A DNA stretch of 64,000 nucleotides, taken from IMG/VR virus record IMGVR_UViG_3300024221_000009, positions 1 to 64,000 of that record; one strand, written 5' to 3'. Shown here piece by piece: positions 1-64,000 of the stretch. How positions within the stretch are numbered: position 1 is the first letter of the stretch; each line of letters starts with the position of its first letter. Made by a program: the position numbers and the translations under genes. This DNA comes from a virus. The notes below the pieces were generated by a model, which was not told the origin of the DNA, searched no databases, and saw nothing but the letters and a program-made list of their open reading frames with translations.

Positions 1-2
1 TT

Positions 3-197
3 TATGTCCATCACATGGAAATAGATTCAATGTTTGATTTTATTAATCAAAGAATATCTAGTCCTCCAGAGTATTGGATTAATCCTAAAGATTTACCAGG
101 GAGTATTACTGGTGGATTTTTAGAAGTTTTTGTAGATTACGACACTTACACATCAATCAGAGAAGTATCAGAACATTCTAATTGGTCTGATCTATAA
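3..197 (+). CDS. C-terminal part of an unidentified protein (5' end outside window)
   Basis: The frame is open from the first bases of the window to a TAA at 195-197, so this is probably the 3' end of a gene that starts upstream. A Met codon lies at 15, but nothing resembling a leader can be judged before it. The visible ~65 residues are acidic, with an aromatic/proline patch (SPPEYWINPKDLPG) and no recognisable domain. I do not recognise the family. The downstream 70 bases hold a possible late-type promoter. Confidence 0.5.
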   Translation, partial: YVHHMEIDSMFDFINQRISSPPEYWINPKDLPGSITGGFLEVFVDYDTYTSIREVSEHSNWSDL

Positions 198-215
198 TAT
201 CTACTATATTCATAG

Positions 216-227
216 AGATATAATCTA
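216..227 (+). promoter_or_regulatory. Possible phage late-type promoter (AGATATAATCTA)
   Basis: AGATATAATCTA lies 44 bases before the start of the next gene. It matches a motif that recurs before other genes here (9105, 36158, 60659) and resembles the single -10-like element TATAAATA of T4 late promoters. The assignment rests only on recurrence and position, and the genome is very AT-rich. Confidence 0.35.
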
Positions 228-270
228 TAGCCTAGGGAAACTTTTATATTTAAATGAATATAATAAGTGT

Positions 271-519
271 ATGGCAAAGAGAAAAGAAAACAAAGTTAAG
301 CACATTTTTGTAAAGAAACCCAAAATAGGTTCTAAATACTATTTTGATTTCGCAGGTGGCTGGGAATATGGAGAGCTTATAGCTGAATCTGAAAAGTTAA
401 CTGATCATTATGGCCATAATTGGTATTTATTACAAAATAAAAGCCAATCAAATAGGTATATAAAATATCCAGTATCTATTTATAATCTTAGAAATAATAA
501 AGAGGAAACTAAAAAATAA
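271..519 (+). CDS. Hypothetical small basic protein
   Basis: This 82-residue protein has a Lys-rich N-terminus, then alternating hydrophobic and polar stretches with aromatic residues (SKYYFDFAGGWEYGELIAES, then NWYLLQNK and YIKYPVSIYNL). That pattern suggests a small beta-barrel, perhaps SH3-like. It ends 4 bases before the exonuclease gene and is probably co-transcribed with it. No family is recognised and no function is assigned. Confidence 0.6.
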   Translation: MAKRKENKVKHIFVKKPKIGSKYYFDFAGGWEYGELIAESEKLTDHYGHNWYLLQNKSQSNRYIKYPVSIYNLRNNKEETKK

Positions 520-523
520 AAAG

Positions 524-1246
524 ATGTATACTTCAACAGAATTAAAAGGAATGTTATTTATAGATATTGAGACAGCATCTCAATATGAGACTTTAAAAGA
601 TCTAAAAAAAGATAAAGAAAGTTTATATGATTTATGGATCGCTAAGGCAAATCAGATAAAATCATTCGAATCCGATAAAGCAGATTTAACTGATCAAGAT
701 ATGTTTAAAAGAACCTCTTCACTTCACCCTGAATTTGGTAAAATAATTACAATATCAATAGGTCAAATTAAATTTGATGAAATCGGAATGCCTGTAAAAA
801 CAAATATAAAATCTTTTTATGGAGATGATGAAATATCTTTGTTAAATGAATTTAATCAAACGATGCAAGCTGTATTTAATCAAAACTCTAGTGTTAAACT
901 AATAGGGCATAACATTAAAAGATTTGATATGCCATGGATTATTAAAAGATGTCTCATCAATGGAATTACACCTATTCACCAATTCCATTTACAGAAACAA
1001 AAACCTTGGGAAAACTGTTTATTAGATACTTTAGAGATTTGGAAATTTGGAGGATATTCTGGAGCATCATTAGACCTTATTTGCAATATATTTAATATTC
1101 CTTCACCTAAAGACGCTATGAAAAATACAGATGTTTCAGAACATTATTGGGGAGGAAGGCTTGAAGATATTAAAAATTATTGTGAAGGAGATGTTTTAGC
1201 GACGATGAATGTCATGTTAAAAATGTCAAATATGCCAATTTTATGA
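524..1246 (+). CDS. DnaQ/PolB-type 3'-5' exonuclease-like protein
   Basis: This 240-residue protein has all three motifs of the DEDD exonuclease superfamily. ExoI is FIDIET with D14 and E16. ExoII is GHNIKRFDMPW with N130 and D135. ExoIII is YCEGDVLAT with Y219 and D223, the Tyr form (DEDDy). The spacing fits the predicted 3'-5' exonuclease family related to PolB proofreading domains. It would remove nucleotides from 3' ends of DNA or RNA using two metal ions. No polymerase domain is present, so it acts alone or in trans. A 4-base ATGA overlap couples it to the glycosyltransferase, and an ExoX-C-like protein follows two genes on. Proofreading, repair or host-DNA degradation are all possible roles. 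Confidence 0.85.
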   Translation: MYTSTELKGMLFIDIETASQYETLKDLKKDKESLYDLWIAKANQIKSFESDKADLTDQDMFKRTSSLHPEFGKIITISIGQIKFDEIGMPVKTNIKSFYGDDEISLLNEFNQTMQAVFNQNSSVKLIGHNIKRFDMPWIIKRCLINGITPIHQFHLQKQKPWENCLLDTLEIWKFGGYSGASLDLICNIFNIPSPKDAMKNTDVSEHYWGGRLEDIKNYCEGDVLATMNVMLKMSNMPIL

Positions 1247-2082
1247 AAGTATGGGCCTACGTCATAGCATGGAATGAGGAATTGATGTTACCTTATTACC
1301 TAAGACACTATTCTACATTTTGTGATAAAATAATAGTATACGACAATATGTCAACAGATTCAACGAGAATGATCGCAGAATCGTATGGGGATCTTGTAGA
1401 AGTTGTACCTTTTGACAGTGGAGAAGAGTTTAATGACTATGTTCATATTGAATTAAAGAGAAATAGCTTAAAGAACGCTAAAGGGAATGCTGACTTTGTA
1501 ATATTATGCGATTGTGATGAGTTTGTTTTTCATAAAGATATAAGATCTTTTTTAAATGACAACAAAGATTGTAGTGTATTTTATCCTGCAGGTTTTCAAA
1601 TGATTTCAGATGATTTTCCTAAGGATTTAGAAGGTCAACTTTATGATTATGTTCAGTGGGGAGAACCTAGTCCATGGTATACTAAACCTATGATAATCAA
1701 TTTAAATGTAATAGACGACGTTAATTGGGTTGAAGGTGCACATGAATTAGATCCCAATCTTAATTTAGGTTCTTTTTGGCATCCAGTACCGGAAGATATT
1801 AGACCTATTGGAGAATATAAAGAACATGTTTGGGGAAAATGGCAAAAGATGTGGGAAATATTAGACACATTTAATTCTAAACCTCTTAAAATGCTACATT
1901 ATAAATATTTAGGAGCAGATTATGTATCGAATAGATACAAGTTATATGCTAAAAAAATGAGTAAAGAAAACCATGATAATAATATTGGAATGCATTATGA
2001 GATTATTTTAAAACAAGGAAGTGACGCTATTCAAAAAGAAATAGATGAGATTAAGTTAAAGGCAGTTAGAGTAAAAATATGA
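1243..2082 (+). CDS. Glycosyltransferase family 2-like protein
   Basis: This 279-residue protein begins with the nucleotide-sugar-binding strand AYVIAWNEELMLPYYLRHY (residues 5-23), then YDNMSTDST and a DxD-type metal site in LCDCDEFVF (D90, D92, E93). This is the pattern of the GT-A 'glycosyl transferase family 2' group often found in phages and in surface-polysaccharide clusters. It should transfer a sugar from a nucleotide donor. The acceptor is unknown: modified phage DNA bases, a virion protein or host surface sugar are all possible. Its start overlaps the exonuclease stop (ATGA), and its own stop overlaps the next start (ATGA), so translation is probably coupled. No signal peptide or membrane segment is seen, so it is cytoplasmic. 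Confidence 0.8.
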   Translation: MKVWAYVIAWNEELMLPYYLRHYSTFCDKIIVYDNMSTDSTRMIAESYGDLVEVVPFDSGEEFNDYVHIELKRNSLKNAKGNADFVILCDCDEFVFHKDIRSFLNDNKDCSVFYPAGFQMISDDFPKDLEGQLYDYVQWGEPSPWYTKPMIINLNVIDDVNWVEGAHELDPNLNLGSFWHPVPEDIRPIGEYKEHVWGKWQKMWEILDTFNSKPLKMLHYKYLGADYVSNRYKLYAKKMSKENHDNNIGMHYEIILKQGSDAIQKEIDEIKLKAVRVKI

Positions 2083-2318
2083 ATATAAATCAAATACTTA
2101 GATCTGGTAAATATGCTGGATATACTATTGGAGAAATATACGCTAAAGATCGAAGGTACATTAACTGGGTTTTAGAAAACAGACCTGAAATGCTCAAAAG
2201 CCATGCAAAAAAACCTAAAGAAACTACATATAAAAAACCGACATACGTAGATCCACCCGATATTCCTAAAGAGAACGTTATCAAAGGAATTTCTCCTAAT
2301 GAAGCCTTTGGATTATAA
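2079..2318 (+). CDS. Stand-alone ExoX C-terminal-like domain protein
   Basis: Residues 9-35 (SGKYAGYTIGEIYAKDRRYI, then NWVLENR) match the short domain at the C-terminus of ExoX/DnaQ-type exonucleases, with pattern GKYxGxTixEixxxDxxYixWvL. The remaining half (KPKETTYKKPTYVDPPDIPK) is a Pro/Lys-rich tail that looks disordered. At 79 residues it has no nuclease domain of its own. A DnaQ-type exonuclease lies two genes upstream in the same run, so the two might act together. The gene starts on a 4-base overlap with the glycosyltransferase. Confidence 0.65.
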   Translation: MNINQILRSGKYAGYTIGEIYAKDRRYINWVLENRPEMLKSHAKKPKETTYKKPTYVDPPDIPKENVIKGISPNEAFGL

Positions 2319-2344
2319 TTATTTTTAAAATAAATGCACAAATA

Positions 2345-2391
2345 TTTTTTTATGTCGTTTATTTTGCTTATATTAGTACTATAATTAAAAC
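2345..2391 (+). promoter_or_regulatory. Bacteroidota-type promoter (T-tract / 17 bp / TATATTAG)
   Basis: A T7 tract at 2345-2351 is separated by 17 bp from TATATTAG at 2369-2376, followed by TACTATAATTAAAA and the start codon at 2400. The same arrangement occurs before 6307, 6608, 22123 and 57159. It resembles the -33 TTTG / -7 TAnnTTTG promoter read by the primary sigma factor of Bacteroidota, so it may be read by host polymerase early in infection. Confidence 0.6.
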
Positions 2392-2399
2392 CATATAAT

Positions 2400-2681
2400 A
2401 TGTACGAAGACGAATTTGAAGATTTTAACTCAGAAGAACATGACGATTTTATGCCATCTGAGATGGATGAACATCTAGAGCTTTTAAAGGATAAATTAGC
2501 TCGTGCTAACTATAATGCTATAGTTAACCAAGGAGTCGATCCTGAAACTACAAACAATATTGATATAATTCAAAAGCTTATTCAAGAAACTATGCAATAT
2601 TTTGAAGATCTTGAAGAATACGAAAAATGTGCAGGATTAAAAAAAGTACTAGACACATTAGAAGAACACGTTAGTATTTAA
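2400..2681 (+). CDS. Small acidic protein with UVR-like C-terminal motif (paralogue 1)
   Basis: This 93-residue protein has an acidic N-terminus (YEDEFEDFNSEEHDDF) and predicted helices after it. The C-terminal helix pair contains YFEDLEEYEKCAGLKKVLD. Two further genes nearby (3647 and 4212) share this C-terminal EEYEKC motif and little else, so they form a local paralogous family. The motif resembles the UVR hairpin of UvrB/UvrC and Clp-associated proteins (EDYEKAAELRD), with Cys in place of the first Ala. UVR motifs mediate protein-protein contacts. The function is unknown. A strong Bacteroidota-type promoter lies just upstream. Confidence 0.7.
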   Translation: MYEDEFEDFNSEEHDDFMPSEMDEHLELLKDKLARANYNAIVNQGVDPETTNNIDIIQKLIQETMQYFEDLEEYEKCAGLKKVLDTLEEHVSI

Positions 2682-2713
2682 TGGATATATAATATAATAT
2701 TAAAATATTAAGC

Positions 2714-2857
2714 ATGGAAGAAAAACAATTAGAAAGAATAGCTAATTCACTAGAAGAAATAGTTATACTTATGAAGAATAAGCAAAAAAGAGAAATAAAC
2801 GAAACTCTTCGTAAAAATAAAAACTCTAAGCCTAGCAAATCTAGTAAAAACATTTAG
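2714..2857 (+). CDS. Small hypothetical protein, 47 residues
   Basis: A short open frame runs from ATG at 2714 to TAG at 2855-2857, starting 33 bases after the previous stop and ending 2 bases before the DnaJ-like start. The peptide begins [20 protein letters not shown], an amphipathic helix, and ends in a Lys/Ser-rich tail. The tight fit between two genes and the helical pattern favour a real gene. No family is recognised. Confidence 0.55.
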
Positions 2858-2859
2858 AG

Positions 2860-3654
2860 ATGGATCCTTATAGTGTACTTGGTGTAGATAAAAAATCTTC
2901 ACAGGACGACATAAAAAAGGCTTATAGAAAATTAGCAAAGAAACATCATCCTGATAAAAATAATGGTGATGATTCCAGATTCAAAGAAATTGCAGATGCT
3001 TATGAAACTTTAGGAGATTCTAAAAAAAGAAAAGAATATGATTCTATTAATTCTTTTTCTAATTCTGGCTTTTCAGACATTTTCAGTAAATTTAACGGTG
3101 ATTTCTCAAGTATGTTTGACAATGCGTTCGGACAGCAGGCTAAAGGAAATGATGTTACTATTAGAATAAGATTATCTCTATTAGAAGTTTATCATGGTAC
3201 TACTAAATATGTAGAGACTTCAAACCAACAATTCAATATTAAAATTCCAAAAGGCGTTCATGAAAACGCTAAATTAAGAGTTAAAGGAAAAGGAATGCCA
3301 CACCCTGTTAATTCTTCCGCACCGTCTGGAGATGCTATTATAATAATAAACATAATGCCTGATCCTAATATAATAGTTACTAATGGAGATATATGGTTAG
3401 ATTATGAACTTCCATTTTATGATTTATTATTAGGAGGTGTTTTTGAAATCAATACAGGGTTTAATGATGTTAAAATTAAAGTTCCAAAAAATTCTCAAGA
3501 AAATAAAGTTTTAAGAATAAAGGGCATGGGATTTCCGATATATAATACTAATCAGTATGGTAATTTGATGATTAAGCTAAGATCTTCAAAAATAACAATG
3601 ACTGATGAGCAATTAGAACATATTAAAAAAATTAAAGAATTAAATAATGGATAG
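2860..3654 (+). CDS. DnaJ-like co-chaperone (J domain plus DnaJ C-terminal domains)
   Basis: Residues 1-65 form a J domain with the HPD triad at 30-32 ([10 protein letters not shown]) and the helix III/IV pattern [21 protein letters not shown] Gly/Phe/Ser-rich linker (about 66-95) follows, then two C-terminal substrate-binding beta domains ([20 protein letters not shown] and [20 protein letters not shown]). The Cys-rich zinc-finger region of DnaJ itself is absent, so this is the CbpA/type-II form. It would stimulate host DnaK ATPase and deliver substrates, plausibly for virion assembly or host takeover. At 264 residues it is slightly shorter than bacterial CbpA. It overlaps the next gene by 8 bases. 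Confidence 0.92.
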
Positions 3655-3907
3655 TTTAGAAGATTTTCCAGATTTTTCAGAAGAAAGCAACTGCAACCTT
3701 GAGAGTTTACAAGAAAATTCAAAGGTTACTATGATGAATATGATCTATAACGCGATTATGAGTAATGAAGATAGAGCAATAGGAAGTGATACTTCTCCAA
3801 GCGAAAAAGTAGAAGCTCTTAATAATATAATAGATTTTTTCGTAAGCTGTGAAGAATATGAAAAGTGTTCTAATATTAAAAAAATCATCGATAAAATACA
3901 ATGCTAA
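3647..3907 (+). CDS. Small acidic protein with UVR-like C-terminal motif (paralogue 2)
   Basis: This 86-residue protein starts acidic ([20 protein letters not shown]) and ends with [20 protein letters not shown], the same EEYEKC hairpin seen in the products starting at 2400 and 4212. It overlaps the DnaJ-like gene by 8 bases at its start and bS21 by 7 bases at its end, so all three are translated as a coupled unit. The function is unknown. Coupling with a co-chaperone and a ribosomal protein makes a role in protein or ribosome handling worth testing, but that is inference. Confidence 0.7.
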
Positions 3908-4089
3908 AGATAGAGGTTAAAAAAGGAAATATCGAACAAGCTCTTAAATCTTATAAATATAAGGTAAACAGAACTAAGCAAAGACAAGCAATCAACGAAA
4001 AGAAAGAATATACAAAACCATCTGTCACCAAACGCAGAAAAATTCAAAAAGCAAAGTATATTCAAAAGAAATCTGAAGACAATTCTTAG
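3901..4089 (+). CDS. rpsU: Ribosomal protein bS21 homologue
   Basis: This 62-residue, very basic protein has the full bS21 pattern. An N-terminal strand ([10 protein letters not shown]) is followed by the helix IEQALKSYKYKVNRT, then KKEYTKPSVTKRRKIQKAKY. The 'YTKPSVTKRRKIQKAKYIQK' part is the form typical of Bacteroidota bS21 rather than the Proteobacterial one. bS21 sits on the 30S platform near the 3' end of 16S rRNA and affects initiation. In Bacteroidota it helps hide the anti-Shine-Dalgarno sequence. A Tyr at 53 falls where, from memory, the host protein has the Tyr that contacts this region. Phage bS21 genes are known from metagenomes and are thought to replace the host copy. It overlaps the preceding gene by 7 bases. 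Confidence 0.9.
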   Translation: MLKIEVKKGNIEQALKSYKYKVNRTKQRQAINEKKEYTKPSVTKRRKIQKAKYIQKKSEDNS

Positions 4090-4131
4090 CAGCTTTAGAT
4101 TATAATATCATTATATTTTTTTTACTGGATT

Positions 4132-4152
4132 GGAACGTTTCTCAACCGTTCC
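4132..4152 (+). other. Small hairpin GGAACG/CGTTCC in the bS21-4212 gap
   Basis: A 6-bp perfect inverted repeat (GGAACG at 4132-4137, CGTTCC at 4147-4152) has a 9-base loop and lies in the 122-base gap after bS21. No T-tract follows on the + strand, so a simple terminator is unlikely. TATATATAAAAAG follows directly, a possible late promoter, so this may be an operator or a 3'-end processing stem. Confidence 0.35.
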
Positions 4153-4211
4153 GGGTATATATAAAAAGTAAAGTATTACATAATACATTACGTTAAAAAC
4201 ATTAACAAGAA

Positions 4212-4469
4212 ATGAAAGATATATTAGGAGAAGATAGAGACTCTTTAATGAGATCTTCTTATTATACCATTACTAGAAATTTTACAAAGACCGTGAATAG
4301 GTTTATTGTATTTAAAGAAGGTAATGACATTATTGAAATACCACATGGTATCGGGCAAAGATCTGATTTCATAGACATTCTTGTTGAATACTTCGAAAAA
4401 CTTGAAGAATATGAAAAGTGTGATAAGCTAATGAAATTAAGAGAACTTGTTATGATGGCAGGTAACTAA
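4212..4469 (+). CDS. Small protein with UVR-like C-terminal motif (paralogue 3)
   Basis: This 85-residue protein has a predicted N-terminal beta-rich part (YYTITRNFTKTVNRFIVFKE) and a C-terminal hairpin YFEKLEEYEKCDKLMKLREL. The latter matches those of the products starting at 2400 and 3647. The N-terminal halves of the three differ, so the shared unit is the C-terminal 25-30 residues. The gene ends 14 bases before phoH. The function is unknown. Confidence 0.7.
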   Translation: MKDILGEDRDSLMRSSYYTITRNFTKTVNRFIVFKEGNDIIEIPHGIGQRSDFIDILVEYFEKLEEYEKCDKLMKLRELVMMAGN

Positions 4470-4483
4470 AAATAAAATAAAAT

Positions 4484-5188
4484 ATGAGCAATAATTCTGA
4501 CAATAAAAATAGTAGGGTAAATAGAAACAAAATAAATGTTAAACCTGAAAATATCAGAGTGCAATTAAGACAATCACAACAAAAATACGTTCAAAAAATA
4601 TTAGAGAACGACATAACATTCTGCCAAGGGCCAGCAGGAACTTCAAAAACATTCACGGCCTGTTATGCTGCATTAAAGCTATTTGCAGATAAAAAAATTA
4701 AAAACATAATTCTTTGTAAACCAATACAAGAAGCTGGTGAAAAATTAGGATTTTTACCAGGGGATGTTAGCGATAAAATAGATCCATACATGCAATCTTA
4801 TATAACTAATCTAAATAAGATTATAGGACACGCAACAACAGAACAATTAGTAGAATCTGAAATTATACAATTTAGACCAATGGCCTTTATGAGAGGAGAT
4901 ACGTTTGACGATTCTTTAATGATTTTAGATGAAGCCCAGAACGCGACCTTTAAGCAGTTAATGTTATTCGTTACGAGAATGGGTAAAGGATCTAAGGTTA
5001 TTGTTACTGGTGATGTTAGTCAATATGATATTGCAAAAAACAATATAGGTTTAGAAAAATTCACTGACTTGATGGAAGGTATTAAAGGTATTGGAAATCA
5101 TATTTTCACAGAAAAAGATATAGTACGTGCAAAAATATTAAAGGACGTTGTAAAGAGATACGACAAGTGGAAATTAGAAAATGAGTAG
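4484..5188 (+). CDS. phoH: PhoH-like ATPase
   Basis: This 234-residue P-loop protein has Walker A GPAGTSKT (49-56), Walker B LMILDEAQN (D149, E150) and the PhoH signatures KPIQEAGEKLGFLPGD and VTGDVSQYD. PhoH proteins are ATPases/helicase-like proteins linked to RNA metabolism, and phoH is a common auxiliary gene in marine phages, where its role is unsettled. The length fits the short phage form without an N-terminal PIN domain. The first ~25 residues (SNNSDNKNSRVNRNK) look disordered. Neighbours include bS21, the DnaJ-like protein and RNase HII, so it sits in a group concerned with RNA and protein handling. Confidence 0.93.
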   Translation: MSNNSDNKNSRVNRNKINVKPENIRVQLRQSQQKYVQKILENDITFCQGPAGTSKTFTACYAALKLFADKKIKNIILCKPIQEAGEKLGFLPGDVSDKIDPYMQSYITNLNKIIGHATTEQLVESEIIQFRPMAFMRGDTFDDSLMILDEAQNATFKQLMLFVTRMGKGSKVIVTGDVSQYDIAKNNIGLEKFTDLMEGIKGIGNHIFTEKDIVRAKILKDVVKRYDKWKLENE

Positions 5189-5199
5189 AAACAAATGAT

Positions 5200-5227
5200 A
5201 AATCTTTAGTATAATACCTAAAGGTTT
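5200..5227 (+). promoter_or_regulatory. Hairpin with TATAATAC loop before RNase HII
   Basis: AAATCTTTAG (5200-5209) pairs with CTAAAGGTTT (5218-5227) around the loop TATAATAC, a 10-bp stem with one G-T wobble. It ends 4 bases before the RNase HII start. It could be a terminator or regulatory stem for the phoH transcript, or an operator overlapping a -10-like TATAAT. The sequence does not decide between them. Confidence 0.4.
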
Positions 5228-5231
5228 TAAT

Positions 5232-5870
5232 ATGTCAACACAAATTTTACTTAAAGGTTCTTATAATAACGACTCCAGTATTTTAGAGGTAGGAATCGAC
5301 GAAGCAGGTAGAGGAGCACTTGCAGGACCAGTCACAGTTTCTGCAGTTATAATGCCACATGGATTTTCACATCCTTTAATTAAAGATTCTAAATTACTTA
5401 ATGAGTCTCAGCGCAAAGAAGCTAGAGAAATAGTTATAGAAACAGCTATAGCGTATTCAGTTGTACATATTGATATTAATCAAATAGAAAATACAAATAT
5501 TCTTAGAGCAACTTTAAAAGGAATGAACGACTCTTTATTTGAATTAAATAAAAATTCAAATGATTTTGATTTTATATTAGTAGATGGCGATCAATTCCAC
5601 GGATATGAAGGTATACCATTTAAAACAATAGTGGGTGGAGATAATAAATATACATCAATCGCTGCAGCATCAATATTGGCTAAAACCGGAAGAGATGCAT
5701 TAATGAAAAAACTTAGCGAAATAGAAGAGTTCGAACAGTATGGTTGGAATTCAAATAAAGGATATGGAACAAAACAACATATTACTGCGATCAAAGAAGG
5801 AGGACCAACAGAACATCACAGGCCTAGTTTTATTTCTCATATATTAACAACCACAGGACAATTATTCTAA
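5232..5870 (+). CDS. rnhB: Ribonuclease HII
   Basis: This 212-residue protein carries the RNase HII signature GIDEAGRGALAGP (D23, E24), the third acidic residue in ILVDGD (D118) and the fourth in AAASILAKTGRD (D155). The family GY-T-x-x-H motif is also present (KGYGTKQHI). It cleaves RNA in RNA-DNA hybrids, including single embedded ribonucleotides. In this phage it probably removes Okazaki primers, as T4 RNase H does with an unrelated fold. The length and all catalytic residues are normal for bacterial rnhB. The first ~15 residues are an extra N-terminal tail. Its stop overlaps the next start (TAATG). Confidence 0.95.
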   Translation: MSTQILLKGSYNNDSSILEVGIDEAGRGALAGPVTVSAVIMPHGFSHPLIKDSKLLNESQRKEAREIVIETAIAYSVVHIDINQIENTNILRATLKGMNDSLFELNKNSNDFDFILVDGDQFHGYEGIPFKTIVGGDNKYTSIAAASILAKTGRDALMKKLSEIEEFEQYGWNSNKGYGTKQHITAIKEGGPTEHHRPSFISHILTTTGQLF

Positions 5871-6214
5871 TGCGTAATTTAATTATCGGGACCCTTCTTT
5901 TTACATTAGGGCAATCATTGATTTGGATTCAAACAAACGGACAGTTTATTTGGCCATGGTTTAAGAAAAATCCATGGTTAATTAGTTTTGGTTTTGGAGG
6001 AATTATAAGTTATATTCTAATTAGAGCCACTGCGTTTGTTGCTTCATATTATGAAGGACTATTATGGCCAGGTAGATTTATAGGTTTTTCAACCGGTATT
6101 TTTATATTTACTTTTATGACTTATTATTTTATGAAAGAAGGAATAAATATTAAAACAGCTATTTCCTTAGTGTTAGCATTTGCTTTAATAAGTGTACAGC
6201 TTTTCTGGAAATAA
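5870..6214 (+). CDS. Hypothetical integral membrane protein
   Basis: This 114-residue protein has four hydrophobic stretches, at about residues 3-20, 36-55, 64-85 and 92-112. They are separated by short basic or polar loops (WFKKNPW, YYEGLLWPGR, MKEGINIK). This is a small four-helix inner-membrane protein with no cleavable signal peptide. It starts on the stop of RNase HII (TAATG). No family is recognised. Holin-like, superinfection-exclusion or transporter roles are possible, and nothing in the sequence chooses between them. Confidence 0.7.
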   Translation: MRNLIIGTLLFTLGQSLIWIQTNGQFIWPWFKKNPWLISFGFGGIISYILIRATAFVASYYEGLLWPGRFIGFSTGIFIFTFMTYYFMKEGINIKTAISLVLAFALISVQLFWK

Positions 6215-6241
6215 ATTGTTAATAACTTTTGAAAATAAATT

Positions 6242-6270
6242 CCCAAACATTTTTTTGTTTGGGTTTTTTT
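6242..6270 (+). terminator. Rho-independent terminator
   Basis: CCCAAAC (6242-6248) pairs with GTTTGGG (6257-6263), followed by seven T (6264-6270). It ends the transcript from the upstream cluster. The T-rich loop, ending TTTG at 6254-6257, also supplies the -33-like element of the promoter just downstream. Confidence 0.85.
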
Positions 6271-6294
6271 GTTTATATTAGTAGTATAATTAAA
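6250..6294 (+). promoter_or_regulatory. Bacteroidota-type promoter overlapping the terminator
   Basis: TTTTTTTG (6250-6257), a 16-bp spacer and TATATTAG (6274-6281) are followed by TAGTATAATTAAAA and the gene start at 6307. The upstream element lies inside the loop of the terminator hairpin, so terminator and promoter share bases. Confidence 0.6.
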
Positions 6295-6306
6295 ACAGAT
6301 AAAGTT

Positions 6307-6531
6307 ATGATTAGATCAAAAAAAACTAAATCCGAAATTGTAATCGACCTGACAGGTCCAGATGGAAATGCATTTGCCCTTATGGGTTATGCTAAAAGTT
6401 TTGGTAAGCAAGTTGGTATGAGTGAGTCTTATATCAAGGATATGTTAGATAGAATGATGAGTTCAGATTATGAAAACTTAATTAAGGTTTTTGATGATGA
6501 ATTTGGTTCTGTTGTAATTTTAGAAAGATAA
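6307..6531 (+). CDS. Hypothetical protein, 74 residues
   Basis: I place the start at ATG 6307. The frame is open back to a TTG at 6229, but that region holds the terminator and promoter. The product begins MIRSKKTKSEIVIDLTGPDG and continues with NAFALMGYAKSFGKQVGMSE. It is probably a small alpha/beta protein. Short proteins with a 'DLTGPDGNAF-LMG-A' pattern occur in many phages, but I know no function for them. It is transcribed from its own Bacteroidota-type promoter. Confidence 0.7.
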   Translation: MIRSKKTKSEIVIDLTGPDGNAFALMGYAKSFGKQVGMSESYIKDMLDRMMSSDYENLIKVFDDEFGSVVILER

Positions 6532-6552
6532 TTCGAAAAAAATGCATAAAAG

Positions 6553-6591
6553 TTTTTTTATCCCAACTATTATGCTTATATTTAACTATAA
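6553..6591 (+). promoter_or_regulatory. Bacteroidota-type promoter (T-tract / 17 bp / TATATTTA)
   Basis: A T7 tract (6553-6559), 17-bp spacer and TATATTTA (6577-6584) precede the start at 6608. GCATAA (6544-6549) and TTATGC (6570-6575) form an inverted repeat across the spacer. It is the same architecture as at 2345, 6250 and 22066. Confidence 0.55.
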
Positions 6592-6607
6592 CAAAAAAAC
6601 GTAAAAC

Positions 6608-7021
6608 ATGACAAATTTTAAATTCAATGCAAGTGAAATAGTTTGTAACGGAATTACAGGCGGAGCAGCACAGCTTTTAACTCAAGAAAATTATCAAACA
6701 TTATCAGCCTTTTTGAAAACACATTTTATGATGGCTTCAAAAAAACAAATCTTAGAGGAACTACAAGACTCTGATCAATTACAAGATAATTGGCATATTG
6801 GTTCAAGAGTAGAAGACAATGATAAGATTTTAACAAGAATGGCAAGCGGCTTATGGGACTATTCAATTAATATATTTAAAGGAGAAAAACACTTAGCTGA
6901 AATGTGGATGAACGCACAGGTAAACAACATGACAGCAAAAGATATTATTACAGTTTTAGAATCTGCTTTAATGGATTGTGCAACAGCAGATCACTGGTAT
7001 ACTTTTGAAAAAGAATATTAA
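6608..7021 (+). CDS. Hypothetical protein
   Basis: This 137-residue protein is mixed helical with no membrane segment or signal peptide. A Met-rich region (LKTHFMMASKKQILEEL) and a C-terminal helix (AKDIITVLESALMDCATADH) are its clearest features. It has its own Bacteroidota-type promoter, which suggests early expression. I do not recognise the family. Confidence 0.6.
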   Translation: MTNFKFNASEIVCNGITGGAAQLLTQENYQTLSAFLKTHFMMASKKQILEELQDSDQLQDNWHIGSRVEDNDKILTRMASGLWDYSINIFKGEKHLAEMWMNAQVNNMTAKDIITVLESALMDCATADHWYTFEKEY

Positions 7022-7026
7022 AAAAT

Positions 7027-7260
7027 ATGAAATTATCTATGGATGATCGAGTTAATAGGATTATTAACTCTGACAAAATAGTTTATTTAGAAGACATGAC
7101 TGTACATTCAGTAAACTCTGTAGAAACCGTAGGAAAAGATCTTCTTTTTGTTAACACAGGTTCAGGTCTATTATTTCAAGACACAGATGTAATGACACTC
7201 GAGGAAGCATGTGACGCAGAAAGATTCGTAAACAAAATAAAAAAACAATGTAAAATATAA
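7027..7260 (+). CDS. Hypothetical protein
   Basis: This 77-residue protein has an N-terminal helix (SMDDRVNRIINSD), a beta-rich core (VHSVNSVETVGKDLLFVNTG) and a C-terminal helix ending KKQCKI. It sits 5 bases after one gene and 3 before the UV endonuclease, so it is probably part of that transcription unit. The function is unknown. Confidence 0.6.
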   Translation: MKLSMDDRVNRIINSDKIVYLEDMTVHSVNSVETVGKDLLFVNTGSGLLFQDTDVMTLEEACDAERFVNKIKKQCKI

Positions 7261-7263
7261 TAT

Positions 7264-8187
7264 ATGGCACAAGTAAATTTAGGGTACTGTTGTATCAATC
7301 TCACATTACAAGAAAAAGAAGGTATCAAAATCGGTAGATCTATGATCAAGCGAACGTTTCAAGCAAAAGGCATCAAATACGCTGGTGAATTAGCTGAAGC
7401 AAATGTTCGTGATATGATTGAAATTATTAAATGGAATAAAAAGAAAGGTATCAATATCTATCGTATGTCTAGTTCTATGTTCCCTTGGATGAGTGAGTAT
7501 GAGCTAACTGATTTACCTAATTGGAAAACAATCAAAAACTTATTAAAAGGCGCAGGTACTCTTGCACAATCATATAATCAAAGAGTTGGTTTTCACCCAG
7601 GTCAGTTTTGTGTATTACCAAGCCCTACTCAAAAGGTTGTTGAAACTACAATACGAGAATTAAATCAACATGCATTTATTATGGATACGATGGGACTACC
7701 TCAAAACCACACATATTCTATGAATATACATGTAGGTGGTTCATACGGCGATAAAGAATCTGCAAAGCAAAGATTTATAGATAACTTTAAAAGACTTGGT
7801 GATTCTGCAAAAGCAAGACTTGTTCTAGAAAACGATGACAAGCCAGCACAGTATTCAGTTCAAGATCTATACGAGATATATGAACAAATAGGTACTCCAA
7901 TTACTTTTGATTATCACCACCATAGATGCTATGAAGATCCAATGCCTGAAGAAGATGCTCTTCGACTTGCTTCAAAAACTTGGCCAAAAGGAATTCGACA
8001 ACTATGTCACTATTCATCATCCAAAAAGCTACATGAAGACGCTAGTGTTATTATCAGAGCACATGCTGATTATGTTTATGAAAAGATAGAAACATATAAC
8101 ATGGATCTAGATATTGAACTAGAAGTAAAAGCAAAAGAACTTGCATTAATCAAATATCAAAAAGACTACGAATTAGTCCTAAGTTAA
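7264..8187 (+). CDS. uvdE: UvdE-type UV damage endonuclease
   Basis: This 307-residue protein fits the UVDE family throughout. It begins with LGYCCINL near the N-terminus, then YRMSSSMFPWMSEY, GFHPGQFCVLPSP, NIHVGGSYGDKE, RLVLENDDK, TFDYHHHR and IRAHADYVYEKI. The His, Glu and Asp residues in these segments are the metal ligands of the TIM-barrel enzyme. UvdE nicks DNA 5' of UV photoproducts and other lesions, starting an excision repair pathway independent of UvrABC. The length is normal. In a phage it plausibly repairs UV damage in virion DNA after entry; T4 uses DenV for this. It lies in a run of small genes behind the promoter at 6553. Confidence 0.92.
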   Translation: MAQVNLGYCCINLTLQEKEGIKIGRSMIKRTFQAKGIKYAGELAEANVRDMIEIIKWNKKKGINIYRMSSSMFPWMSEYELTDLPNWKTIKNLLKGAGTLAQSYNQRVGFHPGQFCVLPSPTQKVVETTIRELNQHAFIMDTMGLPQNHTYSMNIHVGGSYGDKESAKQRFIDNFKRLGDSAKARLVLENDDKPAQYSVQDLYEIYEQIGTPITFDYHHHRCYEDPMPEEDALRLASKTWPKGIRQLCHYSSSKKLHEDASVIIRAHADYVYEKIETYNMDLDIELEVKAKELALIKYQKDYELVLS

Positions 8188-8202
8188 ATGAATATATAAC
8201 CT

Positions 8203-8742
8203 ATGAAGTTTATAAAAACATTTGAAGATTGGAACAATGTTTCACCTGAATTAAAAGCTCACATCGAAGAAGGATTAGATCTTACTAATTCATTCTTTCG
8301 TTTAGGAAGTGATGCATATTCTAAATTGTTTGAAGAAGTAAAACAATACTGGGATAAAAACAATATAATATTAAAAGGTCCTTCAGGATGGATGGCTAAA
8401 AATTTAGACGTAGGTACTTCAGCATTATATACTCCACGTGGCGGTAAAACTATTAAAGTTAAATTAGACTCTCCAGAAAGAGGAGGTAAAAAGAAATTTA
8501 TAGTATATAGAGACGGAGGAAGAAAAGATAAAGAAGGAAACATTCTTGCAAAGAAAGTAGAATGGGGAGATCCTAATCTTTCTGTAAAAAACGATGATCC
8601 TGGAAAGGCTGCTAGTTTTTGGGCAAGACATGGATGTGATAAAGCAGCTAAAATGGATCCTATGAAAGCAGGATTCTGGGCATGTTATGGGCCTACATTA
8701 TTTGGAAAACAACTTGGCTTAAAAAGTGATCAACCATGGTAG
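8203..8742 (+). CDS. Phage protein with DUF5872-like C-terminus and capsid-targeting-like N-terminus
   Basis: This 179-residue protein opens MKFIKTFEDWN, similar in style to the T4 capsid-targeting peptide and to other genes of this window. Its C-terminal third (KVEWGDPNLSVKNDDPGKAA, then SFWARHGCDKAAKMDPMKAG and FWACYG) matches a motif common in phage structural or capsid-core proteins: 'WGD-N---K--DP--R-SF-ARH-CD--KDK---GYW-C'. Two Cys and one His in this block could bind metal. It may be an internal head protein. The function is otherwise unknown. It overlaps the next gene by 7 bases. Confidence 0.6.
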   Translation: MKFIKTFEDWNNVSPELKAHIEEGLDLTNSFFRLGSDAYSKLFEEVKQYWDKNNIILKGPSGWMAKNLDVGTSALYTPRGGKTIKVKLDSPERGGKKKFIVYRDGGRKDKEGNILAKKVEWGDPNLSVKNDDPGKAASFWARHGCDKAAKMDPMKAGFWACYGPTLFGKQLGLKSDQPW

Positions 8743-9086
8743 AAAAAGATTGCAAATGTAAATCATGTAAATGTAAAGACATGACAATGGATGAAATGAT
8801 ATCTATGATAGATGATCAGACATTACCTTTTACAGAGACAATCGTTTCAGAAAATGAAATCATAAGAGAATTTAAAGAAAAATATCCAGACCACTTATAT
8901 AAATGGCACAGTGATCCTGAAGATAGACTTATTAAAGTATTAGAAGACTCCGATTGGAAATTTCAATATGACAATGAGATACCAACTCCATTACTTACAG
9001 GGATTGATATTAAAATACCGAAAGGAACAATTCATAGAATTATACCAGGTAAATCTCAACTAAAAATACTTATAAAAAAGAATTAA
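8736..9086 (+). CDS. Small cupin-like phage protein with Cys-rich N-terminus
   Basis: This 116-residue protein starts MVEKDCKCKSCKCKD, four Cys in alternating positions that could bind a metal ion. The rest follows a pattern found in small T4-like phage proteins: YKWHSDPEDRLIKVLEDSDW, FQYDNEIPTPLLTG, then IDIKIPKGTIHRIIPGKSQL. The 'IPKGTIHRII' end resembles the last strands of a cupin barrel. No catalytic function can be assigned. It overlaps its upstream neighbour by 7 bases, suggesting coupled translation. Confidence 0.6.
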   Translation: MVEKDCKCKSCKCKDMTMDEMISMIDDQTLPFTETIVSENEIIREFKEKYPDHLYKWHSDPEDRLIKVLEDSDWKFQYDNEIPTPLLTGIDIKIPKGTIHRIIPGKSQLKILIKKN

Positions 9087-9104
9087 AAATCAACAATATA
9101 ATAT

Positions 9105-9120
9105 AGATATATAATCTAAT
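9105..9120 (+). promoter_or_regulatory. Possible late promoter (AGATATATAATCTAAT)
   Basis: AGATATATAATCTAAT lies 28 bases before the start of the Glu-rich core-protein gene. It is nearly identical to the motif at 36158 and close to those at 216 and 60659. Its position upstream of putative virion genes fits a T4-like late promoter. Confidence 0.5.
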
Positions 9121-9148
9121 AATAAAAAACAATAATTTTTAACATATT

Positions 9149-9871
9149 ATGGCAAAATTAAAATCATTTGAACAGTTTTTATCTGAAATGGATAGAACTG
9201 AAGAAATTCAACAAGACGTTGTTGAATTAGGAGCTCCAGATGAAAAAGGGTCTGAAGAAGCACAAGCTAAAGCAGAAACTGTACAATCTGAAAGAGACGA
9301 AGTTAAGGAATTAACAGAAACTGAAGAAACTGATGTTAAAGAAGGTAACGCCTTTGGAGATGCAGTTAGAAAAGCTAAAGAAGCTGGTGAGAAAGAATTC
9401 GAATTCGAAGGAGAAACTTACAAAGTAGAAGAATCTGAAGAGGTTGAAGCTGAAGAGGTTGAAGAAGAAGCAACTGAAGAAGAAGCTGTTGAAGAATCTG
9501 AAGAGGTTGAAGCTGAAGAGGTTGAAGAAGAAGCAACTGAAGAAGAAGCTGTTGAAGAATCTGAAGAGGTTGAAGCTGAAGAAGAATCACACAAATCAGT
9601 ATCTGAAATGTTAACAGAAGTTTATGAGTCTTGTAAAAACGAAGCTAAAGCTTACGAAGACGATGCACATGACGAACACACTGTAGAATCTTATATGAAA
9701 GAAAACGCTGCATTAATCGCTGCGTTAGCTGCAAAATCTTTAAAAGAAATGAAAGAAGAATACGCAGTAGAAGCTTATGAAGCTGCTTGTAATTCTATGA
9801 TAGAGTCTTACACGAATAAAATGAATGAAATGAAAGAATCTGATAGCGCACATGACGCTGAAGAAGCTTAA
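9149..9871 (+). CDS. Glu-rich putative capsid-core/internal protein
   Basis: This 240-residue, extremely acidic protein opens MAKLKSFEQFLSEMD, like a T4 capsid-targeting sequence (K-x-x-E-F-x-x-E). Residues about 60-92 (DVKEGNAFGDAVRKAKEAGE, then KEFEFEGETYKVEESEEV) match a segment of the 806-residue protein at 54678. Residues about 95-146 are 21-residue tandem repeats rich in Glu/Val. The C-terminal ~90 residues are helical and Ala/Glu-rich. T4 prohead core proteins (gp22, gp67, gp68) are likewise acidic and helical, so a scaffold/core role is likely. A late-type promoter precedes it and a strong terminator follows. Confidence 0.65.
   Translation: MAKLKSFEQFLSEMDRTEEIQQDVVELGAPDEKGSEEAQAKAETVQSERDEVKELTETEETDVKEGNAFGDAVRKAKEAGEKEFEFEGETYKVEESEEVEAEEVEEEATEEEAVEESEEVEAEEVEEEATEEEAVEESEEVEAEEESHKSVSEMLTEVYESCKNEAKAYEDDAHDEHTVESYMKENAALIAALAAKSLKEMKEEYAVEAYEAACNSMIESYTNKMNEMKESDSAHDAEEA
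9431..9586 (+). repeat. 63-bp in-frame tandem repeat
   Basis: A 63-bp unit beginning GAATCTGAAGAGGTTGAAGC starts at 9431 and 9494, with a partial third copy from 9557 to about 9586. Each unit adds 21 Glu-rich residues to the capsid-core candidate. Near-identity of the copies suggests recent expansion, so copy number may vary between relatives. Confidence 0.9.
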
Positions 9872-9897
9872 TAACATATAATTTACTCTCTAATAAA

Positions 9898-9922
9898 GCC
9901 TGGATATTTCCAGGCTTTTTTT
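9898..9922 (+). terminator. Rho-independent terminator
   Basis: GCCTGGA (9898-9904) pairs with TCCAGGC (9909-9915) around a 4-base loop, followed by seven T (9916-9922). It is a classic terminator after the Glu-rich core-protein gene. Confidence 0.92.
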
Positions 9923-9941
9923 ATTTAGAAACTATTCTACG

Positions 9942-9966
9942 TTTATTGATATAATATATCAATAAA
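9942..9966 (+). promoter_or_regulatory. Perfect 10-bp dyad before dCMP deaminase
   Basis: TTTATTGATA (9942-9951) and TATCAATAAA (9957-9966) are perfect inverted repeats around TAATA. The dyad contains a -10-like GATATAATATA and ends 10 bases before the dCMP deaminase start. An operator overlapping a promoter is the simplest reading. Confidence 0.5.
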
Positions 9967-9976
9967 ACAAATAAAC

Positions 9977-10393
9977 ATGCCAAGATTACCTATTGAAATA
10001 ATTTACATGCAAAACGCATATCAGTTTGCAAAGTTAAGTTATGCTGAAAGAAGAAAGGTAGGGTGTATTATCGTAAAAGATCATCAAGTTATTTCTTTCG
10101 GATATAATGGAATGCCACATGGATTTAATAATGTGTGTGAAGATGGTAATATAACAAAACCAGCAGTCTTACATGCTGAATCAAATGCAATTATGAAAGT
10201 TGCTAAATCAACAATGAGTTGCGAAGGTGCAGAGCTATATACGACAACATGTCCTTGTTTTGGATGTGCAAAGTTAATTATACAAGCTGGTATATCAAAG
10301 GTATATTATACAGAAGATTATAGAGATATGAGCGGTGTTGAACTATTACAACAAGCTGGTATTATTGTTGAACAAGTAAATGTTTGGAATTAA
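9977..10393 (+). CDS. dCMP deaminase-like zinc deaminase
   Basis: This 138-residue protein has the cytidine/deoxycytidylate deaminase zinc site: HAE (H66, E68) and TCPCFGC (C94, C97), with the flanking GCIIVKDHQVISFGYNGMP. This is the dCMP deaminase branch, which converts dCMP to dUMP and so supplies thymidylate synthesis for phage DNA. The T4 equivalent is gene cd; this one is shorter than T4 Cd. A dyad and strong terminator upstream indicate separate transcription. Its stop overlaps the ATG of the next gene (TAATG). Confidence 0.9.
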   Translation: MPRLPIEIIYMQNAYQFAKLSYAERRKVGCIIVKDHQVISFGYNGMPHGFNNVCEDGNITKPAVLHAESNAIMKVAKSTMSCEGAELYTTTCPCFGCAKLIIQAGISKVYYTEDYRDMSGVELLQQAGIIVEQVNVWN

Positions 10394-10599
10394 TGGGATT
10401 TAATAAAAGATACGTACCAGAGGTTAAAGAATTAAAAAAGACACTATTAGAGAAAGGATCTAATTGGTTTTATAAAATATATGTAACATCACCAGATGCT
10501 CTTATAGGTCCATCTGAATCAATTGAGTTTATTGAAGAATTTCAAAAAAACAATAAAATAAACAAAACCGATTTTAGTGATATAATAATAAATTCATAA
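10393..10599 (+). CDS. Hypothetical protein, 68 residues
   Basis: I start this gene at ATG 10393, which overlaps the deaminase stop (TAATG). A TTG three codons upstream is also in frame but less likely. The product has a basic helix (RYVPEVKELKKTLLEK), an aromatic core (NWFYKIYVTSPDALIG) and an acidic/Lys C-terminus. No family is recognised. Confidence 0.6.
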   Translation: MGFNKRYVPEVKELKKTLLEKGSNWFYKIYVTSPDALIGPSESIEFIEEFQKNNKINKTDFSDIIINS

Positions 10600-10600
10600 A

Positions 10601-11101
10601 ATGGCAGAAGTGAAAGATAATATAGAAAAATACCAATGGAAAAAAGGAGAAAGCTTTGGTAAAATAGTTACAGTTGATCATAGAGATTCTAAGTTTACAT
10701 ATTTTACAGATGGTTCTCAAATTTTTAACAATGTTATTGGTGAGTTTCTAGAGAAAGTAGAAAATGATGTAATTCCATTTCCTACTGTAACCCCATCAAT
10801 CAAGATAGAAGATAAAGAGCCTGTACCTACGCAGCAAATTTCTGTAGAACAAGAACACCAACCTTCTATTATGGGTAAGATGATTACTAAAATGAGTAAG
10901 AAAAATGTAGTTAGTGTTCCTATTCAAATCAATTTAAACATTCCTACACCAGCTCTACATTCTATGTTATCTGAAAGTATGGAAGACGAGGATCTTAATG
11001 ACGAGATAATGTCAGTTGCCCTTTCTCAAATAGAATTAGATAAATTACAAGAGTACATTAAAGGAAATATTGTAGAATTCTTAAAAGAATACTACTCATA
11101 A
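10601..11101 (+). CDS. Hypothetical protein
   Basis: This 166-residue protein has a beta-rich N-terminus (KIVTVDHRDSKFTYFTDGSQ), a Pro/Glu-rich middle (VPTQQISVEQEHQPS) and a helical C-terminus (LDKLQEYIKGNIVEFLKEYY). Its start is 2 bases after the previous stop. No signal peptide or membrane segment is seen. I do not recognise it. Confidence 0.6.
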   Translation: MAEVKDNIEKYQWKKGESFGKIVTVDHRDSKFTYFTDGSQIFNNVIGEFLEKVENDVIPFPTVTPSIKIEDKEPVPTQQISVEQEHQPSIMGKMITKMSKKNVVSVPIQINLNIPTPALHSMLSESMEDEDLNDEIMSVALSQIELDKLQEYIKGNIVEFLKEYYS

Positions 11102-11110
11102 TATAAAAAG

Positions 11111-11118
11111 TATAAATA
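11111..11118 (+). promoter_or_regulatory. Exact T4-type late promoter octamer TATAAATA
   Basis: TATAAATA, identical to the T4 late consensus, occurs 29 bases before the gene at 11147. The octamer also occurs by chance inside genes of this AT-rich sequence (for example near 3955), so position rather than sequence carries the weight. Confidence 0.4.
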
Positions 11119-11146
11119 TACTATAATCAATTAAACATTTATAAAA

Positions 11147-11539
11147 ATGGCAAAAGGATCATCATACGCTAGAAAGCAAAAAAGACAACAATTTAGACAA
11201 GCAGGTTTTTTAAAAATAAAAAACATGTTCGGTAGATTTTCAGAGCAAGGAATAGCATGGTATACTAAAATGGCTGAAGACGGAAAAGAATCAGAACGTA
11301 TAAACGAAAAGAGAAGATTAGACTCAATTGAAGAGCAACTAATGTCTAAATTAAATATATTAAAAGAAACTTGGGAATCTTTCGGATATAACTCTGATGA
11401 AATTTCTAAATTAGAAGAAGCATGGACAATAACTGCAATTAAAGATAAAGATACTTATAGAGCTGATAAAAAACAGGCAAATGTATTAAGAAGAGAAGCT
11501 CAACAATCTTTAGCAGCTAGAAAAAATGCAGGAAATTAA
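11147..11539 (+). CDS. Hypothetical basic helical protein
   Basis: This 130-residue protein has a very basic N-terminus (MAKGSSYARKQKRQQFRQAG) that could bind nucleic acid, followed by charged helices (KRRLDSIEEQLMSKLNILKE; ADKKQANVLRREAQQSLAAR). It overlaps the next gene by 14 bases. The function is unknown. Confidence 0.6.
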   Translation: MAKGSSYARKQKRQQFRQAGFLKIKNMFGRFSEQGIAWYTKMAEDGKESERINEKRRLDSIEEQLMSKLNILKETWESFGYNSDEISKLEEAWTITAIKDKDTYRADKKQANVLRREAQQSLAARKNAGN

Positions 11540-11840
11540 ATTACAACTAGCAGATAATGGCGTAATTAGATCAGTGGTTGATGACAATATTAACGGTGCT
11601 GGAGAAACTTACGAATCTACTACAGTATATGAGTTTGATAGTATATCGAACAAAATTAAATTTATTGAAGAACTTTGTATAGACGTTGGTCTAGAATTAG
11701 GAAACTCTAAATCTAAAATACAGATACAAATTGATTCAGATTGGGGAGAACATTATAAAGCTTCTCCCTCTGAAATTGATTTTAAAATAAAGAATTTGGA
11801 ACTCAAAATAAAAGAGTTGCAAGAAAAGAAAAATGGATAG
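11526..11840 (+). CDS. Hypothetical protein with C-terminal coiled coil
   Basis: This 104-residue protein has an acidic alpha/beta N-terminal part and a short C-terminal coiled coil (IDFKIKNLELKIKELQEKKN). It overlaps both neighbours, by 14 and 8 bases. No family is recognised. Confidence 0.6.
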   Translation: MQEIKLQLADNGVIRSVVDDNINGAGETYESTTVYEFDSISNKIKFIEELCIDVGLELGNSKSKIQIQIDSDWGEHYKASPSEIDFKIKNLELKIKELQEKKNG

Positions 11841-12243
11841 TAATCTAAATATAGAATGTGTTTGGTATAAATCAAAGAGAGATTTCAATAAGTTCGTAAG
11901 ATCAATTGAAGATCCTCAATTAAGTATCATAGATTATTCTATAATTAAAAATAAACTTATAAAGGCAGATCCTTATAATGAGGAGCCAATAGACTCTATC
12001 ATAGGTTTAAATATTATCCAATCTTTAAAAAACGCAGTTAATCCTGAAAAGAAACCTATCACAACAGTAGTATACTCGTTTAAAAACTTAAATATAGATA
12101 CAGTTTCTAATACAAAGGATTTAATAAATTCAATAACTGAAAGAGAAATTAGCTTCGTTTTAAATGTTTTAAACATGGATCAAATACCTTCTAAAGCAAT
12201 TTTAAGCAAGTTTGATTTTGTCAAGTTTGTAGATAATGGTTAA
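11833..12243 (+). CDS. Hypothetical protein
   Basis: This 136-residue protein alternates strands and helices (IIGLNIIQSLKNAVNPEKKP; VVYSFKNLNIDTVSNTKDLI; ISFVLNVLNMDQIP). No P-loop or other clear motif is present. It overlaps both neighbours by 8 bases, so it belongs to a coupled run of four small genes just before the tail genes. Confidence 0.6.
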   Translation: MDSNLNIECVWYKSKRDFNKFVRSIEDPQLSIIDYSIIKNKLIKADPYNEEPIDSIIGLNIIQSLKNAVNPEKKPITTVVYSFKNLNIDTVSNTKDLINSITEREISFVLNVLNMDQIPSKAILSKFDFVKFVDNG

Positions 12244-12826
12244 TCATAGACTTTTTAGTAAAGGTGAATATATTCACGCTTTAATTTCAAACACAAGATA
12301 TTCAAATATAGTTTTTCCGGTAAGGGCAATTATATATGACGTTAAGTTCGATGAGACAATGCCTAAATATCAGATTAGAATAGTTAAGTTCTATGATGAC
12401 ATTAATTTTTTAAAAAGGTATTTCTTCGATATGAACTTTGATAAAAATTTCGATGGAGGTTCAACTAAATTTAGATTTAATAGAGATAAATTTAAAACTA
12501 AAGATGAACTTACTAAATATCTAGATGCGAACGCTGAAACCTATTCAATTGTAGTCGATTCAGTTATGTGTACCAAATCATATAACCAGATTTCAGAGTT
12601 ATATAATAATATTCAAGATTTTTTAATTGAAAAAGAATTAAGAGATTTATATGAAAAAGCCACAAGATCCTCTTATTCTAAAGGCCAATATTATTATGAA
12701 TCCAAAGGAGTATTTGAAGCTCATCTTAAAAAGTTTTTAGGAGATAGAGCACCTTCCAATAAAAAATACTACGATAAATTACTTTTTAGACCAACAGGAC
12801 CAGATTACGATAACTTAAAAGCATAG
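12236..12826 (+). CDS. Hypothetical protein
   Basis: This 196-residue protein begins with a beta-rich part (GEYIHALISNTRYSNIVFPV; MPKYQIRIVKFYDD) and ends in a Tyr/Lys-rich helical part (KGQYYYESKGVFEAHLKKFL). It is the last gene before the tail/baseplate block. The position would suit a tail-assembly factor, but no family is recognised. Confidence 0.6.
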   Translation: MVNHRLFSKGEYIHALISNTRYSNIVFPVRAIIYDVKFDETMPKYQIRIVKFYDDINFLKRYFFDMNFDKNFDGGSTKFRFNRDKFKTKDELTKYLDANAETYSIVVDSVMCTKSYNQISELYNNIQDFLIEKELRDLYEKATRSSYSKGQYYYESKGVFEAHLKKFLGDRAPSNKKYYDKLLFRPTGPDYDNLKA

Positions 12827-12836
12827 GAATAAATCT

Positions 12837-12854
12837 GAATATATATAATACTAG
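12837..12854 (+). promoter_or_regulatory. Possible late promoter (GAATATATATAATACTAG)
   Basis: This AT-rich element lies 23 bases before the first large tail gene. It resembles the motifs at 9105, 36158 and 60659, with TATATAATA in place of TATATAATC. It is a reasonable start point for the hub-gene operon. Confidence 0.4.
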
Positions 12855-12877
12855 TTTAAATAATATTATATAATTAC

Positions 12878-14650
12878 ATGCCAGGACTTAATATAAAAGG
12901 TGCGACTAATTCGGTTGGAAAGGGAATCAGTAAAGGAATTCAAGGTGGGATAAACTCTATTAAAAGGGCAGCCGGCTTTGACGTTGATTTAGAAAATCCT
13001 GACGGGGTTCAATCTCAACTTACTTCTAGAAATACAAATAACTCTTTAAAATCTAATCAAGAATTAGATAATAACTTAAATATCGCAGGAGTATCTGGGG
13101 ATATTACAGTTGAAAATGTAGGTACTGATGGCTCTAAATTTTATACAAATTTAGAAGAGTCAGTCACTCATACAATTCCTGACGGTTTAGACGGAAAAAC
13201 GACCGGAGGAGACATTACAATAGGTCCAAGACCATTTTCTTTATTTAGTAAATATTCTTTAGTTGATTTTAGAGGAAGTGTTTTAAACCCAGAAGGTGGT
13301 AAAGCCGGTGGTGCAAGTAAGCATTTTAATAAAATTGACCCGAGTGTATTAGCAAATCCAACTGCATCTAAAATTATACAAATGACCGAAGGAATTGCCG
13401 ATAATTATGGATATGCATATAGTTATTCTGATTTTGCATTAACACGTTATTTTGGTAAAATACCAAATAACATGATGATTACTTTAAGAAGATTTTCATT
13501 TCCATGTCCTGATGATATTATATCTCCAAAAAGTATGGGCGGTGAGAGTGTACCTCAACCGGATATTGCTCGAGCTATTACTTGGATGGGAGAATCTACT
13601 GGTAATAATCTATCAGATATTATGAAATTTTCACATGGTTTCAATTGGAAAGAAGCTGAGGCTAAAGTCCAAACACTACAATCTCAAACAAAATCGAGAT
13701 CGGGTACATTTGGAGCTAGAATCGCGGGAGACAGGTTATTATCAGCTGCAGCATCTGCAGCACAGGGTAAAGACGCTTATGAAACGGCATCAGCAGACGC
13801 AAATGCAGGGTATGATTCATTTACTAATACATATCCTAATCACGTGTTTGGCCCTATCAATGTAATTAATAAAGTTTTAATGAGAGAACAGGGTATGACA
13901 TTTAATCAAGAATTTAGTCTTAAGTTTGAATATGAGCTAAGAGATCTTGGAGGATCAAATCCTAAAATTTTAATGATGGATCAACTTGCAAACATATTGG
14001 CTCTTACATATAATAATGCTCCTTTTTGGGGTGGGGCCGTTAGATATATTGGAGATGGATCAATTACTAAACCGCTAGGTGATATTGAAAAAATAAGAAA
14101 TGGAGATTTTGGAGGTTTTATGCAGACTGTTCTTCAAGATATTACAAAGAGTGGGAGAGGAGCTAGTCTGACTCAAATGTTTGACAATGTAAAAGATGGT
14201 TTAAAAAAGAATGGAATTGGTAAAGTTTTTGGAAATTTATTAGGAGGTGGTTTAATGAAAATGTTTAATACTCCACAGGGAGGACAAGCAGTTCAGTCTC
14301 TTTTAACTGGTGATTCAACTGGACAATGGCATGTTACTATTGGTAATCCATTAAATCCTATTGCGGTTATGGGTAATATGGCATGTACTGATACTGAAGT
14401 GAATTTCGAAGGAGCTATGGGACCTAATGATTTCCCGGAAAGAATGGTAGTAATTGTTAAATTAAAACCAGCAAGACCAAGAGATAAAGCTGAAATTGAA
14501 TCAATGTTTAACCTGGGTCGTGGTAGATTCTACATACAACCATCAGACTCAGTAGATATTAATGCAGTAACAGATGTAGATGCTTATGGTAAAACCAAAG
14601 GCAAAAACTCGAATATTGTTAAAGAATTGAGAAAATTAGCAAACGGATAA
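12878..14650 (+). CDS. Tail/baseplate structural protein
   Basis: This 590-residue protein has a Gly/Ser/Asn-rich N-terminal region (about 1-75), a central domain (FSFPCPDDIISPKSMGGE) and a long C-terminal domain. Its end (QWHVTIGNPLNPIAVMGNMA, then GPNDFPERMVVIVKLKPARP and RDKAEIESMFNLGRGRFY) resembles tail-tube-fold proteins of contractile-tail phages. The position just before LysM-like, gp27-like and gp5-like genes makes it a baseplate hub or tube-initiator component, comparable in role to T4 gp48/gp54. That assignment is positional rather than by clear homology. It ends 1 base before the next start. Confidence 0.6.
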   Translation: MPGLNIKGATNSVGKGISKGIQGGINSIKRAAGFDVDLENPDGVQSQLTSRNTNNSLKSNQELDNNLNIAGVSGDITVENVGTDGSKFYTNLEESVTHTIPDGLDGKTTGGDITIGPRPFSLFSKYSLVDFRGSVLNPEGGKAGGASKHFNKIDPSVLANPTASKIIQMTEGIADNYGYAYSYSDFALTRYFGKIPNNMMITLRRFSFPCPDDIISPKSMGGESVPQPDIARAITWMGESTGNNLSDIMKFSHGFNWKEAEAKVQTLQSQTKSRSGTFGARIAGDRLLSAAASAAQGKDAYETASADANAGYDSFTNTYPNHVFGPINVINKVLMREQGMTFNQEFSLKFEYELRDLGGSNPKILMMDQLANILALTYNNAPFWGGAVRYIGDGSITKPLGDIEKIRNGDFGGFMQTVLQDITKSGRGASLTQMFDNVKDGLKKNGIGKVFGNLLGGGLMKMFNTPQGGQAVQSLLTGDSTGQWHVTIGNPLNPIAVMGNMACTDTEVNFEGAMGPNDFPERMVVIVKLKPARPRDKAEIESMFNLGRGRFYIQPSDSVDINAVTDVDAYGKTKGKNSNIVKELRKLANG

Positions 14651-14651
14651 T

Positions 14652-15140
14652 ATGAAATCAATAGATAATAAAAAAGTAAAAAATAATAAACTCAGATTAA
14701 CTGAGCCTTGCGTTCTATTTAATGAAAATGTTAAAACCATGACAGTATACACTGTACATGCTGATGAAGTTGGTAGAATTGATTTAATTGCCGATAGAGT
14801 ATATAACAATACAACATACTCTGAACAAATATTAAAATTCAATAACATTTCTAATCCATTTTCAATTAATGAAGGAGATGTTCTTAATATACCATATACT
14901 GATCTTCCATTTAAGAATTGGAAAACTATTAAACCACAAGATAAATCAGATAGCTCACATCCTATTAAAGATCAATTTATGGATAGTAAGAGATTAACTG
15001 TTAAAGATCAGAACAGAATTGAATATTTAAAACAAAAGGCATCACAAAAATTAAACGGATCTAAAGAAATACTTCCACCTAATATCCTTAAAGATGGAGA
15101 AAAGAATATGGATATAGAAGGAGGCACAATTACTATTTAA
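14652..15140 (+). CDS. LysM-like baseplate protein (gp53-like candidate)
   Basis: Residues about 30-80 (MTVYTVHADEVGRIDLIADR, then TYSEQILKFNNISNPFSI and NEGDVLNIP) have the LysM pattern: a first strand, 'D-IA-R-Y', 'I---N-I-NP--I--GD-L-IP'. T4-like baseplate wedge protein gp53 and tail assembly proteins of other contractile systems contain LysM-like domains. These hold the baseplate together or contact peptidoglycan. The C-terminal half is Lys-rich and probably disordered. Flanked by a hub-type and a gp27-like gene, it is most likely a baseplate component. Confidence 0.6.
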   Translation: MKSIDNKKVKNNKLRLTEPCVLFNENVKTMTVYTVHADEVGRIDLIADRVYNNTTYSEQILKFNNISNPFSINEGDVLNIPYTDLPFKNWKTIKPQDKSDSSHPIKDQFMDSKRLTVKDQNRIEYLKQKASQKLNGSKEILPPNILKDGEKNMDIEGGTITI

Positions 15141-15141
15141 T

Positions 15142-16983
15142 ATGGCAGTACAGGGTAAAATTTTAACTAAATTAGAACCAACCATAGAACTTGATAAGCT
15201 TAAATTTAAATCTTATAAAGAGTCTGAGGGAGATAATCCTGGAGATAACAATACATCTCAAGAATTAGGTGTTGAGTTTCCTTTAATATTTGTTAATGGT
15301 TATAGGTTTAATAAACCAGACATTAAGCATTTTGACATATCTTTAGCGGAGTTTTCTCCGACAATAAACATAACTATAATAGATTCAGAATCCTTATTTT
15401 CAGCTGATTCATACCCAAGAGATGGTGATGTAATTAACGTAAGAATAGCTTCTAGAGCAAAAGACATATATAAGGATATTAGAATGGATTTTGATATTGT
15501 TGATGTGATATCACCTCCTAAATCTGCAGAAGCAAATAATATGGGAGGAGCTATTTATACGTTAAGTGGTAGGATGAAAATACCAGGATTATATGCAGAA
15601 CAATGTAAATCATACGGAGTAGGAACTACATTAGATCATTTAGAAAAAATAACCACTGAACTTAAATTAGGTTTAGCTTCAAATGTAGATTTAACCGACG
15701 ATTCAATGAATTTAATAACGCCGTATGAGCCAATTAAAGACACTATCGAGGATTTAGTAAAACACTCTTACGTCAATGAAGATTCATTTGTGACATGTTG
15801 TGTAGATCCTTATTATTATTTTAATTTCGTAGATTTAAATTCTATATTAAATGCAGATGAAGACTTTGAAGATGCTATTTCTTCTTTTGACGAAAATATA
15901 AATGACACATTAGGACCTGAAGCTACTAATGAAACTAATTTAATAGATAAATCCCCATTAGCAATAACATCTTTTTCAGGAGCAGCCGGCACTAATGTAC
16001 ATATTTCAAAATATGCAATACAAAACAATTCTGGGGAAATAGTAAAAAAGAACGGATATAAAAGAGTTCTTCAATTTTTTGAGAATGATTCTGAGGAAAC
16101 TGGATTAGTAAACTTTGATGTTGAGCCTTTATCTTCTAATAATCTTAAAGACATACATGAGCCTCTTAAAGGACGTAGGGACGAGGAGAGATACAAACAA
16201 GAAATAAAATATAAGTATGTTGGCAGAAGACATAGTGATGCAGAAACATCGAATACACACTTAAATTACAACTTTGCAGGATTACATAATGTTCAAAATC
16301 TTCAAGAGCTTGATAAGGTTTTTTTAGAAGTTGAATTATCAACATGGAATCCTGCTATATATAGATATCAAAAATTGCCAGTTGCAATATACTCAGAAAC
16401 TCCTGATAAAACTGCGGCCGATGCTGCTTTAAAGACCAAGAAAGAAGAATTAGGATTTGAGGCTAAAGAAAAAGAGGAAATAGCCGACGGTAGTAGAAAT
16501 GAAAACGATGGTGTTGGGGTAATTGATGAATTCTTAAGTGGGTTTTATATTGTTGGAGAAATAAGTTATGTATATACAAGGAAAACAGGCAAAACTGTAC
16601 AAAAGATGAAACTTCTCAGAAGAGAATGGCCAAGTCGCATAAATAATATACCTGAAAATATTTCAGAACCTGCACCTGAGCCAGCGCCTCAACCAGCGCC
16701 TCAACCGGCTCCTGAACCAACCCCAGAACCGGCACCAGAGCCTACACCGGAACCTACACCGGAACCTACGCCAGAGCCAACGCCACACTTATATGAAATC
16801 TTAATAACTGGTAATACGTTGCAAATAGTTGTATTTGACGCAAGTGGAGCTGAAGTATATAGAGGTGAACCTAGAATTAGTGTAAACCCAATACTAGATG
16901 AGGGTGGAGTTGTAAATGAAGCTAAAGCAGCTTTAGATCCATCGAAACAAGATCCTAACGTCCAAAACATGCGAAAAAAATAA
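15142..16983 (+). CDS. gp27-like baseplate hub protein with (PEP) repeat linker
   Basis: The 613-residue product has the build of a T4 gp27/Mu gp44/late-control-D hub protein. It starts with a tube-like domain (FPLIFVNGYRFNKPDIKHFD; SPTINITIIDSESLFS), continues with DGDVINVRIASRAKDIYKDI, and has a later domain ending in FYIVGEISYVYTRKTGKTVQ. The hub trimer would connect the tube to the spike. Residues about 508-550 are a run of Pro/Glu/Ala/Thr repeats (PAPEPTPEP units) joining a small C-terminal beta domain (LYEILITGNTLQIVVFDASG). Hub proteins do not normally carry this extension. The gp5-like spike lies two genes downstream. Confidence 0.7.
   Translation: MAVQGKILTKLEPTIELDKLKFKSYKESEGDNPGDNNTSQELGVEFPLIFVNGYRFNKPDIKHFDISLAEFSPTINITIIDSESLFSADSYPRDGDVINVRIASRAKDIYKDIRMDFDIVDVISPPKSAEANNMGGAIYTLSGRMKIPGLYAEQCKSYGVGTTLDHLEKITTELKLGLASNVDLTDDSMNLITPYEPIKDTIEDLVKHSYVNEDSFVTCCVDPYYYFNFVDLNSILNADEDFEDAISSFDENINDTLGPEATNETNLIDKSPLAITSFSGAAGTNVHISKYAIQNNSGEIVKKNGYKRVLQFFENDSEETGLVNFDVEPLSSNNLKDIHEPLKGRRDEERYKQEIKYKYVGRRHSDAETSNTHLNYNFAGLHNVQNLQELDKVFLEVELSTWNPAIYRYQKLPVAIYSETPDKTAADAALKTKKEELGFEAKEKEEIADGSRNENDGVGVIDEFLSGFYIVGEISYVYTRKTGKTVQKMKLLRREWPSRINNIPENISEPAPEPAPQPAPQPAPEPTPEPAPEPTPEPTPEPTPEPTPHLYEILITGNTLQIVVFDASGAEVYRGEPRISVNPILDEGGVVNEAKAALDPSKQDPNVQNMRKK
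16665..16790 (+). repeat. Pro/Glu repeat region in the hub gene
   Basis: About 14 short units of the type CCnGAACCn encode alternating PAPE, PAPQ and PTPE. The last units (CCGGAACCTACA) are nearly identical, so copy number could change by slippage. The region encodes an extended, stiff linker. Confidence 0.85.
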
Positions 16984-16996
16984 GATAAATAGTTAT

Positions 16997-18187
16997 ATGT
17001 CAGACTTTAAGAGAATATCAGATTTTAAGAAAAGTAAGTTATCTAGATACCCGTATCAAGATCCAACATACTTGTCTTTTGTTATGCTTTTTGATTTTAC
17101 AGATCAAATAAATTCACCACTATTATCTTTAAGTGCTGAAAATTATCTAGCTAAATTGGCTAATGCCGATTCAACTGAATCTGAGTTTTATAAAGAAAGA
17201 TTAGAAAATTTACAAAATTTTAAAAAGGCTTTAAAAACTATCAATAATGAAATGCCATGGTACTGGCAAAGTCTTTCTGGTTTAGAAAGAACTCAACAGT
17301 ATAATCCTGAAAATGCGTATATGGGAGGAGACGATGCAAGAATTGAAATTACAACATTAGAATCTTTAAATCTACCTGTAGCTGGATTAATGCATCTTTA
17401 TAGAAAAGCTGTATTTGATGAAAGAAAATGGAGTTATATTCTTCCTAGCAATTTACGTAAATTTAGAATTTATATTTATGTAAGTGAAGTTAGAAAAATT
17501 AAAGATAATGCAAAGCCTAAAATCGGTGGTTTAAACAAAGATGCTCTTAGAGGGTTTCCAGATAATTTTAAACCAACTTTAAGTATAGAAGATAAAAATA
17601 AAGAAATATCTGGAGTTTCGGGTAGACCTTATTTTATGATATCATTAAAGGATTGTGAATTTGATATAAAAGAAGGTGTTGAGATATTTACAGATTTACA
17701 AAAATCTCCAGAAGCACCTGCAACTGGTAAAATTGCATTTAATTATGAAGTGTTATACAATGTAGAATCTAGAGTTTTAAATGGTATAATAACAAGTGAA
17801 TTTGGTTCTGATAATTTAGCACCATCTCCTGATGGAGAAGGAGTTTCACCAAATACTGTTGGTGATTGGTTATTAGATAAAGCGAAAGAAAAAGGACAGG
17901 CGTTTGTCGATAGAGCAGTTGGTGATTTGAAAAACCAAGGTTTAGAAAAAATGCAAGAATTAAAAGCGGCTGCAAAGGACGCGACTATTGGTAGATTAGA
18001 TAGAAGTATTAATAATATTTATAAAGAATTTATAACTGGTGTAGATAATGCAACTGGCGATATAACTAACAATATTAAAGAATCTATAGGCGAAAATATT
18101 CATGGATCTGCCGCAGGTGCAGATACTGTATTAGATGCTCTTACTACTGCGTCTAGAAACTCTTTAGGAAGCGTATACGATGAATAG
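16997..18187 (+). CDS. Tail-tube-like / baseplate structural protein
   Basis: This 396-residue protein has a large N-terminal part (FKRISDFKKSKLSRYPYQDP; MPWYWQSLSGLERTQQYNPE). Strands typical of a tube fold follow (LRKFRIYIYVSEVRKIKD; PYFMISLKDCEFDIKEGVEI; GKIAFNYEVLYNVESRVLNG). A helical C-terminal ~130 residues (DKAKEKGQAFVDRAVGDLKN) may be a flexible tail. It lies between hub and spike and overlaps the spike gene by 8 bases. A tube-initiator/baseplate role like T4 gp54 is likely but not proven. Confidence 0.55.
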   Translation: MSDFKRISDFKKSKLSRYPYQDPTYLSFVMLFDFTDQINSPLLSLSAENYLAKLANADSTESEFYKERLENLQNFKKALKTINNEMPWYWQSLSGLERTQQYNPENAYMGGDDARIEITTLESLNLPVAGLMHLYRKAVFDERKWSYILPSNLRKFRIYIYVSEVRKIKDNAKPKIGGLNKDALRGFPDNFKPTLSIEDKNKEISGVSGRPYFMISLKDCEFDIKEGVEIFTDLQKSPEAPATGKIAFNYEVLYNVESRVLNGIITSEFGSDNLAPSPDGEGVSPNTVGDWLLDKAKEKGQAFVDRAVGDLKNQGLEKMQELKAAAKDATIGRLDRSINNIYKEFITGVDNATGDITNNIKESIGENIHGSAAGADTVLDALTTASRNSLGSVYDE

Positions 18188-18896
18188 CGAAGAACTTGAA
18201 AAAGATAATATTAGAGAAACTCACTGGTTAGGTGCAGTTGTCGATAACACAGATCCTAAAAATTTAGGTAGGTGTAGAATCAAGGTGTATGGTAAATTTG
18301 ATAACTTGCCAGACGATGCTATTCCATGGGCAACTCCTATGAATAGGGATTTACCAGGTTCACATGCAACCCCTAGAGTTGGCGATATAGTTGCAGTTAG
18401 ATTTGATAACGGAAACATATATCATCCAGAATATTGGTTTCACATTAATCAAAACAAAGAATTAAAAGAAGATATTTTAGAATCTTCATCAGCACCACAG
18501 GACGTTATCAGTTTAGTGTATGACGCTGAAAGAAACTTAAGAATATATCATTCACAAGACGACGGGTTAGTAATCACAAGAGGAAGTGGAGCTAAAGAAA
18601 GACCACTTATTCAAATAGACGAAGATGGTATGATAAAGATTTCAACAGATGAAAAGATATTCTTAGATTCTGGAAATATATTTTTATCAAATGAAGGAGA
18701 AGCTGGGGCTGACGAAAGCGAACCAGCTGTTAGAGGAGTATCTTTAGAAACTTGGTTAAATACTTTTTTAGATGATTATAAGGCACATACTCATCCAACT
18801 GGTGTAGGACCTTCTGGGCCTCCATTAGCGCCGACGCCTATTTTTATAAATCAAGCAAAGAACAATCATATTAACTATCAACAAAAAAATAAATAA
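18180..18896 (+). CDS. gp5/gpV-like baseplate spike protein
   Basis: The N-terminal ~100 residues form the OB-fold of spike proteins (HWLGAVVDNTDPKNLGRCRI; PWATPMNRDLPGSHATPRVG; VAVRFDNGNIYHPEYWFHIN). A short beta-prism stretch follows (IQIDEDGMIKISTDEKIFLD). The C-terminus (YKAHTHPTGVGPSGPP) has the HxH motif found at the tips of P2 gpV-type spikes, where His residues bind iron. The T4 gp5 lysozyme domain is absent, so wall digestion must come from elsewhere. At 238 residues it is the size of gpV. It forms the membrane-piercing tip under the gp27-like hub. Confidence 0.82.
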   Translation: MNSEELEKDNIRETHWLGAVVDNTDPKNLGRCRIKVYGKFDNLPDDAIPWATPMNRDLPGSHATPRVGDIVAVRFDNGNIYHPEYWFHINQNKELKEDILESSSAPQDVISLVYDAERNLRIYHSQDDGLVITRGSGAKERPLIQIDEDGMIKISTDEKIFLDSGNIFLSNEGEAGADESEPAVRGVSLETWLNTFLDDYKAHTHPTGVGPSGPPLAPTPIFINQAKNNHINYQQKNK

Positions 18897-18898
18897 TT

Positions 18899-20710
18899 AT
18901 GCCTGCACAGTGGCCTAAATTTATTAAAAACGTATCTGACAAAATGTCAGGTCAAGGGTATGATTCAGTTGAAGAGTGGGCTCTATTTTTATCTAATGAA
19001 TATTTTAACGCTGTTAAAACTTCACAATCTCCCTATGGACAAACACATGTATCTGGTCAAAAACCTATTTTAGACACAGGGTTTGTAGCAGCCTTCAATA
19101 AAATATTTAACGAAGAAACTGTATCTTTTGAAGATAAATTTGAATTACCTAAATTTGCAGATTTTAACGAACCTACGGTAGTGCCTGATTATACTAATAA
19201 TACAACTTGTGAAATAGAAGATTGTATTAATCAAAATAGAGATTTAGAAATAACATTTATTGATTATAGAGAAAATAGCAAACCTGAAAAAACACATACG
19301 TATGATAAATTTCAATTTTTCTCTTTGTTTGAATCTTTATGCCCTGATCCTTTTGTTGATGAAAAAGATTTTACTGGCGGAATTAATATTGAAGAATTAA
19401 TAAGTGATCAATTAGAAAAAGATCAAGAGTTAATCGATGCAGGATCTCCTGATTTATTCGCGGTTTTAACTATATATGGTTTTAACGAATCTGGTAAATA
19501 TAAATTTTTATATTCTATAAACGAAGAAGATCAACCTATAGAACGAGCAAATGATGGCGTATTTACGACTCGTATATCTTCTACACCTGGAGATTATAAA
19601 TATATTTTTAAAGAAGTATACGATGAAGATCTTAATTTAATTAAAGTAATTAACAAAGAAGTGACAATTACTATTTCAGAAAAAGGAGAACCTGTTATTG
19701 TAAACACGCTAGAAGACGAGTCGGACCAGCAAGATACAACTCCAAAGATATTAGATATATTAAACACGGATTCTCTAGACCTTAGTAATAAGGATGTTAA
19801 GGATTATTTATTAAACTCTTTAACTGAGCGTGTTTTATTACAAAATGACGAAACTGAAAACTTTTATAAATGGGTTAAGCGCTTTAACAGCTTCAGTGGC
19901 GTTCATTATCCAGGGTGGGTACGAACTATATTAAAAGATTTAGAAGATAAAATAAAAGATTTAGCAGATGTTGTTAAAGATAAAGTTATAGCAGAAGCTC
20001 GCGCAAATGGAGATCTAAGAGTAGCAAGCCAATTCAGCAATATAATATACAATAGGTTTGATATACAAGAAATTATTGAAAACTCTAAAATAAATCAATA
20101 CACATGGCAGGTTAGTGAGAAATTAGATATTGATTTACCTAAATGGCTTGATCCTACCGCAATCATCGCATTTACTTATGATAAAGTATACGATATGCCT
20201 TTTGCTGGAGGACAAACCACGGTTGTTGAAGGACTAAGAAAATCAGCTAAATTAGATAAATATGATGAAGAACAAGATAAATGGTTTGATAGAGTAACTG
20301 CTTGTGTAAGTAATAAAGATATAGATTTAGCAGAAGATCCTGCTGAAGAAGACGGATATGATGATTTAGCTAAATCTATTATAGACTATTGGAAAAGCAC
20401 AACAATTCAGCCTTTGAAAGCAAGCCCACCTGTGCCGCCATGTAATACGCCGGCACCTCTAGGAGGAAAATATGTTCCTATTTATTATGGTAACCAAGCT
20501 GGATTAGCAAATAAATTAAGGAGAGCGTTTAACACTGGTAAAAAGTTTAAACTAAAAGGGATGCACAGACCTCCTTCAGTAGCAGTTGCAACTGCAGTCG
20601 CTGCTGCGTGTAGTATGCACTTATTAGAATTAAAATTCATATATTTAGGAGGAATTATAACACCAACTTCTCCTATACCTATGATCGGGTTTGTTCCCGT
20701 AGTGTTCTAG
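18899..20710 (+). CDS. Virion structural protein, tail region
   Basis: This 603-residue protein has no family I can name. Its N-terminus (WPKFIKNVSDKMSGQGYDSV, EEWALFLSNEYFNAVK) is helical, and the middle (DLFAVLTIYGFNESGKYKFL) looks like an immunoglobulin-type beta domain. The C-terminal ~90 residues are Ala- and Pro-rich and hydrophobic (SVAVATAVAAACSMHLLELK, then YLGGIITPTSPIPMIGFVP), which could insert in a membrane or bury in the baseplate. Its place after the spike gene supports a baseplate or tail function. Confidence 0.55.
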   Translation: MPAQWPKFIKNVSDKMSGQGYDSVEEWALFLSNEYFNAVKTSQSPYGQTHVSGQKPILDTGFVAAFNKIFNEETVSFEDKFELPKFADFNEPTVVPDYTNNTTCEIEDCINQNRDLEITFIDYRENSKPEKTHTYDKFQFFSLFESLCPDPFVDEKDFTGGINIEELISDQLEKDQELIDAGSPDLFAVLTIYGFNESGKYKFLYSINEEDQPIERANDGVFTTRISSTPGDYKYIFKEVYDEDLNLIKVINKEVTITISEKGEPVIVNTLEDESDQQDTTPKILDILNTDSLDLSNKDVKDYLLNSLTERVLLQNDETENFYKWVKRFNSFSGVHYPGWVRTILKDLEDKIKDLADVVKDKVIAEARANGDLRVASQFSNIIYNRFDIQEIIENSKINQYTWQVSEKLDIDLPKWLDPTAIIAFTYDKVYDMPFAGGQTTVVEGLRKSAKLDKYDEEQDKWFDRVTACVSNKDIDLAEDPAEEDGYDDLAKSIIDYWKSTTIQPLKASPPVPPCNTPAPLGGKYVPIYYGNQAGLANKLRRAFNTGKKFKLKGMHRPPSVAVATAVAAACSMHLLELKFIYLGGIITPTSPIPMIGFVPVVF

Positions 20711-20761
20711 AAAAAACAAATATATAAAAAGAATTATTATTAACCACTTAAATTAAAAAAA

Positions 20762-22030
20762 ATGTCACAAGACGTTAAACAAAAAAGAAAAAGACTTTCA
20801 GGAACAATGCAACCAGAAGTTGCTACTGAAAAAAAAGAAGATCGCGTTTTAGCTAATGCTAACGTACCGCCAGAAGAGTTTAATTGGGCTGAGCATGAAG
20901 CTGGATGTCCATCACAAACTAGAAAGGCAAACACGAATTTAAAAAACATTCCACATGGCTGGAAAGTTTTATGTAAGGATCCTTACGCACAAGATTTCTT
21001 AAACATTTTAATGGGCCACGAGGCAGAAACACCTAATCAACAAATGAGTATTGAGGCTGGTGAGATCTACACTGGTACTATTTATAGTGTAAATACTGAA
21101 TGGGTATCTGTTGATATTGGGTATAGAGAAATGGTGTACGTAAATTACTTAAAAGAAGAAGCAAGTATTAGAGAATCTTTTATCGTAGGAAATGAAGTTA
21201 AGATTCAGGTTTTACAAATGGGAGGAGCTAGAGGATTTGTTTTAGGATCTATTTCAGCTGGAGTTAAGACTGCCGTTGCTGCTGAGATAATGGAATCTAT
21301 TAAAGACGGAAACACTGCATATATTGGTAAAGTAGTTAATATGATACCAGGCGGAGGTTATATTGTAAATGTACAAGGTATAGATTGTTTTATGCCAGGT
21401 TCTTTGGCTGGAATTAATAAACTTCCAGATTTTGAATCTATAGTAGGAACTGAGATGTATGTAGTACCTGTTAGTTTTTCAGAAAAGAGAGGAACTATTG
21501 TAGTATCTCATAGAGAATATTTAAAAGCCATGATTCCTTCTAAGATTTCAGACCTTAAAGAAAATCTTACACAAGATTTATCAGGTAATGTTACAGGATC
21601 TGCGAAATATGGAGTATTTGTTGAATTTAACGAGTGTTTAACTGGTATGATTCATGTTAATGATTTAACACCTGAATTATTAAAGGCCCACAAAGCTAGA
21701 GAGATACAACCTGGTGATGCAATCAATTTCAAAATAAAAGAAATTGTAAGTGAAACTAAAATCATTCTAACTCAATTAGATGCTAAACCTGTTGTTGATT
21801 TATGGGAAGGTATTGAAGATCGAATTAAAGCGCCTACCCAAGTTATTGGTAAAGTTAAAGCTGTTAAAGATTATGGAATCTTTGTAGACATTGAAAAAGG
21901 AGTTGCAGGTTTATTACATATTTCAGAACTTGAAGGTATTGATGTAGAAGATATCAAACCAGGTAACGATATTAATGTTAAGGTTACAAGAATAGATGCT
22001 TCGACAAGAAAAATCTTTTTAAAACTATAA
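20762..22030 (+). CDS. Ribosomal protein S1 homologue (four S1 domains)
   Basis: This 422-residue protein has four consecutive S1-type OB domains. They lie at about 98-170 (YTGTIYSVNTEWVSVDIGYR), 184-260 (YIGKVVNMIPGGGYIVNVQG), 270-342 (GNVTGSAKYGVFVEFNECLT) and 356-422 (GKVKAVKDYGIFVDIEKGVA, GLLHISEL). The ~95-residue N-terminal part is basic/charged and unlike S1. bS1 binds A/U-rich leaders and brings mRNA to the 30S subunit; host S1 in Bacteroidota has more domains. The phage protein could recruit phage mRNAs or compete with host S1. It stands alone in the tail-gene block with an A-rich leader and a strong terminator after it. Confidence 0.87.
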   Translation: MSQDVKQKRKRLSGTMQPEVATEKKEDRVLANANVPPEEFNWAEHEAGCPSQTRKANTNLKNIPHGWKVLCKDPYAQDFLNILMGHEAETPNQQMSIEAGEIYTGTIYSVNTEWVSVDIGYREMVYVNYLKEEASIRESFIVGNEVKIQVLQMGGARGFVLGSISAGVKTAVAAEIMESIKDGNTAYIGKVVNMIPGGGYIVNVQGIDCFMPGSLAGINKLPDFESIVGTEMYVVPVSFSEKRGTIVVSHREYLKAMIPSKISDLKENLTQDLSGNVTGSAKYGVFVEFNECLTGMIHVNDLTPELLKAHKAREIQPGDAINFKIKEIVSETKIILTQLDAKPVVDLWEGIEDRIKAPTQVIGKVKAVKDYGIFVDIEKGVAGLLHISELEGIDVEDIKPGNDINVKVTRIDASTRKIFLKL

Positions 22031-22055
22031 AAAATTAATATTTTTTAAAAAAAAG

Positions 22056-22086
22056 CGGCATAAAATTTTTTTATGTCGTTTTTTTT
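22056..22086 (+). terminator. Rho-independent terminator after the S1 homologue
   Basis: CGGCATAAA (22056-22064) pairs with TTTATGTCG (22070-22078), one G-T pair, followed by eight T (22079-22086). The T-rich loop and stem also supply the upstream element of the next promoter. Confidence 0.85.
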
Positions 22087-22110
22087 GCTTATATTAGTAT
22101 AGTAATTAAA
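22066..22110 (+). promoter_or_regulatory. Bacteroidota-type promoter overlapping the terminator
   Basis: A T7 tract (22066-22072), 17-bp spacer and TATATTAG (22090-22097) are followed by TATAGTAATTAAAA and the start at 22123. The arrangement matches those at 2345, 6250, 6553 and 57123. Confidence 0.6.
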
Positions 22111-22122
22111 AAACAAATAAAG

Positions 22123-22494
22123 ATGCCTTACATCACAAAAGAACAAGTAAAATCAAAAAGAAAAGCACTTAAAGAAGCTCTTCCACAGTACAAATTATCT
22201 ATTACAACTGAACATTATTCAGGTATTAAAGTTGCAATTATGTCAGGTCCTACTGATTTTGGAACTGAATATACCCAGCTAAACCAATATCATGACTATC
22301 GTGCTGAAACTTGGAATAGAAATACTGAAGAGTATGAAAGTAATCCATCAATTGCAGATGTTATGGATGTTATTATGCCAATTTTAAACGAAGGAAAGGG
22401 AGCATCAACTGAAGATGGCGATTATGGAATGATACCTGATTACTACACTTGGGTCCATATTGGTAAATGGGATAAACCTTACGTTATTAGTTAA
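22123..22494 (+). CDS. LPD29-like domain protein
   Basis: This 123-residue protein follows the pattern of the 'large polyvalent protein associated domain 29' family: VKSKRKALKEALPQYKLSIT, then YSGIKVAIMSGPTDF, and QLNQYHDYRAETW. LPD29 proteins occur in phages and plasmids, and I know no established biochemical function. It has its own Bacteroidota-type promoter within the late tail-gene block, so it may be expressed early. The assignment is from memory of the pattern. Confidence 0.6.
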   Translation: MPYITKEQVKSKRKALKEALPQYKLSITTEHYSGIKVAIMSGPTDFGTEYTQLNQYHDYRAETWNRNTEEYESNPSIADVMDVIMPILNEGKGASTEDGDYGMIPDYYTWVHIGKWDKPYVIS

Positions 22495-22519
22495 ATCCGG
22501 GTATTATGATAATATAATA

Positions 22520-22556
22520 CGAATATATAAACTAACTTAAGTTTAGAATATATTCG
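22520..22556 (+). promoter_or_regulatory. Long stem-loop in the leader of the amidoligase-like gene
   Basis: CGAATATAT (22520-22528) pairs perfectly with ATATATTCG (22548-22556). Inside it AAACT (22529-22533) pairs with AGTTT (22540-22544), leaving a 3-base bulge and a 6-base loop. The structure ends 3 bases before the ATG at 22560, so it would cover the leader of the mRNA or act as an operator. Confidence 0.55.
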
Positions 22557-22559
22557 CGG

Positions 22560-23855
22560 ATGAAAACATTTAATGATTCAGAAATACTGAAAAACGCCTT
22601 AGTTGGTGTAGAATTTGAATTTTATTCAAATATTTCAATAGAGGAAACTGCTAAAGAACTTGCTGGGATTTTAAATAAAAAAATCAGAGTAGAGGAACAA
22701 GCGCATAGTGACTTTGTTGTAACTTCTGATGAGTTTAAAATAGAACCAGACATGAGTGGTGGCGCCAAGTTAATGGAATTAGTAACCGGTGCAGTACCTT
22801 ATTATTCTGCGAGGTTAATGATTATTAATGTGTGTTCGTGGATAGAAAAGAATGGATATACTAATGATAGATCTTCAATACATTTGAATATTTCTTTTGA
22901 TAAAAATAAGATTGAAGATAAAAATAGAATATCTAAAATGAACGTTCTTAAGTTTATTTTAGATTTTAAAGAAAATCAAGTTTTTAAATTCTTTCCAGAA
23001 AGAAAAGATTCAGCATACGCAAAATCTATTAAATTTATTTTACCTAACAAAGATACTTATTTCTTTGACGGTAAAACAATTAATCAACAAAATTTTATTT
23101 ACCCCGATTCTAAATACTATGGAATTAACTTTGAAAAAAGACATAGTAATTATTTAGAATTTAGATATATTGGTGGAGCCGATTGGGAAAAAAAGACATC
23201 AACTATATTACACATGTTAGATAGTTTTTTAGTTCAATTATGGAATTCAACAGAGTCTAAAAGATTTACAGATCTAAATGCACTAGAACTTAAAAAAATA
23301 TTAGCAGATAATAAGAGAATTATAGATTCTAGAAGAAATTGGAGAGAAATTGAAAAAAATTGGAAACATATTCAATTCAGTGTTGATTTAAATAAAGAAG
23401 ATAAAATAGTAGATATTTACTGGGCAAATATAAAAGAACAAGTTATGCGATTATTTACGCATGGTGCGATTTCAAAAGGCCATATAAATTATGATACTGA
23501 TACCGGTAGGGTTCAAGTAAAAGATGGAAAGCTATCGTATTGCGTTGAATTAGATAATTATGATTTTATAAATTGCCATATTAGAGGAGAAGTTTCTCAC
23601 TCTGATTTATTTCAATGTCAATTAGAAGGATCTGATGTTGATGAGTGTAATTTTTATGATAATTGTCAGATAAACTCTTCCAAAGTTAAAAATTCATATA
23701 TACATAAAAGCTGTCATGCAAATGATGCGTATATATATGGAACAAATGGAATATTTAAAGGAAGTATGAAAGGCGGAATATTTAGAGAAGGTAAATACGA
23801 TAAAAAAACAGCTAAATTCGATAACACTGAAAAGGTGTTGTATCAAGAAGTATAA
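22560..23855 (+). CDS. Amidoligase-like protein with C-terminal pentapeptide-like repeats
   Basis: Residues 14-23 (LVGVEFEFYS) match the first strand of the amidoligase/COOH-NH2 ligase group (G-E-E-F). Later features fit too: KLMELVTGAVPYYSARLMII, RSSIHLNISFD (the His-containing strand) and NYLEFRYIGG. Such enzymes join a carboxylate to an amine using ATP. The last ~110 residues (YDFINCHIRGEVSHSDLFQC, QLEGSDVDECNFYDN) look like degenerate pentapeptide repeats, a right-handed beta-helix. The fusion is unusual. Substrate unknown: peptide tagging of a virion or host protein is possible. A structured leader directly precedes the start. Confidence 0.6.
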   Translation: MKTFNDSEILKNALVGVEFEFYSNISIEETAKELAGILNKKIRVEEQAHSDFVVTSDEFKIEPDMSGGAKLMELVTGAVPYYSARLMIINVCSWIEKNGYTNDRSSIHLNISFDKNKIEDKNRISKMNVLKFILDFKENQVFKFFPERKDSAYAKSIKFILPNKDTYFFDGKTINQQNFIYPDSKYYGINFEKRHSNYLEFRYIGGADWEKKTSTILHMLDSFLVQLWNSTESKRFTDLNALELKKILADNKRIIDSRRNWREIEKNWKHIQFSVDLNKEDKIVDIYWANIKEQVMRLFTHGAISKGHINYDTDTGRVQVKDGKLSYCVELDNYDFINCHIRGEVSHSDLFQCQLEGSDVDECNFYDNCQINSSKVKNSYIHKSCHANDAYIYGTNGIFKGSMKGGIFREGKYDKKTAKFDNTEKVLYQEV

Positions 23856-23873
23856 AATAAAGTACATATAAAA

Positions 23874-24704
23874 ATGAGTAATATATTTGTAGGAGACGAT
23901 TCATGGTTAGCAGACCCTCAATTAGGGAGTGACTGTTTTAATGAATTTGTTAATGAACTAGCAGAAGAAGTTACAGGGTCTTGTATGATCCCTATGAATC
24001 TTCCAAAGAAAGAAGTTCAGAACATTGTAAAAAGAGCTAAAAAATGGTTTTATAAAAATTATGAGTATTCTGTAAAAGAATCTTTTGTAGTTTTACCAGT
24101 TGCTCTTTTTGATTCAGAATATTTTAAACAAAATAGAGCTATCACACTACCTGGAATGGATGACACTAGCAAAGGAAACGAAGTTTATTCAGTTTACGGT
24201 GTATTTGAAACAGGATCAAGATCGGGAATGACAAACGATATTAATTTCACGACCGGTGATTTTGCAATGGAAAGAATGATGGCTCAAGGATTATATGGTG
24301 GAGCTGGAACTGCAGCAGCAGCTGAAAATTTGCAAGCCTATGTTATTAATGAAAGTTTTTACGACTTAGCAAGACAAGTTTTAGAGAATCCAATTAGTTT
24401 TCAATATAACCAATTAACACATCAGTTAAAATTTATGGGAGATACTCCTAAAAAAGATGTTATATTAGAAGTATATGAAACTATTCCAGAGTGTAATCTT
24501 TTTAGTGATGAAGCATTCTTTAGATATTGCGCAGCAAAAATAAAGGTTTCGCTAGGACAAAAGCTTTCTATATTCGGATTTACATTACCTGGAAATATTC
24601 AAGTAAATGCTGATGTTATTCAAGGTTTAGGAGAAACTGAATTAGAAAATGTAATTGAAGAAATAAAAACAGATGAAGGTGCTGATTGGATGATGCATTC
24701 TTAG
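23874..24704 (+). CDS. Virion structural protein (neck or baseplate)
   Basis: This 276-residue protein starts with an acidic region, then LPKKEVQNIVKRAKKWFYKN and YEYSVKESFVVLPVALFDSE. A Gly/Ala-rich segment (MMAQGLYGGAGTAAAAENLQ) lies in the middle. The C-terminal part (LSDEAFFRYCAAKIKVSLGQ-like strands and helices, ending EIKTDEGADWMMHS) is acidic. Its position before gp25- and gp6-like genes makes it a structural component, but I cannot map it to a specific T4 protein. Confidence 0.5.
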   Translation: MSNIFVGDDSWLADPQLGSDCFNEFVNELAEEVTGSCMIPMNLPKKEVQNIVKRAKKWFYKNYEYSVKESFVVLPVALFDSEYFKQNRAITLPGMDDTSKGNEVYSVYGVFETGSRSGMTNDINFTTGDFAMERMMAQGLYGGAGTAAAAENLQAYVINESFYDLARQVLENPISFQYNQLTHQLKFMGDTPKKDVILEVYETIPECNLFSDEAFFRYCAAKIKVSLGQKLSIFGFTLPGNIQVNADVIQGLGETELENVIEEIKTDEGADWMMHS

Positions 24705-24720
24705 TGGTATATATAGATAT

Positions 24721-25074
24721 ATGGAGTTTTACGTAAAAGAAATAGGAGAACCAAATTTTAGCCCAGATAAGCTGCAGCAAGACGCTGAGCTTTCTATGTT
24801 AATGACTCAAATAGAAACAATACTTTTCACGAGAAAAGGAGATGTTCTAGGTGATTTAGAGTTTGGTGCAAGTTTAGAAGATTACGTATATGAATTAAGA
24901 TATAATGATTTCCAGCTAAAGAAAGTAATTAATGAGCAAATAGCTCAATACGTACCTTTAGCTCAAAAATATAGTGTAGATATTCAAGTTGATTACGCAA
25001 AAGAAGTAGACAGACACGCAGTGTTTTTAGATATTACTATTGATTCGCGACTTCAATTAGGAGTATACATATAA
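24721..25074 (+). CDS. 25: gp25-like baseplate wedge protein
   Basis: This 117-residue protein fits the gp25/GPW/lysozyme-like baseplate family: an N-terminal disordered part, the helix LQQDAELSMLMTQIETILFT, then RKGDVLGDLEFGASLEDYVY (the family's 'R-GE/D---P-FG----' core) and a C-terminal beta-alpha-beta. In T4 gp25 sits at the wedge core where sheath polymerisation starts. The length is normal (T4 gp25 is 132). The gp6-like gene follows 17 bases later, the conserved order in contractile tails. Confidence 0.85.
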   Translation: MEFYVKEIGEPNFSPDKLQQDAELSMLMTQIETILFTRKGDVLGDLEFGASLEDYVYELRYNDFQLKKVINEQIAQYVPLAQKYSVDIQVDYAKEVDRHAVFLDITIDSRLQLGVYI

Positions 25075-25091
25075 AATTATAAAAAAAACAA

Positions 25092-26912
25092 ATGGCTGAA
25101 TTTAAATTTTTAAATACATCTAGAATTAAAGCTAATGAAATGATCTCAGATACGAGAACATACATTGCTCGTTTATATGGAAGAACGAGTGAGTTGTTTA
25201 CGACTGCGTCTCCTTTCTCTCAAATTCTTGATGTTTTATCTGAAATAACTAAACTAATTTTCTTCTATATTGAAGACTCTACGGTTGAGCAAAATATTTT
25301 AACTGCACAAAATCCAGAATCAATTTATGGATTATCAAGGCTAGCAGGTCATGACGCTTTTAGAGGTGCAAGTGCGTATGGCGAAATAAAAATAAGACTA
25401 AACACATCAGCATCTACAGATATTGCAGGTGACGCATTAAATATTTCTAAAAACTCTACAATTAAATGTTCTTCAAATGGATTAGAATACATTTTAAAGA
25501 CAAACGCTGATAAATTTAGAATTGAAAAAAGTAACTCAAACTATATATACATACCAGTTATTCAAGGTAAAGTTGAAAACCAAACAGTAACAGCTACTGG
25601 AGAAAAACTTCAATCTTTTAACATTATAATAAAAGGCATAACAGATCATCACTCAGTTAGAGTAAGTGTTAATAGTGAATTATGGACTAAATATGATTCT
25701 TTATATGACATGAAGGTTGGTACTAAAGGGTATTTAGTTAAAACTGGAATCAACGGAGGGTTAGATGTTTATTTTGGTAATGGTTCTTTTGGTTCAATTC
25801 CGCAAGAAGGAGCAAGTATTGATATAGAATACATTGTAACAGATGGTTCTGGAGGAAATCTCACAGGTTCTAAAGATTTAACTTTTAAATTTGTAACTGA
25901 AGGATTTGATTCTTTAGGAGAAGAACATGATTTAAACCAATTATTAGAATCTTCATTTACAGTAACTCCTAAAATGGGAGCAGACCCTGAGGATATCGCA
26001 TTAACAAAGTTAATTGCACCTCTACAGTCTCATTCATTTATTTTAGCTACTCCAAATTCTTATGAGCATTTTCTTTCAAGATACGGAATGTTCTCTTATT
26101 TAGATGCATATAACACAACTGAAGACGGATATTTAGATGACGACAATGTGATTTATTTATTTATGTTACCAGATACAAAGAAAAAACTAACAAAGAATAA
26201 AGATTATTTTAATCTAGGGTTAGATGAGTTCTTTTTCTCAAGTGATGAAAAGAATGGAATATTAAATCTATTAGAAAAAAGCGGACAACAGATGGTTACT
26301 ACTGAAGTTAAAATAGTAGAACCTAAAGTACAAAAATTTAGAATGGATGTTAAAGTAAGATATTTTGAAGGTTATAACAAAAAAACGTTATACTCTGAAA
26401 TAAGATCTAAAATTAGCGAATATTTAATTAGCATAACAAGAAGAGACCGTTTACCTAAATCAGATATCATTGCAATTTTAGAATCAATTGAAGGTATTGA
26501 TTCAGTTAACGTTAAATTTACTTCTCAAGTTGAAGAAGACGCAAGAAGAAATGGATTCTATACTTTAGAAAAAGTAACAGTAACTCCATCAACGCCGGTA
26601 TTAGAAGATATTGGAAATGGTAAATCTAAATACGTTTTCTTTAAAAGAACTGTAACAACTCAGAGAGTTGATTTTGAACCTAATGCTGCATTACCAGAAG
26701 AAGTTATTAACTTAGATTCATTTGGTGATATTATTTTAGAATCTCAAGAAGTTGCATTGTTTAGAGGAGGTTGGCAAGATAGAGATGGTGTTGAAGTATT
26801 AGATGACGCTAAGCTTGGCGAAATGGCAGCACTATCTATTTACTTTGATGAACCTGCTGTAAAGAATACAATATTCGCACAGATACAGGCTAAAAATAGA
26901 AAAGCACTATAA
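25092..26912 (+). CDS. gp6 / baseplate J-like wedge protein
   Basis: This 606-residue protein follows gp25 as gp6/gpJ does in contractile tails. The N-terminus (MISDTRTYIARLYGRTSELF, FSQILDVLSEITKLIFFYI) and NILTAQNPESIYGLSRLAGH are typical of gp6. A beta domain with DIEYIVTDGSGGNLTG resembles the J core, and the C-terminal part (LYSEIRSKISEYLISITRRD, RLPKSDIIAILESIEGIDSV) has the dimerisation helices. It forms the wedge ring in the baseplate and changes conformation at contraction. Its stop overlaps the next ATG by 1 base. Confidence 0.8.
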   Translation: MAEFKFLNTSRIKANEMISDTRTYIARLYGRTSELFTTASPFSQILDVLSEITKLIFFYIEDSTVEQNILTAQNPESIYGLSRLAGHDAFRGASAYGEIKIRLNTSASTDIAGDALNISKNSTIKCSSNGLEYILKTNADKFRIEKSNSNYIYIPVIQGKVENQTVTATGEKLQSFNIIIKGITDHHSVRVSVNSELWTKYDSLYDMKVGTKGYLVKTGINGGLDVYFGNGSFGSIPQEGASIDIEYIVTDGSGGNLTGSKDLTFKFVTEGFDSLGEEHDLNQLLESSFTVTPKMGADPEDIALTKLIAPLQSHSFILATPNSYEHFLSRYGMFSYLDAYNTTEDGYLDDDNVIYLFMLPDTKKKLTKNKDYFNLGLDEFFFSSDEKNGILNLLEKSGQQMVTTEVKIVEPKVQKFRMDVKVRYFEGYNKKTLYSEIRSKISEYLISITRRDRLPKSDIIAILESIEGIDSVNVKFTSQVEEDARRNGFYTLEKVTVTPSTPVLEDIGNGKSKYVFFKRTVTTQRVDFEPNAALPEEVINLDSFGDIILESQEVALFRGGWQDRDGVEVLDDAKLGEMAALSIYFDEPAVKNTIFAQIQAKNRKAL

Positions 26913-27187
26913 TGGCAAATTCACCTATTCAAAATTTATTTAAAAGTAGACAAAAGAGAAATTACGAAGTACGTAAATCTGCAGTAGATTCTAGAAAAAA
27001 TTTAGGAAATGACTTCAGTGAAAATATTTTAAGAGGTTCTTTATCTGCATATATTATTAGAAATAATACGATGAATGATTTTATAGTATTAATTCAAAAG
27101 GCATTAACTGATTTAGTAAACGCAGTAACGTATTTAAAAGGATTTAAATCGTTTACAACAAAAAAAGATTACAAAAAATTTAGATAA
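26912..27187 (+). CDS. Small tail protein, function unknown
   Basis: This 91-residue basic protein begins MANSPIQNLFKSRQKRNYEV and carries a hydrophobic helix (MNDFIVLIQKALTDLVNAVT). It overlaps both neighbours by 1 base (TAATG) in the wedge-gene operon. It may be a small wedge or chaperone component; no family is recognised. Confidence 0.55.
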   Translation: MANSPIQNLFKSRQKRNYEVRKSAVDSRKNLGNDFSENILRGSLSAYIIRNNTMNDFIVLIQKALTDLVNAVTYLKGFKSFTTKKDYKKFR

Positions 27188-29937
27188 TGACATATAAAAA
27201 TCTAAGATTTTACGATAACGATTCTAATGACCTTAATTTAATTTACAATGATGAATTAGATATATGGCAGGGTGTTGTATATTTACCATTAGTTTCTGCA
27301 GGGCTATATGAAACTCTAACGTTACACGTTTTAGAAAATGTAGAAGGACCTTTATTTGAAGATCTTTATGTAACTCCAATTGCAGAATCAATAGGAGATG
27401 TTGCATTTAAATTTAAATTTGAAAAAGACTATAATTCTAGCGAAGACGTTTTTCTATATAGCGCACAATCAGATAATGGAGAGCTTATAGTTAAAAAAGA
27501 CTTATTTCAATCAGAACCTATTTTATCTTCAACAACATCTACTTCAACATCAGGAGATAAAAAAGTAGTCACTGCAAATTTACAAGCAAAGCCAATTACA
27601 TGTCGAGTTGCTTTAAATTCAGAAGAAGAAGGATTTCATATAAAACCTTTAAGTATTGTTGAGGTTGTTGATGGAGTTGAAACTAGAGAAATAGCAAACA
27701 TTAAAATATACGGTGAAGTTGAGGCTGAAGACGAAAGACTTAAGACTTTATTAACTAACATCGGAATGAATTTAGGTGATTTAGATTATTTTATATTTAG
27801 AGACTCAAACATTAGCGAGCAATCACCTGACCACATTCTACTAAACCAAAAGAGAAAAGAACTATTATTACAGGCTTCTTCTATTAAACCCTTTATAGGG
27901 ACTTATAAAGCTCTTTTACGTGCTATTGATTTCTTCGGATATGATAAAATTACGTTAAAAGAATATTGGTTAAATATAAACGAACAGAGCGAGAATTTTG
28001 GAAAATTAAAAGCAGTAGCAGTTCCTAATCAGGAAGTTACAGGGTTTTTAGCTGACAAAAATAAAACAACGGATCTTCCTAACTCTAATCAGAAGAAAAC
28101 ATCTAGATTTTCTTTAGTATACAGATTAAACAACGCAACTGGAGAATTAGATCAATGGGATATTCCTAAGGTTAAAGAAGCTTTAGATTATTCTCCAGAT
28201 GAAGTTTTAGTAAAATTATATGGTTTAAAAAATAAACTTCAAAAAGATTATTTACCATTACAGGCTAAGATAGTCGATATCACAGGAGAAGGAGATTACT
28301 TTTCTCAATTTAATCAAAACGTTTGGAATAACCAACATAATATTAAAGATCAAAACGCTGGAATTGAGTTTGTGCCTGAAAAAGTACCAGCTCTTAGAAA
28401 TGTTTACATTGAAGATTTACGTAAAGTAGATTATAGACTTACAGGATTTAATCAAGACTTTAATAGTATACCGGCTTCAGATAAATTAGAAATATGCGAA
28501 TCTATAGAAACTTTTTATAGAAATTATTATGATTTAAGCAAGGACACTTTTAATACTTTAGATGGAATCCCAATTGGAGCTCCAGTATCTTTTCATGTTG
28601 AAAGAGGATTAGAAGATTCATGGGATTTTGCTGAATTTACATGGGAAGACGCAACGGATACTGGTAATCATCTTTTAACTTGGGAAAACTGGTGGCATAG
28701 AGGAGTTTATGAAATTGAATGGCATTTACTAGGACCTAGAGGATATGATAAATCTTTTAGAGGACCTGTTTACGAATGGAATCATTTTCCAATGACTTTA
28801 CCATACGCTGGTAAATATACTGTTGAAGCACATTTACATGATTTATACAATGTACGTTCTACTAGAATTCATAAAGAATGGATTGAAGTATTGAATAAAA
28901 ATGTTGAAGTATATGGATTAACTCAAAGAGCTACTAAGAAATTAAATTGGAATGAGTATACATATCAATGGAATAAAACTGGAAGTAGTTGGGATTGGTC
29001 TAGAGAAAACCTAATGCCAGTATCAGATACTATAAGTACTCTTTATTTAACAATGGATAGAGCCAATTATATGTCAGACGATAAAGACAATGGAACTCCA
29101 CATTCTACTGTTAGGAGATACATAGATCCTAATCAAGCAACTGGTTTTAACGAAACACCAGGACCATATCAATGGGGAGATTTGGAAACTCAAACATGGG
29201 AAGACGGTCCTGAAACTACTTGGAAAATGACAAGAATAGGATCAGATATAAATTCTTCATTTCAGATTAAGATAGCAAATTCAGATGGATATTCTCAAGG
29301 AACTGATTTAGTAATTGAGCAAACTGCTGGGTTTGGGACAATAAATACAGATTCATACGCAATTCAATCAACGTATCCATCTGACGCAGCTGATGTACTA
29401 GCATGGGAAGCAGTCGCTGACGAGTTAAACAATGTAGATCCTTTAATATATCCTATAATTTCTAAATTTAATTATAATGCTATCCTAGTAGACACTGATG
29501 GTAATTTAGTAACTGGGAATGGATCTTTAGGACAGGACGTTTGTCCTTATATATTAGCAGTTGGTAAAGAACCGGCACGAACTCATGATTTTAAAACAGT
29601 ATCTTTTAGTAATCCAATCGGAGGACTTATAGATCAAAAAATTAACTTTACAAGTTACAACCCAGGGTTTGATGATACATATATAATCAACAACTTAGCT
29701 GAGCTAAATTTATTAAATCATGTCACATTTTCATATGATTTAACCAACATGCCAGGGGTCGTAAAATCAGAATGGAAATTGGTTAATAATACATTAAATA
29801 TCGAGGATATATATTATAGTAATCAGAGATTAACTTATTTGTTAAAACATAAAGGATATTATACAATTAATTTAGATTTAACTGATTCAAATGGCAATAA
29901 AAATTCAATAACAAAAAATATTTTAAAAATAATTTAA
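27187..29937 (+). CDS. gp7/gpI-like baseplate wedge protein with PKD-like domains
   Basis: This 916-residue protein contains IKPFIGTYKALLRAIDFFGY at about 235-255, matching the 'P-----R--A-D-FG-' core of tail protein I/gp7-type wedge proteins. Later segments look like PKD/immunoglobulin-type beta domains: EWHLLGPRGYDKSFRGPVYE with LPYAGKYTVEAHLHDLYN, and a C-terminal one ending KGYYTINLDLTDSNGNKNSI. It follows gp25- and gp6-like genes, the usual wedge order. It probably links the wedge to the peripheral baseplate; the PKD domains could bind fibres or glycans. Confidence 0.65.
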   Translation: MTYKNLRFYDNDSNDLNLIYNDELDIWQGVVYLPLVSAGLYETLTLHVLENVEGPLFEDLYVTPIAESIGDVAFKFKFEKDYNSSEDVFLYSAQSDNGELIVKKDLFQSEPILSSTTSTSTSGDKKVVTANLQAKPITCRVALNSEEEGFHIKPLSIVEVVDGVETREIANIKIYGEVEAEDERLKTLLTNIGMNLGDLDYFIFRDSNISEQSPDHILLNQKRKELLLQASSIKPFIGTYKALLRAIDFFGYDKITLKEYWLNINEQSENFGKLKAVAVPNQEVTGFLADKNKTTDLPNSNQKKTSRFSLVYRLNNATGELDQWDIPKVKEALDYSPDEVLVKLYGLKNKLQKDYLPLQAKIVDITGEGDYFSQFNQNVWNNQHNIKDQNAGIEFVPEKVPALRNVYIEDLRKVDYRLTGFNQDFNSIPASDKLEICESIETFYRNYYDLSKDTFNTLDGIPIGAPVSFHVERGLEDSWDFAEFTWEDATDTGNHLLTWENWWHRGVYEIEWHLLGPRGYDKSFRGPVYEWNHFPMTLPYAGKYTVEAHLHDLYNVRSTRIHKEWIEVLNKNVEVYGLTQRATKKLNWNEYTYQWNKTGSSWDWSRENLMPVSDTISTLYLTMDRANYMSDDKDNGTPHSTVRRYIDPNQATGFNETPGPYQWGDLETQTWEDGPETTWKMTRIGSDINSSFQIKIANSDGYSQGTDLVIEQTAGFGTINTDSYAIQSTYPSDAADVLAWEAVADELNNVDPLIYPIISKFNYNAILVDTDGNLVTGNGSLGQDVCPYILAVGKEPARTHDFKTVSFSNPIGGLIDQKINFTSYNPGFDDTYIINNLAELNLLNHVTFSYDLTNMPGVVKSEWKLVNNTLNIEDIYYSNQRLTYLLKHKGYYTINLDLTDSNGNKNSITKNILKII

Positions 29938-29938
29938 A

Positions 29939-30496
29939 ATGGCAAGTATCACAACAATTTTAGGAACAGACAGTTTAGCGTCTTCAAGAATCTTAATCAA
30001 CGACAACTTTTCGTCTCTAGACGATAACTTAGATCAGGTTACAGGTTTATTGAACGTTCAAACTCAATCTTTAGCATTAACAGGATCTGTTAGCGCTTCA
30101 GAACTTAACTTAACTAACGGAGGATCTAACTTATTTGTAGTTAACACATCAAATATAACAGCGTCTTTACCAGTTACTTTAGAAAACACATTAATATTAG
30201 AAGGAGGATTAAGACACTCTGTTGCTGCAGTTTCTGCAGTACCAACAGCAGGTAACTATGAAAAATCTACGTATCTTTTAGATGCATCTGGATTAGCACA
30301 GCCTTTAGTATTTCCAGCAGGAGATGATGGACAAGAGGTTACTATTATAGCAGACGGATCAAATGTTCAATTAGATGTTAATAACATCGCTGGACCAACG
30401 GCTGCAACAATATTACCTAACGGTACTTTAACAATGAGATACTATAACGGATTATGGTATTTAATCTCTGATGTTAACTGTACTCTTACATTCTAA
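29939..30496 (+). CDS. Small tail-fibre/baseplate protein
   Basis: This 185-residue protein has an N-terminal stretch (SSRILINDNFSSLDDNLDQV) resembling the N-terminal attachment segment of phage fibres, a possible short coiled coil, and a beta-rich C-terminal half (DDGQEVTIIADGSNVQLDVN; TLTMRYYNGLWYLISDVN). The sequence is rich in Ser/Thr/Asn and has few Lys, like exposed virion proteins. It is most likely a short fibre or decoration trimer. Confidence 0.55.
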   Translation: MASITTILGTDSLASSRILINDNFSSLDDNLDQVTGLLNVQTQSLALTGSVSASELNLTNGGSNLFVVNTSNITASLPVTLENTLILEGGLRHSVAAVSAVPTAGNYEKSTYLLDASGLAQPLVFPAGDDGQEVTIIADGSNVQLDVNNIAGPTAATILPNGTLTMRYYNGLWYLISDVNCTLTF

Positions 30497-30516
30497 TAAA
30501 AAATAATAAAAATTAA

Positions 30517-32478
30517 ATGGCTACACCATTAATAAGAATACCGCAAGAACAGGGTGGTACTATGTATGCTTTTTCTAGCGCTGCTAGAGATCTTACTCGT
30601 GCTTATTATAACCCTGATGTTGTTTTTGAGTATTCAAAATTTGCGCTTTTAGATATTCCAGTTGTTGCTGAGCCATCACCTGGTAGTACTAATAATTATA
30701 TTCAATTTAGTAATCTATTTGAAGGTGGACCTGTTGGTGGAAACTCATCAGCGCCAAACTATAGTGATACACTACCCGACGATAATGCCAATCGTCACTT
30801 TGCACAAACTTTTCAAAATTACGCGCTTAATTTAGAAAACTTTATATTAAATGATGATGATTTTGATAACACGCTATACTCTTCTGATTCTGAAAAAATA
30901 TTTTTTAAATGGTTAAATCATTTAGGAGCTTTTAGAACAAGGCCAGCAACTTCACAAGAAGCATCTACAGGATATTCTAGAGTAGTTGAAGAAGATGATT
31001 CAGTTCAAAATGGATCTGAATATAGCCAAGTAGTTAAATATTTAGGAAATGTAGACGTAACAAATGATAAAAACTATCAAGGAGATACGTATAATGAAGT
31101 ATTTGTAAACGTACCTTCTTACGTAGGATATACACCTAAAGTTTTATTTAAATCTAGTGATTACAACACTACAGCAACTTCTTACGAGATTTTAACTAAC
31201 TCTATTAACGGTAGAAGCGGTCAAGCACATCCGGACGCAAATATTAATTTAGATCCTTTAGCAGATAGCTCAAACGGTTCTATTAATATAGACTCGAATT
31301 CAACATACAATTACGGGATTGAATGGAATTCTTCAGCATATTCTAAAATTGTAAGTGATAAAAAATTAAACAACCTTTTAGATTATTCTAAAAGAGGTGG
31401 AGATTTTAGATTTAATGCAATTCTAGTATATTATGATGTTTATTCTAAATCTAATTCTGGAAATAGATCAACAAACTTATACGGTGTTATTTTATTAGAT
31501 AATTGGAAATATGATCCAGCAAATACAGGATGGTCTTTACCAGAATTAAGTAAATATAAACCAAACGAAGTAACTGGATTAAACGGTAATGCTTTCGCTT
31601 TAAAACTTAATGTTAAATTTAATTCATCATTAGACAATGTGGGTATTGAAAAAAATATTAATGATTACTCTACGTTTTCAATGGATATTTTCTTTGACTC
31701 AACGTCTGCTCTTGAAAACGCAGCAAAGGTATTGTCAGATTCAAATAATAAATTTAATGAGTTAGCCGATAAAGTTAATGGTTTAGAAAACTTATTTTTA
31801 ACATCAGTACAACAAGAAAATTTAAATATAAGAGTTGACGAACTCGAGGTCGCTATTGAAAATGCTTCTTTAAATTTTGAAAATTCAGGTTCTGTTTTAG
31901 ATTTAATATCTGCAACAAACATTAGAATAAACCAAATTATTAACGGAGAGATACCAACTGAAGTACAGTATAATACAGATGTTATAGTACCTGGTGATGG
32001 TATTGCAGTAGATAACTCAATAGAGAATAAAGTAAAAATACATAATAAAAATTATGGATACGTATTAAATGAAGTTTATAATTACGATATAAATACAAAC
32101 GTAGTATTAGATGCGATTAATGCGGGTAATGAATATAATCCTGCTCTTGCAATTGATAAAGGTATATGGACAACTGTTAAGAAATACACAAACCTTGTAA
32201 GAATTTATTTAAACGACCAGGATGTATTCCAAAATGATCTAAATATATATTTAGATGACAGCGTTAATTCTTTTAAAGAAGGACAAGTTATTAAATTAGT
32301 ATTTAGAAAAGGTTTTTATAAATTCCATAAACAAATTAACATATATACTGACGTAAATAACGGTTGGGTTTTAAAGAAAACAATCAATTCTTCAGATTTA
32401 ATAAGTAGTAAACCATACGTTGAGCTTATTTGCGTAGACGAAACAAACAAGACATTTGAACTTGACATTATAAGATAA
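30517..32478 (+). CDS. Virion structural protein (baseplate/fibre connector)
   Basis: This 653-residue protein is rich in Asn, Ser, Tyr and Asp. Residues about 385-470 contain helices that could form a coiled coil (AKVLSDSNNKFNELADKVNG; LNIRVDELEVAIENASLNFE). A C-terminal beta domain follows (FKEGQVIKLVFRKGFYKFHK, then YTDVNNGWVLKKTINSSD). This fits an extended baseplate or fibre-attachment protein, but no family is recognised. Confidence 0.5.
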   Translation: MATPLIRIPQEQGGTMYAFSSAARDLTRAYYNPDVVFEYSKFALLDIPVVAEPSPGSTNNYIQFSNLFEGGPVGGNSSAPNYSDTLPDDNANRHFAQTFQNYALNLENFILNDDDFDNTLYSSDSEKIFFKWLNHLGAFRTRPATSQEASTGYSRVVEEDDSVQNGSEYSQVVKYLGNVDVTNDKNYQGDTYNEVFVNVPSYVGYTPKVLFKSSDYNTTATSYEILTNSINGRSGQAHPDANINLDPLADSSNGSINIDSNSTYNYGIEWNSSAYSKIVSDKKLNNLLDYSKRGGDFRFNAILVYYDVYSKSNSGNRSTNLYGVILLDNWKYDPANTGWSLPELSKYKPNEVTGLNGNAFALKLNVKFNSSLDNVGIEKNINDYSTFSMDIFFDSTSALENAAKVLSDSNNKFNELADKVNGLENLFLTSVQQENLNIRVDELEVAIENASLNFENSGSVLDLISATNIRINQIINGEIPTEVQYNTDVIVPGDGIAVDNSIENKVKIHNKNYGYVLNEVYNYDINTNVVLDAINAGNEYNPALAIDKGIWTTVKKYTNLVRIYLNDQDVFQNDLNIYLDDSVNSFKEGQVIKLVFRKGFYKFHKQINIYTDVNNGWVLKKTINSSDLISSKPYVELICVDETNKTFELDIIR

Positions 32479-32483
32479 TAAAT

Positions 32484-35400
32484 ATGAGTGCACAAAATTC
32501 AATATCTCAATTACTAGAACAGTTTCTAGAATTAAATACTAATTCTTTAGAAACTTTTAATCGTATTAATGAAGCGATTTCTACAGATAAACAAACAGTT
32601 ACTGTTGATTTATATGATCCATCAAATGAGGGTAGTGTAAAATCAGTACAGATACCTGCATTTGGTTATTTGAAAAGAGAAATTGAAAGACTTAATAAAA
32701 ACTTAGAGTCAATTACGAATGTTGATAAAGGAGGCGCAAATGTAAGATTAAAAGATGGTACATATAGAACATTATTTACATCTAAATTAAAAGGACCTTC
32801 GGCTCCTATTACATCATTAGCGGCACCAACTCAGTTTAATACAAAATCAAACGAATTTTTTGAAGACTTTTTAAATCCACTATTAACTATTAAATTAGAT
32901 GTTAGTGGTCAAATTCCTGTAGAAACTGAAAGAGTTTATATAGAAAGATTTATTTTTGATGGGTCAGATCCTTTAACTTTAGAAAGATTTAAAGAAGTAT
33001 ATAAAGGAGAAAGCGAAATAAGTCATTCTAAACTAGAATCAGATATTGCAGAAAATAATCTAAAACACTACGTTGATTCAGAGGTTATTGAATTACCAGT
33101 AAGATCAGTTCAATATTTTGGTAAATTTGACGTAATTAAAATAACTAATGAACAGAGATCACAGCTTGTTGATGGTATAACTCAAACAAAAACTATTAAG
33201 TTATTCACAGTTGATAAGTTAAGTTACTCAGATGCTTCTAAATCACTTAAAGACACTGAGGTTTTAAAAGTAAATGACTCTTTAGTTGTTAACTCTGGAA
33301 AACTTAGAACAAGATATTTAATTAAATCAATAGATAATTCAACTTCTCAAATAGAACTAGAATTAATTGAAGGGTATGAGTCTATTAAAGTAGGCACTCA
33401 AATGTTAAGTGTATATAGAGATGTTGATTCAGATTTAGATATAGAAATAAACGTTGGTTTTGATGAAAGACAGATAGTTTTTATAAAACCAATAGACGCT
33501 TTATCAAACATACCATCGGATGATTATTCTCCAGGGGTTTCTTTTTATTCAAATGAATTAATTATTAACGGAGCAGACGGTAGAAAACAAACTTTATCTT
33601 CTTATTATAGAGAAGAGGTTGCAGACTTTGGTCAATTTATTAAATCGTTAAATGTTGATTATATTCCACCATCAAGCGTTGGTGTAATGCCAAAATCTCC
33701 TACGGTTTCTGCAGAAAATTTAAAAGTTGTACAAATTAATAAACACTTAACTAATAATACAACAACACAAAAGATTCAAAGATTAAAATCTGATAAAATA
33801 GCTGAAGAGCAAAATTTAAAGAATTTAAATGAATCTATTAAGCAAAAGAAAACTTTACTAAGTACTAAAAAGTTTAAGTCTACTGTAGAAAGAGATAAAC
33901 AAAGAAATGAATTAAATTCTCAAATAGCTGTCAAAGCAGCATCTACTCAATTATATTCTTCTATTGTTTCTGAGATAAAAGCTTCTGCTGAATCTTCTGA
34001 TTTGAATACAGTTAGCCCTAAATTTAGAGTTAGAGGTTTTTGGCCAGTTCCGGATCCTATTAAAATCGGAGAAGGACTTTCACAAGAAGTAGTTCAATTT
34101 AAAATAAGATATAGATACGTTTCAACTTCTGGTAAAACTAGTCAAGTTGAACAAATAGAATTTAATGACAGTAGTAGTCAAACTTCTAAAACAGCTGCTT
34201 TTTCAAACTGGGTAGAGGTTGACGGTCCTGTTAGAAAAAGAGAAAAAGGAGAAGACGGTAAATATAAATGGATTACTGAAAGTGAAGAAGACGCACAGGC
34301 GGTAAACTTTAACTCTATAGACGTTCCTATTAATTCAGGAGAATTTGTTGAGGTAATGGTTAAATCAGTTTCTGAAGCAGGTTTCCCTGCAAATCCAGTG
34401 ACAAGCGATTGGTCAGATATTATAAAAGTAGAATTTCCTGAAGGAGAGCTTTCAACTGAATCTTTATCAGATTTAGTTTCTTCAAATAATTTAGATTCTG
34501 TAAAAGTAGATATTAATGATGATTTAACATCAGCCGGTGTATTTGAACACATTAGCGATAATTTTACAGCTGGAGATAAATATTTTGCACACTCTGCAAA
34601 TGCTTTAGCTTCTGGGTTTTTAACGCAAGAACAATCGCCAATATCAATATACGATAAATTACTAGAATTACAGAACGAAATTACGAGATTAAGATCTCAA
34701 ATAGAAGGTGCAATTGGAGAACTCACTGTTGAAATTATAGATGAAGATGGTAACGTTACTCCAGTTACAAATAATTCTAGAGTTAAATTATTCGCAGGAT
34801 ATTATACTGAAGAATTACCTGAAACTAATTACAAAGGGCATATTGTAACTAAAAACTTTAAAATTAAATTATCAAATAATCAAGGAGCAGATCTTGAATT
34901 AATCGCAAGAATACTAGGAGACACTTCTAAACCATCTTGGATTTCTTCAACAAATACTACATTTGGTCTTGGAAATGGATCAGTTGACACGGTAACAGCA
35001 TCAGATTCTTATTATACAAACGAAGGTAAATATGATTTAGTACCTATCGTTTATCAGAATCTTGAACTTGAAGATTTAGTATATGATTACTTTAATGAAG
35101 GACCTGAACAATCAACTCAGTTAAGAGGACAATTCATATATTCAAGATTTAAAAATATTGCAAACGACAATACTTTTTATATAGATGATCAAGCAAATGA
35201 TATACCAAATAATAAAAGTGGTTTTGATCTTTTTGAATATGGTGTACAAGAAACATACGGTATAACTGGAGTGACTGATGTTGGATCAAACGGATGTTAT
35301 GATTTTTCTGGTGTAAACTGGGTACCAAATGCTACAGCTGGAAACAACACTATAGATTATATTTGGAATGGTATTTGTAGAACCTCTACATCAGATCCTA

Positions 35401-36116
35401 TACTAAGTGATCCAATACCAATAGGATCAGTATATGGTTATGACGACGGTGTATTGGTACACGTAAATCACCCAGCTATTGTAGAAAATCCAGATTCTGA
35501 TATTGTAGATTTACAGTCTAACGGATTCTTTAGTATTCCTAAAACAGCATCACTTAGAGCTAACGAAATTAATGGTAAAAAACAAATACCTTTAAAATTA
35601 ACAGTAGATTCTGTAACAACGGATTCATCAAATCCATATAGAACATCTATTAAAACATCGTTTGAACCTAATGATCAATATTTATTAGGTGGAAAATCAT
35701 GTGGATCTTTCTTATATCTTTCGCCTCTAGATAATAAATCACATGTTGTGAATGCTAATAATAAATCTGGTAAAAAGGTTATAAGTGCAAACGGAAATAA
35801 TAGTGTAATAATAGATTTAGTTTTCCAATACAGAATGACTGATTATAATGGAGTTGGAGATACAGGTACTGGTAGAATTGCAGGAGCTATTGGAACAACA
35901 TACGAAAATTTAACTTATTCTAAAAATATAGGTATTGATATATTAGATTCACAAGATAAAGATTTTAAATTTGATTTAGAGGTTTTTGCAAAATACAAAA
36001 CAACTGGTAAAAATATAAATTCTATTAATTCTTCAATGTTATCTAACTTTATAAATACATCTGGAGCTTCCGGTGGAGGAATTGGAGGACAACAGTACAT
36101 TCAAGAACTAAGGTAA
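32484..36116 (+). CDS. Large virion structural protein, 1210 residues
   Basis: The N-terminal ~75 residues are helical with heptad spacing (ISQLLEQFLELNTNSLETFN; YLKREIERLNKNLESIT). Another coiled-coil region lies at about 425-500 (KIAEEQNLKNLNESIKQKKT). Fibronectin-type strands follow (FRVRGFWPVPDPIKIGEGLS; VQFKIRYRYVSTSGKTSQVE) and the end is a Gly-rich beta region. It fits a long baseplate or fibre shaft component between wedge and fibre genes. A second helix (DKLLELQNEITRLRSQIEGA) may trimerise. No specific T4 counterpart is identified. Confidence 0.5.
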   Translation: MSAQNSISQLLEQFLELNTNSLETFNRINEAISTDKQTVTVDLYDPSNEGSVKSVQIPAFGYLKREIERLNKNLESITNVDKGGANVRLKDGTYRTLFTSKLKGPSAPITSLAAPTQFNTKSNEFFEDFLNPLLTIKLDVSGQIPVETERVYIERFIFDGSDPLTLERFKEVYKGESEISHSKLESDIAENNLKHYVDSEVIELPVRSVQYFGKFDVIKITNEQRSQLVDGITQTKTIKLFTVDKLSYSDASKSLKDTEVLKVNDSLVVNSGKLRTRYLIKSIDNSTSQIELELIEGYESIKVGTQMLSVYRDVDSDLDIEINVGFDERQIVFIKPIDALSNIPSDDYSPGVSFYSNELIINGADGRKQTLSSYYREEVADFGQFIKSLNVDYIPPSSVGVMPKSPTVSAENLKVVQINKHLTNNTTTQKIQRLKSDKIAEEQNLKNLNESIKQKKTLLSTKKFKSTVERDKQRNELNSQIAVKAASTQLYSSIVSEIKASAESSDLNTVSPKFRVRGFWPVPDPIKIGEGLSQEVVQFKIRYRYVSTSGKTSQVEQIEFNDSSSQTSKTAAFSNWVEVDGPVRKREKGEDGKYKWITESEEDAQAVNFNSIDVPINSGEFVEVMVKSVSEAGFPANPVTSDWSDIIKVEFPEGELSTESLSDLVSSNNLDSVKVDINDDLTSAGVFEHISDNFTAGDKYFAHSANALASGFLTQEQSPISIYDKLLELQNEITRLRSQIEGAIGELTVEIIDEDGNVTPVTNNSRVKLFAGYYTEELPETNYKGHIVTKNFKIKLSNNQGADLELIARILGDTSKPSWISSTNTTFGLGNGSVDTVTASDSYYTNEGKYDLVPIVYQNLELEDLVYDYFNEGPEQSTQLRGQFIYSRFKNIANDNTFYIDDQANDIPNNKSGFDLFEYGVQETYGITGVTDVGSNGCYDFSGVNWVPNATAGNNTIDYIWNGICRTSTSDPILSDPIPIGSVYGYDDGVLVHVNHPAIVENPDSDIVDLQSNGFFSIPKTASLRANEINGKKQIPLKLTVDSVTTDSSNPYRTSIKTSFEPNDQYLLGGKSCGSFLYLSPLDNKSHVVNANNKSGKKVISANGNNSVIIDLVFQYRMTDYNGVGDTGTGRIAGAIGTTYENLTYSKNIGIDILDSQDKDFKFDLEVFAKYKTTGKNINSINSSMLSNFINTSGASGGGIGGQQYIQELR

Positions 36117-36157
36117 TTTTGTTTAATAATTATCTGGTTAGACTGCGGTTAAAATAC

Positions 36158-36172
36158 AGATATATAATCTAA
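36158..36172 (+). promoter_or_regulatory. Possible late promoter (AGATATATAATCTAA)
   Basis: AGATATATAATCTAA lies 19 bases before the start of the 1491-residue structural gene, in the 75-base gap after the preceding gene. It is identical over 15 bases to the element at 9105. Two identical copies upstream of unrelated virion genes make a shared late promoter likely. Confidence 0.55.
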
Positions 36173-36191
36173 CGAAAAAGAGTTCCCATAG

Positions 36192-39100
36192 ATGGCTATA
36201 AAGTTTAATATTGAAAATAATGAATTAGATAATAATTCTTTTGCATTACTTAGAACTAATCCAAAGTTTACTAGTAACATTAAGTTAATAGTAGATTCTA
36301 GTGAGGATATATTTTTAAGCTCTTTTAAAGCAAACAATACACTTTCTAAAGTAAAATTCCAAAAATTTGAAATTAAAAAGAATGGAGAATATTCAAATGA
36401 TGTTGCCCAATTTTTTAAAGGAGTACCTGTTAAAGAAAGGTTTGAAACATTAAGAAAAAATTCAGATATTACTCCATATTCAGAATATTCATATCAATAT
36501 GAAAATCAATATAATTACGGAGCTAGTTTTAATTCAACAAAGCTATATGATGAGCAATATAAAATGTTTGCTCCAATATGGTTAGAGAGAAGAGTACCTA
36601 GAAAATTTGTAGTGTATAGGGTTTTAGACGTAGATTATAAAAATAAATACGAAGAAACAACTGAAGGGCAAAATAGCAGAATTTTAAACTTATTAAAAGA
36701 TGCAACTATTATAAAGACGTTTGATCTAACTAGAAATAGTAATGTTGGACAATATTTATATAATCACGTATTTAGTAAAGCAATGCCAACGTCTTCATTA
36801 GATTTTAATTTTGGAGAACAAGGAGAAATATCATATAATGGTATTGATACTTCTAAAGGAGGTTTTGCTAGCAAGCTAGGTTTGATGAATTCTGAATATT
36901 TAAAAGAACAAACTCCAGAAATATACGCAAACGAATTAATAACATCTGGTTTTGAAAATAGTGAATTAATTTCAGCTAATTTAATCAACATGGAATTTAT
37001 GTTTGATGACGTTAATGCTGAAGACTATGAAATATACAGATATTTTGGATTATACGTCGATGATATTGAAGAAGGTACTTTTAAGATAAATACAATATCT
37101 TCATCTAATACTATAAGTGTTGCACCAAAAAGCGTTGAGACGTCGTATGATTTACAAAACACTGAATTAATACCAGAAGATTTTTTACCAAATACAGACG
37201 ATTTAAATAAGCCAACTTTAAATTATATAAAGTATAGTGATAAAGATTATATGCATATTAGAAATTTAAATTTTTCTAAAGATTTAAGAATTCCTATTTC
37301 TAAAAATTCGGATGATATCGATATAATAGAATATACTAAATCCGATAACAAAGTTAAAGCAATTGATAAATCTATTTCAAATAAAGGATTTATTAGCTTT
37401 AAAGTTACTGGTACACCTAATCACAATGATAGATTATTTATTGCAGATAAAACTGAAATTAAAATAGAAAATTATAGTTTATATGATTTTACTTTAATAG
37501 CAGATGAAAATTTAGATGCTGGTAAATCTGTTGATAACAGGTTCTCAACAAAAGGAGGAGTTCAATCAGTCGCTATTGCGATTGGTAGAGTAATAGATCA
37601 AAAATCTAAATTATTTAAAATTATAGTTGATAAAGATACAATAACTATAGAGGATTACGCTAACGGAGATAATAGAAAAAGACTGGTGTTTGGTATTTAT
37701 AATCAAAATCTTAATCAGTTTGTAAGTGTTGTACATGGAGAATCTGGAGACGCAAATCTTTCAAATACTCTTGTAAACAATCCACCAATAGATACTGACT
37801 TTAATGATTGGAGTATGTTTACTCCAGTTGGAGGTTCTAAAAAAGGAGCAGCATTCTTTGTTGATAAATCAGAGTTAGGAGACGTTAAAGTTAATCAATA
37901 TTTTAAATTTAGCAACTTAAATAAATATGTTAGAATTACTGCAATAGTAAACGACTATGGTGATTCTAATTTATATAGAGTTATATTAGAAAATAATATA
38001 TCTATACCTAGCGACGGCGATATTCAATTATATGATAAATTTAGACCTAGTTTTGGAAAATTTAGTGCATACGATTTAAAAGATTTCGATTTCGATTTTT
38101 ATAGTACTCAATATTCTGATTTAGGAGAACTTAAATATGAATTAAGCTCTGAAAAATTTAATAATCCTTTGATTCCTGTTTTAAAACAAGAAGAAATTGG
38201 AAATACGGAACAAAACTCTATTAATATAAGATCAGAGTATGATAGACTTTCTGAAAATAAACTTAAGGAAACTTCTCTTTTAAGTAGAGTGGTTCCAACG
38301 TTTATGAAATTTAAACTGAAAGGAGCTACTAACGCTAGAAATAAACCATACTTATTAAATGCAAGTGAGGTTTTTGGTGCAGATAATTTATCTCCCAATA
38401 TAAAAATAGAATCAGGAAGATCTATTGATAATTTAAATATGGAACATTTCCATATAAATAAAATACCTAAAAGATTTATAACTGAAAATGGAACTTTAAA
38501 TGGATTAAATTCTTATTTAGATTTTAAAACAGATGGAGATTTTACATTAGAAAAACTAAAATCAACAGACACAGATTACTTCAGTTTATATTTTAAATGG
38601 AACGGATATAAAGATTTTGAAAATGATGTATGGGTTGATGATAAGTTTAAAAATTTATTTACTAAATTTAGAGAAGGTACTGGAGAATTAAATTCTAGCA
38701 CAGTTTTTAGAGGATTAAGATATTTATACAAAAAAAGAAAGGAAACAGAAAAGGTTGAACCTACTGAATTTATTGAAACTTCTGAAATTAACGATTTTAA
38801 GTTTGGAGTTGTCTTAACGTATAATTCAAATAGCACAATAAAATCAAATAAAGTTAATTATAAAGTTGTAAAAAACGATACTTTTAAATTTATATGTGTA
38901 TTTATAGAATTAAATATAGTTTTAAACGTTGCCGGCTGGTTAGAAAGAGAGATGCTTTATAATCAAACAGATATTATAAGTGGCGAAACAACAGATCCAG
39001 TTACAGGTATTACTACTCCTATTTTGGTTGATTCAACCATACCATTTAATTTAGATTTAGCTGGAACAGATTGGAATGCCCCAACAGAGGGTTATTCCGT

Positions 39101-40667
39101 ATTTCCTTCAAATTTATTAGGAGCTAAATTTACAGAACATGTAACACCAGATAACGAAAATAACTATTCATGGATTTATTTTGACACTGGGAATGGCAAT
39201 ATTTATGGGATGAAAGTACTTTCTATTCCTAATGACTCGGAAATTATAGTAAACGGAAGGCCTGTTTTATTTAATCCTACTCCTGATATAGATCCAAACA
39301 CTGGTGAGGAAGGTTCTCCGGTAGAAAGTGGAGCCCAAGTATTAGGGGATGCTGCTATGGCGGCTTTAGCTAATGACGTTGAGTTTAAATATTGGAAAAC
39401 TGGAAAATCTGGTTGGAAAAACGTATTAGAAGAAATTGTTTCTTATAAATTTGCTCAAAGATTTAATAAATTCGGAGACATAGAATATATTACAGTAAAT
39501 AAAGAAAATATAAAATACAATGAATTTGTATTAGAAGTTCAAGATGGTGTAGAGTTTTTAAAACCCTCAATACTAACAAATTCATCAGATGGAGATAGAC
39601 CTAAATCATATCAGCTTTTTTCTGGTGAAATAGGTAAAGTTATATCAGGAAGAAACGACAGAGGATATTTTACAATTCTTAGAAGAATGAATGGCGGTTA
39701 TGATCCTTTATTTAAGGACTGTATCAGCTTTACAGATATTAACACAGAACAGAGCTTGCTTATTCCTGAATTAGGAGAAAACACAATAGAGCCAGATAAG
39801 GCAGATATGAGAGCTAATTTAATCTATAATAAATTTAGATACCTGGGAGTATCGTTTGCTTCTTATAAAAATGTAGACTCTTCTTATGGTTTTATTAACA
39901 ATATGCATTTTCATAAGGTTAATGATGAAAATTCTAAAAACTTATTAAAATTGTCTGAGACATCTGATAAACTACCTTTATATCCATTAATTGGAGAAAT
40001 AGCAATTGATAAAAAAGACTTTAATGTATTTAAATCTAAATATGCTAGCGATTATTTTACAAAATCATTGCCTGGTTTAAATAGAGAAAAAGCACATGGA
40101 ACTTTAACACCAATTGAATTAAAATCATTTATGGTTTCAACTATAATGAAAGTAAAAGATGAGTATGACTTAACTAATTTTTCTTCAACGGAAGAAACTA
40201 GTTTAGACGCGTTAGATAGAATAAGATTTAATAAATTAGACACTGCATCAATCCACTGGGTTGAAAATAATGAAGACATTATAGCTGATTTTTATTTACC
40301 AAGATCAATTTATAACGAGTTATTAGAAGATGGCATCTATCATAAATTTAAAAAATACGTAGACTCTGAAAATTCATTTGGAGATAAAACAACAATAGAA
40401 GACGATTTAGAAAAATATGTATATCATAATATTGTTAATAGGTTTATTATAGAATCTATTAGTGTTTATGGTATTGAAGGTAAAGATTTAGAAACATCAT
40501 TTGTTTCAGTTGATAATGTACAAGAATTAAAAGAAAATAATTTTAAACTAGACACTGGATTTGAGATACAAGGAGATCAAACGGATGGTTTAAGTTTTAG
40601 ACTAATATATAATAAAAGAATAGGCTATAAATATAATTTAAAGCTTCATATTAAAATACAAGCATAA
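36192..40667 (+). CDS. Very large virion structural protein, 1491 residues
   Basis: This is the longest gene of the window. The product has no signal peptide, alternates beta-rich segments with Lys/Asp/Asn-rich loops and shows no catalytic motif I can identify. The N-terminal ~150 residues include NYGASFNSTKLYDEQYKMFA and LERRVPRKFVVYRVLDVDYK. The C-terminal domain ends FRLIYNKRIGYKYNLKLHIK. Its place between the wedge and collagen-like fibre genes suggests a peripheral baseplate or long-fibre protein. It has its own late-type promoter, perhaps because high or separately timed expression is needed. Confidence 0.5.
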   Translation: MAIKFNIENNELDNNSFALLRTNPKFTSNIKLIVDSSEDIFLSSFKANNTLSKVKFQKFEIKKNGEYSNDVAQFFKGVPVKERFETLRKNSDITPYSEYSYQYENQYNYGASFNSTKLYDEQYKMFAPIWLERRVPRKFVVYRVLDVDYKNKYEETTEGQNSRILNLLKDATIIKTFDLTRNSNVGQYLYNHVFSKAMPTSSLDFNFGEQGEISYNGIDTSKGGFASKLGLMNSEYLKEQTPEIYANELITSGFENSELISANLINMEFMFDDVNAEDYEIYRYFGLYVDDIEEGTFKINTISSSNTISVAPKSVETSYDLQNTELIPEDFLPNTDDLNKPTLNYIKYSDKDYMHIRNLNFSKDLRIPISKNSDDIDIIEYTKSDNKVKAIDKSISNKGFISFKVTGTPNHNDRLFIADKTEIKIENYSLYDFTLIADENLDAGKSVDNRFSTKGGVQSVAIAIGRVIDQKSKLFKIIVDKDTITIEDYANGDNRKRLVFGIYNQNLNQFVSVVHGESGDANLSNTLVNNPPIDTDFNDWSMFTPVGGSKKGAAFFVDKSELGDVKVNQYFKFSNLNKYVRITAIVNDYGDSNLYRVILENNISIPSDGDIQLYDKFRPSFGKFSAYDLKDFDFDFYSTQYSDLGELKYELSSEKFNNPLIPVLKQEEIGNTEQNSINIRSEYDRLSENKLKETSLLSRVVPTFMKFKLKGATNARNKPYLLNASEVFGADNLSPNIKIESGRSIDNLNMEHFHINKIPKRFITENGTLNGLNSYLDFKTDGDFTLEKLKSTDTDYFSLYFKWNGYKDFENDVWVDDKFKNLFTKFREGTGELNSSTVFRGLRYLYKKRKETEKVEPTEFIETSEINDFKFGVVLTYNSNSTIKSNKVNYKVVKNDTFKFICVFIELNIVLNVAGWLEREMLYNQTDIISGETTDPVTGITTPILVDSTIPFNLDLAGTDWNAPTEGYSVFPSNLLGAKFTEHVTPDNENNYSWIYFDTGNGNIYGMKVLSIPNDSEIIVNGRPVLFNPTPDIDPNTGEEGSPVESGAQVLGDAAMAALANDVEFKYWKTGKSGWKNVLEEIVSYKFAQRFNKFGDIEYITVNKENIKYNEFVLEVQDGVEFLKPSILTNSSDGDRPKSYQLFSGEIGKVISGRNDRGYFTILRRMNGGYDPLFKDCISFTDINTEQSLLIPELGENTIEPDKADMRANLIYNKFRYLGVSFASYKNVDSSYGFINNMHFHKVNDENSKNLLKLSETSDKLPLYPLIGEIAIDKKDFNVFKSKYASDYFTKSLPGLNREKAHGTLTPIELKSFMVSTIMKVKDEYDLTNFSSTEETSLDALDRIRFNKLDTASIHWVENNEDIIADFYLPRSIYNELLEDGIYHKFKKYVDSENSFGDKTTIEDDLEKYVYHNIVNRFIIESISVYGIEGKDLETSFVSVDNVQELKENNFKLDTGFEIQGDQTDGLSFRLIYNKRIGYKYNLKLHIKIQA

Positions 40668-40670
40668 TAG

Positions 40671-43208
40671 ATGCCAATCAGAGTTCAAGAAATATTTAGA
40701 AGCGATTTAGATCCCAATAGTGATTACTGGTGGGCTAGTGATAAATTAGATAAACTTAATTATAATTTTGGTTTGCTATCATTAGGTGGTGTACCAGGTC
40801 CACTAGGACCCCAAGGTAATGATGGTTTTACTGGTGAAAGAGGTTTTCAAGGACTGGTAGGTTTTCAAGGTCCATTAGGACATCAAGGCTCTACTGGATT
40901 AGCCGGATATTCTCTATGGAAGATAATAAGCGGAGAAGATAATGATACTTTGATTCCATTATTTCAAGACAATGGATTATCAGAGTATTCTGCAATACCT
41001 ATTATTATCGGTGGAGAAGATGACTCCATATTATGGAGCTCCGGAACCCAAGGCCCGGATCCTTATGGATATGATACTCCTTTAAATTATGAAAGTTCGG
41101 TTGCAACGTTCTATGCTAAGCAAAATAAGATTAATTTATCTTTTAGCTTAAATAATTCAGACGCTGGATATAGAATCAATGATGTAACGTCATCAACTAA
41201 TATTGTTGATTTTGGTAATTTACCAGCCGATCCAAATATCGCAGGATATTTACATGTAAATAATATTTTAGATCAAACAGAATATAATTTACAATATTTA
41301 GATGCTCAAAATGAATTTCAAAACCTGCTTTCAATTGATGAAAATGATTTAACATCGTTTTCAACGAATTCAGTATTTAATCAACCAGTTATAGTAAATT
41401 CTTTAAAATATAATTCAAACGCAGGTATTGGAAAAGTTCTAGTATCTACAAACACTGATGGTGATGTCATTTGGAAAAATCAAGTTGAAGTTTTTAGCGC
41501 TCTTCCTGAAGGTTCTGTAATATCTCTAAGAAGAGAAGATTTTAATAATATTAATTTTCATATAAACGATGCAGGATCTTTAAGTGAAGATCAAGCTAAT
41601 GAATTAAATATAATATATGGTAGAGGAAGAGAAGAAGGACCTTTTAGAGGATGGTATCTAGCTAATGGTAAAACTTGGGAATTTGATAATGGATTAGTTG
41701 CACATGCTGTTCCTAATTTAAATAGTTTTAATTATGTTATTGATAGCGGTACAGCAGGTACTGGAGAATTAGGAGGTACTGCAGGGGATGATACTACTAT
41801 TATTATAGGAGGTGGAGACACTCAAGTAAACGCCCTATATAGTAATCCAAATACGAATTATACGGTAGATCTTACTTTAAATTCTTCGGACGATACTTTA
41901 GACGTAGATAGTATTACAGGCTCTTCTGCGATTTTACATAAAAATGTAAATATAGTAAAATTAAACGAAAACAACTTATATTGGAGAACAAATCCAGGAG
42001 GAGTACCTTTAACATTAACAATAGCGCTTTCAGTACCAGGAGATAATTCTGGAGTTGCATGTAGTAATTCACAGCAGAATTATGAAATTACTAATATTAG
42101 CGGAATAAGTGAATGGATAGATACTTCAAACGCTTTAACAGGATCTACGTTATACACTTCTGTTAATGGAGCCGCAGGATCTATCGCCGTTGCTAATAAA
42201 TGGTATGCAACTGGCGGTGTTGCTAGATTTTGGAATGGAAGTTCATTTACATCAATAGTATCTTGTCCAGTTGTAAGCAATGTAAACTTAAGATATGATC
42301 TTAGTGTTACTGCCTTAAATGGAAGTGTTACATCGACTGGTATTTTTGAAATAGACGGAACAGATTTTGCAAGTGCAACAACGCTAATGGACTCTAATAA
42401 CAATAACGCTAACGGCGGATGGTATAAAGTATCTAATGATGTTAATGGATTACGTAGGTTCTGGAATGGAAGTCAATTCTTAGGAGATTCAATTAGTGAA
42501 GAGTATGTTTATGAAGAAACTAACTTACAGCTATCTAATCAATCCGGAACTAGTGCATGTTCAATGTATGGTAGCATCACTCCTGATTTTATATATTATG
42601 CAACAGACAATATACCTACTGGGCCGGCTCTAAATCAATTAAGCAACATAAAAAGCGTAGACGGTGTTGTATACGTTCACTATAATTGGATAGGATCAGT
42701 TGGCGGTCAATTTCCACTAGTTAAAGTTTATGAACAAAATATAGTTAATAGTTCATCACCTTATTCTTCTATTATTGAAGGTAGTTTTAGTGGAAACAAC
42801 GTATATGTTTCAAATATACTAACAACATCTAAAGTTGGTAAAGCAATAAGGTGTAATGACAATATAACTGGAAATACTGGAATTAATATAATAGACTGGA
42901 ATAGTGGAAACCCACCTACAGTCGACGGCACTGGCGGAGTAATCGACATATATACACAAAACGGAAGAACTTTAAAATTAATAGCAACAAATAGTAACCA
43001 AAGCCATTGGGCTATAGCAAATGTTGTTATAACTGGTTCTAACGGATTTAGTACAACTTTAAGTGTATCACTAGAAGGAGATGTTGGTTCTAGTAATCAA
43101 AGTAGAACAGATACAGATACAGTTCCATTATTGGCTGGAGAATACACATGGACTTGGGACGTACTTAACATGACAAATTCAAGTATAATTAATTTTGTGT
43201 TTGATTAA
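40671..43208 (+). CDS. Collagen-like tail fibre protein A with collar-like domain
   Basis: The 845-residue product begins with an attachment segment (SDKLDKLNYNFGLLSLGG), then a collagen-like Gly-X-Y run at about 40-78 (GVPGPLGPQGNDGFTGERGF; GFQGPLGHQGSTGLAGY). A collar-like motif follows at about 326-355 (GWYLANGKTWEFDNG, then PNLNSFNYVID). The C-terminal ~400 residues have two RFWNGS-x-F repeats (ARFWNGSSFTS; RRFWNGSQFLG) and Thr/Ser/Asn-rich strands, probably receptor-binding. The next fibre gene shares the first three parts, so the two are paralogues. It starts 3 bases after the preceding stop. Confidence 0.75.
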   Translation: MPIRVQEIFRSDLDPNSDYWWASDKLDKLNYNFGLLSLGGVPGPLGPQGNDGFTGERGFQGLVGFQGPLGHQGSTGLAGYSLWKIISGEDNDTLIPLFQDNGLSEYSAIPIIIGGEDDSILWSSGTQGPDPYGYDTPLNYESSVATFYAKQNKINLSFSLNNSDAGYRINDVTSSTNIVDFGNLPADPNIAGYLHVNNILDQTEYNLQYLDAQNEFQNLLSIDENDLTSFSTNSVFNQPVIVNSLKYNSNAGIGKVLVSTNTDGDVIWKNQVEVFSALPEGSVISLRREDFNNINFHINDAGSLSEDQANELNIIYGRGREEGPFRGWYLANGKTWEFDNGLVAHAVPNLNSFNYVIDSGTAGTGELGGTAGDDTTIIIGGGDTQVNALYSNPNTNYTVDLTLNSSDDTLDVDSITGSSAILHKNVNIVKLNENNLYWRTNPGGVPLTLTIALSVPGDNSGVACSNSQQNYEITNISGISEWIDTSNALTGSTLYTSVNGAAGSIAVANKWYATGGVARFWNGSSFTSIVSCPVVSNVNLRYDLSVTALNGSVTSTGIFEIDGTDFASATTLMDSNNNNANGGWYKVSNDVNGLRRFWNGSQFLGDSISEEYVYEETNLQLSNQSGTSACSMYGSITPDFIYYATDNIPTGPALNQLSNIKSVDGVVYVHYNWIGSVGGQFPLVKVYEQNIVNSSSPYSSIIEGSFSGNNVYVSNILTTSKVGKAIRCNDNITGNTGINIIDWNSGNPPTVDGTGGVIDIYTQNGRTLKLIATNSNQSHWAIANVVITGSNGFSTTLSVSLEGDVGSSNQSRTDTDTVPLLAGEYTWTWDVLNMTNSSIINFVFD

Positions 43209-43250
43209 TGTAATTAATTTAACTATATCTCAATAAAAAACAAATATATA

Positions 43251-43260
43251 ATAAATATAC
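43251..43260 (+). promoter_or_regulatory. Weak late-promoter candidate before fibre B
   Basis: ATAAATATAC in an AT-rich 58-base gap lies 6 bases before the fibre B ATG, so the spacing is too short for a normal leader unless the start point is farther upstream (CAAATATATAAT at 43241). I list it only as a weak candidate. Confidence 0.2.
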
Positions 43261-43266
43261 TATAAG

Positions 43267-45561
43267 ATGGCAATTAATTTAAAACAAATATTAATATCAG
43301 ACACTGATAACATTAAATTAGACAAAGTTAACTATAACTTTGATCAGTTAGTTGCTAATGGTGGAGGACCCCAGGGTTCACAGGGTACTGATGGAATTAC
43401 AGGTTTTCAAGGAGTTACTGGATATCAAGGTTTTCAAGGAGAAATTGGTGATCAAGGAGTTCAAGGTGCTCAAGGTACTAATGGACAAGATATTTGGAAA
43501 ATAAATATAGGTGATCCAGGTCAACAAACAGTTGATACTATTTTACCAGCACATGATATAACTAGTATAGCTAATCCACCAGCTGTTGTTATAGGATATA
43601 AAACAGATGACTTTCAATATGATTTACCAGAGGGTAATTCACAATTTGTAATACACAGACATGATCCTTTTCAAAGTAATTTAGAATTAAAATATAGCGG
43701 TAATACAGATACATCTTTTACGTTTGATTTAAGAGATAACGGGCAGCCAATGACAGTTGGTAGCATACTAACTCTTAAGTTTAAAGGCACTCAAAACGTA
43801 AATGATACAAATATATTTAACAGTGTTGCTGACAAATTTATTTGGAGAAAAACAGAAGGATCTCCAGAGCTAGTTTCAATAGACGAAAACTTATTTACAA
43901 CAACTTTAGAAGCTGAATTTAATAATCTTACAGTAAATGATGGATTAACAATAAGTGATACAAGTGCTGATGTAGATAAAATTGCAGTATCTGTTGATTC
44001 AGATGGTGAAATTACTTTTAAAAGTGTTGATGAAATCGGAGGGGTGGTTCCAGTAGGTACTATAGTGTCTATGGTTCCTTCTTTTTTTACAGATTCAACT
44101 AAATTTATAAATCAAGAAACATTAAATTCGGTAAGTTCGCACCCTTTACAGATAAAGGTTGGTGCTGGTATAGGAGAGCATGCTGGGTGGTATTTATGTA
44201 ATGGTCAAGATTGGACTAACGGTGAATCAACTTATTCAACACCTGATCTAAACTCATTTTCATACACAATAGACAATGATCCTAATATTAGTGATTCAAC
44301 AAGCCAAGGAGATGCTAATGTATCTAACAATTCTCTTTCGATTATAGGAGGAGCAGATACTAGCTTAACAGGTACTTATAATCAAGCAAATAGCAATTAT
44401 ACTGTTACAGGTACTTTAGATCCTAATACAACTGAAAACTTTTATACAGCAACAGGTTCAACTTACGTTGTTAAAAAACTTCCTCAAGTAATATATTTAG
44501 GATTAGATGATTTATATTGGAGTGACGCTGGATCAAATCAAGGGTTTGTACCGAGCTCGTTTACTATACCAGATTGGACTGGAAACGTTTCGCTCACAGT
44601 TCCTTCTTCAGGTGGACATCCAGCATTTACATTAGGTAATTCAACTGATGTTAGACCTCAAGCGAGTCAACAGCCATTCCCTGCAAACACAACACAAACC
44701 GATAACGGGCCATACTCATATAATTATGAAGTGTTAGTTCCAAGTGGATATGCAAACTCAGGATCATATATTCAAGACACAATACAAGGTGTTATTGTAG
44801 AGACAAGCTATAATCCTTCATTTAATGCAGTATTAAACTTTCAACCAACAACCCCTAACACATCAGGAGCATTAAGCTATAGTGATGGACATACTGGAAC
44901 TCCAGGTTCTCAAGGAGCTGGTACAATTACAGTAAACGCACCTAATGATTATTATTTTGTAGATGACCCTGCAATAGTTTATGCTTCAGGACCTCAAGCA
45001 AATGCTTCAATATCACATGACGGCGATGTATACGCAGCGGACGGTACTACTAGTATTGGTAAAACATACGATACCGCTTTTACAATAGGATCTACAGGTA
45101 CTACAACAGAGTATACGTATTCTAGTAACGTTCCAAGTGTATTAACACAAGACGTTATTGAAACAGCAGTAGAAACATCTCTTGGAAGCGGTGGTATAAA
45201 TTGGGAATGGGCATTTTCAAGTAGTGTTATAACAAACCAACAAGGAAATCACGTATATACTGGGAGACCAAATGAAACATATAACCTACAAGTAAGCTGT
45301 TGGTACATAGGCCCAAATTCAAACCCGGTAGGTATGCAACAATTTTCAATTCAAACAACTCAATTAAGCGGTCTAAATCTAGGATACGACGTTGACTCTG
45401 ATCCTTCTTCATCTGGAGCAGACATATATATGTCAGATACTGGTAATAATACAATGCCACCGAGTGGAGGATCGTCATCAAGAATGTATGCGGGTATGTT
45501 AACAATAACTTCAACAGGTATTGGAAGTGGAGAGTTTTTAAATAGAATGCAACACATATAA
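43267..45561 (+). CDS. Collagen-like tail fibre protein B with collar-like domain
   Basis: This 764-residue product parallels fibre A. An N-terminal segment (NIKLDKVNYNFDQLVANG) is followed by a collagen-like run at about 34-75 (GPQGSQGTDGITGFQGVTGY; GFQGEIGDQGVQGAQGTNG), then GWYLCNGQDWTNGESTYSTP at about 307, close to the phage tail-collar motif. The remaining 400 residues are low-complexity Ser/Thr/Gly/Asn beta material without similarity to fibre A that I can see. Conserved attachment with divergent tips suggests two receptor-binding specificities. A spanin-like gene follows. Confidence 0.75.
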   Translation: MAINLKQILISDTDNIKLDKVNYNFDQLVANGGGPQGSQGTDGITGFQGVTGYQGFQGEIGDQGVQGAQGTNGQDIWKINIGDPGQQTVDTILPAHDITSIANPPAVVIGYKTDDFQYDLPEGNSQFVIHRHDPFQSNLELKYSGNTDTSFTFDLRDNGQPMTVGSILTLKFKGTQNVNDTNIFNSVADKFIWRKTEGSPELVSIDENLFTTTLEAEFNNLTVNDGLTISDTSADVDKIAVSVDSDGEITFKSVDEIGGVVPVGTIVSMVPSFFTDSTKFINQETLNSVSSHPLQIKVGAGIGEHAGWYLCNGQDWTNGESTYSTPDLNSFSYTIDNDPNISDSTSQGDANVSNNSLSIIGGADTSLTGTYNQANSNYTVTGTLDPNTTENFYTATGSTYVVKKLPQVIYLGLDDLYWSDAGSNQGFVPSSFTIPDWTGNVSLTVPSSGGHPAFTLGNSTDVRPQASQQPFPANTTQTDNGPYSYNYEVLVPSGYANSGSYIQDTIQGVIVETSYNPSFNAVLNFQPTTPNTSGALSYSDGHTGTPGSQGAGTITVNAPNDYYFVDDPAIVYASGPQANASISHDGDVYAADGTTSIGKTYDTAFTIGSTGTTTEYTYSSNVPSVLTQDVIETAVETSLGSGGINWEWAFSSSVITNQQGNHVYTGRPNETYNLQVSCWYIGPNSNPVGMQQFSIQTTQLSGLNLGYDVDSDPSSSGADIYMSDTGNNTMPPSGGSSSRMYAGMLTITSTGIGSGEFLNRMQHI

Positions 45562-45564
45562 AAT

Positions 45565-46377
45565 ATGATTTTTTATAAATACATACTTGATAAAATATTA
45601 AATAAGAATACTCTAATTTTCATTGGAGTTTCTTTGTTTGTTTTGCTTTTTTTAAGACAATGTAATCAAATAGAAAACTTAAAGATAGAAATAGATAATG
45701 CTCAAAAAATATCTAATAGAAACTTAAATAATTATAAAGCGAGTTTAGATACTATTAAATTTGAGAAAAATAAGAATGAAGAAACTATTGCTAAGATAAG
45801 ATCTTATGAATTAGAGGTTTCAGATTTAAATAAATCTAAAGCAAATCTTCTTAAAAAATATAACAATGTTTTAAGCATAAATAAAGACGTTGAAGAGATT
45901 AATTCAGTAATTAGTGCAGATCTAGAGGTTAAAGATTCTATAATTAACGCAACATCTATTATTACAAAAGAAGCAGACACAACAACACTTTCAATATTTG
46001 ATAATAAAGAGTGGGATAAATATAATTGGAGAAGTTTTGATGGATCATTAAGATTAAGAGTTAATGATTCTTCATTTAGCCTACTTTCATCAGAGTTTAA
46101 CTTTAGTCAAGGTATTAGTTTGACAGCGGGTATTATAAAAACAACTGAAGGAAATAGCTTAAAAATAACTTCGCCATATCCTAATTTAACATTTACTAGG
46201 ATTGAAAATTTAAATTTAGTAAATGATGAATTAAATAGACCTATGATAGGAAAGTCAGGATGGTCTGTAGGATTTGGAGTTGGATATGGATTAAATTTAA
46301 ATCCAAATCAAGTAATTAGTGTAGGACCTACTATTGGAATAGGACTTTATTGGTCTCCAAAATGGTTAAGATTTTAA
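45565..46377 (+). CDS. Membrane-anchored coiled-coil protein, spanin-like candidate
   Basis: This 270-residue protein has one N-terminal transmembrane helix (LIFIGVSLFVLLFL, about 18-31), then a long coiled coil to about residue 140 (IENLKIEIDNAQKISNRNLN; YELEVSDLNKSKANLLKKYN). The C-terminal domain ends GWSVGFGVGYGLNLNPN, VGPTIGIGLYWSPKWLRF, a glycine/aromatic beta pattern like outer-membrane barrel strands. Similar TM-coil-barrel-end proteins are common in Bacteroidota phages. One protein spanning from inner to outer membrane would suit a unimolecular spanin for lysis. The absence of endolysin or holin next to it leaves this open. Confidence 0.55.
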   Translation: MIFYKYILDKILNKNTLIFIGVSLFVLLFLRQCNQIENLKIEIDNAQKISNRNLNNYKASLDTIKFEKNKNEETIAKIRSYELEVSDLNKSKANLLKKYNNVLSINKDVEEINSVISADLEVKDSIINATSIITKEADTTTLSIFDNKEWDKYNWRSFDGSLRLRVNDSSFSLLSSEFNFSQGISLTAGIIKTTEGNSLKITSPYPNLTFTRIENLNLVNDELNRPMIGKSGWSVGFGVGYGLNLNPNQVISVGPTIGIGLYWSPKWLRF

Positions 46378-46393
46378 AATATAAAAAATAACA

Positions 46394-48448
46394 ATGGCGC
46401 AATCATCTAAATTTGCAAGACTTGACGAAGACGTACTATTAGAATTTATCTATCACGATCAAAGCGCGACTGATAATGCTAAAATAGAAAATGACGAAAA
46501 CGGAAGTCAACTTAAATACTTAAACACATCAAACACGAATAGTGCTGATAGAATGCTTATTCACGAGTTAGGAAGTGATGTTGTTAATTTTACAGTAAAT
46601 GTTGCAAATGGATATGTATATGTAAACAATTTCGCTTCTAGAGAGCTAATCTTAAAGAATGGAATGACATATAAATTTAATCTAAATGATGTGTCAATAG
46701 ATAATCAATCTGGGTTCTATATAAATGGAGTTGCTCAAACGCCAGTTGGTGGAATAGTAACTTATAGTCCTAATACAAATGGAAATTACACATACTCTTA
46801 TGAAAACGCATTAGGTACTTCTTTTATTGGAGGTAATTTAATGGTTGGTGACAGAGCTAATTCTTTATATGCAAGACCAGAACAGGAAACAGGTAATACA
46901 ATTAAAACAGCACCGGGAGAAGTTGGAAGATACTATGCAGTACCAACTGATAATTCAAATACATTAGCACTTTTAGGAAATGATTTAGATTATTTAAATT
47001 CTCAAGAATGGGAAGGAACAAGTTCTGCTAATTTAGGAGTTGTTCAATCTTCACAAGTACAGGCAGTATGGTATGATACTATAAGACTTCACTTAAGAAC
47101 AGGATATAGTTTTAGTGGTAGAGGATACGAAGGATTTTTATTCCAAGTAAAAGCAAAAAGAAATTCAGGAGAATATGGTTATTTTACTTCTGTTGTTTAT
47201 TTAAACTCTTCAAGCTTTGAGGTTCAAAATCCTAATCCATTTACTTTAGTTGATAGTTCTTTTTCAAAATATATTGAAATTAAAGTACCTGCACTAATAC
47301 ACATGTCAGACGCTAACAAAAATTTAGAGTTTTCTGAAACTTTTTTTGGGACAGGATCTGATGCAATACTTTCAACTGCAAATTATGAAATATCTTTAGG
47401 ATTAATATCTGATGTTAAAACTGTTACAGGATATGATTATATTGAAATTGCTGATGAAAAAGAAATAACACTAGCACAAGAAGACGAATTCGTAGATATA
47501 GCTGTTAATTTAAATGAAGATCCTAATGGAGACTATTTTCAAATATATGGAACTAAAGACGGCTCTCAATCAGGATTTGAAAACTATATTAATGGTAGAA
47601 TAGAAACAACATCAGATGACATTACAGTTTTTTATGATGTTGAAGTTAGTGAACAAATAGGTTTAAATTATATAAGTACATATCAATCAACGTTCTCACA
47701 GGTTTCAAATTTTGATCAAAACTTAATATACAGACCTGTAATTTTAAATTCTTCAGTAAGTAGTAACTTTTTATTACAAGTATCTATGAGAATTTATAAT
47801 GAAACAGATAATACACAAATATTAAAAAGAGCTTCTTTAATATACAATAAGCCTAAGAAATATGGTAGAAGAATGTCTAAAATAAATTTAAGTGGAAATT
47901 ATTCTCCAACTGTAATTTACAATAAACTAGACAATACATCAGTTAATAGAGAAATTAATCAATTTGTTAACTCATCAAGACCTGTTATAGGAGAAACTAA
48001 ATATGTGCCAGTTGCTATTAATGTATATGGCGTTGTTGCAGGATCTACTAATATAACACTACAAGGAACTGAAATAGAGTCAACGAATGAAATTGATTAT
48101 TCTCAAAATGGAGAAGGAGAAATAACTTTATCTAAAGTGTCTGATAACTTTATTAAATTTAGTATTGCTAAACCAGCTGGAGATTCTTTAGAATCTATAA
48201 GTTTGGTTAATGCTGATGATATTGTTTTAATTATTAAATCAGGGGCAGTGGAACAACAAGTTAGCCACAACCCTACTTTCCCAGATATCGATTTAGGAAA
48301 TGGAGAAGTTTTATTTAAAGTAAATAAGGCAGTCGCAACAAGATTTGATAAAGAAGATACTAATATAAATCAAGATAAGTTTTATATTAACTTAAAGAAT
48401 GGAGAAACAGAATCTCTTCTATATCACGGTAAAGTAAATATTATATAA
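46394..48448 (+). CDS. Virion structural protein, 684 residues
   Basis: This protein has a helical/acidic N-terminus (KFARLDEDVLLEFIYHDQSA) and beta-rich domains throughout (VVNFTVNVANGYVYVNNFAS; YEISLGLISDVKTVTGYDYI). The C-terminal part ends KNGETESLLYHGKVNII. Composition (Asn, Ser, Tyr, Gly rich) and position fit a tail or fibre protein. It overlaps the next gene by 1 base. No family is recognised. Confidence 0.5.
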   Translation: MAQSSKFARLDEDVLLEFIYHDQSATDNAKIENDENGSQLKYLNTSNTNSADRMLIHELGSDVVNFTVNVANGYVYVNNFASRELILKNGMTYKFNLNDVSIDNQSGFYINGVAQTPVGGIVTYSPNTNGNYTYSYENALGTSFIGGNLMVGDRANSLYARPEQETGNTIKTAPGEVGRYYAVPTDNSNTLALLGNDLDYLNSQEWEGTSSANLGVVQSSQVQAVWYDTIRLHLRTGYSFSGRGYEGFLFQVKAKRNSGEYGYFTSVVYLNSSSFEVQNPNPFTLVDSSFSKYIEIKVPALIHMSDANKNLEFSETFFGTGSDAILSTANYEISLGLISDVKTVTGYDYIEIADEKEITLAQEDEFVDIAVNLNEDPNGDYFQIYGTKDGSQSGFENYINGRIETTSDDITVFYDVEVSEQIGLNYISTYQSTFSQVSNFDQNLIYRPVILNSSVSSNFLLQVSMRIYNETDNTQILKRASLIYNKPKKYGRRMSKINLSGNYSPTVIYNKLDNTSVNREINQFVNSSRPVIGETKYVPVAINVYGVVAGSTNITLQGTEIESTNEIDYSQNGEGEITLSKVSDNFIKFSIAKPAGDSLESISLVNADDIVLIIKSGAVEQQVSHNPTFPDIDLGNGEVLFKVNKAVATRFDKEDTNINQDKFYINLKNGETESLLYHGKVNII

Positions 48449-48999
48449 TGATATTAAACAGTAGAAATAACTTATTTAACTTTAAATTTCCTCGTAAATT
48501 TATACCGGTTGAAGTGGCTGATAAATACAGGAAGTATTTAAACAGAATGCCTGGGAATTTAATTACAGAACCTATTGATTTTATTAACTACTCAATACAA
48601 GGTATTGCAATTCCTGGAATTGAATTTGATCCTGTAGAACAAACACCAAATGATGGTACTATTACATATCATAGAGGATCCATACCTATTCAAAACACAA
48701 TTGAAAGACAATTTCAAGTAGAGTTGCAACTATTAGATGGGTATATAAATTATTGGATTTTACAAGACACTCTTTTGTATTACTATTCTAAATCTGTTAG
48801 AGCTCCATTTATTGATGATTTAAAGCTTCAAATATTAGATGCTGAAGGAATACATGTTATGAGTGCTACATTTGAAAAACCTATTATGAACTCAATTACC
48901 GAACTGGAATTAAACATGAGTTCTAACATAGCGGAGTTTAACACATTTACAATTAACTTTTATTATAATAAATTTAATTTAAAGTTAGAAATTGATTAA
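48448..48999 (+). CDS. Tail-tube-like structural protein
   Basis: This 183-residue protein resembles tube-fold proteins in length and strand pattern: FKFPRKFIPVEVADKYRKYL, then INYSIQGIAIPGIEFDPVEQ, IERQFQVELQLLDGYINYWI and C-terminal strands (EFNTFTINFYYNKFNLKLEI). T4 gp19 tube protein is similar in size. Because the rest of the sheath/tube module is not in this window, it could instead be a baseplate tube-initiator. Confidence 0.5.
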   Translation: MILNSRNNLFNFKFPRKFIPVEVADKYRKYLNRMPGNLITEPIDFINYSIQGIAIPGIEFDPVEQTPNDGTITYHRGSIPIQNTIERQFQVELQLLDGYINYWILQDTLLYYYSKSVRAPFIDDLKLQILDAEGIHVMSATFEKPIMNSITELELNMSSNIAEFNTFTINFYYNKFNLKLEID

Positions 49000-49011
49000 G
49001 ATATATACTAT

Positions 49012-49380
49012 ATGAAAACATTTTTAGATTACATGACAAATGCCAATGCAACTGAAGCAGAACTTCAAATATTGCAAGAATCTTTACAGTCGGAGTGGAC
49101 TGAATCTTTAGAAGAAAAAGTAGATTCTGCTCTTGAAGAATTTGTATCAGAATACAAGCAGGAAGATGGAACATACGATGTTGAAAGACTTAATAATGAA
49201 ATGACTAATGAAGGTATATTAGGTTCTATTTTTGGAGGTCTTACTGGGTTTGCTTTAGGAAAAACAATTGGTAAAGCAGTTGCTAAAGTCTTAGGTATTG
49301 AAAAAGGAATAATGTATGAAATGCTAACCTCTCGATTAGTTGGTGCCGCTCTTGGTGCTGCAATCGGTAAAAAACTATAA
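49012..49380 (+). CDS. Glycine-zipper protein with capsid-targeting-like N-terminus
   Basis: This 122-residue protein begins MKTFLDYMTNANATEAELQI, similar to the T4 capsid-targeting peptide, then an acidic helical region (residues about 20-60). NNEMTNEGILGSIFGG (about 61-76) contains a T-N-E-G site of the prohead-protease type. After it, two glycine-zipper helices (FGGLTGFALGKTIGKAVAKV; RLVGAALGAAIGKKL) could insert in membranes. It may be an internal head protein whose released C-terminal part acts on the host membrane during DNA entry. This is inference. It ends 2 bases before the resolvase. Confidence 0.55.
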   Translation: MKTFLDYMTNANATEAELQILQESLQSEWTESLEEKVDSALEEFVSEYKQEDGTYDVERLNNEMTNEGILGSIFGGLTGFALGKTIGKAVAKVLGIEKGIMYEMLTSRLVGAALGAAIGKKL

Positions 49381-49382
49381 GA

Positions 49383-50045
49383 ATGATTTACGTAGCAGTA
49401 GACTTCTCTTTAAATTCACCTGGTATTTGTATTCACGATGATTCAAAGGATTCATATCACTTTGTGTCTTATATTAAAAGAGGACAAGGAACTAAAAAAG
49501 ATCAAAAGAAACAAGAAGACATTTCTCTTCTAAAAGACACCACATTAATTTATCAGCCCGACTGGGATAAAAGCGATAACTATTCAAGTGCTGAAATATC
49601 TAAAGTTAGAAGATATTCAAGAACCGCTCAAGACCTTATTGATATTATATTAAAGATAACTAAAACTAAAGACAATTATATTATTGGTTTTGAAGGAACT
49701 TCTTTTGGTTCTAAGATGGGAACTAATAATATTATTGATATGGCAGCAGGTGCAGCCCTTCTAAAAGCTGAAATGCTAAACCAATTAGATGTTAAAGCTC
49801 TAGAGACTGTAGCACCTTCAACTATTAAGAAACATGCTGGTAAAGGTAATATGAATAAAACAATGCTTTGGAAAGTTTTTATTGATAATAATATAAAAGA
49901 CCAGAAACTAGCATCCTCTAAACTATTTAATTATTGTGTTGATGAGATTGGAGAAGTTTCTAAGATCCCAAAACCTTTTGATGATTTGGTCGATGCCTTC
50001 TTCTTGAACAGCTTACTTCAAACGTTATTTAACCCTCAGGCTTAA
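49383..50045 (+). CDS. RuvC-like Holliday junction resolvase
   Basis: This 220-residue RNase H-fold protein has the catalytic pattern of RuvC-type nucleases: D7 in YVAVDFSLNSPG, E104 in IIGFEGTSFG, and FDDLVDAFF (D200, D201, D204) near the C-terminus. The motif VAPSTIKKHAGKGNMNK matches the junction-contact segment of phage RuvC-like proteins. It would cleave branched DNA before packaging, the job done by gp49 in T4 with an unrelated fold. It stands at the border of the tail and DNA-replication genes. Confidence 0.82.
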   Translation: MIYVAVDFSLNSPGICIHDDSKDSYHFVSYIKRGQGTKKDQKKQEDISLLKDTTLIYQPDWDKSDNYSSAEISKVRRYSRTAQDLIDIILKITKTKDNYIIGFEGTSFGSKMGTNNIIDMAAGAALLKAEMLNQLDVKALETVAPSTIKKHAGKGNMNKTMLWKVFIDNNIKDQKLASSKLFNYCVDEIGEVSKIPKPFDDLVDAFFLNSLLQTLFNPQA

Positions 50046-50110
50046 AACTCTAAGCTTATATTACATATATGATAAAAAGTTTCAATAATAATAAATAAAA
50101 TAATAAAATA

Positions 50111-50296
50111 ATGGAAAAGAAAAAGATAGCTTCGGCACACTTATTAAAATTAAAAGAGATATTGTTTGATATGATATCACAAAACAGAATATCAGAAGCA
50201 GAAGCTCTAAATATTTTAAGAAAAGCAGGATTAATAAAGCTTCCAGAGGCTGATGGATGGATGGATGAAGAAGGATCCACATATAGAAAATTATAG
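50111..50296 (+). CDS. Hypothetical small helical protein
   Basis: This 61-residue protein has helices with heptad-like spacing (ASAHLLKLKEILFDMISQNR; ISEAEALNILRKAGLI) and an acidic Trp-containing end (DGWMDEEGSTYRKL). It lies in front of the SSB leader. No family is recognised. Confidence 0.55.
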   Translation: MEKKKIASAHLLKLKEILFDMISQNRISEAEALNILRKAGLIKLPEADGWMDEEGSTYRKL

Positions 50297-50437
50297 AGAT
50301 ATATATTTTAAGATTATATTTTGAAACCTTTTAAAGATTCATTGTATAATTAATGAAAGTTTTTTAAAGGTACCTTAACGAACAATCAAAGATTTAAAGA
50401 TTATTAACAAAATTAACGAAATTAAAGATTTAAAGAA
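50297..50437 (+). promoter_or_regulatory. Leader of the gp32-like SSB gene with repeated AAAGATTTAAAGA
   Basis: This 141-base gap has TTGTATAATTAATG (50342-50355), a palindromic AAGGTACCTT region (50367-50376), and two copies of AAAGATTTAAAGA (50388-50400 and 50424-50436). The second copy ends one base before the SSB ATG. T4 gp32 represses its own mRNA by binding an unstructured A/U-rich leader behind a pseudoknot. The long purine/AT leader here would suit similar autogenous control. Confidence 0.5.
50388..50436 (+). repeat. Direct repeat AAAGATTTAAAGA in the SSB leader
   Basis: Two identical 13-base copies (50388-50400 and 50424-50436) are separated by 23 bases (TTATTAACAAAATTAACGAA then ATT). 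The spacer also has a TTAAC/ATTAACGAA repeat. They lie directly before the start codon of the SSB gene, as expected for a protein-binding leader. Confidence 0.75.
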
Positions 50438-51346
50438 ATGGCAGAATTTGACATTTTCAACTTAAGCGTAAGCGATGTTGAAACACACGACACACAAAGC
50501 ACTAAAACGGATGTACTATACAAGCCGAGTGCAGATCAAGGAAAAGATGGAACTTATAAAGCACTAGTACGCTTTGTTCCTAATCCAGCAAACCCAAGAA
50601 ATTCACTAGTTAAAAAATACGTACACTGGTTAACAGATGCATCAGGTAATGGTCGATTAATTGACTCACCTAGTTCTGTTGGCGAAAGTTGTCCAATTGC
50701 AGAAGCTTTTTTCAAACTAAGAAATAGCGATTCAGCAGTTGACCGTAAGATGAGTGAAAAATTAAAGAGACGTGAGCAATACTACTCTCTTATTAAAGTA
50801 ATTAAAGACCCTCAAAATCCAGATCTAGAAGGACAATACTTAGTGTATAAGTTTGGTTATAAGATTAAGGAAAAGATTGACGAGGAATTAAAGCCAGCTT
50901 TTGGTGAACCAACTCAAGTATTTGACCTTTTCGAAGGTAAAAACTTTGAATTGATTATAACAAGACAAGGTGAATATAACAATTACGATAAATCTAAATT
51001 CTCTGCAAGCACTTCAGCAATCACAGTAAATGGAGAAGCTGCTGAAAGAACAAAAGAGACAATGTCAGTTATTAAAACTGAATTAGATGCAGCACCATCA
51101 TTAGAGCCTTACGAGTATAAAGTATGGGATGGAGATGCAAGAGATTTCGTAAACGGAATTTTACGTCAATACTTAAATCCAGGAGGTTCAATTGATGCAG
51201 TGGTTTCAAAACCTAAAGCTGCGCCAAAGGCATCTAAGCCAGTTGAAGTATCTACACCAGTTGTAGAAACTACTTCAACAACAGAATCAACAAGTGCAGA
51301 TAGTAGTGATGATCTAGATTCTTTCTTGAATGACCTCGACATCTAA
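50438..51346 (+). CDS. 32: gp32-like single-stranded DNA-binding protein
   Basis: This 302-residue protein fits T4-like gp32. The N-terminal ~30 residues would be the cooperativity arm (FDIFNLSVSDVETHDTQSTK). The core has aromatic/basic OB-type strands (TYKALVRFVPNPANPRNSLV; YYSLIKVIKDPQNPDLEGQY; YLVYKFGYKIKEKIDE). A Ser/Thr/Pro linker leads to an acidic C-terminal tail (SSDDLDSFLNDLDI) that recruits replication partners. Only one Cys (SCPI) is present, so the zinc site of T4 gp32 appears to be missing. Order with primase, UvsY and UvsW supports the role. Its end overlaps the primase start by 17 bases. Confidence 0.88.
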   Translation: MAEFDIFNLSVSDVETHDTQSTKTDVLYKPSADQGKDGTYKALVRFVPNPANPRNSLVKKYVHWLTDASGNGRLIDSPSSVGESCPIAEAFFKLRNSDSAVDRKMSEKLKRREQYYSLIKVIKDPQNPDLEGQYLVYKFGYKIKEKIDEELKPAFGEPTQVFDLFEGKNFELIITRQGEYNNYDKSKFSASTSAITVNGEAAERTKETMSVIKTELDAAPSLEPYEYKVWDGDARDFVNGILRQYLNPGGSIDAVVSKPKAAPKASKPVEVSTPVVETTSTTESTSADSSDDLDSFLNDLDI

Positions 51347-52457
51347 GATAGACGAAACATTAAAGCAAAAAATTAGAAGCTTAGTAAAGCAAGTTGTAGT
51401 AAACGAGCACACTGACCCTAATAAAAGAATGCTTAAGGAAATGCCAGGCCGTTTGAGCCTGGCATGCCCTTATTGTGGAGACTCTACAACAGATACACAT
51501 AAGAAGAGAGGTAATATATATTGGGATAGTTTACAGTTTCATTGTTTTAACTGCTCTGCCCATGGAGATGTTTATTCTTTATTAAAAGATCATCACGTAG
51601 GATTCAAAGATAGAGAAGATTCTATTGCTATTATAGATTTCATACAGGAACATAGAATACAAGCAAACACTGTAGAAGTATTAGAACACGACATCTTTAA
51701 AAAGATATACGACTTAGCCCCTACTCGAGAAGAATTAAGTAAAACATTTGGATATAAAGAAATAGAAGTAGGAGATCCTGGTTATTTTTACTTAAGAGGG
51801 AGAATGTTATCTCATAAGCTTGAAAACTTTATGTATTCTCCTAAAGATAAAAGAATGGTTGTTCTTAATTTAGGCCCTAATAAAAAAGTTATAGGGTTTC
51901 AAACAAGAGCTCTTTCCAAATATAGAAACGCAAGATACCTAACGTATGATATTGAAAAAATATATCAAGAAATGAATAAAGATCTTGGAGTATCTGAAAC
52001 TGAATTAATAAGTCTTAAAAAAATATCAACACTCTTTGGTATTTTAAGAGTTGATTTACAAAGAACAGTCACTATGTTTGAAGGTCCTATTGACGCAATG
52101 TTTATGTCAAATAGTATTGGATTAGCAACAGCAGGTAGATCAACAGAAGAGTTTGATGAAATACCAACAATACGTTATATGTTTGATAACGACAAAACAG
52201 GTAAAGAGAAGATGATGCAAAAACTTCGAAGAGGTAAAGAAATATTTATGTGGGGTAAATTTCTTAATGATACCAAGCTAGATTTAAAATACGATAAATG
52301 GCTAGACGGAGTTAATAAAGAAAATAGAGATAAATATCCTAAAGAATTAGGTGATTTAAATGATCTAGTACGAGTAGCATACTATTTAAAAGACGATTGT
52401 CTTAAAAATCTGTCTGAATATTTTAGTAATTCTAAACTAGATGCATTTTACCTATGA
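51330..52457 (+). CDS. 61: DnaG-type primase (gp61-like)
   Basis: This 375-residue protein has a CHC2-like zinc finger (CPYC at 46-49, CFNC at 72-75, with H71). A TOPRIM core follows: VTMFEGPIDAMFMSNSIGLA (catalytic Glu), IRYMFDNDKTG (DxD) and later EIFMWGKF. This matches T4 gp61-type phage primases. It would make RNA primers for lagging-strand synthesis with a gp41-type helicase, not in this window. It overlaps the SSB gene by 17 bases and the next gene by 4, so expression is coupled. A strong GC-rich stem-loop lies inside the 5' part of the gene. Confidence 0.88.
   Translation: MTSTSKIDETLKQKIRSLVKQVVVNEHTDPNKRMLKEMPGRLSLACPYCGDSTTDTHKKRGNIYWDSLQFHCFNCSAHGDVYSLLKDHHVGFKDREDSIAIIDFIQEHRIQANTVEVLEHDIFKKIYDLAPTREELSKTFGYKEIEVGDPGYFYLRGRMLSHKLENFMYSPKDKRMVVLNLGPNKKVIGFQTRALSKYRNARYLTYDIEKIYQEMNKDLGVSETELISLKKISTLFGILRVDLQRTVTMFEGPIDAMFMSNSIGLATAGRSTEEFDEIPTIRYMFDNDKTGKEKMMQKLRRGKEIFMWGKFLNDTKLDLKYDKWLDGVNKENRDKYPKELGDLNDLVRVAYYLKDDCLKNLSEYFSNSKLDAFYL
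51441..51465 (+). other. Perfect 9-bp GC-rich stem-loop inside the primase gene
   Basis: ATGCCAGGC (51441-51449) pairs perfectly with GCCTGGCAT (51457-51465) around the loop CGTTTGA. It falls about 110 bases inside the primase gene, just before the zinc-finger codons. GC-rich stems are rare in this genome, so it stands out. No T-tract follows. Confidence 0.75.
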
Positions 52458-52675
52458 CAAATAAAGAAATTAACGAAATGATAGATCATGAGTTTGACGA
52501 ATTCGAACACGATCGAAACCGTAGAAAAAATATTAAAGCTTTTTTAAAACTTAAAAGCTCTATATATGATTTTACGGAAACTAAATTAACTATGACAGAT
52601 CCTAAGTTTAAGAAAAAACTTAGCACTTCTGTTTATATTAAACACAAAAATAAAAATAATAATCAACTGTTTTAA
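52454..52675 (+). CDS. Hypothetical small basic protein
   Basis: This 73-residue protein overlaps the primase stop by 4 bases (ATGA). It is charged throughout, with an acidic helix (IDHEFDEFEHDRNRR) and a basic C-terminus (KKLSTSVYIKHKNKNN). Its place between primase and UvsY suggests a replication/recombination accessory. No family is recognised. Confidence 0.55.
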   Translation: MTNKEINEMIDHEFDEFEHDRNRRKNIKAFLKLKSSIYDFTETKLTMTDPKFKKKLSTSVYIKHKNKNNNQLF

Positions 52676-52686
52676 ACTAATAATCA

Positions 52687-53115
52687 ATGGCAGATTTAAA
52701 AGATAAAATACTTAAATTAGACGAATATCTAGGAAGACAAAGATTAGATTGGACTGATAAAATAAAAGAACTTACAGTTAATTTAAAGAAAGGTGTAAAC
52801 CTTGAAGAGGTTAGTTCGTTCTCATTGAGTTATCGACAAATATTAGTAGAACAGCTTGCATCTATGTCTAATAAGATGAGAGCACAAAAAGCAACAGTTG
52901 ATCAAAAGTATAAAACAAAGTGGATAGAATATTATCAATACGATTATAAACTAACCGACAAGCAACGAGAAAGATTTCTTGAAGCGGATTTAGCAGAAGA
53001 TAGACAGCTGCTAGATTTATTAGAAACACAGAAGAGCTTTATTGAAGCTTCTGTAAAAACTCTTGACAATATGGGCTTTGCAATAAAGAATCGCCTCGAT
53101 ATGACAAGAATATAA
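52687..53115 (+). CDS. uvsY: UvsY-like recombination mediator
   Basis: This 142-residue all-helical protein ends FIEASVKTLDNMGFAIKNRL, DMTRI, matching the C-terminus of T4 UvsY (CSGALDAIKSRGFAIKHIQD, MR). The length fits (T4 UvsY is 137). In T4, UvsY loads the UvsX recombinase on ssDNA coated with gp32. The adjacent UvsW-like helicase and the nearby gp32-like SSB reproduce the T4 gene neighbourhood. UvsX itself is not in this window. The start has an A-rich leader without Shine-Dalgarno sequence. Confidence 0.82.
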   Translation: MADLKDKILKLDEYLGRQRLDWTDKIKELTVNLKKGVNLEEVSSFSLSYRQILVEQLASMSNKMRAQKATVDQKYKTKWIEYYQYDYKLTDKQRERFLEADLAEDRQLLDLLETQKSFIEASVKTLDNMGFAIKNRLDMTRI

Positions 53116-53133
53116 AAAATAGTTTCATGAAAA

Positions 53134-54642
53134 TTGGTACTAACATTAACAGATGATAATCAATTTCTACGAATTGATGATGCTACTGAACTTGAGTTAG
53201 AACAGATTACAATCTCCCTTACAAAAAGAATTGAAAGTTGGAGATTTAATCCGTTAGTAAAACGAGGAGTGTGGGATGGTTATGTCTCTTATATTAAAGA
53301 TGACAAATGGATTCCAGCTGGACTATGGAGGCATGTTATACAAATTTGTAAAGATTATAAGATAGAGATTCAAATGAACGGAATAAAACGTTTAATTGAT
53401 CCAGATATTAACGCAGAAGCATTTGAAGAATGGGCTCTTAATTTCTTTAAAGGTGCTGAGATAACTCCAAGAGATTATCAAATAGAAACAGCATATAACA
53501 TACTTAAATTTAGAAAGTGTTTAGCGGAGTTGGCAACATCAGCTGGTAAAACTTTAATTAGTTTTATGACTGTTGCATATATGCTAGAAAAGAAAAAAGC
53601 TCAAAAAATATTATTTATAGTACCTAACGTATCTTTAGTTGTACAGGCCCATGAAGATTTTCATGAATATAATTACATGAATAAAGTTAATTTAAAGATT
53701 CAACAGATATATTCAGGTAAAAAAATTAAAAGTAATAAAAATATAATTATTGGTACATATCAATCTTTAGTAAAAAAAGATAAAGAATATTTTAGTCAAT
53801 TTGACGCTGTTTTAGTAGATGAAACTCACAAAGCAAAAAGCGCATCTATAAAAACAATATTACAAAAATGTACTAACGCAAAATATAAATTTGGTCTTTC
53901 AGGAACAATTCCTAAAGATGGATCTCTTGATAAATTAACTCTTATGAGCCAGACTGGTCCAGTTATTAGTGAAGTCAAAGCGGCTTTTCTACAAAAACAA
54001 GGACATATTGCAAAATGTTTGGTTAAAGTAATTCAAATGAACTATGCAACAGAAAATCAAAGACAAGCGTTTCAAGAGCTTGCGCAGAACAAATATGATA
54101 GAAAGGATGTTTTCCAACTTGAACAAAATTTTATTATTAATAACGAAGCACGTCTTGATTTTATCTCAAGCGTTATTTCCAGAGTACCCAGGAATAGCCT
54201 TGTCCTTTTTCACAGGATTGAACACGGTAAAAAATTATATGAAAAACTTAGACAAGAAAGCGATAAAAGAGTTTTTTATGTGGATGGCGGAACCAATACT
54301 GATATTAGAGAAGAATATAAAAAGAAAATGGAAGCCGGTGAAGAAGTTGTCATCGTTGCGTCCTATGGTACTTTCTCAACAGGGATCTCGATTAAAAAAA
54401 TACACAACATATTCTTTACGGAATCTTTTAAAAGTGAAGTGATTATCAGGCAATCAATAGGACGTGGTTTAAGGCAACATGAATCAAAGGACAAGGTTTT
54501 AATAATCGACTTTGTTGACGACATTAGAACGCAAGAGTGGGATAATTATCTATATAAACATGGTAAAGCTCGCCAGGCAATATATAAACAAGAAAAGTTT
54601 GATTATAATATTAAAATAGTCAATTTTGAAGGAGATATATAA
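53134..54642 (+). CDS. uvsW: UvsW-like SF2 helicase (TTG start or frameshift)
   Basis: This 502-residue SF2 helicase has Walker A TSAGKT (135-140), DETH box (229-232), a SGT motif (FGLSGTIP) and motif VI QSIGRGLRQ. The N-terminal domain (QFLRIDDATELELEQITISL; SWRFNPLVKRGVWDGYVSYI) matches T4 UvsW, which remodels branched DNA, unwinds R-loops and turns off origin replication. No ATG precedes this conserved domain in frame: a stop lies 2 codons upstream. The frame begins at TTG 53134, while ATG at 53127 opens only in another frame (M-K-I-G-T-N-I-N-R-stop). A rare TTG start is the simple reading. Confidence 0.88.
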   Translation: MVLTLTDDNQFLRIDDATELELEQITISLTKRIESWRFNPLVKRGVWDGYVSYIKDDKWIPAGLWRHVIQICKDYKIEIQMNGIKRLIDPDINAEAFEEWALNFFKGAEITPRDYQIETAYNILKFRKCLAELATSAGKTLISFMTVAYMLEKKKAQKILFIVPNVSLVVQAHEDFHEYNYMNKVNLKIQQIYSGKKIKSNKNIIIGTYQSLVKKDKEYFSQFDAVLVDETHKAKSASIKTILQKCTNAKYKFGLSGTIPKDGSLDKLTLMSQTGPVISEVKAAFLQKQGHIAKCLVKVIQMNYATENQRQAFQELAQNKYDRKDVFQLEQNFIINNEARLDFISSVISRVPRNSLVLFHRIEHGKKLYEKLRQESDKRVFYVDGGTNTDIREEYKKKMEAGEEVVIVASYGTFSTGISIKKIHNIFFTESFKSEVIIRQSIGRGLRQHESKDKVLIIDFVDDIRTQEWDNYLYKHGKARQAIYKQEKFDYNIKIVNFEGDI

Positions 54643-54677
54643 GATATACGTAAATAAAATAAATAAAATTTATAAAA

Positions 54678-57098
54678 ATGGCAAAAATGAATAAAATCAG
54701 TTCTTTTCAAACTTTTTCTGAAGTAAGAGAGGCTGAAAATGCTGATAAACTACAACAAGAAAATCAAGCTAAAAGATTAGAGCTAACAGAAAGAATAGGT
54801 AAAATATTAGATGAAATGGAAATAACATCTTTTGAAGACTTAGACGAAGAAGTTAGAGATCAATTAGTAGAAAAAACGTTCGGATTAGTTAAAGAAGGAG
54901 ATAAAACAAAAGTTTCTAAAAAAGAAATTAAAATGCATCTGGATATGTTCCAAGCAGGAGACATCGATGGTAATGATTTATCACAAGCTATTTCTGCAAT
55001 TATATTCGGAGAAGTAAAAGGACCGGGTATGGAATCTAAAGATTCTGAACAGGTTTCAGAAGCAACTGTTGTTATGGACGCAATAAACCCTGATGATAAA
55101 GATTTCTTAAAATTCTTAAAAAAGAATAAAGTTAAAGTAATTGACACTGTAAAATCAGGCCCAAGTGGACATCCTGAAATTACAATGCAAGGAAAAAGAA
55201 AAGATCTTGAAGCAGTATTAGCTGACGGTGAATTAGGATGGGATGATCCTGGTTTAGCAGAATTTATTGAAGAATCAATAAACATTTCAGAAGCAGTAAT
55301 AGTTACTGGTAGAAGAGACGCTAAAAAAGTTTTAACAGCATACACTAAATTTTTCCAAAAATATCCAGCATTAGCTGATAGGAGATTTGCAGGTTTACAT
55401 TTAGGAGCAATCAAATCCTTAATGGTTTCTGCATTAACAGATGCTAATTTTCATAGAGAATCAGCAGCGTGCGGAAAGTCTATTAAAGGAGCAAAGCTTC
55501 AACCTGTTTTTATTAAGCCAATGGAATTAAATAAAACAGAAATTAAAATACCTGTTGGTAAAGTAGCATCTATTTTAGATGATAATGCATCTCTTATTTC
55601 TGGTGCAGCCGGCTTTTCTGGTTTAGGTATTGCTGAAGGAACAGCATTATACTTAGATTCTCTTAAATATGTTAAAGAAGCAGAAGCAGTTATTGCATGT
55701 TTTAATTCTACGTTTGAAAGTGAAGTTACTGACGTAACAGAAGGTAATGCATTTTTAGGAGCTAGAGCTAAGGCTATTGAAGAAGATGCTGAAGAATTTG
55801 AATTTAACGGTAAAAAATATCCAGTAATTAAAGAATCAGAAGAAGTTACTGAATCAGCCGAACCAAAGTGTAATAATAAAAAAGGACATTTATATAAGCA
55901 AATTGATAAGGACGGAACGGTAGAATGCGTGCACTGTGGTCTAAGAAATTCATTAAGCGAATCAGAGGTTAATGAAGCTAAATCTTTTAAAAATACTGAA
56001 GATTTTGAAGCATTTTTAAAGGAAATCGATGCTATGCCAGAAAGAGCAGTTAGAAAGATAATGGGTAAAGAATATATCGATACTCCTGGTTTTTATGAAG
56101 ATGAAAAGGATGATTATGATGATGTAATTGACTTCATGATTTCAAACATGGGTGCAGATATTTATCACCAATTAGAACAGTGGTGGGAAAACAATGTTCA
56201 AGAATCAGCAGTTACTGAAGCTAAATTTGTAAAAGATTTTGATAAAGATGTTTTAGATGCTGAAACCAAAGCAGATATAACAACTTACTACCCTTCTGCT
56301 AAATTCTTTATAGGTAAATCAACCCACTTCTTCGGAGAATTAGATAAAAATTTATTTTTTAAAGCATATTATAAAGATTATGTAAAGAAGGCTGGTGGTA
56401 AAATCGATGGTGATTTTAAAATTGTAATGATATATTCTGAAAAAGGTAGAAATTTTGTACCTTTATTTACTAGAGAAGTTACTGAATCAGTGGTTACTGA
56501 AGCTAAAATTAATTCTGACGAAGAGTTTAAAGAATATGCTACAACTGTTTTACAAAAAGCGTTTGGTGAAGATTATGACGAAGCAAAAGCAAACGAAGTT
56601 ATTGATGGTATTTTAGCAAAAGTTGACGGAGATTACGGCGCTGCTGTAGGAATGTTAACATCTTCATTAGGAGAATCAGTAGTTACTGAAAAAACATATA
56701 ATAAAAAGTCTTTAATGAAAGCAATGAAAGCCGATGATGGTATGATACAATTAGGCAATGGTCAAGAATATGTTATCTACGCTTACGGTAATGGTAATGA
56801 TGATAACGACAATATGTGGGGAGATAAATCAATCTTTGCGTTAGACCAAGACGGCGAAGAGCATGAAATTGAATATTCTGATATTGTAAGTTATAATGAA
56901 GCTAACGCTGATGGAACTATTTCAGATGATGAAGACGAAAAAAGAGAAGAACTTTTAAATAGAGTTAAAGAACAAATGGAAGAGCTATTAGCATCTGCTG
57001 AATTTGATGCTAAAGAAATTGGTGGTTCTTTTAGATCTCCTGGTATTATGTTTGATATTAGAAAACAACTTGATAAGCAAGTTAAAAAGTTTAAATAA
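54678..57098 (+). CDS. Putative capsid-core polyprotein with repeated V/I-x-E sites
   Basis: This 806-residue protein opens MAKMNKISSFQTFSEVREAE, similar to capsid-targeting sequences. Eight sites of type [V/I]-x-E-[A/G/K] are spaced along it, after E128, E205, E320, E355, E433, E514, E608 and E671. Several have the shared context ES-x-VTEAK. They separate different small domains: residues 350-385 (TEGNAFLGARAKAIEEDAEE) resemble the Glu-rich protein at 9149, and 395-420 is a Cys/His zinc ribbon (KCNNKKGHLYKQIDKDGTVE, CVHCG). T4 prohead protease gp21 cuts after [L/I]-x-E, so I infer a precursor cut during head maturation. Functions of the pieces are unknown. Confidence 0.6.
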   Translation: MAKMNKISSFQTFSEVREAENADKLQQENQAKRLELTERIGKILDEMEITSFEDLDEEVRDQLVEKTFGLVKEGDKTKVSKKEIKMHLDMFQAGDIDGNDLSQAISAIIFGEVKGPGMESKDSEQVSEATVVMDAINPDDKDFLKFLKKNKVKVIDTVKSGPSGHPEITMQGKRKDLEAVLADGELGWDDPGLAEFIEESINISEAVIVTGRRDAKKVLTAYTKFFQKYPALADRRFAGLHLGAIKSLMVSALTDANFHRESAACGKSIKGAKLQPVFIKPMELNKTEIKIPVGKVASILDDNASLISGAAGFSGLGIAEGTALYLDSLKYVKEAEAVIACFNSTFESEVTDVTEGNAFLGARAKAIEEDAEEFEFNGKKYPVIKESEEVTESAEPKCNNKKGHLYKQIDKDGTVECVHCGLRNSLSESEVNEAKSFKNTEDFEAFLKEIDAMPERAVRKIMGKEYIDTPGFYEDEKDDYDDVIDFMISNMGADIYHQLEQWWENNVQESAVTEAKFVKDFDKDVLDAETKADITTYYPSAKFFIGKSTHFFGELDKNLFFKAYYKDYVKKAGGKIDGDFKIVMIYSEKGRNFVPLFTREVTESVVTEAKINSDEEFKEYATTVLQKAFGEDYDEAKANEVIDGILAKVDGDYGAAVGMLTSSLGESVVTEKTYNKKSLMKAMKADDGMIQLGNGQEYVIYAYGNGNDDNDNMWGDKSIFALDQDGEEHEIEYSDIVSYNEANADGTISDDEDEKREELLNRVKEQMEELLASAEFDAKEIGGSFRSPGIMFDIRKQLDKQVKKFK

Positions 57099-57104
57099 AA
57101 ATAG

Positions 57105-57144
57105 AAAAAAAGATGACCTGGATTTTTCCGGGTCAAATCTTTTT
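57105..57144 (+). terminator. Strong terminator after the polyprotein gene
   Basis: GACCTGGA (57115-57122) pairs with TCCGGGTC (57127-57134), one G-T pair, around TTTT. The stem extends outward: AAAAAGAT (57107-57114) pairs with ATCTTTTT (57137-57144) across two unpaired bases. Because both sides carry A- and T-runs it could work in either direction. Confidence 0.85.
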
Positions 57145-57156
57145 ATTATATTAGTA
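57123..57156 (+). promoter_or_regulatory. Bacteroidota-type promoter with almost no leader
   Basis: A T5 run in the terminator loop (57123-57127), 19-bp spacer and TATATTAG (57147-57154) place the next ATG (57159) only 4 bases downstream. The transcript would be leaderless or nearly so, unless the real start is elsewhere. Confidence 0.45.
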
Positions 57157-57158
57157 GT

Positions 57159-57461
57159 ATGAAGAAAGCAAAATTATATGAAGAGTTTATCAACGAAGAA
57201 ATCTATTTAACATATAGTGAAATCGTAGGTTATCAATTTGATAAGTTTTTAGAATCATATTTTAAACTAAATAAAGATAACAAAACAGTTTACGATAAAA
57301 AAGAAGATTTTACGTATGGTTTTAGAAAAGGATCTAAAACTGCACATTGGAAATATGATCACGATAATTTCGAATTACACCACAGTGAAAAAGAATTTCA
57401 TGTCTTAGGTCTTATAAATTTTTATAAACAAGCATCAAAGGGACATCCCTGGTCTAAATAA
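57159..57461 (+). CDS. Small protein with capsid-targeting-like N-terminus
   Basis: This 100-residue protein begins MKKAKLYEEFINEE, the best match in the window to the T4 internal-protein leader MKTYQEFIAEA, including a protease-type site (F-I-N-E). The body is aromatic and charged (YQFDKFLESYFKLNKDNKTV; FRKGSKTAHWKYDHDNFELH) without a recognised fold. It is likely an internal head protein. It follows a strong terminator and lies 4 bases downstream of the promoter TATATTAG, so its mRNA may be nearly leaderless. Confidence 0.6.
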   Translation: MKKAKLYEEFINEEIYLTYSEIVGYQFDKFLESYFKLNKDNKTVYDKKEDFTYGFRKGSKTAHWKYDHDNFELHHSEKEFHVLGLINFYKQASKGHPWSK

Positions 57462-57471
57462 AACATACGCA

Positions 57472-58755
57472 ATGAAAATATTATCATTTAAAGATTTCTT
57501 AATAGAAAGAGAAAATAAAGAAGTATTAGACTCTAAATTAATTTTAGAAGGTGGGGCAGCAGGTCACATGTCACATCCATTTGATGAAAAAGATTTGACA
57601 TTTGCAGATTTTAAAAAGATAGTAACTGCTGGTCTTCAAGGTGAATTAAACTTTGAGGAAGAAGCAACTGAAAAAACGGATGGACAAAATGTATTTGCAA
57701 CAGTTCAAGATGGAGAAGTAAAATTTGCCAGAAATAAAACTGAATTAGCAAATCCAATGGACTTGGCTACTTTTAAGAATAAGTTTGAAGGACATCCAAG
57801 TAAATTAGTACAAGATACTTTTCAATTTGCTGCAGAAGATTTAGCAAACTCATTAAATAAATTATCCCCTAAAGATTTAGAAGTTTTTGATAATGGTAAA
57901 AACTGGATGAACATGGAGTTAATTTACTCTAAGAATCCAAACGTTATCTACTATGACCGCGATGTTATTCAATTTCATGGTATAAAGAAAACTGATGGTG
58001 AAGGTAATACTATTGGAGAAGATAACAAACCAGCAAGATCAATTGCGAAAGCAATGCAAGATCTTAAAATTAATGTTGGTAAAACATTTACAGTTATCCC
58101 ACCTCAAATTATTAAATTAGGTAAAGATTTAGAATTTGATAAAAATCAATCTAAATTTATAAAACAAATAGAAGCGTTAAGAGATCGTTATAAATTAACA
58201 GACGCTGATGAAGTTTCTAGATATCATGAAATGTGGTGGAGAGAAACAATAGATACAAATTTCCCTGATTTACAACAAGACTATAAAGAAGGTTTATTAT
58301 TAAGATGGGCTTATGGAAATAAGAAGTCTTTAAATATGAGAAGTCTTGCAAAGGAAATAGGAAAAGATGAAGCAGCTTCTGTTAAGAAATTCGACAAAGA
58401 AGATGTTAAAAAGAAATATAAAGAAAACATTAGACCTTTTGAAGATTTATTCTTAGAACTAGGATCTATAATTCTTAAAAATGCTTCTAATTTTGTAGCA
58501 GCAAATCCAGACAAGGAAATGCAAAGATTACATAATCAAATTAGAAGTGAATCAGAAAAAATTAAAAAAGGCGGAGGAGAAGCTCAAATTGCAAAAGTAG
58601 AAGCTGAACTTGCTAGGTTAGAAAGAATTGGTGGTGTAGAATCTATTATACCAACTGAAGGAATAGTCTTTGTATATAAAGGAAAAACAATGAAATTAAC
58701 AGGTACGTTTGCAGCCATTAATCAATTAATGGGAATTATAAAGTACGGAAGATAA
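57472..58755 (+). CDS. Ligase-type nucleotidyltransferase with capsid-targeting-like leader
   Basis: This 427-residue protein has covalent nucleotidyltransferase motifs: motif I EKTDGQ with the candidate lysine K68, MNMELIY (motif III-like), motif IV EGIVFVY (E396) and motif V MKLTG (K408). This makes it a DNA/RNA ligase-superfamily enzyme; related ligase-like proteins of unknown substrate occur in T4-like phages. The N-terminal 26 residues (MKILSFKDFLIERENKEV, then LDSKLILE) look like a capsid-targeting sequence ending in an I-L-E|G site. Cleavage would leave a mature enzyme starting GGAAGH. It could be packaged and ejected with DNA. The next gene has a second ligase-type domain. Confidence 0.7.
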   Translation: MKILSFKDFLIERENKEVLDSKLILEGGAAGHMSHPFDEKDLTFADFKKIVTAGLQGELNFEEEATEKTDGQNVFATVQDGEVKFARNKTELANPMDLATFKNKFEGHPSKLVQDTFQFAAEDLANSLNKLSPKDLEVFDNGKNWMNMELIYSKNPNVIYYDRDVIQFHGIKKTDGEGNTIGEDNKPARSIAKAMQDLKINVGKTFTVIPPQIIKLGKDLEFDKNQSKFIKQIEALRDRYKLTDADEVSRYHEMWWRETIDTNFPDLQQDYKEGLLLRWAYGNKKSLNMRSLAKEIGKDEAASVKKFDKEDVKKKYKENIRPFEDLFLELGSIILKNASNFVAANPDKEMQRLHNQIRSESEKIKKGGGEAQIAKVEAELARLERIGGVESIIPTEGIVFVYKGKTMKLTGTFAAINQLMGIIKYGR

Positions 58756-58765
58756 ATAATATAAT

Positions 58766-60649
58766 ATGGCACTTAAAAAATTAAGAGAACATTTTCAAGA
58801 AACTAATATTAATGAGTTTCATAGATTGTTAAAAAATAGAGTAATGGTTGTTGAAAAAATTTCAGCACCATCTTTTTATGTTAGAAGAAATGAAGAAAAA
58901 TTTGAATTTTATAAATCTTCAAAATCTAAACCTCTAACAATAATAGATAGAACTATTATGTCTCTTTACGAAGTTGCCATTAAACATATACAAAGTTTAA
59001 ATCCTAAAAGTAAAAAACAATTACCAGATAATTATAGATTTGGTTTTGAATATTTACCAGAAGAAAAGGTTTCTGAATATGTATACACTAAAATACCTAA
59101 AAATACTTTAATATTAACGCACATCCACCAACTAGGTGAAAACGGAAAAGTAAAAAAGACAATTATAGATCCTTTAATTATAAAAAAATGGGCTACCGTA
59201 TTAGAAGTACAACAACAAGAAGTTATATTTGACGGAACTTTAGATTCAACTCAAAAAGAAAAGCTTATTAATTTATTAGAAATGAATGATAAAGCTTTTT
59301 CTGAGGCATTTGACTACGATATAGAAACGGATAAATTAGTTTCTTTCACAAAAGAAATATACAAGATATTTAATATTAATTCAACATCAAGCGTTCTTCA
59401 AGAGGATTTAGAATCTGAAATAGATGGTTTAGTTTTAAATTTTGCTGAAGGTAAAAAAATACAATCTTATAAATTAGAAGATTTTATTAGAAAACCTTTA
59501 AATGAAATTAGAGAAGGTTCTCATACATATCAAATAGCAATCGCAGATATATTAGAATATTTTGTTAATTATAATTTTTCAGAAACAAATTTAGTTGAAG
59601 AAAATGCAGAAAAAAGATATATAGAATTAATCTCAGCAGCATTTAACAAATACGTTAATAAAAACGCAACAAGATATATTGGAGTTAATTTCCAAAATGC
59701 AGAATTTTCTTCTTCTAAATTATTTAATTTAAATACAACATTCATTAAAAACGAAAAAACATTAACACATGTTTCAAATGAAGTTTTATCAAGTTTATTT
59801 AAAATAACATTAGGTACTTTTAGAAAGCATAAAACGAAAGCAACAGATATATTAAATGATGATATGATATCTCAATTAAATAATATAGTTGATAAAATCA
59901 ATGATGTTGTTTTTCTAGAAAAAGCAGACGAAAATTCTATATATAATTATAAGAATTTTATGATGCATAACAATATAAAAAGCGAAGTAACTTTAAATGA
60001 AGCGCTAACTGTTAAGCACGCTGAGCAAGGTAAAGAATTAGTAAATATGTTCGTTGGTAGATTTCAGCCATTCACATTAGGACACGCCAAAGTTTTAGAA
60101 GCAATTCACAAACAAAATGGATATCCAGTTATTGTATTTTTAATTAAAGCAAAATCTAAAAAGAAAGGTGACGAATTTAGAAAACCTTATTCTGAAGATT
60201 TACAAATTAAAATGTTTAAACAAGTTCAAAAGCAATATAAATTCTTAAAAGAAATTATAGTTCTTGATAGAGGTGCAATTGATTATATGTTTAACGAATT
60301 AAGACCTAAATACGAGCCAGTACTTTGGGGAACAGGATCAGACAGAATGACTTCTTATGGATATCAAGTAAATAATGATTCTTATAGAGATCAATTAAAT
60401 GTAAGATCCGATTTTGGTTTATTTGAAATACCAAGAACAGATAATAATATTTCAGCAACACAAGTAAGAAACGCAATGTTAGACGGTGATGAATCTTTAT
60501 TTAAAAAGACTACCCCAAAGGCAATTCATAAAATGTATGATGTTTTAAAGTCTGAACTTGAAAAATCTATGGAGATGGTTGCAGCTTCTAAAGTTGTATC
60601 AGAATCCGTTATGACATTTCAAGAATATATGAATAAATTAAAATCATAA
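58766..60649 (+). CDS. Bifunctional ligase-type nucleotidyltransferase / NMN-adenylyltransferase-like protein
   Basis: The N-terminal part has ligase-superfamily motifs: VVEKISAP (K31), FGFEYL (E95), EIDGLVLNF (E218) and IQSYKLED (K236). The C-terminal part (from about 424) is a NadM/cytidylyltransferase-type domain with GRFQPFTLGH (431-440, the T/HxGH motif) and ISATQVR (562-568). It resembles NMN adenylyltransferases that make NAD+ from NMN and ATP. Between them, VTLNEALTV has a protease-type site (E412|A413). The last residues (VVSESVMTFQEYMNKL) again resemble a capsid-targeting segment. It might recycle NMN for a NAD-dependent ligase reaction or act in RNA or NAD repair; these are inferences. 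Confidence 0.72.
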   Translation: MALKKLREHFQETNINEFHRLLKNRVMVVEKISAPSFYVRRNEEKFEFYKSSKSKPLTIIDRTIMSLYEVAIKHIQSLNPKSKKQLPDNYRFGFEYLPEEKVSEYVYTKIPKNTLILTHIHQLGENGKVKKTIIDPLIIKKWATVLEVQQQEVIFDGTLDSTQKEKLINLLEMNDKAFSEAFDYDIETDKLVSFTKEIYKIFNINSTSSVLQEDLESEIDGLVLNFAEGKKIQSYKLEDFIRKPLNEIREGSHTYQIAIADILEYFVNYNFSETNLVEENAEKRYIELISAAFNKYVNKNATRYIGVNFQNAEFSSSKLFNLNTTFIKNEKTLTHVSNEVLSSLFKITLGTFRKHKTKATDILNDDMISQLNNIVDKINDVVFLEKADENSIYNYKNFMMHNNIKSEVTLNEALTVKHAEQGKELVNMFVGRFQPFTLGHAKVLEAIHKQNGYPVIVFLIKAKSKKKGDEFRKPYSEDLQIKMFKQVQKQYKFLKEIIVLDRGAIDYMFNELRPKYEPVLWGTGSDRMTSYGYQVNNDSYRDQLNVRSDFGLFEIPRTDNNISATQVRNAMLDGDESLFKKTTPKAIHKMYDVLKSELEKSMEMVAASKVVSESVMTFQEYMNKLKS

Positions 60650-60658
60650 ATAAATAAA

Positions 60659-60675
60659 GAATATATAATCTTATA
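60659..60675 (+). promoter_or_regulatory. Possible late promoter (GAATATATAATCTTATA)
   Basis: GAATATATAATCTTATA lies 21 bases before the 60697 gene. ATATATAATCT is shared with the elements at 9105 and 36158, so it probably belongs to the same class. Confidence 0.45.
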
Positions 60676-60696
60676 ATATAAAACAAAATAAAAGTC

Positions 60697-62907
60697 ATGG
60701 ATAAATCACACTTTAATCAAGATGATAGAGTAGATGAAGGGAAAATAACAATAAAAAGACGTTATACTGAAAACTACCCTGCAAAAACTGTTGGTAAATC
60801 AGCAAAAATAAGAAACAAAATGTTGGAAGCAATTTCGGACGGGGCTATTACCCAAGAAGAATTTGATTCTATCATAGCAGAATTATCATCTGATTCAAAA
60901 AGATGGTTATCTCGTAATTCTAGGTTATTTAATATTACAGAGGCTGGAATAACATTAACAGGGTTAGGTAGAAAGATTTTATCTCAAATTACAGTAAATG
61001 AAAAAACAGAAAAGAATCCAGAAATATGGGTTCCTGGAAAATTTGATAAAGAAGTTTCTAAATTATCAGCTGATGAATTAACACTAGACAATATAAAAAA
61101 ATTATCAAAAAAACATAGAGTATTTTTACAAGATGCAATAGCGTATGTTGAATATAGCTTCGATGTTGATATTGTAGAAAATAAAGAAAATAATATGAAA
61201 ACAAAATTAGTATTTGAATCTTTCGGAGATTTTGTAAACTCATTAGATAAAAATAATGAAGAATTAAACGAAGGCACTAGAGGCCAATTCGGAATGATTG
61301 ATAAAAAAGGAAATATACAGTCAGTATATATGCATTATGATTCATATCCTGAAAACATTCTACCATTAATAAAAAGAGGTTACGGAAACTCTAAAAAAGT
61401 ACAAGCAGTTATTGATAGAGGAGATACTTCTGGATTAGATAAAACAGTTGATACTATGAATTTCTATGAAGATGGTAGAAAGCCAACTTCAGGTAAAAAA
61501 GCAGACATTGCACGTTATATTAAAAAAGCAGCTGATGATGGTGGAGCAGAATACATCTATTTATATGATGAGTCTGATAAAACTTGGTACATGGTTGATG
61601 TTTATGGAGACATGCAATTAGTTCCTGCATTTGAATCAGTAATTAATGAAGCTGTAAACGCAACTGCTTATATTAAAGCTGGTAAATTAGGTTATAATGA
61701 TCAATTCTTAGCAAAGAGATCTTTATCATGGACATTATCAGTTGACTTAGGTCTAAAAGCATCTGATGAATTTGTCGGACCATGGTTAGGATTCGATTAT
61801 GTATCATTATATGCTATTGGTAAAAAAGGAGGAACAATTATTGATGATGCCTTAACTGGTAAATATACTTATGACGAATTAAAAGCAGCAGCAGCTGATT
61901 TTTTAGGTATTAAAGAATCAGAAGAAGCTTTAGGTGAATCAGAAGATACTGAACTTAATGAAGCATTTAAATCTTCTAAATTAAGAAATTTAGTAAATAT
62001 GGATCAATCACAACGTGATGGATATGGTAAAGCAAGAAATTTAGCAGCTGCTATTTATGGATTATCAAAACTAAAATTAGATAAAATTGAAGATTCTTCT
62101 TTAATTGATGTAGATCCTAAAGAAGCTTATAAAAAATATCAAAACAATAGAGACTATTTAGTTTTTTATATAGTAGACAACGAAAAAGAAAATGAATACA
62201 GCAAAGGTTCATTTACATCATTAATAAAACCAGGTATTTTAGCTTTAACCAGAGGAAAAGACTTTTTATCAGTTCAATATGTTCAATCTAGAAATAGATC
62301 AGTTGATCGTACTTTAGGAAAAGATGATGGTAATGCAATTGGTGGTAATAAAAGATATTCTGGATATGATGCATCGGGTATTTCTTCAGTTGTAAGAGCT
62401 TCTAAATTAGCAGACAGAGCAATTGTAATTGATATTGTTAATGGTGGCGAAACTTCAAAAGAAGAAAGAAACGAAAGAGCAAGAGCAAAAGAAGGAGCTT
62501 TAGCTTTTAAATCTGACGCAGACTTTAAGAAAGCTAACAAGGCAAGATACCAAGAAATCTTATCAACTAAAGCTTCTAAGTTACCTCTTGATAAAATGGT
62601 TAATGACGCTATTGATGATTTAGGAAATCAAATTAAAGATGGTCTTAAGGCTAATAAAAAGACAGAATACGGAGAGCTTAAAATTGGAGAAAATTCTAAA
62701 GGTAGAGCAGTTAAAATCACAGATGCTTCAAACCACATGGGTAGAATCTTATCTGATTATCAAAGATATGTTGAATACATGGTAAAAGCAGAAGAAGAAA
62801 AAGGTAGAGATTATTCATCAGGATATTACGAAAAGAATTCAAAACAATACGCTAAAGATATTAAAGATGCAGTTAAAAAAATACCTACGTTCGATTACGC
62901 TTGGTAA
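60697..62907 (+). CDS. Putative capsid-core polyprotein, possibly a fusion of two internal proteins
   Basis: This 736-residue protein has protease-type sites after E14 (VDE|G), E82 (ITE|A), E192 (LNE|G), E318 (INE|A) and E422 (LNE|A), separating domains of 70-310 residues. At residue 167 a second capsid-targeting-like segment begins (MKTKLVFESFGDFVNSL), as if another gene had been joined here; an internal start at 61195 is possible. The part after E422 (AFKSSKLRNLVNMDQSQRDG, then LVFYIVDNEKENEYSKGSF) looks like one folded domain of unknown function. Its position among other capsid-targeted proteins and its late-type promoter support head-internal proteins. Confidence 0.58.
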   Translation: MDKSHFNQDDRVDEGKITIKRRYTENYPAKTVGKSAKIRNKMLEAISDGAITQEEFDSIIAELSSDSKRWLSRNSRLFNITEAGITLTGLGRKILSQITVNEKTEKNPEIWVPGKFDKEVSKLSADELTLDNIKKLSKKHRVFLQDAIAYVEYSFDVDIVENKENNMKTKLVFESFGDFVNSLDKNNEELNEGTRGQFGMIDKKGNIQSVYMHYDSYPENILPLIKRGYGNSKKVQAVIDRGDTSGLDKTVDTMNFYEDGRKPTSGKKADIARYIKKAADDGGAEYIYLYDESDKTWYMVDVYGDMQLVPAFESVINEAVNATAYIKAGKLGYNDQFLAKRSLSWTLSVDLGLKASDEFVGPWLGFDYVSLYAIGKKGGTIIDDALTGKYTYDELKAAAADFLGIKESEEALGESEDTELNEAFKSSKLRNLVNMDQSQRDGYGKARNLAAAIYGLSKLKLDKIEDSSLIDVDPKEAYKKYQNNRDYLVFYIVDNEKENEYSKGSFTSLIKPGILALTRGKDFLSVQYVQSRNRSVDRTLGKDDGNAIGGNKRYSGYDASGISSVVRASKLADRAIVIDIVNGGETSKEERNERARAKEGALAFKSDADFKKANKARYQEILSTKASKLPLDKMVNDAIDDLGNQIKDGLKANKKTEYGELKIGENSKGRAVKITDASNHMGRILSDYQRYVEYMVKAEEEKGRDYSSGYYEKNSKQYAKDIKDAVKKIPTFDYAW

Positions 62908-62908
62908 T

Positions 62909-64000
62909 ATGAAAACAATGTATACATCATTTAGCGAATTTTCAAGAGGGATTAAAGAAAACATTTCACCAGAAAGTATTGGAGGAATGGGAGATGTTAT
63001 ATTACCGAATGGTGATGAACTAGGTTCTGGCGATATTCCTTCTGAAGAAGATGATGAAAATAAAGAAAAAATAAATACAAAATCTATGGATTTTAATAGT
63101 TTTATAAACAAATCAACGGTTAGTAAATTAGTCATTGAGAAATCAGCAACAGATACTCTAGCGGATGATGTTTCTGGAGAATTATATATTGCAAAACTTA
63201 AAGGCAAGTCAGCTACTATTAAAGCAACGACTACGACAAAGACATGGGATGATGGAGTCCCGGTATTAAAGTATTTAGCAAGAGGTAAAAGTAAATCAAT
63301 GTCTTTTGATTTATATCAAAGACCTTTTCAAGTGGTACACGACTATGCACATGGCTGGTGGTACTTCACAGATGGTGGAAAATGGTACGGATTGCACGTA
63401 AGCGACGGTTATAGTGAAGCTGCTGATTTACCATTCGATATGCAAATTCCAGAAAACAAAATACAAGAAGGTGTTATGTCTGACATTCACCAAATGATAG
63501 GTAATCATAAAACTTTTGATTCATTTCAAAAAGAATTCTTTAAAGAATATGGAGATAATAAAGCTATGAAAAAAACCAAAGACTTTTTAGAATGGCTAGA
63601 AGCTTTATATTCAGATTCACAATATGCAGTATCTGAGGCAAGACCAGGTACTTACACGTACCAAATGGATAGTGAAGGAAATACTAGAAAAGTATTACCG
63701 CCATATTATGGTAATTCAGAACTTCATGATAAATCAAAAGAACTATTTAAAAAACCATGGAAAAAGCTTAGTGATAAACAACAAGATGAAGTTTTAGCAG
63801 CCTTTGAAATAGTTGAAGCAAGATCAATTGCAAAAATACAAAAAGAATATGGAAGTGTAGTAACTGATATGAAAGATCTTGTTAAAGATTATGTAAAAAT
63901 GTCAGATGATAATTCTGAAAAAGCTAAGACAAGACAATTACTTATAGATTTAACTTCTAAGAAAAAATCATTAATGTCAGAATTAGATGACGCAGTAGGT
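62909..64000 (+). CDS. Putative internal head protein, 3' end outside window
   Basis: The frame is open from ATG 62909 to the last base (364 codons seen). The product begins MKTMYTSFSEFSRGIKEN, close to the capsid-targeting pattern, and has an acidic patch (SEEDDENKEKINTK). Sites of the protease type recur (KIQEGV, AVSEARPGTY). A folded middle (QRPFQVVHDYAHGWWYFTDG, GKWYGLHVSDG) is followed by a helical C-terminal part (KSKELFKKPWKKLSDKQQDE). The gene starts one base after the previous stop, in the same operon. The function is unknown. Confidence 0.6.
   Translation, partial: MKTMYTSFSEFSRGIKENISPESIGGMGDVILPNGDELGSGDIPSEEDDENKEKINTKSMDFNSFINKSTVSKLVIEKSATDTLADDVSGELYIAKLKGKSATIKATTTTKTWDDGVPVLKYLARGKSKSMSFDLYQRPFQVVHDYAHGWWYFTDGGKWYGLHVSDGYSEAADLPFDMQIPENKIQEGVMSDIHQMIGNHKTFDSFQKEFFKEYGDNKAMKKTKDFLEWLEALYSDSQYAVSEARPGTYTYQMDSEGNTRKVLPPYYGNSELHDKSKELFKKPWKKLSDKQQDEVLAAFEIVEARSIAKIQKEYGSVVTDMKDLVKDYVKMSDDNSEKAKTRQLLIDLTSKKKSLMSELDDAVG

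Follow-up and report, generated by a model that had tools for sequence, protein, structure and literature searches.

The window, a 64,000-nt stretch of the virus record IMGVR_UViG_3300024221_000009, encodes homologues of two ribosomal proteins, bS21 and bS1, and their sequences suggest that the phage refits the ribosome of its host. The source record is a 91,386-bp fragment (contigs of its relatives reach 256 kb, beyond the 200 kb that defines huge phages), and by its gene content it is a fragment of a T4-like myovirus. The record gives a Portal_T4 match with E 3.1e-70, and further T4-type genes include T4-gp15_tss, a T4 beta-glucosyltransferase-like gene, gp32, baseplate genes and UvsW_N. Its family-B polymerase is split over two ORFs. 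The host probably belongs to the flavobacteria (Flavobacteriaceae).

The bS21 and S1 proteins

The plus-strand ORF at 3901–4089 encodes a bS21 of 62 aa, and profile and structure comparison agree with the sequence-only reading that it is full-length and of Bacteroidota type. It scores over the curated cut-offs of Pfam PF01165 (E 5.1e-11, 42.6 bits, cut-off 27) and NCBIfam TIGR00030 (31 bits, cut-off 28.95), and the closest solved structure is Flavobacterium johnsoniae bS21 (7jil, E 1.1e-8). The best match in a PHROGs search, with E 0.034, is uninformative. Tyr53 of the phage protein corresponds to F. johnsoniae Tyr54, which belongs to the pocket that masks the anti-Shine-Dalgarno (anti-SD) sequence (McNutt et al. 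2023, PMC9976891) and stacks on A1534. This position is invariant across ten aligned bS21 rows, and it is aromatic in 32/32 resolved paired loci and, as judged by a loose pattern, in 78/80 viral loci (the best 80 of at least 539). One locus in which the pattern was not found (L306) was left out of the paired-locus comparison. In the alignment, the window and F. johnsoniae proteins differ mostly at residues 20 to 38. Pairwise dN/dS, where computable, is 0.06–0.30, indicating purifying selection. A tree of bS21, from which identical sequences and those missed by the pattern were left out, spans 64 columns and is weakly supported (94/85).

For the plus-strand ORF at 20762–22030 (422 aa), sequence and predicted fold point to a ribosomal bS1 homologue made of domains 1–4, without domains 5–6. 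PF00575 matches three stretches. The best NCBIfam models are those of ribosomal S1, led by NF004952 (E 5.5e-49, residues 82–420 aligned to 36–371 of 580); its score of 166.9 bits lies below the equivalog cut-off of 524, and none of the 25 NCBIfam models listed (of 33) reaches its cut-off. Residues 94–418 align to Escherichia coli bS1, and PHROGs again gives an uninformative best match (E 0.12). The AlphaFold model, of moderate confidence (pLDDT 79.3, pTM 0.52), contains the four S1 domains previously noticed as four OB folds: OB1 (residues 102–163, 21065–21250), OB2 (187–249, 21320–21508), OB3 (273–337, 21578–21772) and OB4 (359–421, 21836–22024), all on the plus strand. The protein ends with OB4, where cellular bS1 continues to OB5–OB6. 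Bacteroidota bS1 has six OB folds; OB5–OB6 and the tail are absent here, and OB5–OB6 are missing from every phage S1 aligned (sets of 13 and 34). A phage-specific insert ahead of OB1 is conserved among phage S1 proteins, and pairwise dN/dS of 0.08–0.19 indicates purifying selection.

The top Foldseek matches are bS1 chains in 30S complexes (9gut, E 2.2e-26; 9guv, E 2.3e-22), and VIA-align pairs model residues 78–422 with bS1 residues 1–346 (9guv, Z 14.3). A nuclease or termination factor, which the sequence-only reading had named as the identity that would undo it, is rejected for this ordered D1–D4 protein: RNase R and PNPase models score much weaker and cover single-domain stretches, and the alignments to solved NusA, Tex and RNase R are mostly confined to one domain, with a few longer RNase R or NusA rows at high rmsd.

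E. coli bS1 contacts uS2 through Phe5, Gln7, Phe9 and Lys43 (PMC10123108), and the phage protein, by sequence and model, retains the docking helix and a Lys43-type residue. F40-N41-W42 (20879–20887, plus strand) forms the F[ND]W motif common to Bacteroidota cellular bS1. A predicted helix of residues 76–89 (20987–21028, plus strand) follows Tyr75 in the sequence YAQDF and is placed like the uS2-docking N-terminal helix of bS1. Arg122 in OB1 occupies the Lys43 position, at the uS2 zinc pocket; this position is Lys or Arg in 34/34 aligned phage S1 proteins, and the Lys is retained in the five huge-phage S1 aligned. Tyr75, Ala76 and Gln77 are kept in 32/34, 34/34 and 32/34, respectively. Residue 79 is Phe in the window, as E. 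coli Phe9, and among the aligned phage proteins it is Phe in 6/34 and Leu in 25/34. Three incomplete or short sequences (L021, L058, L092) were left out of the later S1 alignments. On the small subunit bS1 and bS21 are adjacent, where mRNA is loaded.

Phage S1 and bS21 are both distant from the cellular copies. The S1 tree holds 58 rows after collapse at 0.95 similarity, with Bacteroidota S1 as the only cellular rows; its viral-contig rows comprise 16 from contigs with the pair and 4 from contigs lacking bS21 (L072, L089, L097, L121), and the host sequence L319, whose longest ORF is spurious, was left out of comparison and tree. Branches are long (8.97 between phage and cellular S1, and the program flagged the huge-phage rows as long), so the tree says little on origin.

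Gene order, leaders and Shine-Dalgarno sequences

The survey of relatives that had been called for finds the two genes together in a conserved order: bS21 lies 15–23 kb upstream of S1 on the same strand in 33/33 related contigs with both genes. The idea of the pair as a fuller, indivisible system did not hold. bS21 is absent from 7 of the 40 informative S1 contigs (those extending past the 15–23 kb interval), and the four of these seven that were inspected have a precise gap in its place. Contig ends could explain the missing bS21 in 19 of the 26 S1 contigs without it and are excluded for the other 7. Conversely, S1 is absent from 20/20 bS21 contigs examined, all of them fragments and only 4 longer than 100 kb. 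In this clade, as judged from the contigs, S1 is the constant part and bS21 the optional one, and the parts are separable. These counts cover the nearest relatives, with many contigs near-copies: the S1 survey of viral contigs used the best 80 of at least 498 confirmed places, the bS21 survey the best 80 of at least 539, the genome bS21 survey the best 80 of 503, and the follow-up set the longer 40 of 69 new contigs.

The phage bS21 gene sits in a plus-strand cluster. A DnaJ gene (J domain and DnaJ_C, 2860–3654) overlaps a small ORF of 86 aa (3647–3907), whose stop overlaps the bS21 start (ATGCTAA) and which is presumed to be its translational coupling partner. A second small ORF of 85 aa (4212–4469), also present where bS21 is missing, and a PhoH-like ATPase (4484–5188) follow. 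DnaJ and PhoH are neighbors of bS21 in 33/33 paired loci, and neither small ORF has a Pfam match. The bS21 start falls within the preceding ORF in 31/32 paired loci, the exception being L288, where the upstream ORF is not seen. A role of DnaJ as dedicated exchange factor for bS21 is weakened, as both DnaJ and the small ORF persist in S1-only genomes, where bS21 is missing. In the deposited genomes LR745206 and LR756502, DnaJ is likewise near bS21.

Leaders of the window phage are SD-less, as had been noticed for most genes of the window along with their A-richness, and carry the Bacteroidota A-box. Of the 83 plus-strand genes that encode 80 aa or more along the 91-kb record, 1 shows SD pairing of −8 kcal/mol or stronger (0.8% in shuffles), and the A fraction at −14 to −10 of these 83 leaders, with starts called mechanically, is 0.61–0.69 versus 0.39 overall. 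Baez et al. 2019 (PMC6847099) assign the position at which the A-box lies to domain 4 of bS1. At −14 to −10 the A fraction is 0.63 in S1-only phages and 0.61 and 0.66 in phages with both genes; host leaders are likewise SD-less and A-rich (0.41, 0.41 and 0.54). A distinct class of phage leaders favored by an exchanged bS21, as once proposed, was not found among the leaders of S1-only phages, both-gene phages and hosts.

In many Flavobacteriales, bS21 autoregulation depends on a strong SD; it is missing from the phage bS21 genes, which looks new. Pairing of −8 kcal/mol or stronger is seen in 0/80 bS21 leaders on viral contigs (42 unique; the best 80 of at least 539) and in 0/32 at paired loci (15 unique), versus 66/80 genome loci (the best 80 of 503). 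In the remaining 14/80 of these genome loci the strong SD is missing, so that its absence is no phage hallmark. Among three genomes chosen regardless of SD, two have an SD-less bS21 beside an SD copy; in three of five genomes chosen for an SD-less bS21, it is the sole bS21 found. This sample is non-random, 5/8 having been chosen for holding the SD-less gene, and one copy (L352) was left out. Prophage origin of the SD-less genomic genes is unsupported, since neighbors at 11 loci look chromosomal from gene names judged by eye. Some genomes with an SD-less bS21 also hold an SD copy, again against prophage origin.

Relation to known phages

Presence of the pair in one genome, previously put forward as the novelty, is not new: four deposited genomes of 634–735 kb (LR756501, LR756504, LR745206 and LR756502) already carry relatives of both window proteins, and LR756503 has the length and positions of LR756501. 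The record of 735,411 bases agrees with the 735-kb genome of Al-Shayeb et al. 2020, and we take the other LR records to come from that study too. That study (PMC7162821) describes rpS1 and rpS21 in phages, proposes interception of host initiation and notes that S1-carrying phages rarely have SD sequences, and thus already made the link between S1 and missing SD; stop-start coupling and rpsU autoregulation were not found in its accessible portions. Compared with these huge phages, the window is a T4-like fragment, its bS21 lacks an N-terminal extension and its D1–D4 S1 keeps the docking residues. bS21 and S1 are on opposite strands in LR745206 and LR756502 and 113–141 kb apart in the other two huge genomes, whereas order, strand and the 15–23 kb distance are conserved in the window clade. 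The bS21 of the 735-kb phage LR756501 has a strong SD (−12.1).

Phages of freshwater Bacteroidetes carry a bS21 that diverges in the N-terminal helix, which was linked to mRNA (Chen et al. 2022, PMC9723584). As excerpted, that report describes phages which resemble the window in being myoviruses with a bS21 closest to Flavobacteriia and an aromatic residue at Tyr54; they have no other ribosomal protein genes, whereas the window adds S1, and their bS21 is on the strand opposite to the structural genes, whereas that of the window lies in the DnaJ-ORF-bS21-ORF-PhoH cluster. The Microcystis jumbo phage PhiMa05 also has bS1, but among six ribosomal proteins of which, in the portion of the report available, none is bS21, and with a Vampirovibrio-like origin according to that paper (PMC13157829). 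Two aligned S1 proteins of Prevotella Lak phages share the N-terminal F[ND]W and YAQ[DE] motifs; they have three OB domains, OB4 being gone along with the Lys43 position, while the window protein has four and Arg122. Lak records give an S1 match in 15 and a bS21 match in none of these 15 at E 0.01. Both genes are thus already known in giant phages, and it is their build and control here that look new; the start-stop coupled phage bS21 without strong SD is new as far as the literature was searched.

Possible roles at the host ribosome

Of the proposed ribosome-reprogramming system, the ribosomal type of both proteins, the docking features and the synteny stand; novelty, fixed pairing and a distinct leader class do not. 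We lean towards phage bS1(D1–D4) and bS21 replacing their host counterparts at the mRNA platform of the 30S subunit. The phage S1 would use its N-terminal helix and OB1 to dock on uS2, with OB2–OB4 facing the A-rich box that SD-less leaders carry at −14 to −10, while phage bS21 with its Tyr54 would replace host bS21 and leave the anti-SD masked. The coupled start and the missing strong SD suggest that phage bS21 would be made on ordinary, bS21-replete ribosomes. The net effect would be platform proteins of phage type during translation of phage genes. S1-only lineages without bS21 have unchanged leaders, which counts against the replacement of parts.

The S1 protein may instead be a free RNA chaperone or regulator acting in mRNA protection or decay, with bS21 unrelated to it; host S1 serves T4 RegB and Q-beta replicase in such non-ribosomal roles (PMC13157829). 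The score far below the equivalog cut-off and the conserved insert before OB1 make a non-ribosomal RNA-binding role possible, and the 15–23 kb between the genes, the occurrence of each without the other and the loss of OB4 and the Lys43 position in the two Lak proteins fit it. We consider it unlikely, as the window clade keeps the docking helix and Lys/Arg43, the five huge-phage S1 keep the Lys and the best fold matches are 30S-bound bS1. That the phage merely tops up limiting host bS1 and bS21 in late protein synthesis, with mRNA choice unchanged, would agree with leaders alike in phages with and without bS21, with SD-less, A-rich host leaders and with a retained Tyr54, which should leave masking unchanged. 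Such buffering seems improbable given the distance of both proteins from cellular copies, the differences between the window and F. johnsoniae bS21, most of them at residues 20 to 38, and the N-terminal-helix divergence linked to mRNA by Chen et al. 2022 (PMC9723584). Absence of OB5–OB6 from all phage S1 aligned (13 and 34) could also mean that the D1–D4 protein displaces full-length host bS1 and mainly cripples host translation. This we regard as very improbable: the phage's own leaders share the A-box and would suffer too, and E. coli S1 without its last domains still supports translation.

Beyond replacement of parts, the phage may turn host bS21 autoregulation against the host, a self-locking switch to phage-type platforms that we propose tentatively and hold to be rather doubtful. 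Flavobacterial rpsU has a strong SD, used best by bS21-free ribosomes. Phage bS21, itself predicted to escape this loop, would fill vacant platforms and mask the anti-SD, and so could shut off host rpsU; new and recycled 30S subunits would then take up phage bS21, and phage bS1(D1–D4), on uS2 beside it, would read the A-box of phage leaders. McNutt et al. 2023 (PMC9976891) discuss phage bS21 and propose autoregulation as a possible counter to it; for this host loop versus phage bS21, the SD-less phage genes suggest the opposite direction. The initiation signal of SD-less Bacteroidota translation is still debated. If phage bS1 and bS21 enter the 30S platform, they would form a natural test system for it, with a sharp prediction on host rpsU, and would mean that a virus can get around a ribosomal-protein feedback loop and put it to use. 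The two viral parts of this system occur in three natural genotypes: both genes, S1 alone with a precise gap in place of bS21, and bS21 alone.

The phage and its two ribosomal protein homologues

The full virus record is 91,386 bp, with the window as its bases 1–64000. No end repeat was found in the record by a simple check, no tRNA genes were found in it, and in a low-overlap set of 101 ORFs, 95 share one strand. The phage is a T4-like myovirus by gene content, because the record includes T4-type genes (portal gp20, tail-sheath stabiliser gp15, gp32, UvsW-like helicase, baseplate hub and wedge) together with RecA-like, DnaB and family-B polymerase genes. The polymerase is split into two ORFs, record 70132–71529 and 76009–77211 (6132–7529 and 12009–13211 of L002, the rest of the record beyond the window), and both ribonucleotide reductase subunits sit between them. 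A UvdE-type UV endonuclease is encoded at window 7264–8187 (E 1e-62). The names of the nearest cellular bS21 loci (best 80 of 503) are nearly all flavobacterial, except for a Porphyromonas, a few labelled Bacteroidetes or Flavobacteriales only and one "Limnohabitans" MAG, and they point to a probably flavobacterial host.

The genes for bS21 (3901–4089) and the S1 protein (20762–22030), both on the plus strand, lie exactly where the sequence-only reading placed them. Ribosomal S1 models match the phage S1 as a single continuous stretch spanning D1–D4. Cellular S1 is present in 13/13 Bacteroidota genomes; aligned with 12 such proteins, the phage protein is without OB5–OB6 but has the F[ND]W motif of their N-terminal part. 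A conserved phage stretch ending in YAQ[DE][LF] lies between this motif and OB1. The AlphaFold model (34-row alignment; pLDDT 79.3, pTM 0.52) shows a helix at 76–89 followed by four OB folds, in agreement with the four S1 domains read from the sequence. Its best structural matches are bS1 bound to 30S. VIA-align pairs model residues 78–422 with bS1 residues 1–346 (9guv; Z 14.3, rmsd 11.9 over 322 residues), and a high rmsd is expected where domains sit on flexible linkers. The protein scores below the S1 equivalog cut-offs and is classed as a bS1-derived D1–D4 homologue, not bS1 proper. The position of its gene among baseplate and tail genes suggests late expression.

In E. coli, Phe5, Gln7 and Phe9 of the bS1 N-terminal helix and Lys43 of OB1 are described as contacting uS2, and bS21 as bridging OB1 and 16S rRNA (PMC10123108). 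The phage S1 has Tyr75-Ala-Gln77-Asp-Phe79 and Arg122 at the uS2-contact places. Among 34 aligned proteins the Arg122 place is basic in 34/34, Tyr75 and Gln77 are each found in 32/34 and Phe79 in only 6/34. These residues and the E. coli bridge would put the phage S1 directly beside bS21 on the 30S platform, where both most likely act.

The window bS21 is above the curated cut-offs of Pfam and NCBIfam, and its closest solved chain is Flavobacterium johnsoniae bS21. In the latter, a tyrosine is reported to stack on A1534 and redirect the 16S tail (PMC9976891); this tyrosine is invariant across ten aligned phage bS21. In a tree of 133 rows, one branch (support 94/85, few columns) has 57/61 phage bS21 to one side, and the remaining four (three huge-phage rows and one other) group with cells. 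Three small ORFs around bS21 (2400–2681, 3647–3907 and 4212–4469) are paralogue-like, with a common C-terminal EEYEKC motif; the ORF at 4212 has 91–93% identity in close relatives, versus 60–68% for bS21. By eye, the non-coding 4090–4211 on the 3' side of bS21 contains a hairpin-like GGAACG...CGTTCC, and a genome without bS21 retains the gap with another hairpin-like stretch.

Association of S1 and bS21 among phages

Among the matches listed, bS21 was found in 10/19 close S1 contigs and in 23/40 larger, more distant ones (of 69 new). In all 33 paired contigs bS21 is 15.1–22.8 kb upstream of S1 on the same strand; DnaJ, an 85-aa ORF and PhoH are neighbours in 33/33 and an 86-aa ORF in 32/33. 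Nineteen of the 26 S1 contigs without bS21 end before or inside the expected interval, and seven extend at least 32 kb upstream. The bS21 site was inspected in four of these seven (contigs L324–L327), where DnaJ is still followed by two small ORFs and then PhoH, and bS21 alone is absent. S1-only lineages (the L089 group of contigs and contig L121) are nested inside carriers of both genes in the S1 tree, so that bS21 must have changed at least twice on it. Co-occurrence in relatives holds, with fixed order and strand, for the 33 contigs but not for the seven far-reaching ones. Of the two genes, S1 is the constant member and bS21 an optional one.

In the opposite direction, an S1 search of 21 bS21 contigs matched the positive control only (0/20 others); most of the negatives say little, because just four exceed 100 kb (380, 317, 127 and 109 kb). 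Another set of bS21 records gave S1 in 0/11, four of these being also among the 20. Record L035 of this set, with a bS21 identical to that of the window, ends short of the expected S1 place.

By tblastn, LR756501, LR756504, LR745206 and LR756502 have relatives of both proteins (LR756503 has the same length and match positions as LR756501), while LR756500 and 15 Lak records have S1 without bS21. As judged by these relatives, the pair is not unique to the window clade, and its suggested novelty in one genome gives way to four named huge-phage genomes carrying both. Al-Shayeb et al. 2020 include S1 and S21 among the proteins of huge phages, suggest that initiation is hijacked and report SD sequences as rare in S1 carriers (PMC7162821). 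Mizuno et al. 2019 describe viral bS21 and bL12 as able to enter ribosomes and leave S1 domains aside as ambiguous (PMC6375957); Chen et al. 2022 is on bS21 phages (PMC9723584).

Start signals of bS21

F. johnsoniae bS21 is reported to be autoregulated, with the extended SD of many Flavobacteriales rpsU genes used by bS21-lacking ribosomes (PMC9976891). Anti-SD pairing of cellular bS21 leaders (best 80 of 503 loci) is −8 kcal/mol or lower in 66/80 and −17 or lower in 64/80. None of 80 viral-contig leaders (best 80 of at least 539 places; 42 unique) reaches −8 kcal/mol, and all 32 paired loci that could be resolved, with 15 unique leaders among them, stay short of it too. The bS21 ATG lies within the 3' end of the preceding small ORF in 31/32 paired loci, with an ATGN-stop overlap (stop 4 bases past the A of ATG) in 28/32. 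The SD-less leaders and the start inside the preceding ORF fit a phage bS21 made by ordinary ribosomes via coupling, outside the host autoregulatory loop. On a bolder and rather unlikely reading, the product of such an SD-less gene would both replace host bS21 and, by way of the autoregulatory loop of the host, switch off host rpsU. Such a shut-off would run opposite to the counter-defence proposal of McNutt et al. (PMC9976891). In the titles and abstract starts of papers listed for phage bS21/rpsU with SD or S1, and in passages of the closest ones, no SD loss, stop-start coupling or bS21 gap is described.

Two observations count against a phage bS21 made by coupling outside the host loop. Cellular bS21 is without a strong SD in 14/80 loci, and among eight genomes (five picked for SD-less bS21) an SD-less copy is present in seven and is the sole bS21 found in three. 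In addition, LR756501 bS21 is preceded by a strong SD, AAAGGAGG (−12.1 kcal/mol; 9979–10000 of its stretch L051), and SD-like leaders occur in 7/74 genes of this phage; the bS21 leaders of LR756504, LR745206 and LR756502 fall short of −8 kcal/mol. The strong SD sets the 735-kb LR756501 apart from all other phages whose bS21 leaders were scored, and ribosomes free of bS21 could therefore be the preferred makers of its bS21.

A second chromosomal bS21 type in Flavobacteriaceae, SD-less, reads MIKIEIKEGENIERALKRYKRKHRN... (loci L136, L157, L161, L163, L169, L173, L183, L185, L187, L201, L345–L347 and L349–L351), with AsmA-like, DUF2797-like or sigma-factor genes as neighbours by eye. It is the only bS21 found in Aurantibacter and two Winogradskyella genomes, and in Flavobacteriaceae of this kind SD-based bS21 autoregulation may be absent.

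Leaders of phage and host genes

The frequency of A at −14 to −10 is 0.66 in phage leaders and 0.41, 0.41 and 0.54 in stretches of three host genomes, rough figures with start sites called mechanically and several loci near-copies; base composition explains part of the gap (A+T divided by two: phage 0.35, hosts 0.31–0.33). Strong SD was found in 0/69, 0/27 and 0/28 leaders of those host stretches. The phage A box resembles in kind the A signal of F. johnsoniae, which is at −12/−13 and is placed near bS1 domain 4 by Baez et al. 2019 (PMC6847099). The phage speaks the initiation dialect of its host, perhaps more strongly. The two phage proteins had been proposed to redirect the host ribosome towards phage leaders; the leaders give no sign that phage bS21 alters this dialect, since S1-carrying phages without bS21 have A at 0.63 in the same positions. 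The sole strong SD-like leader among 83, GAAGGAGG (window 15112–15142), is separated from the start codon (ATG) of a 613-aa gene by about 17 nt and is probably due to chance.
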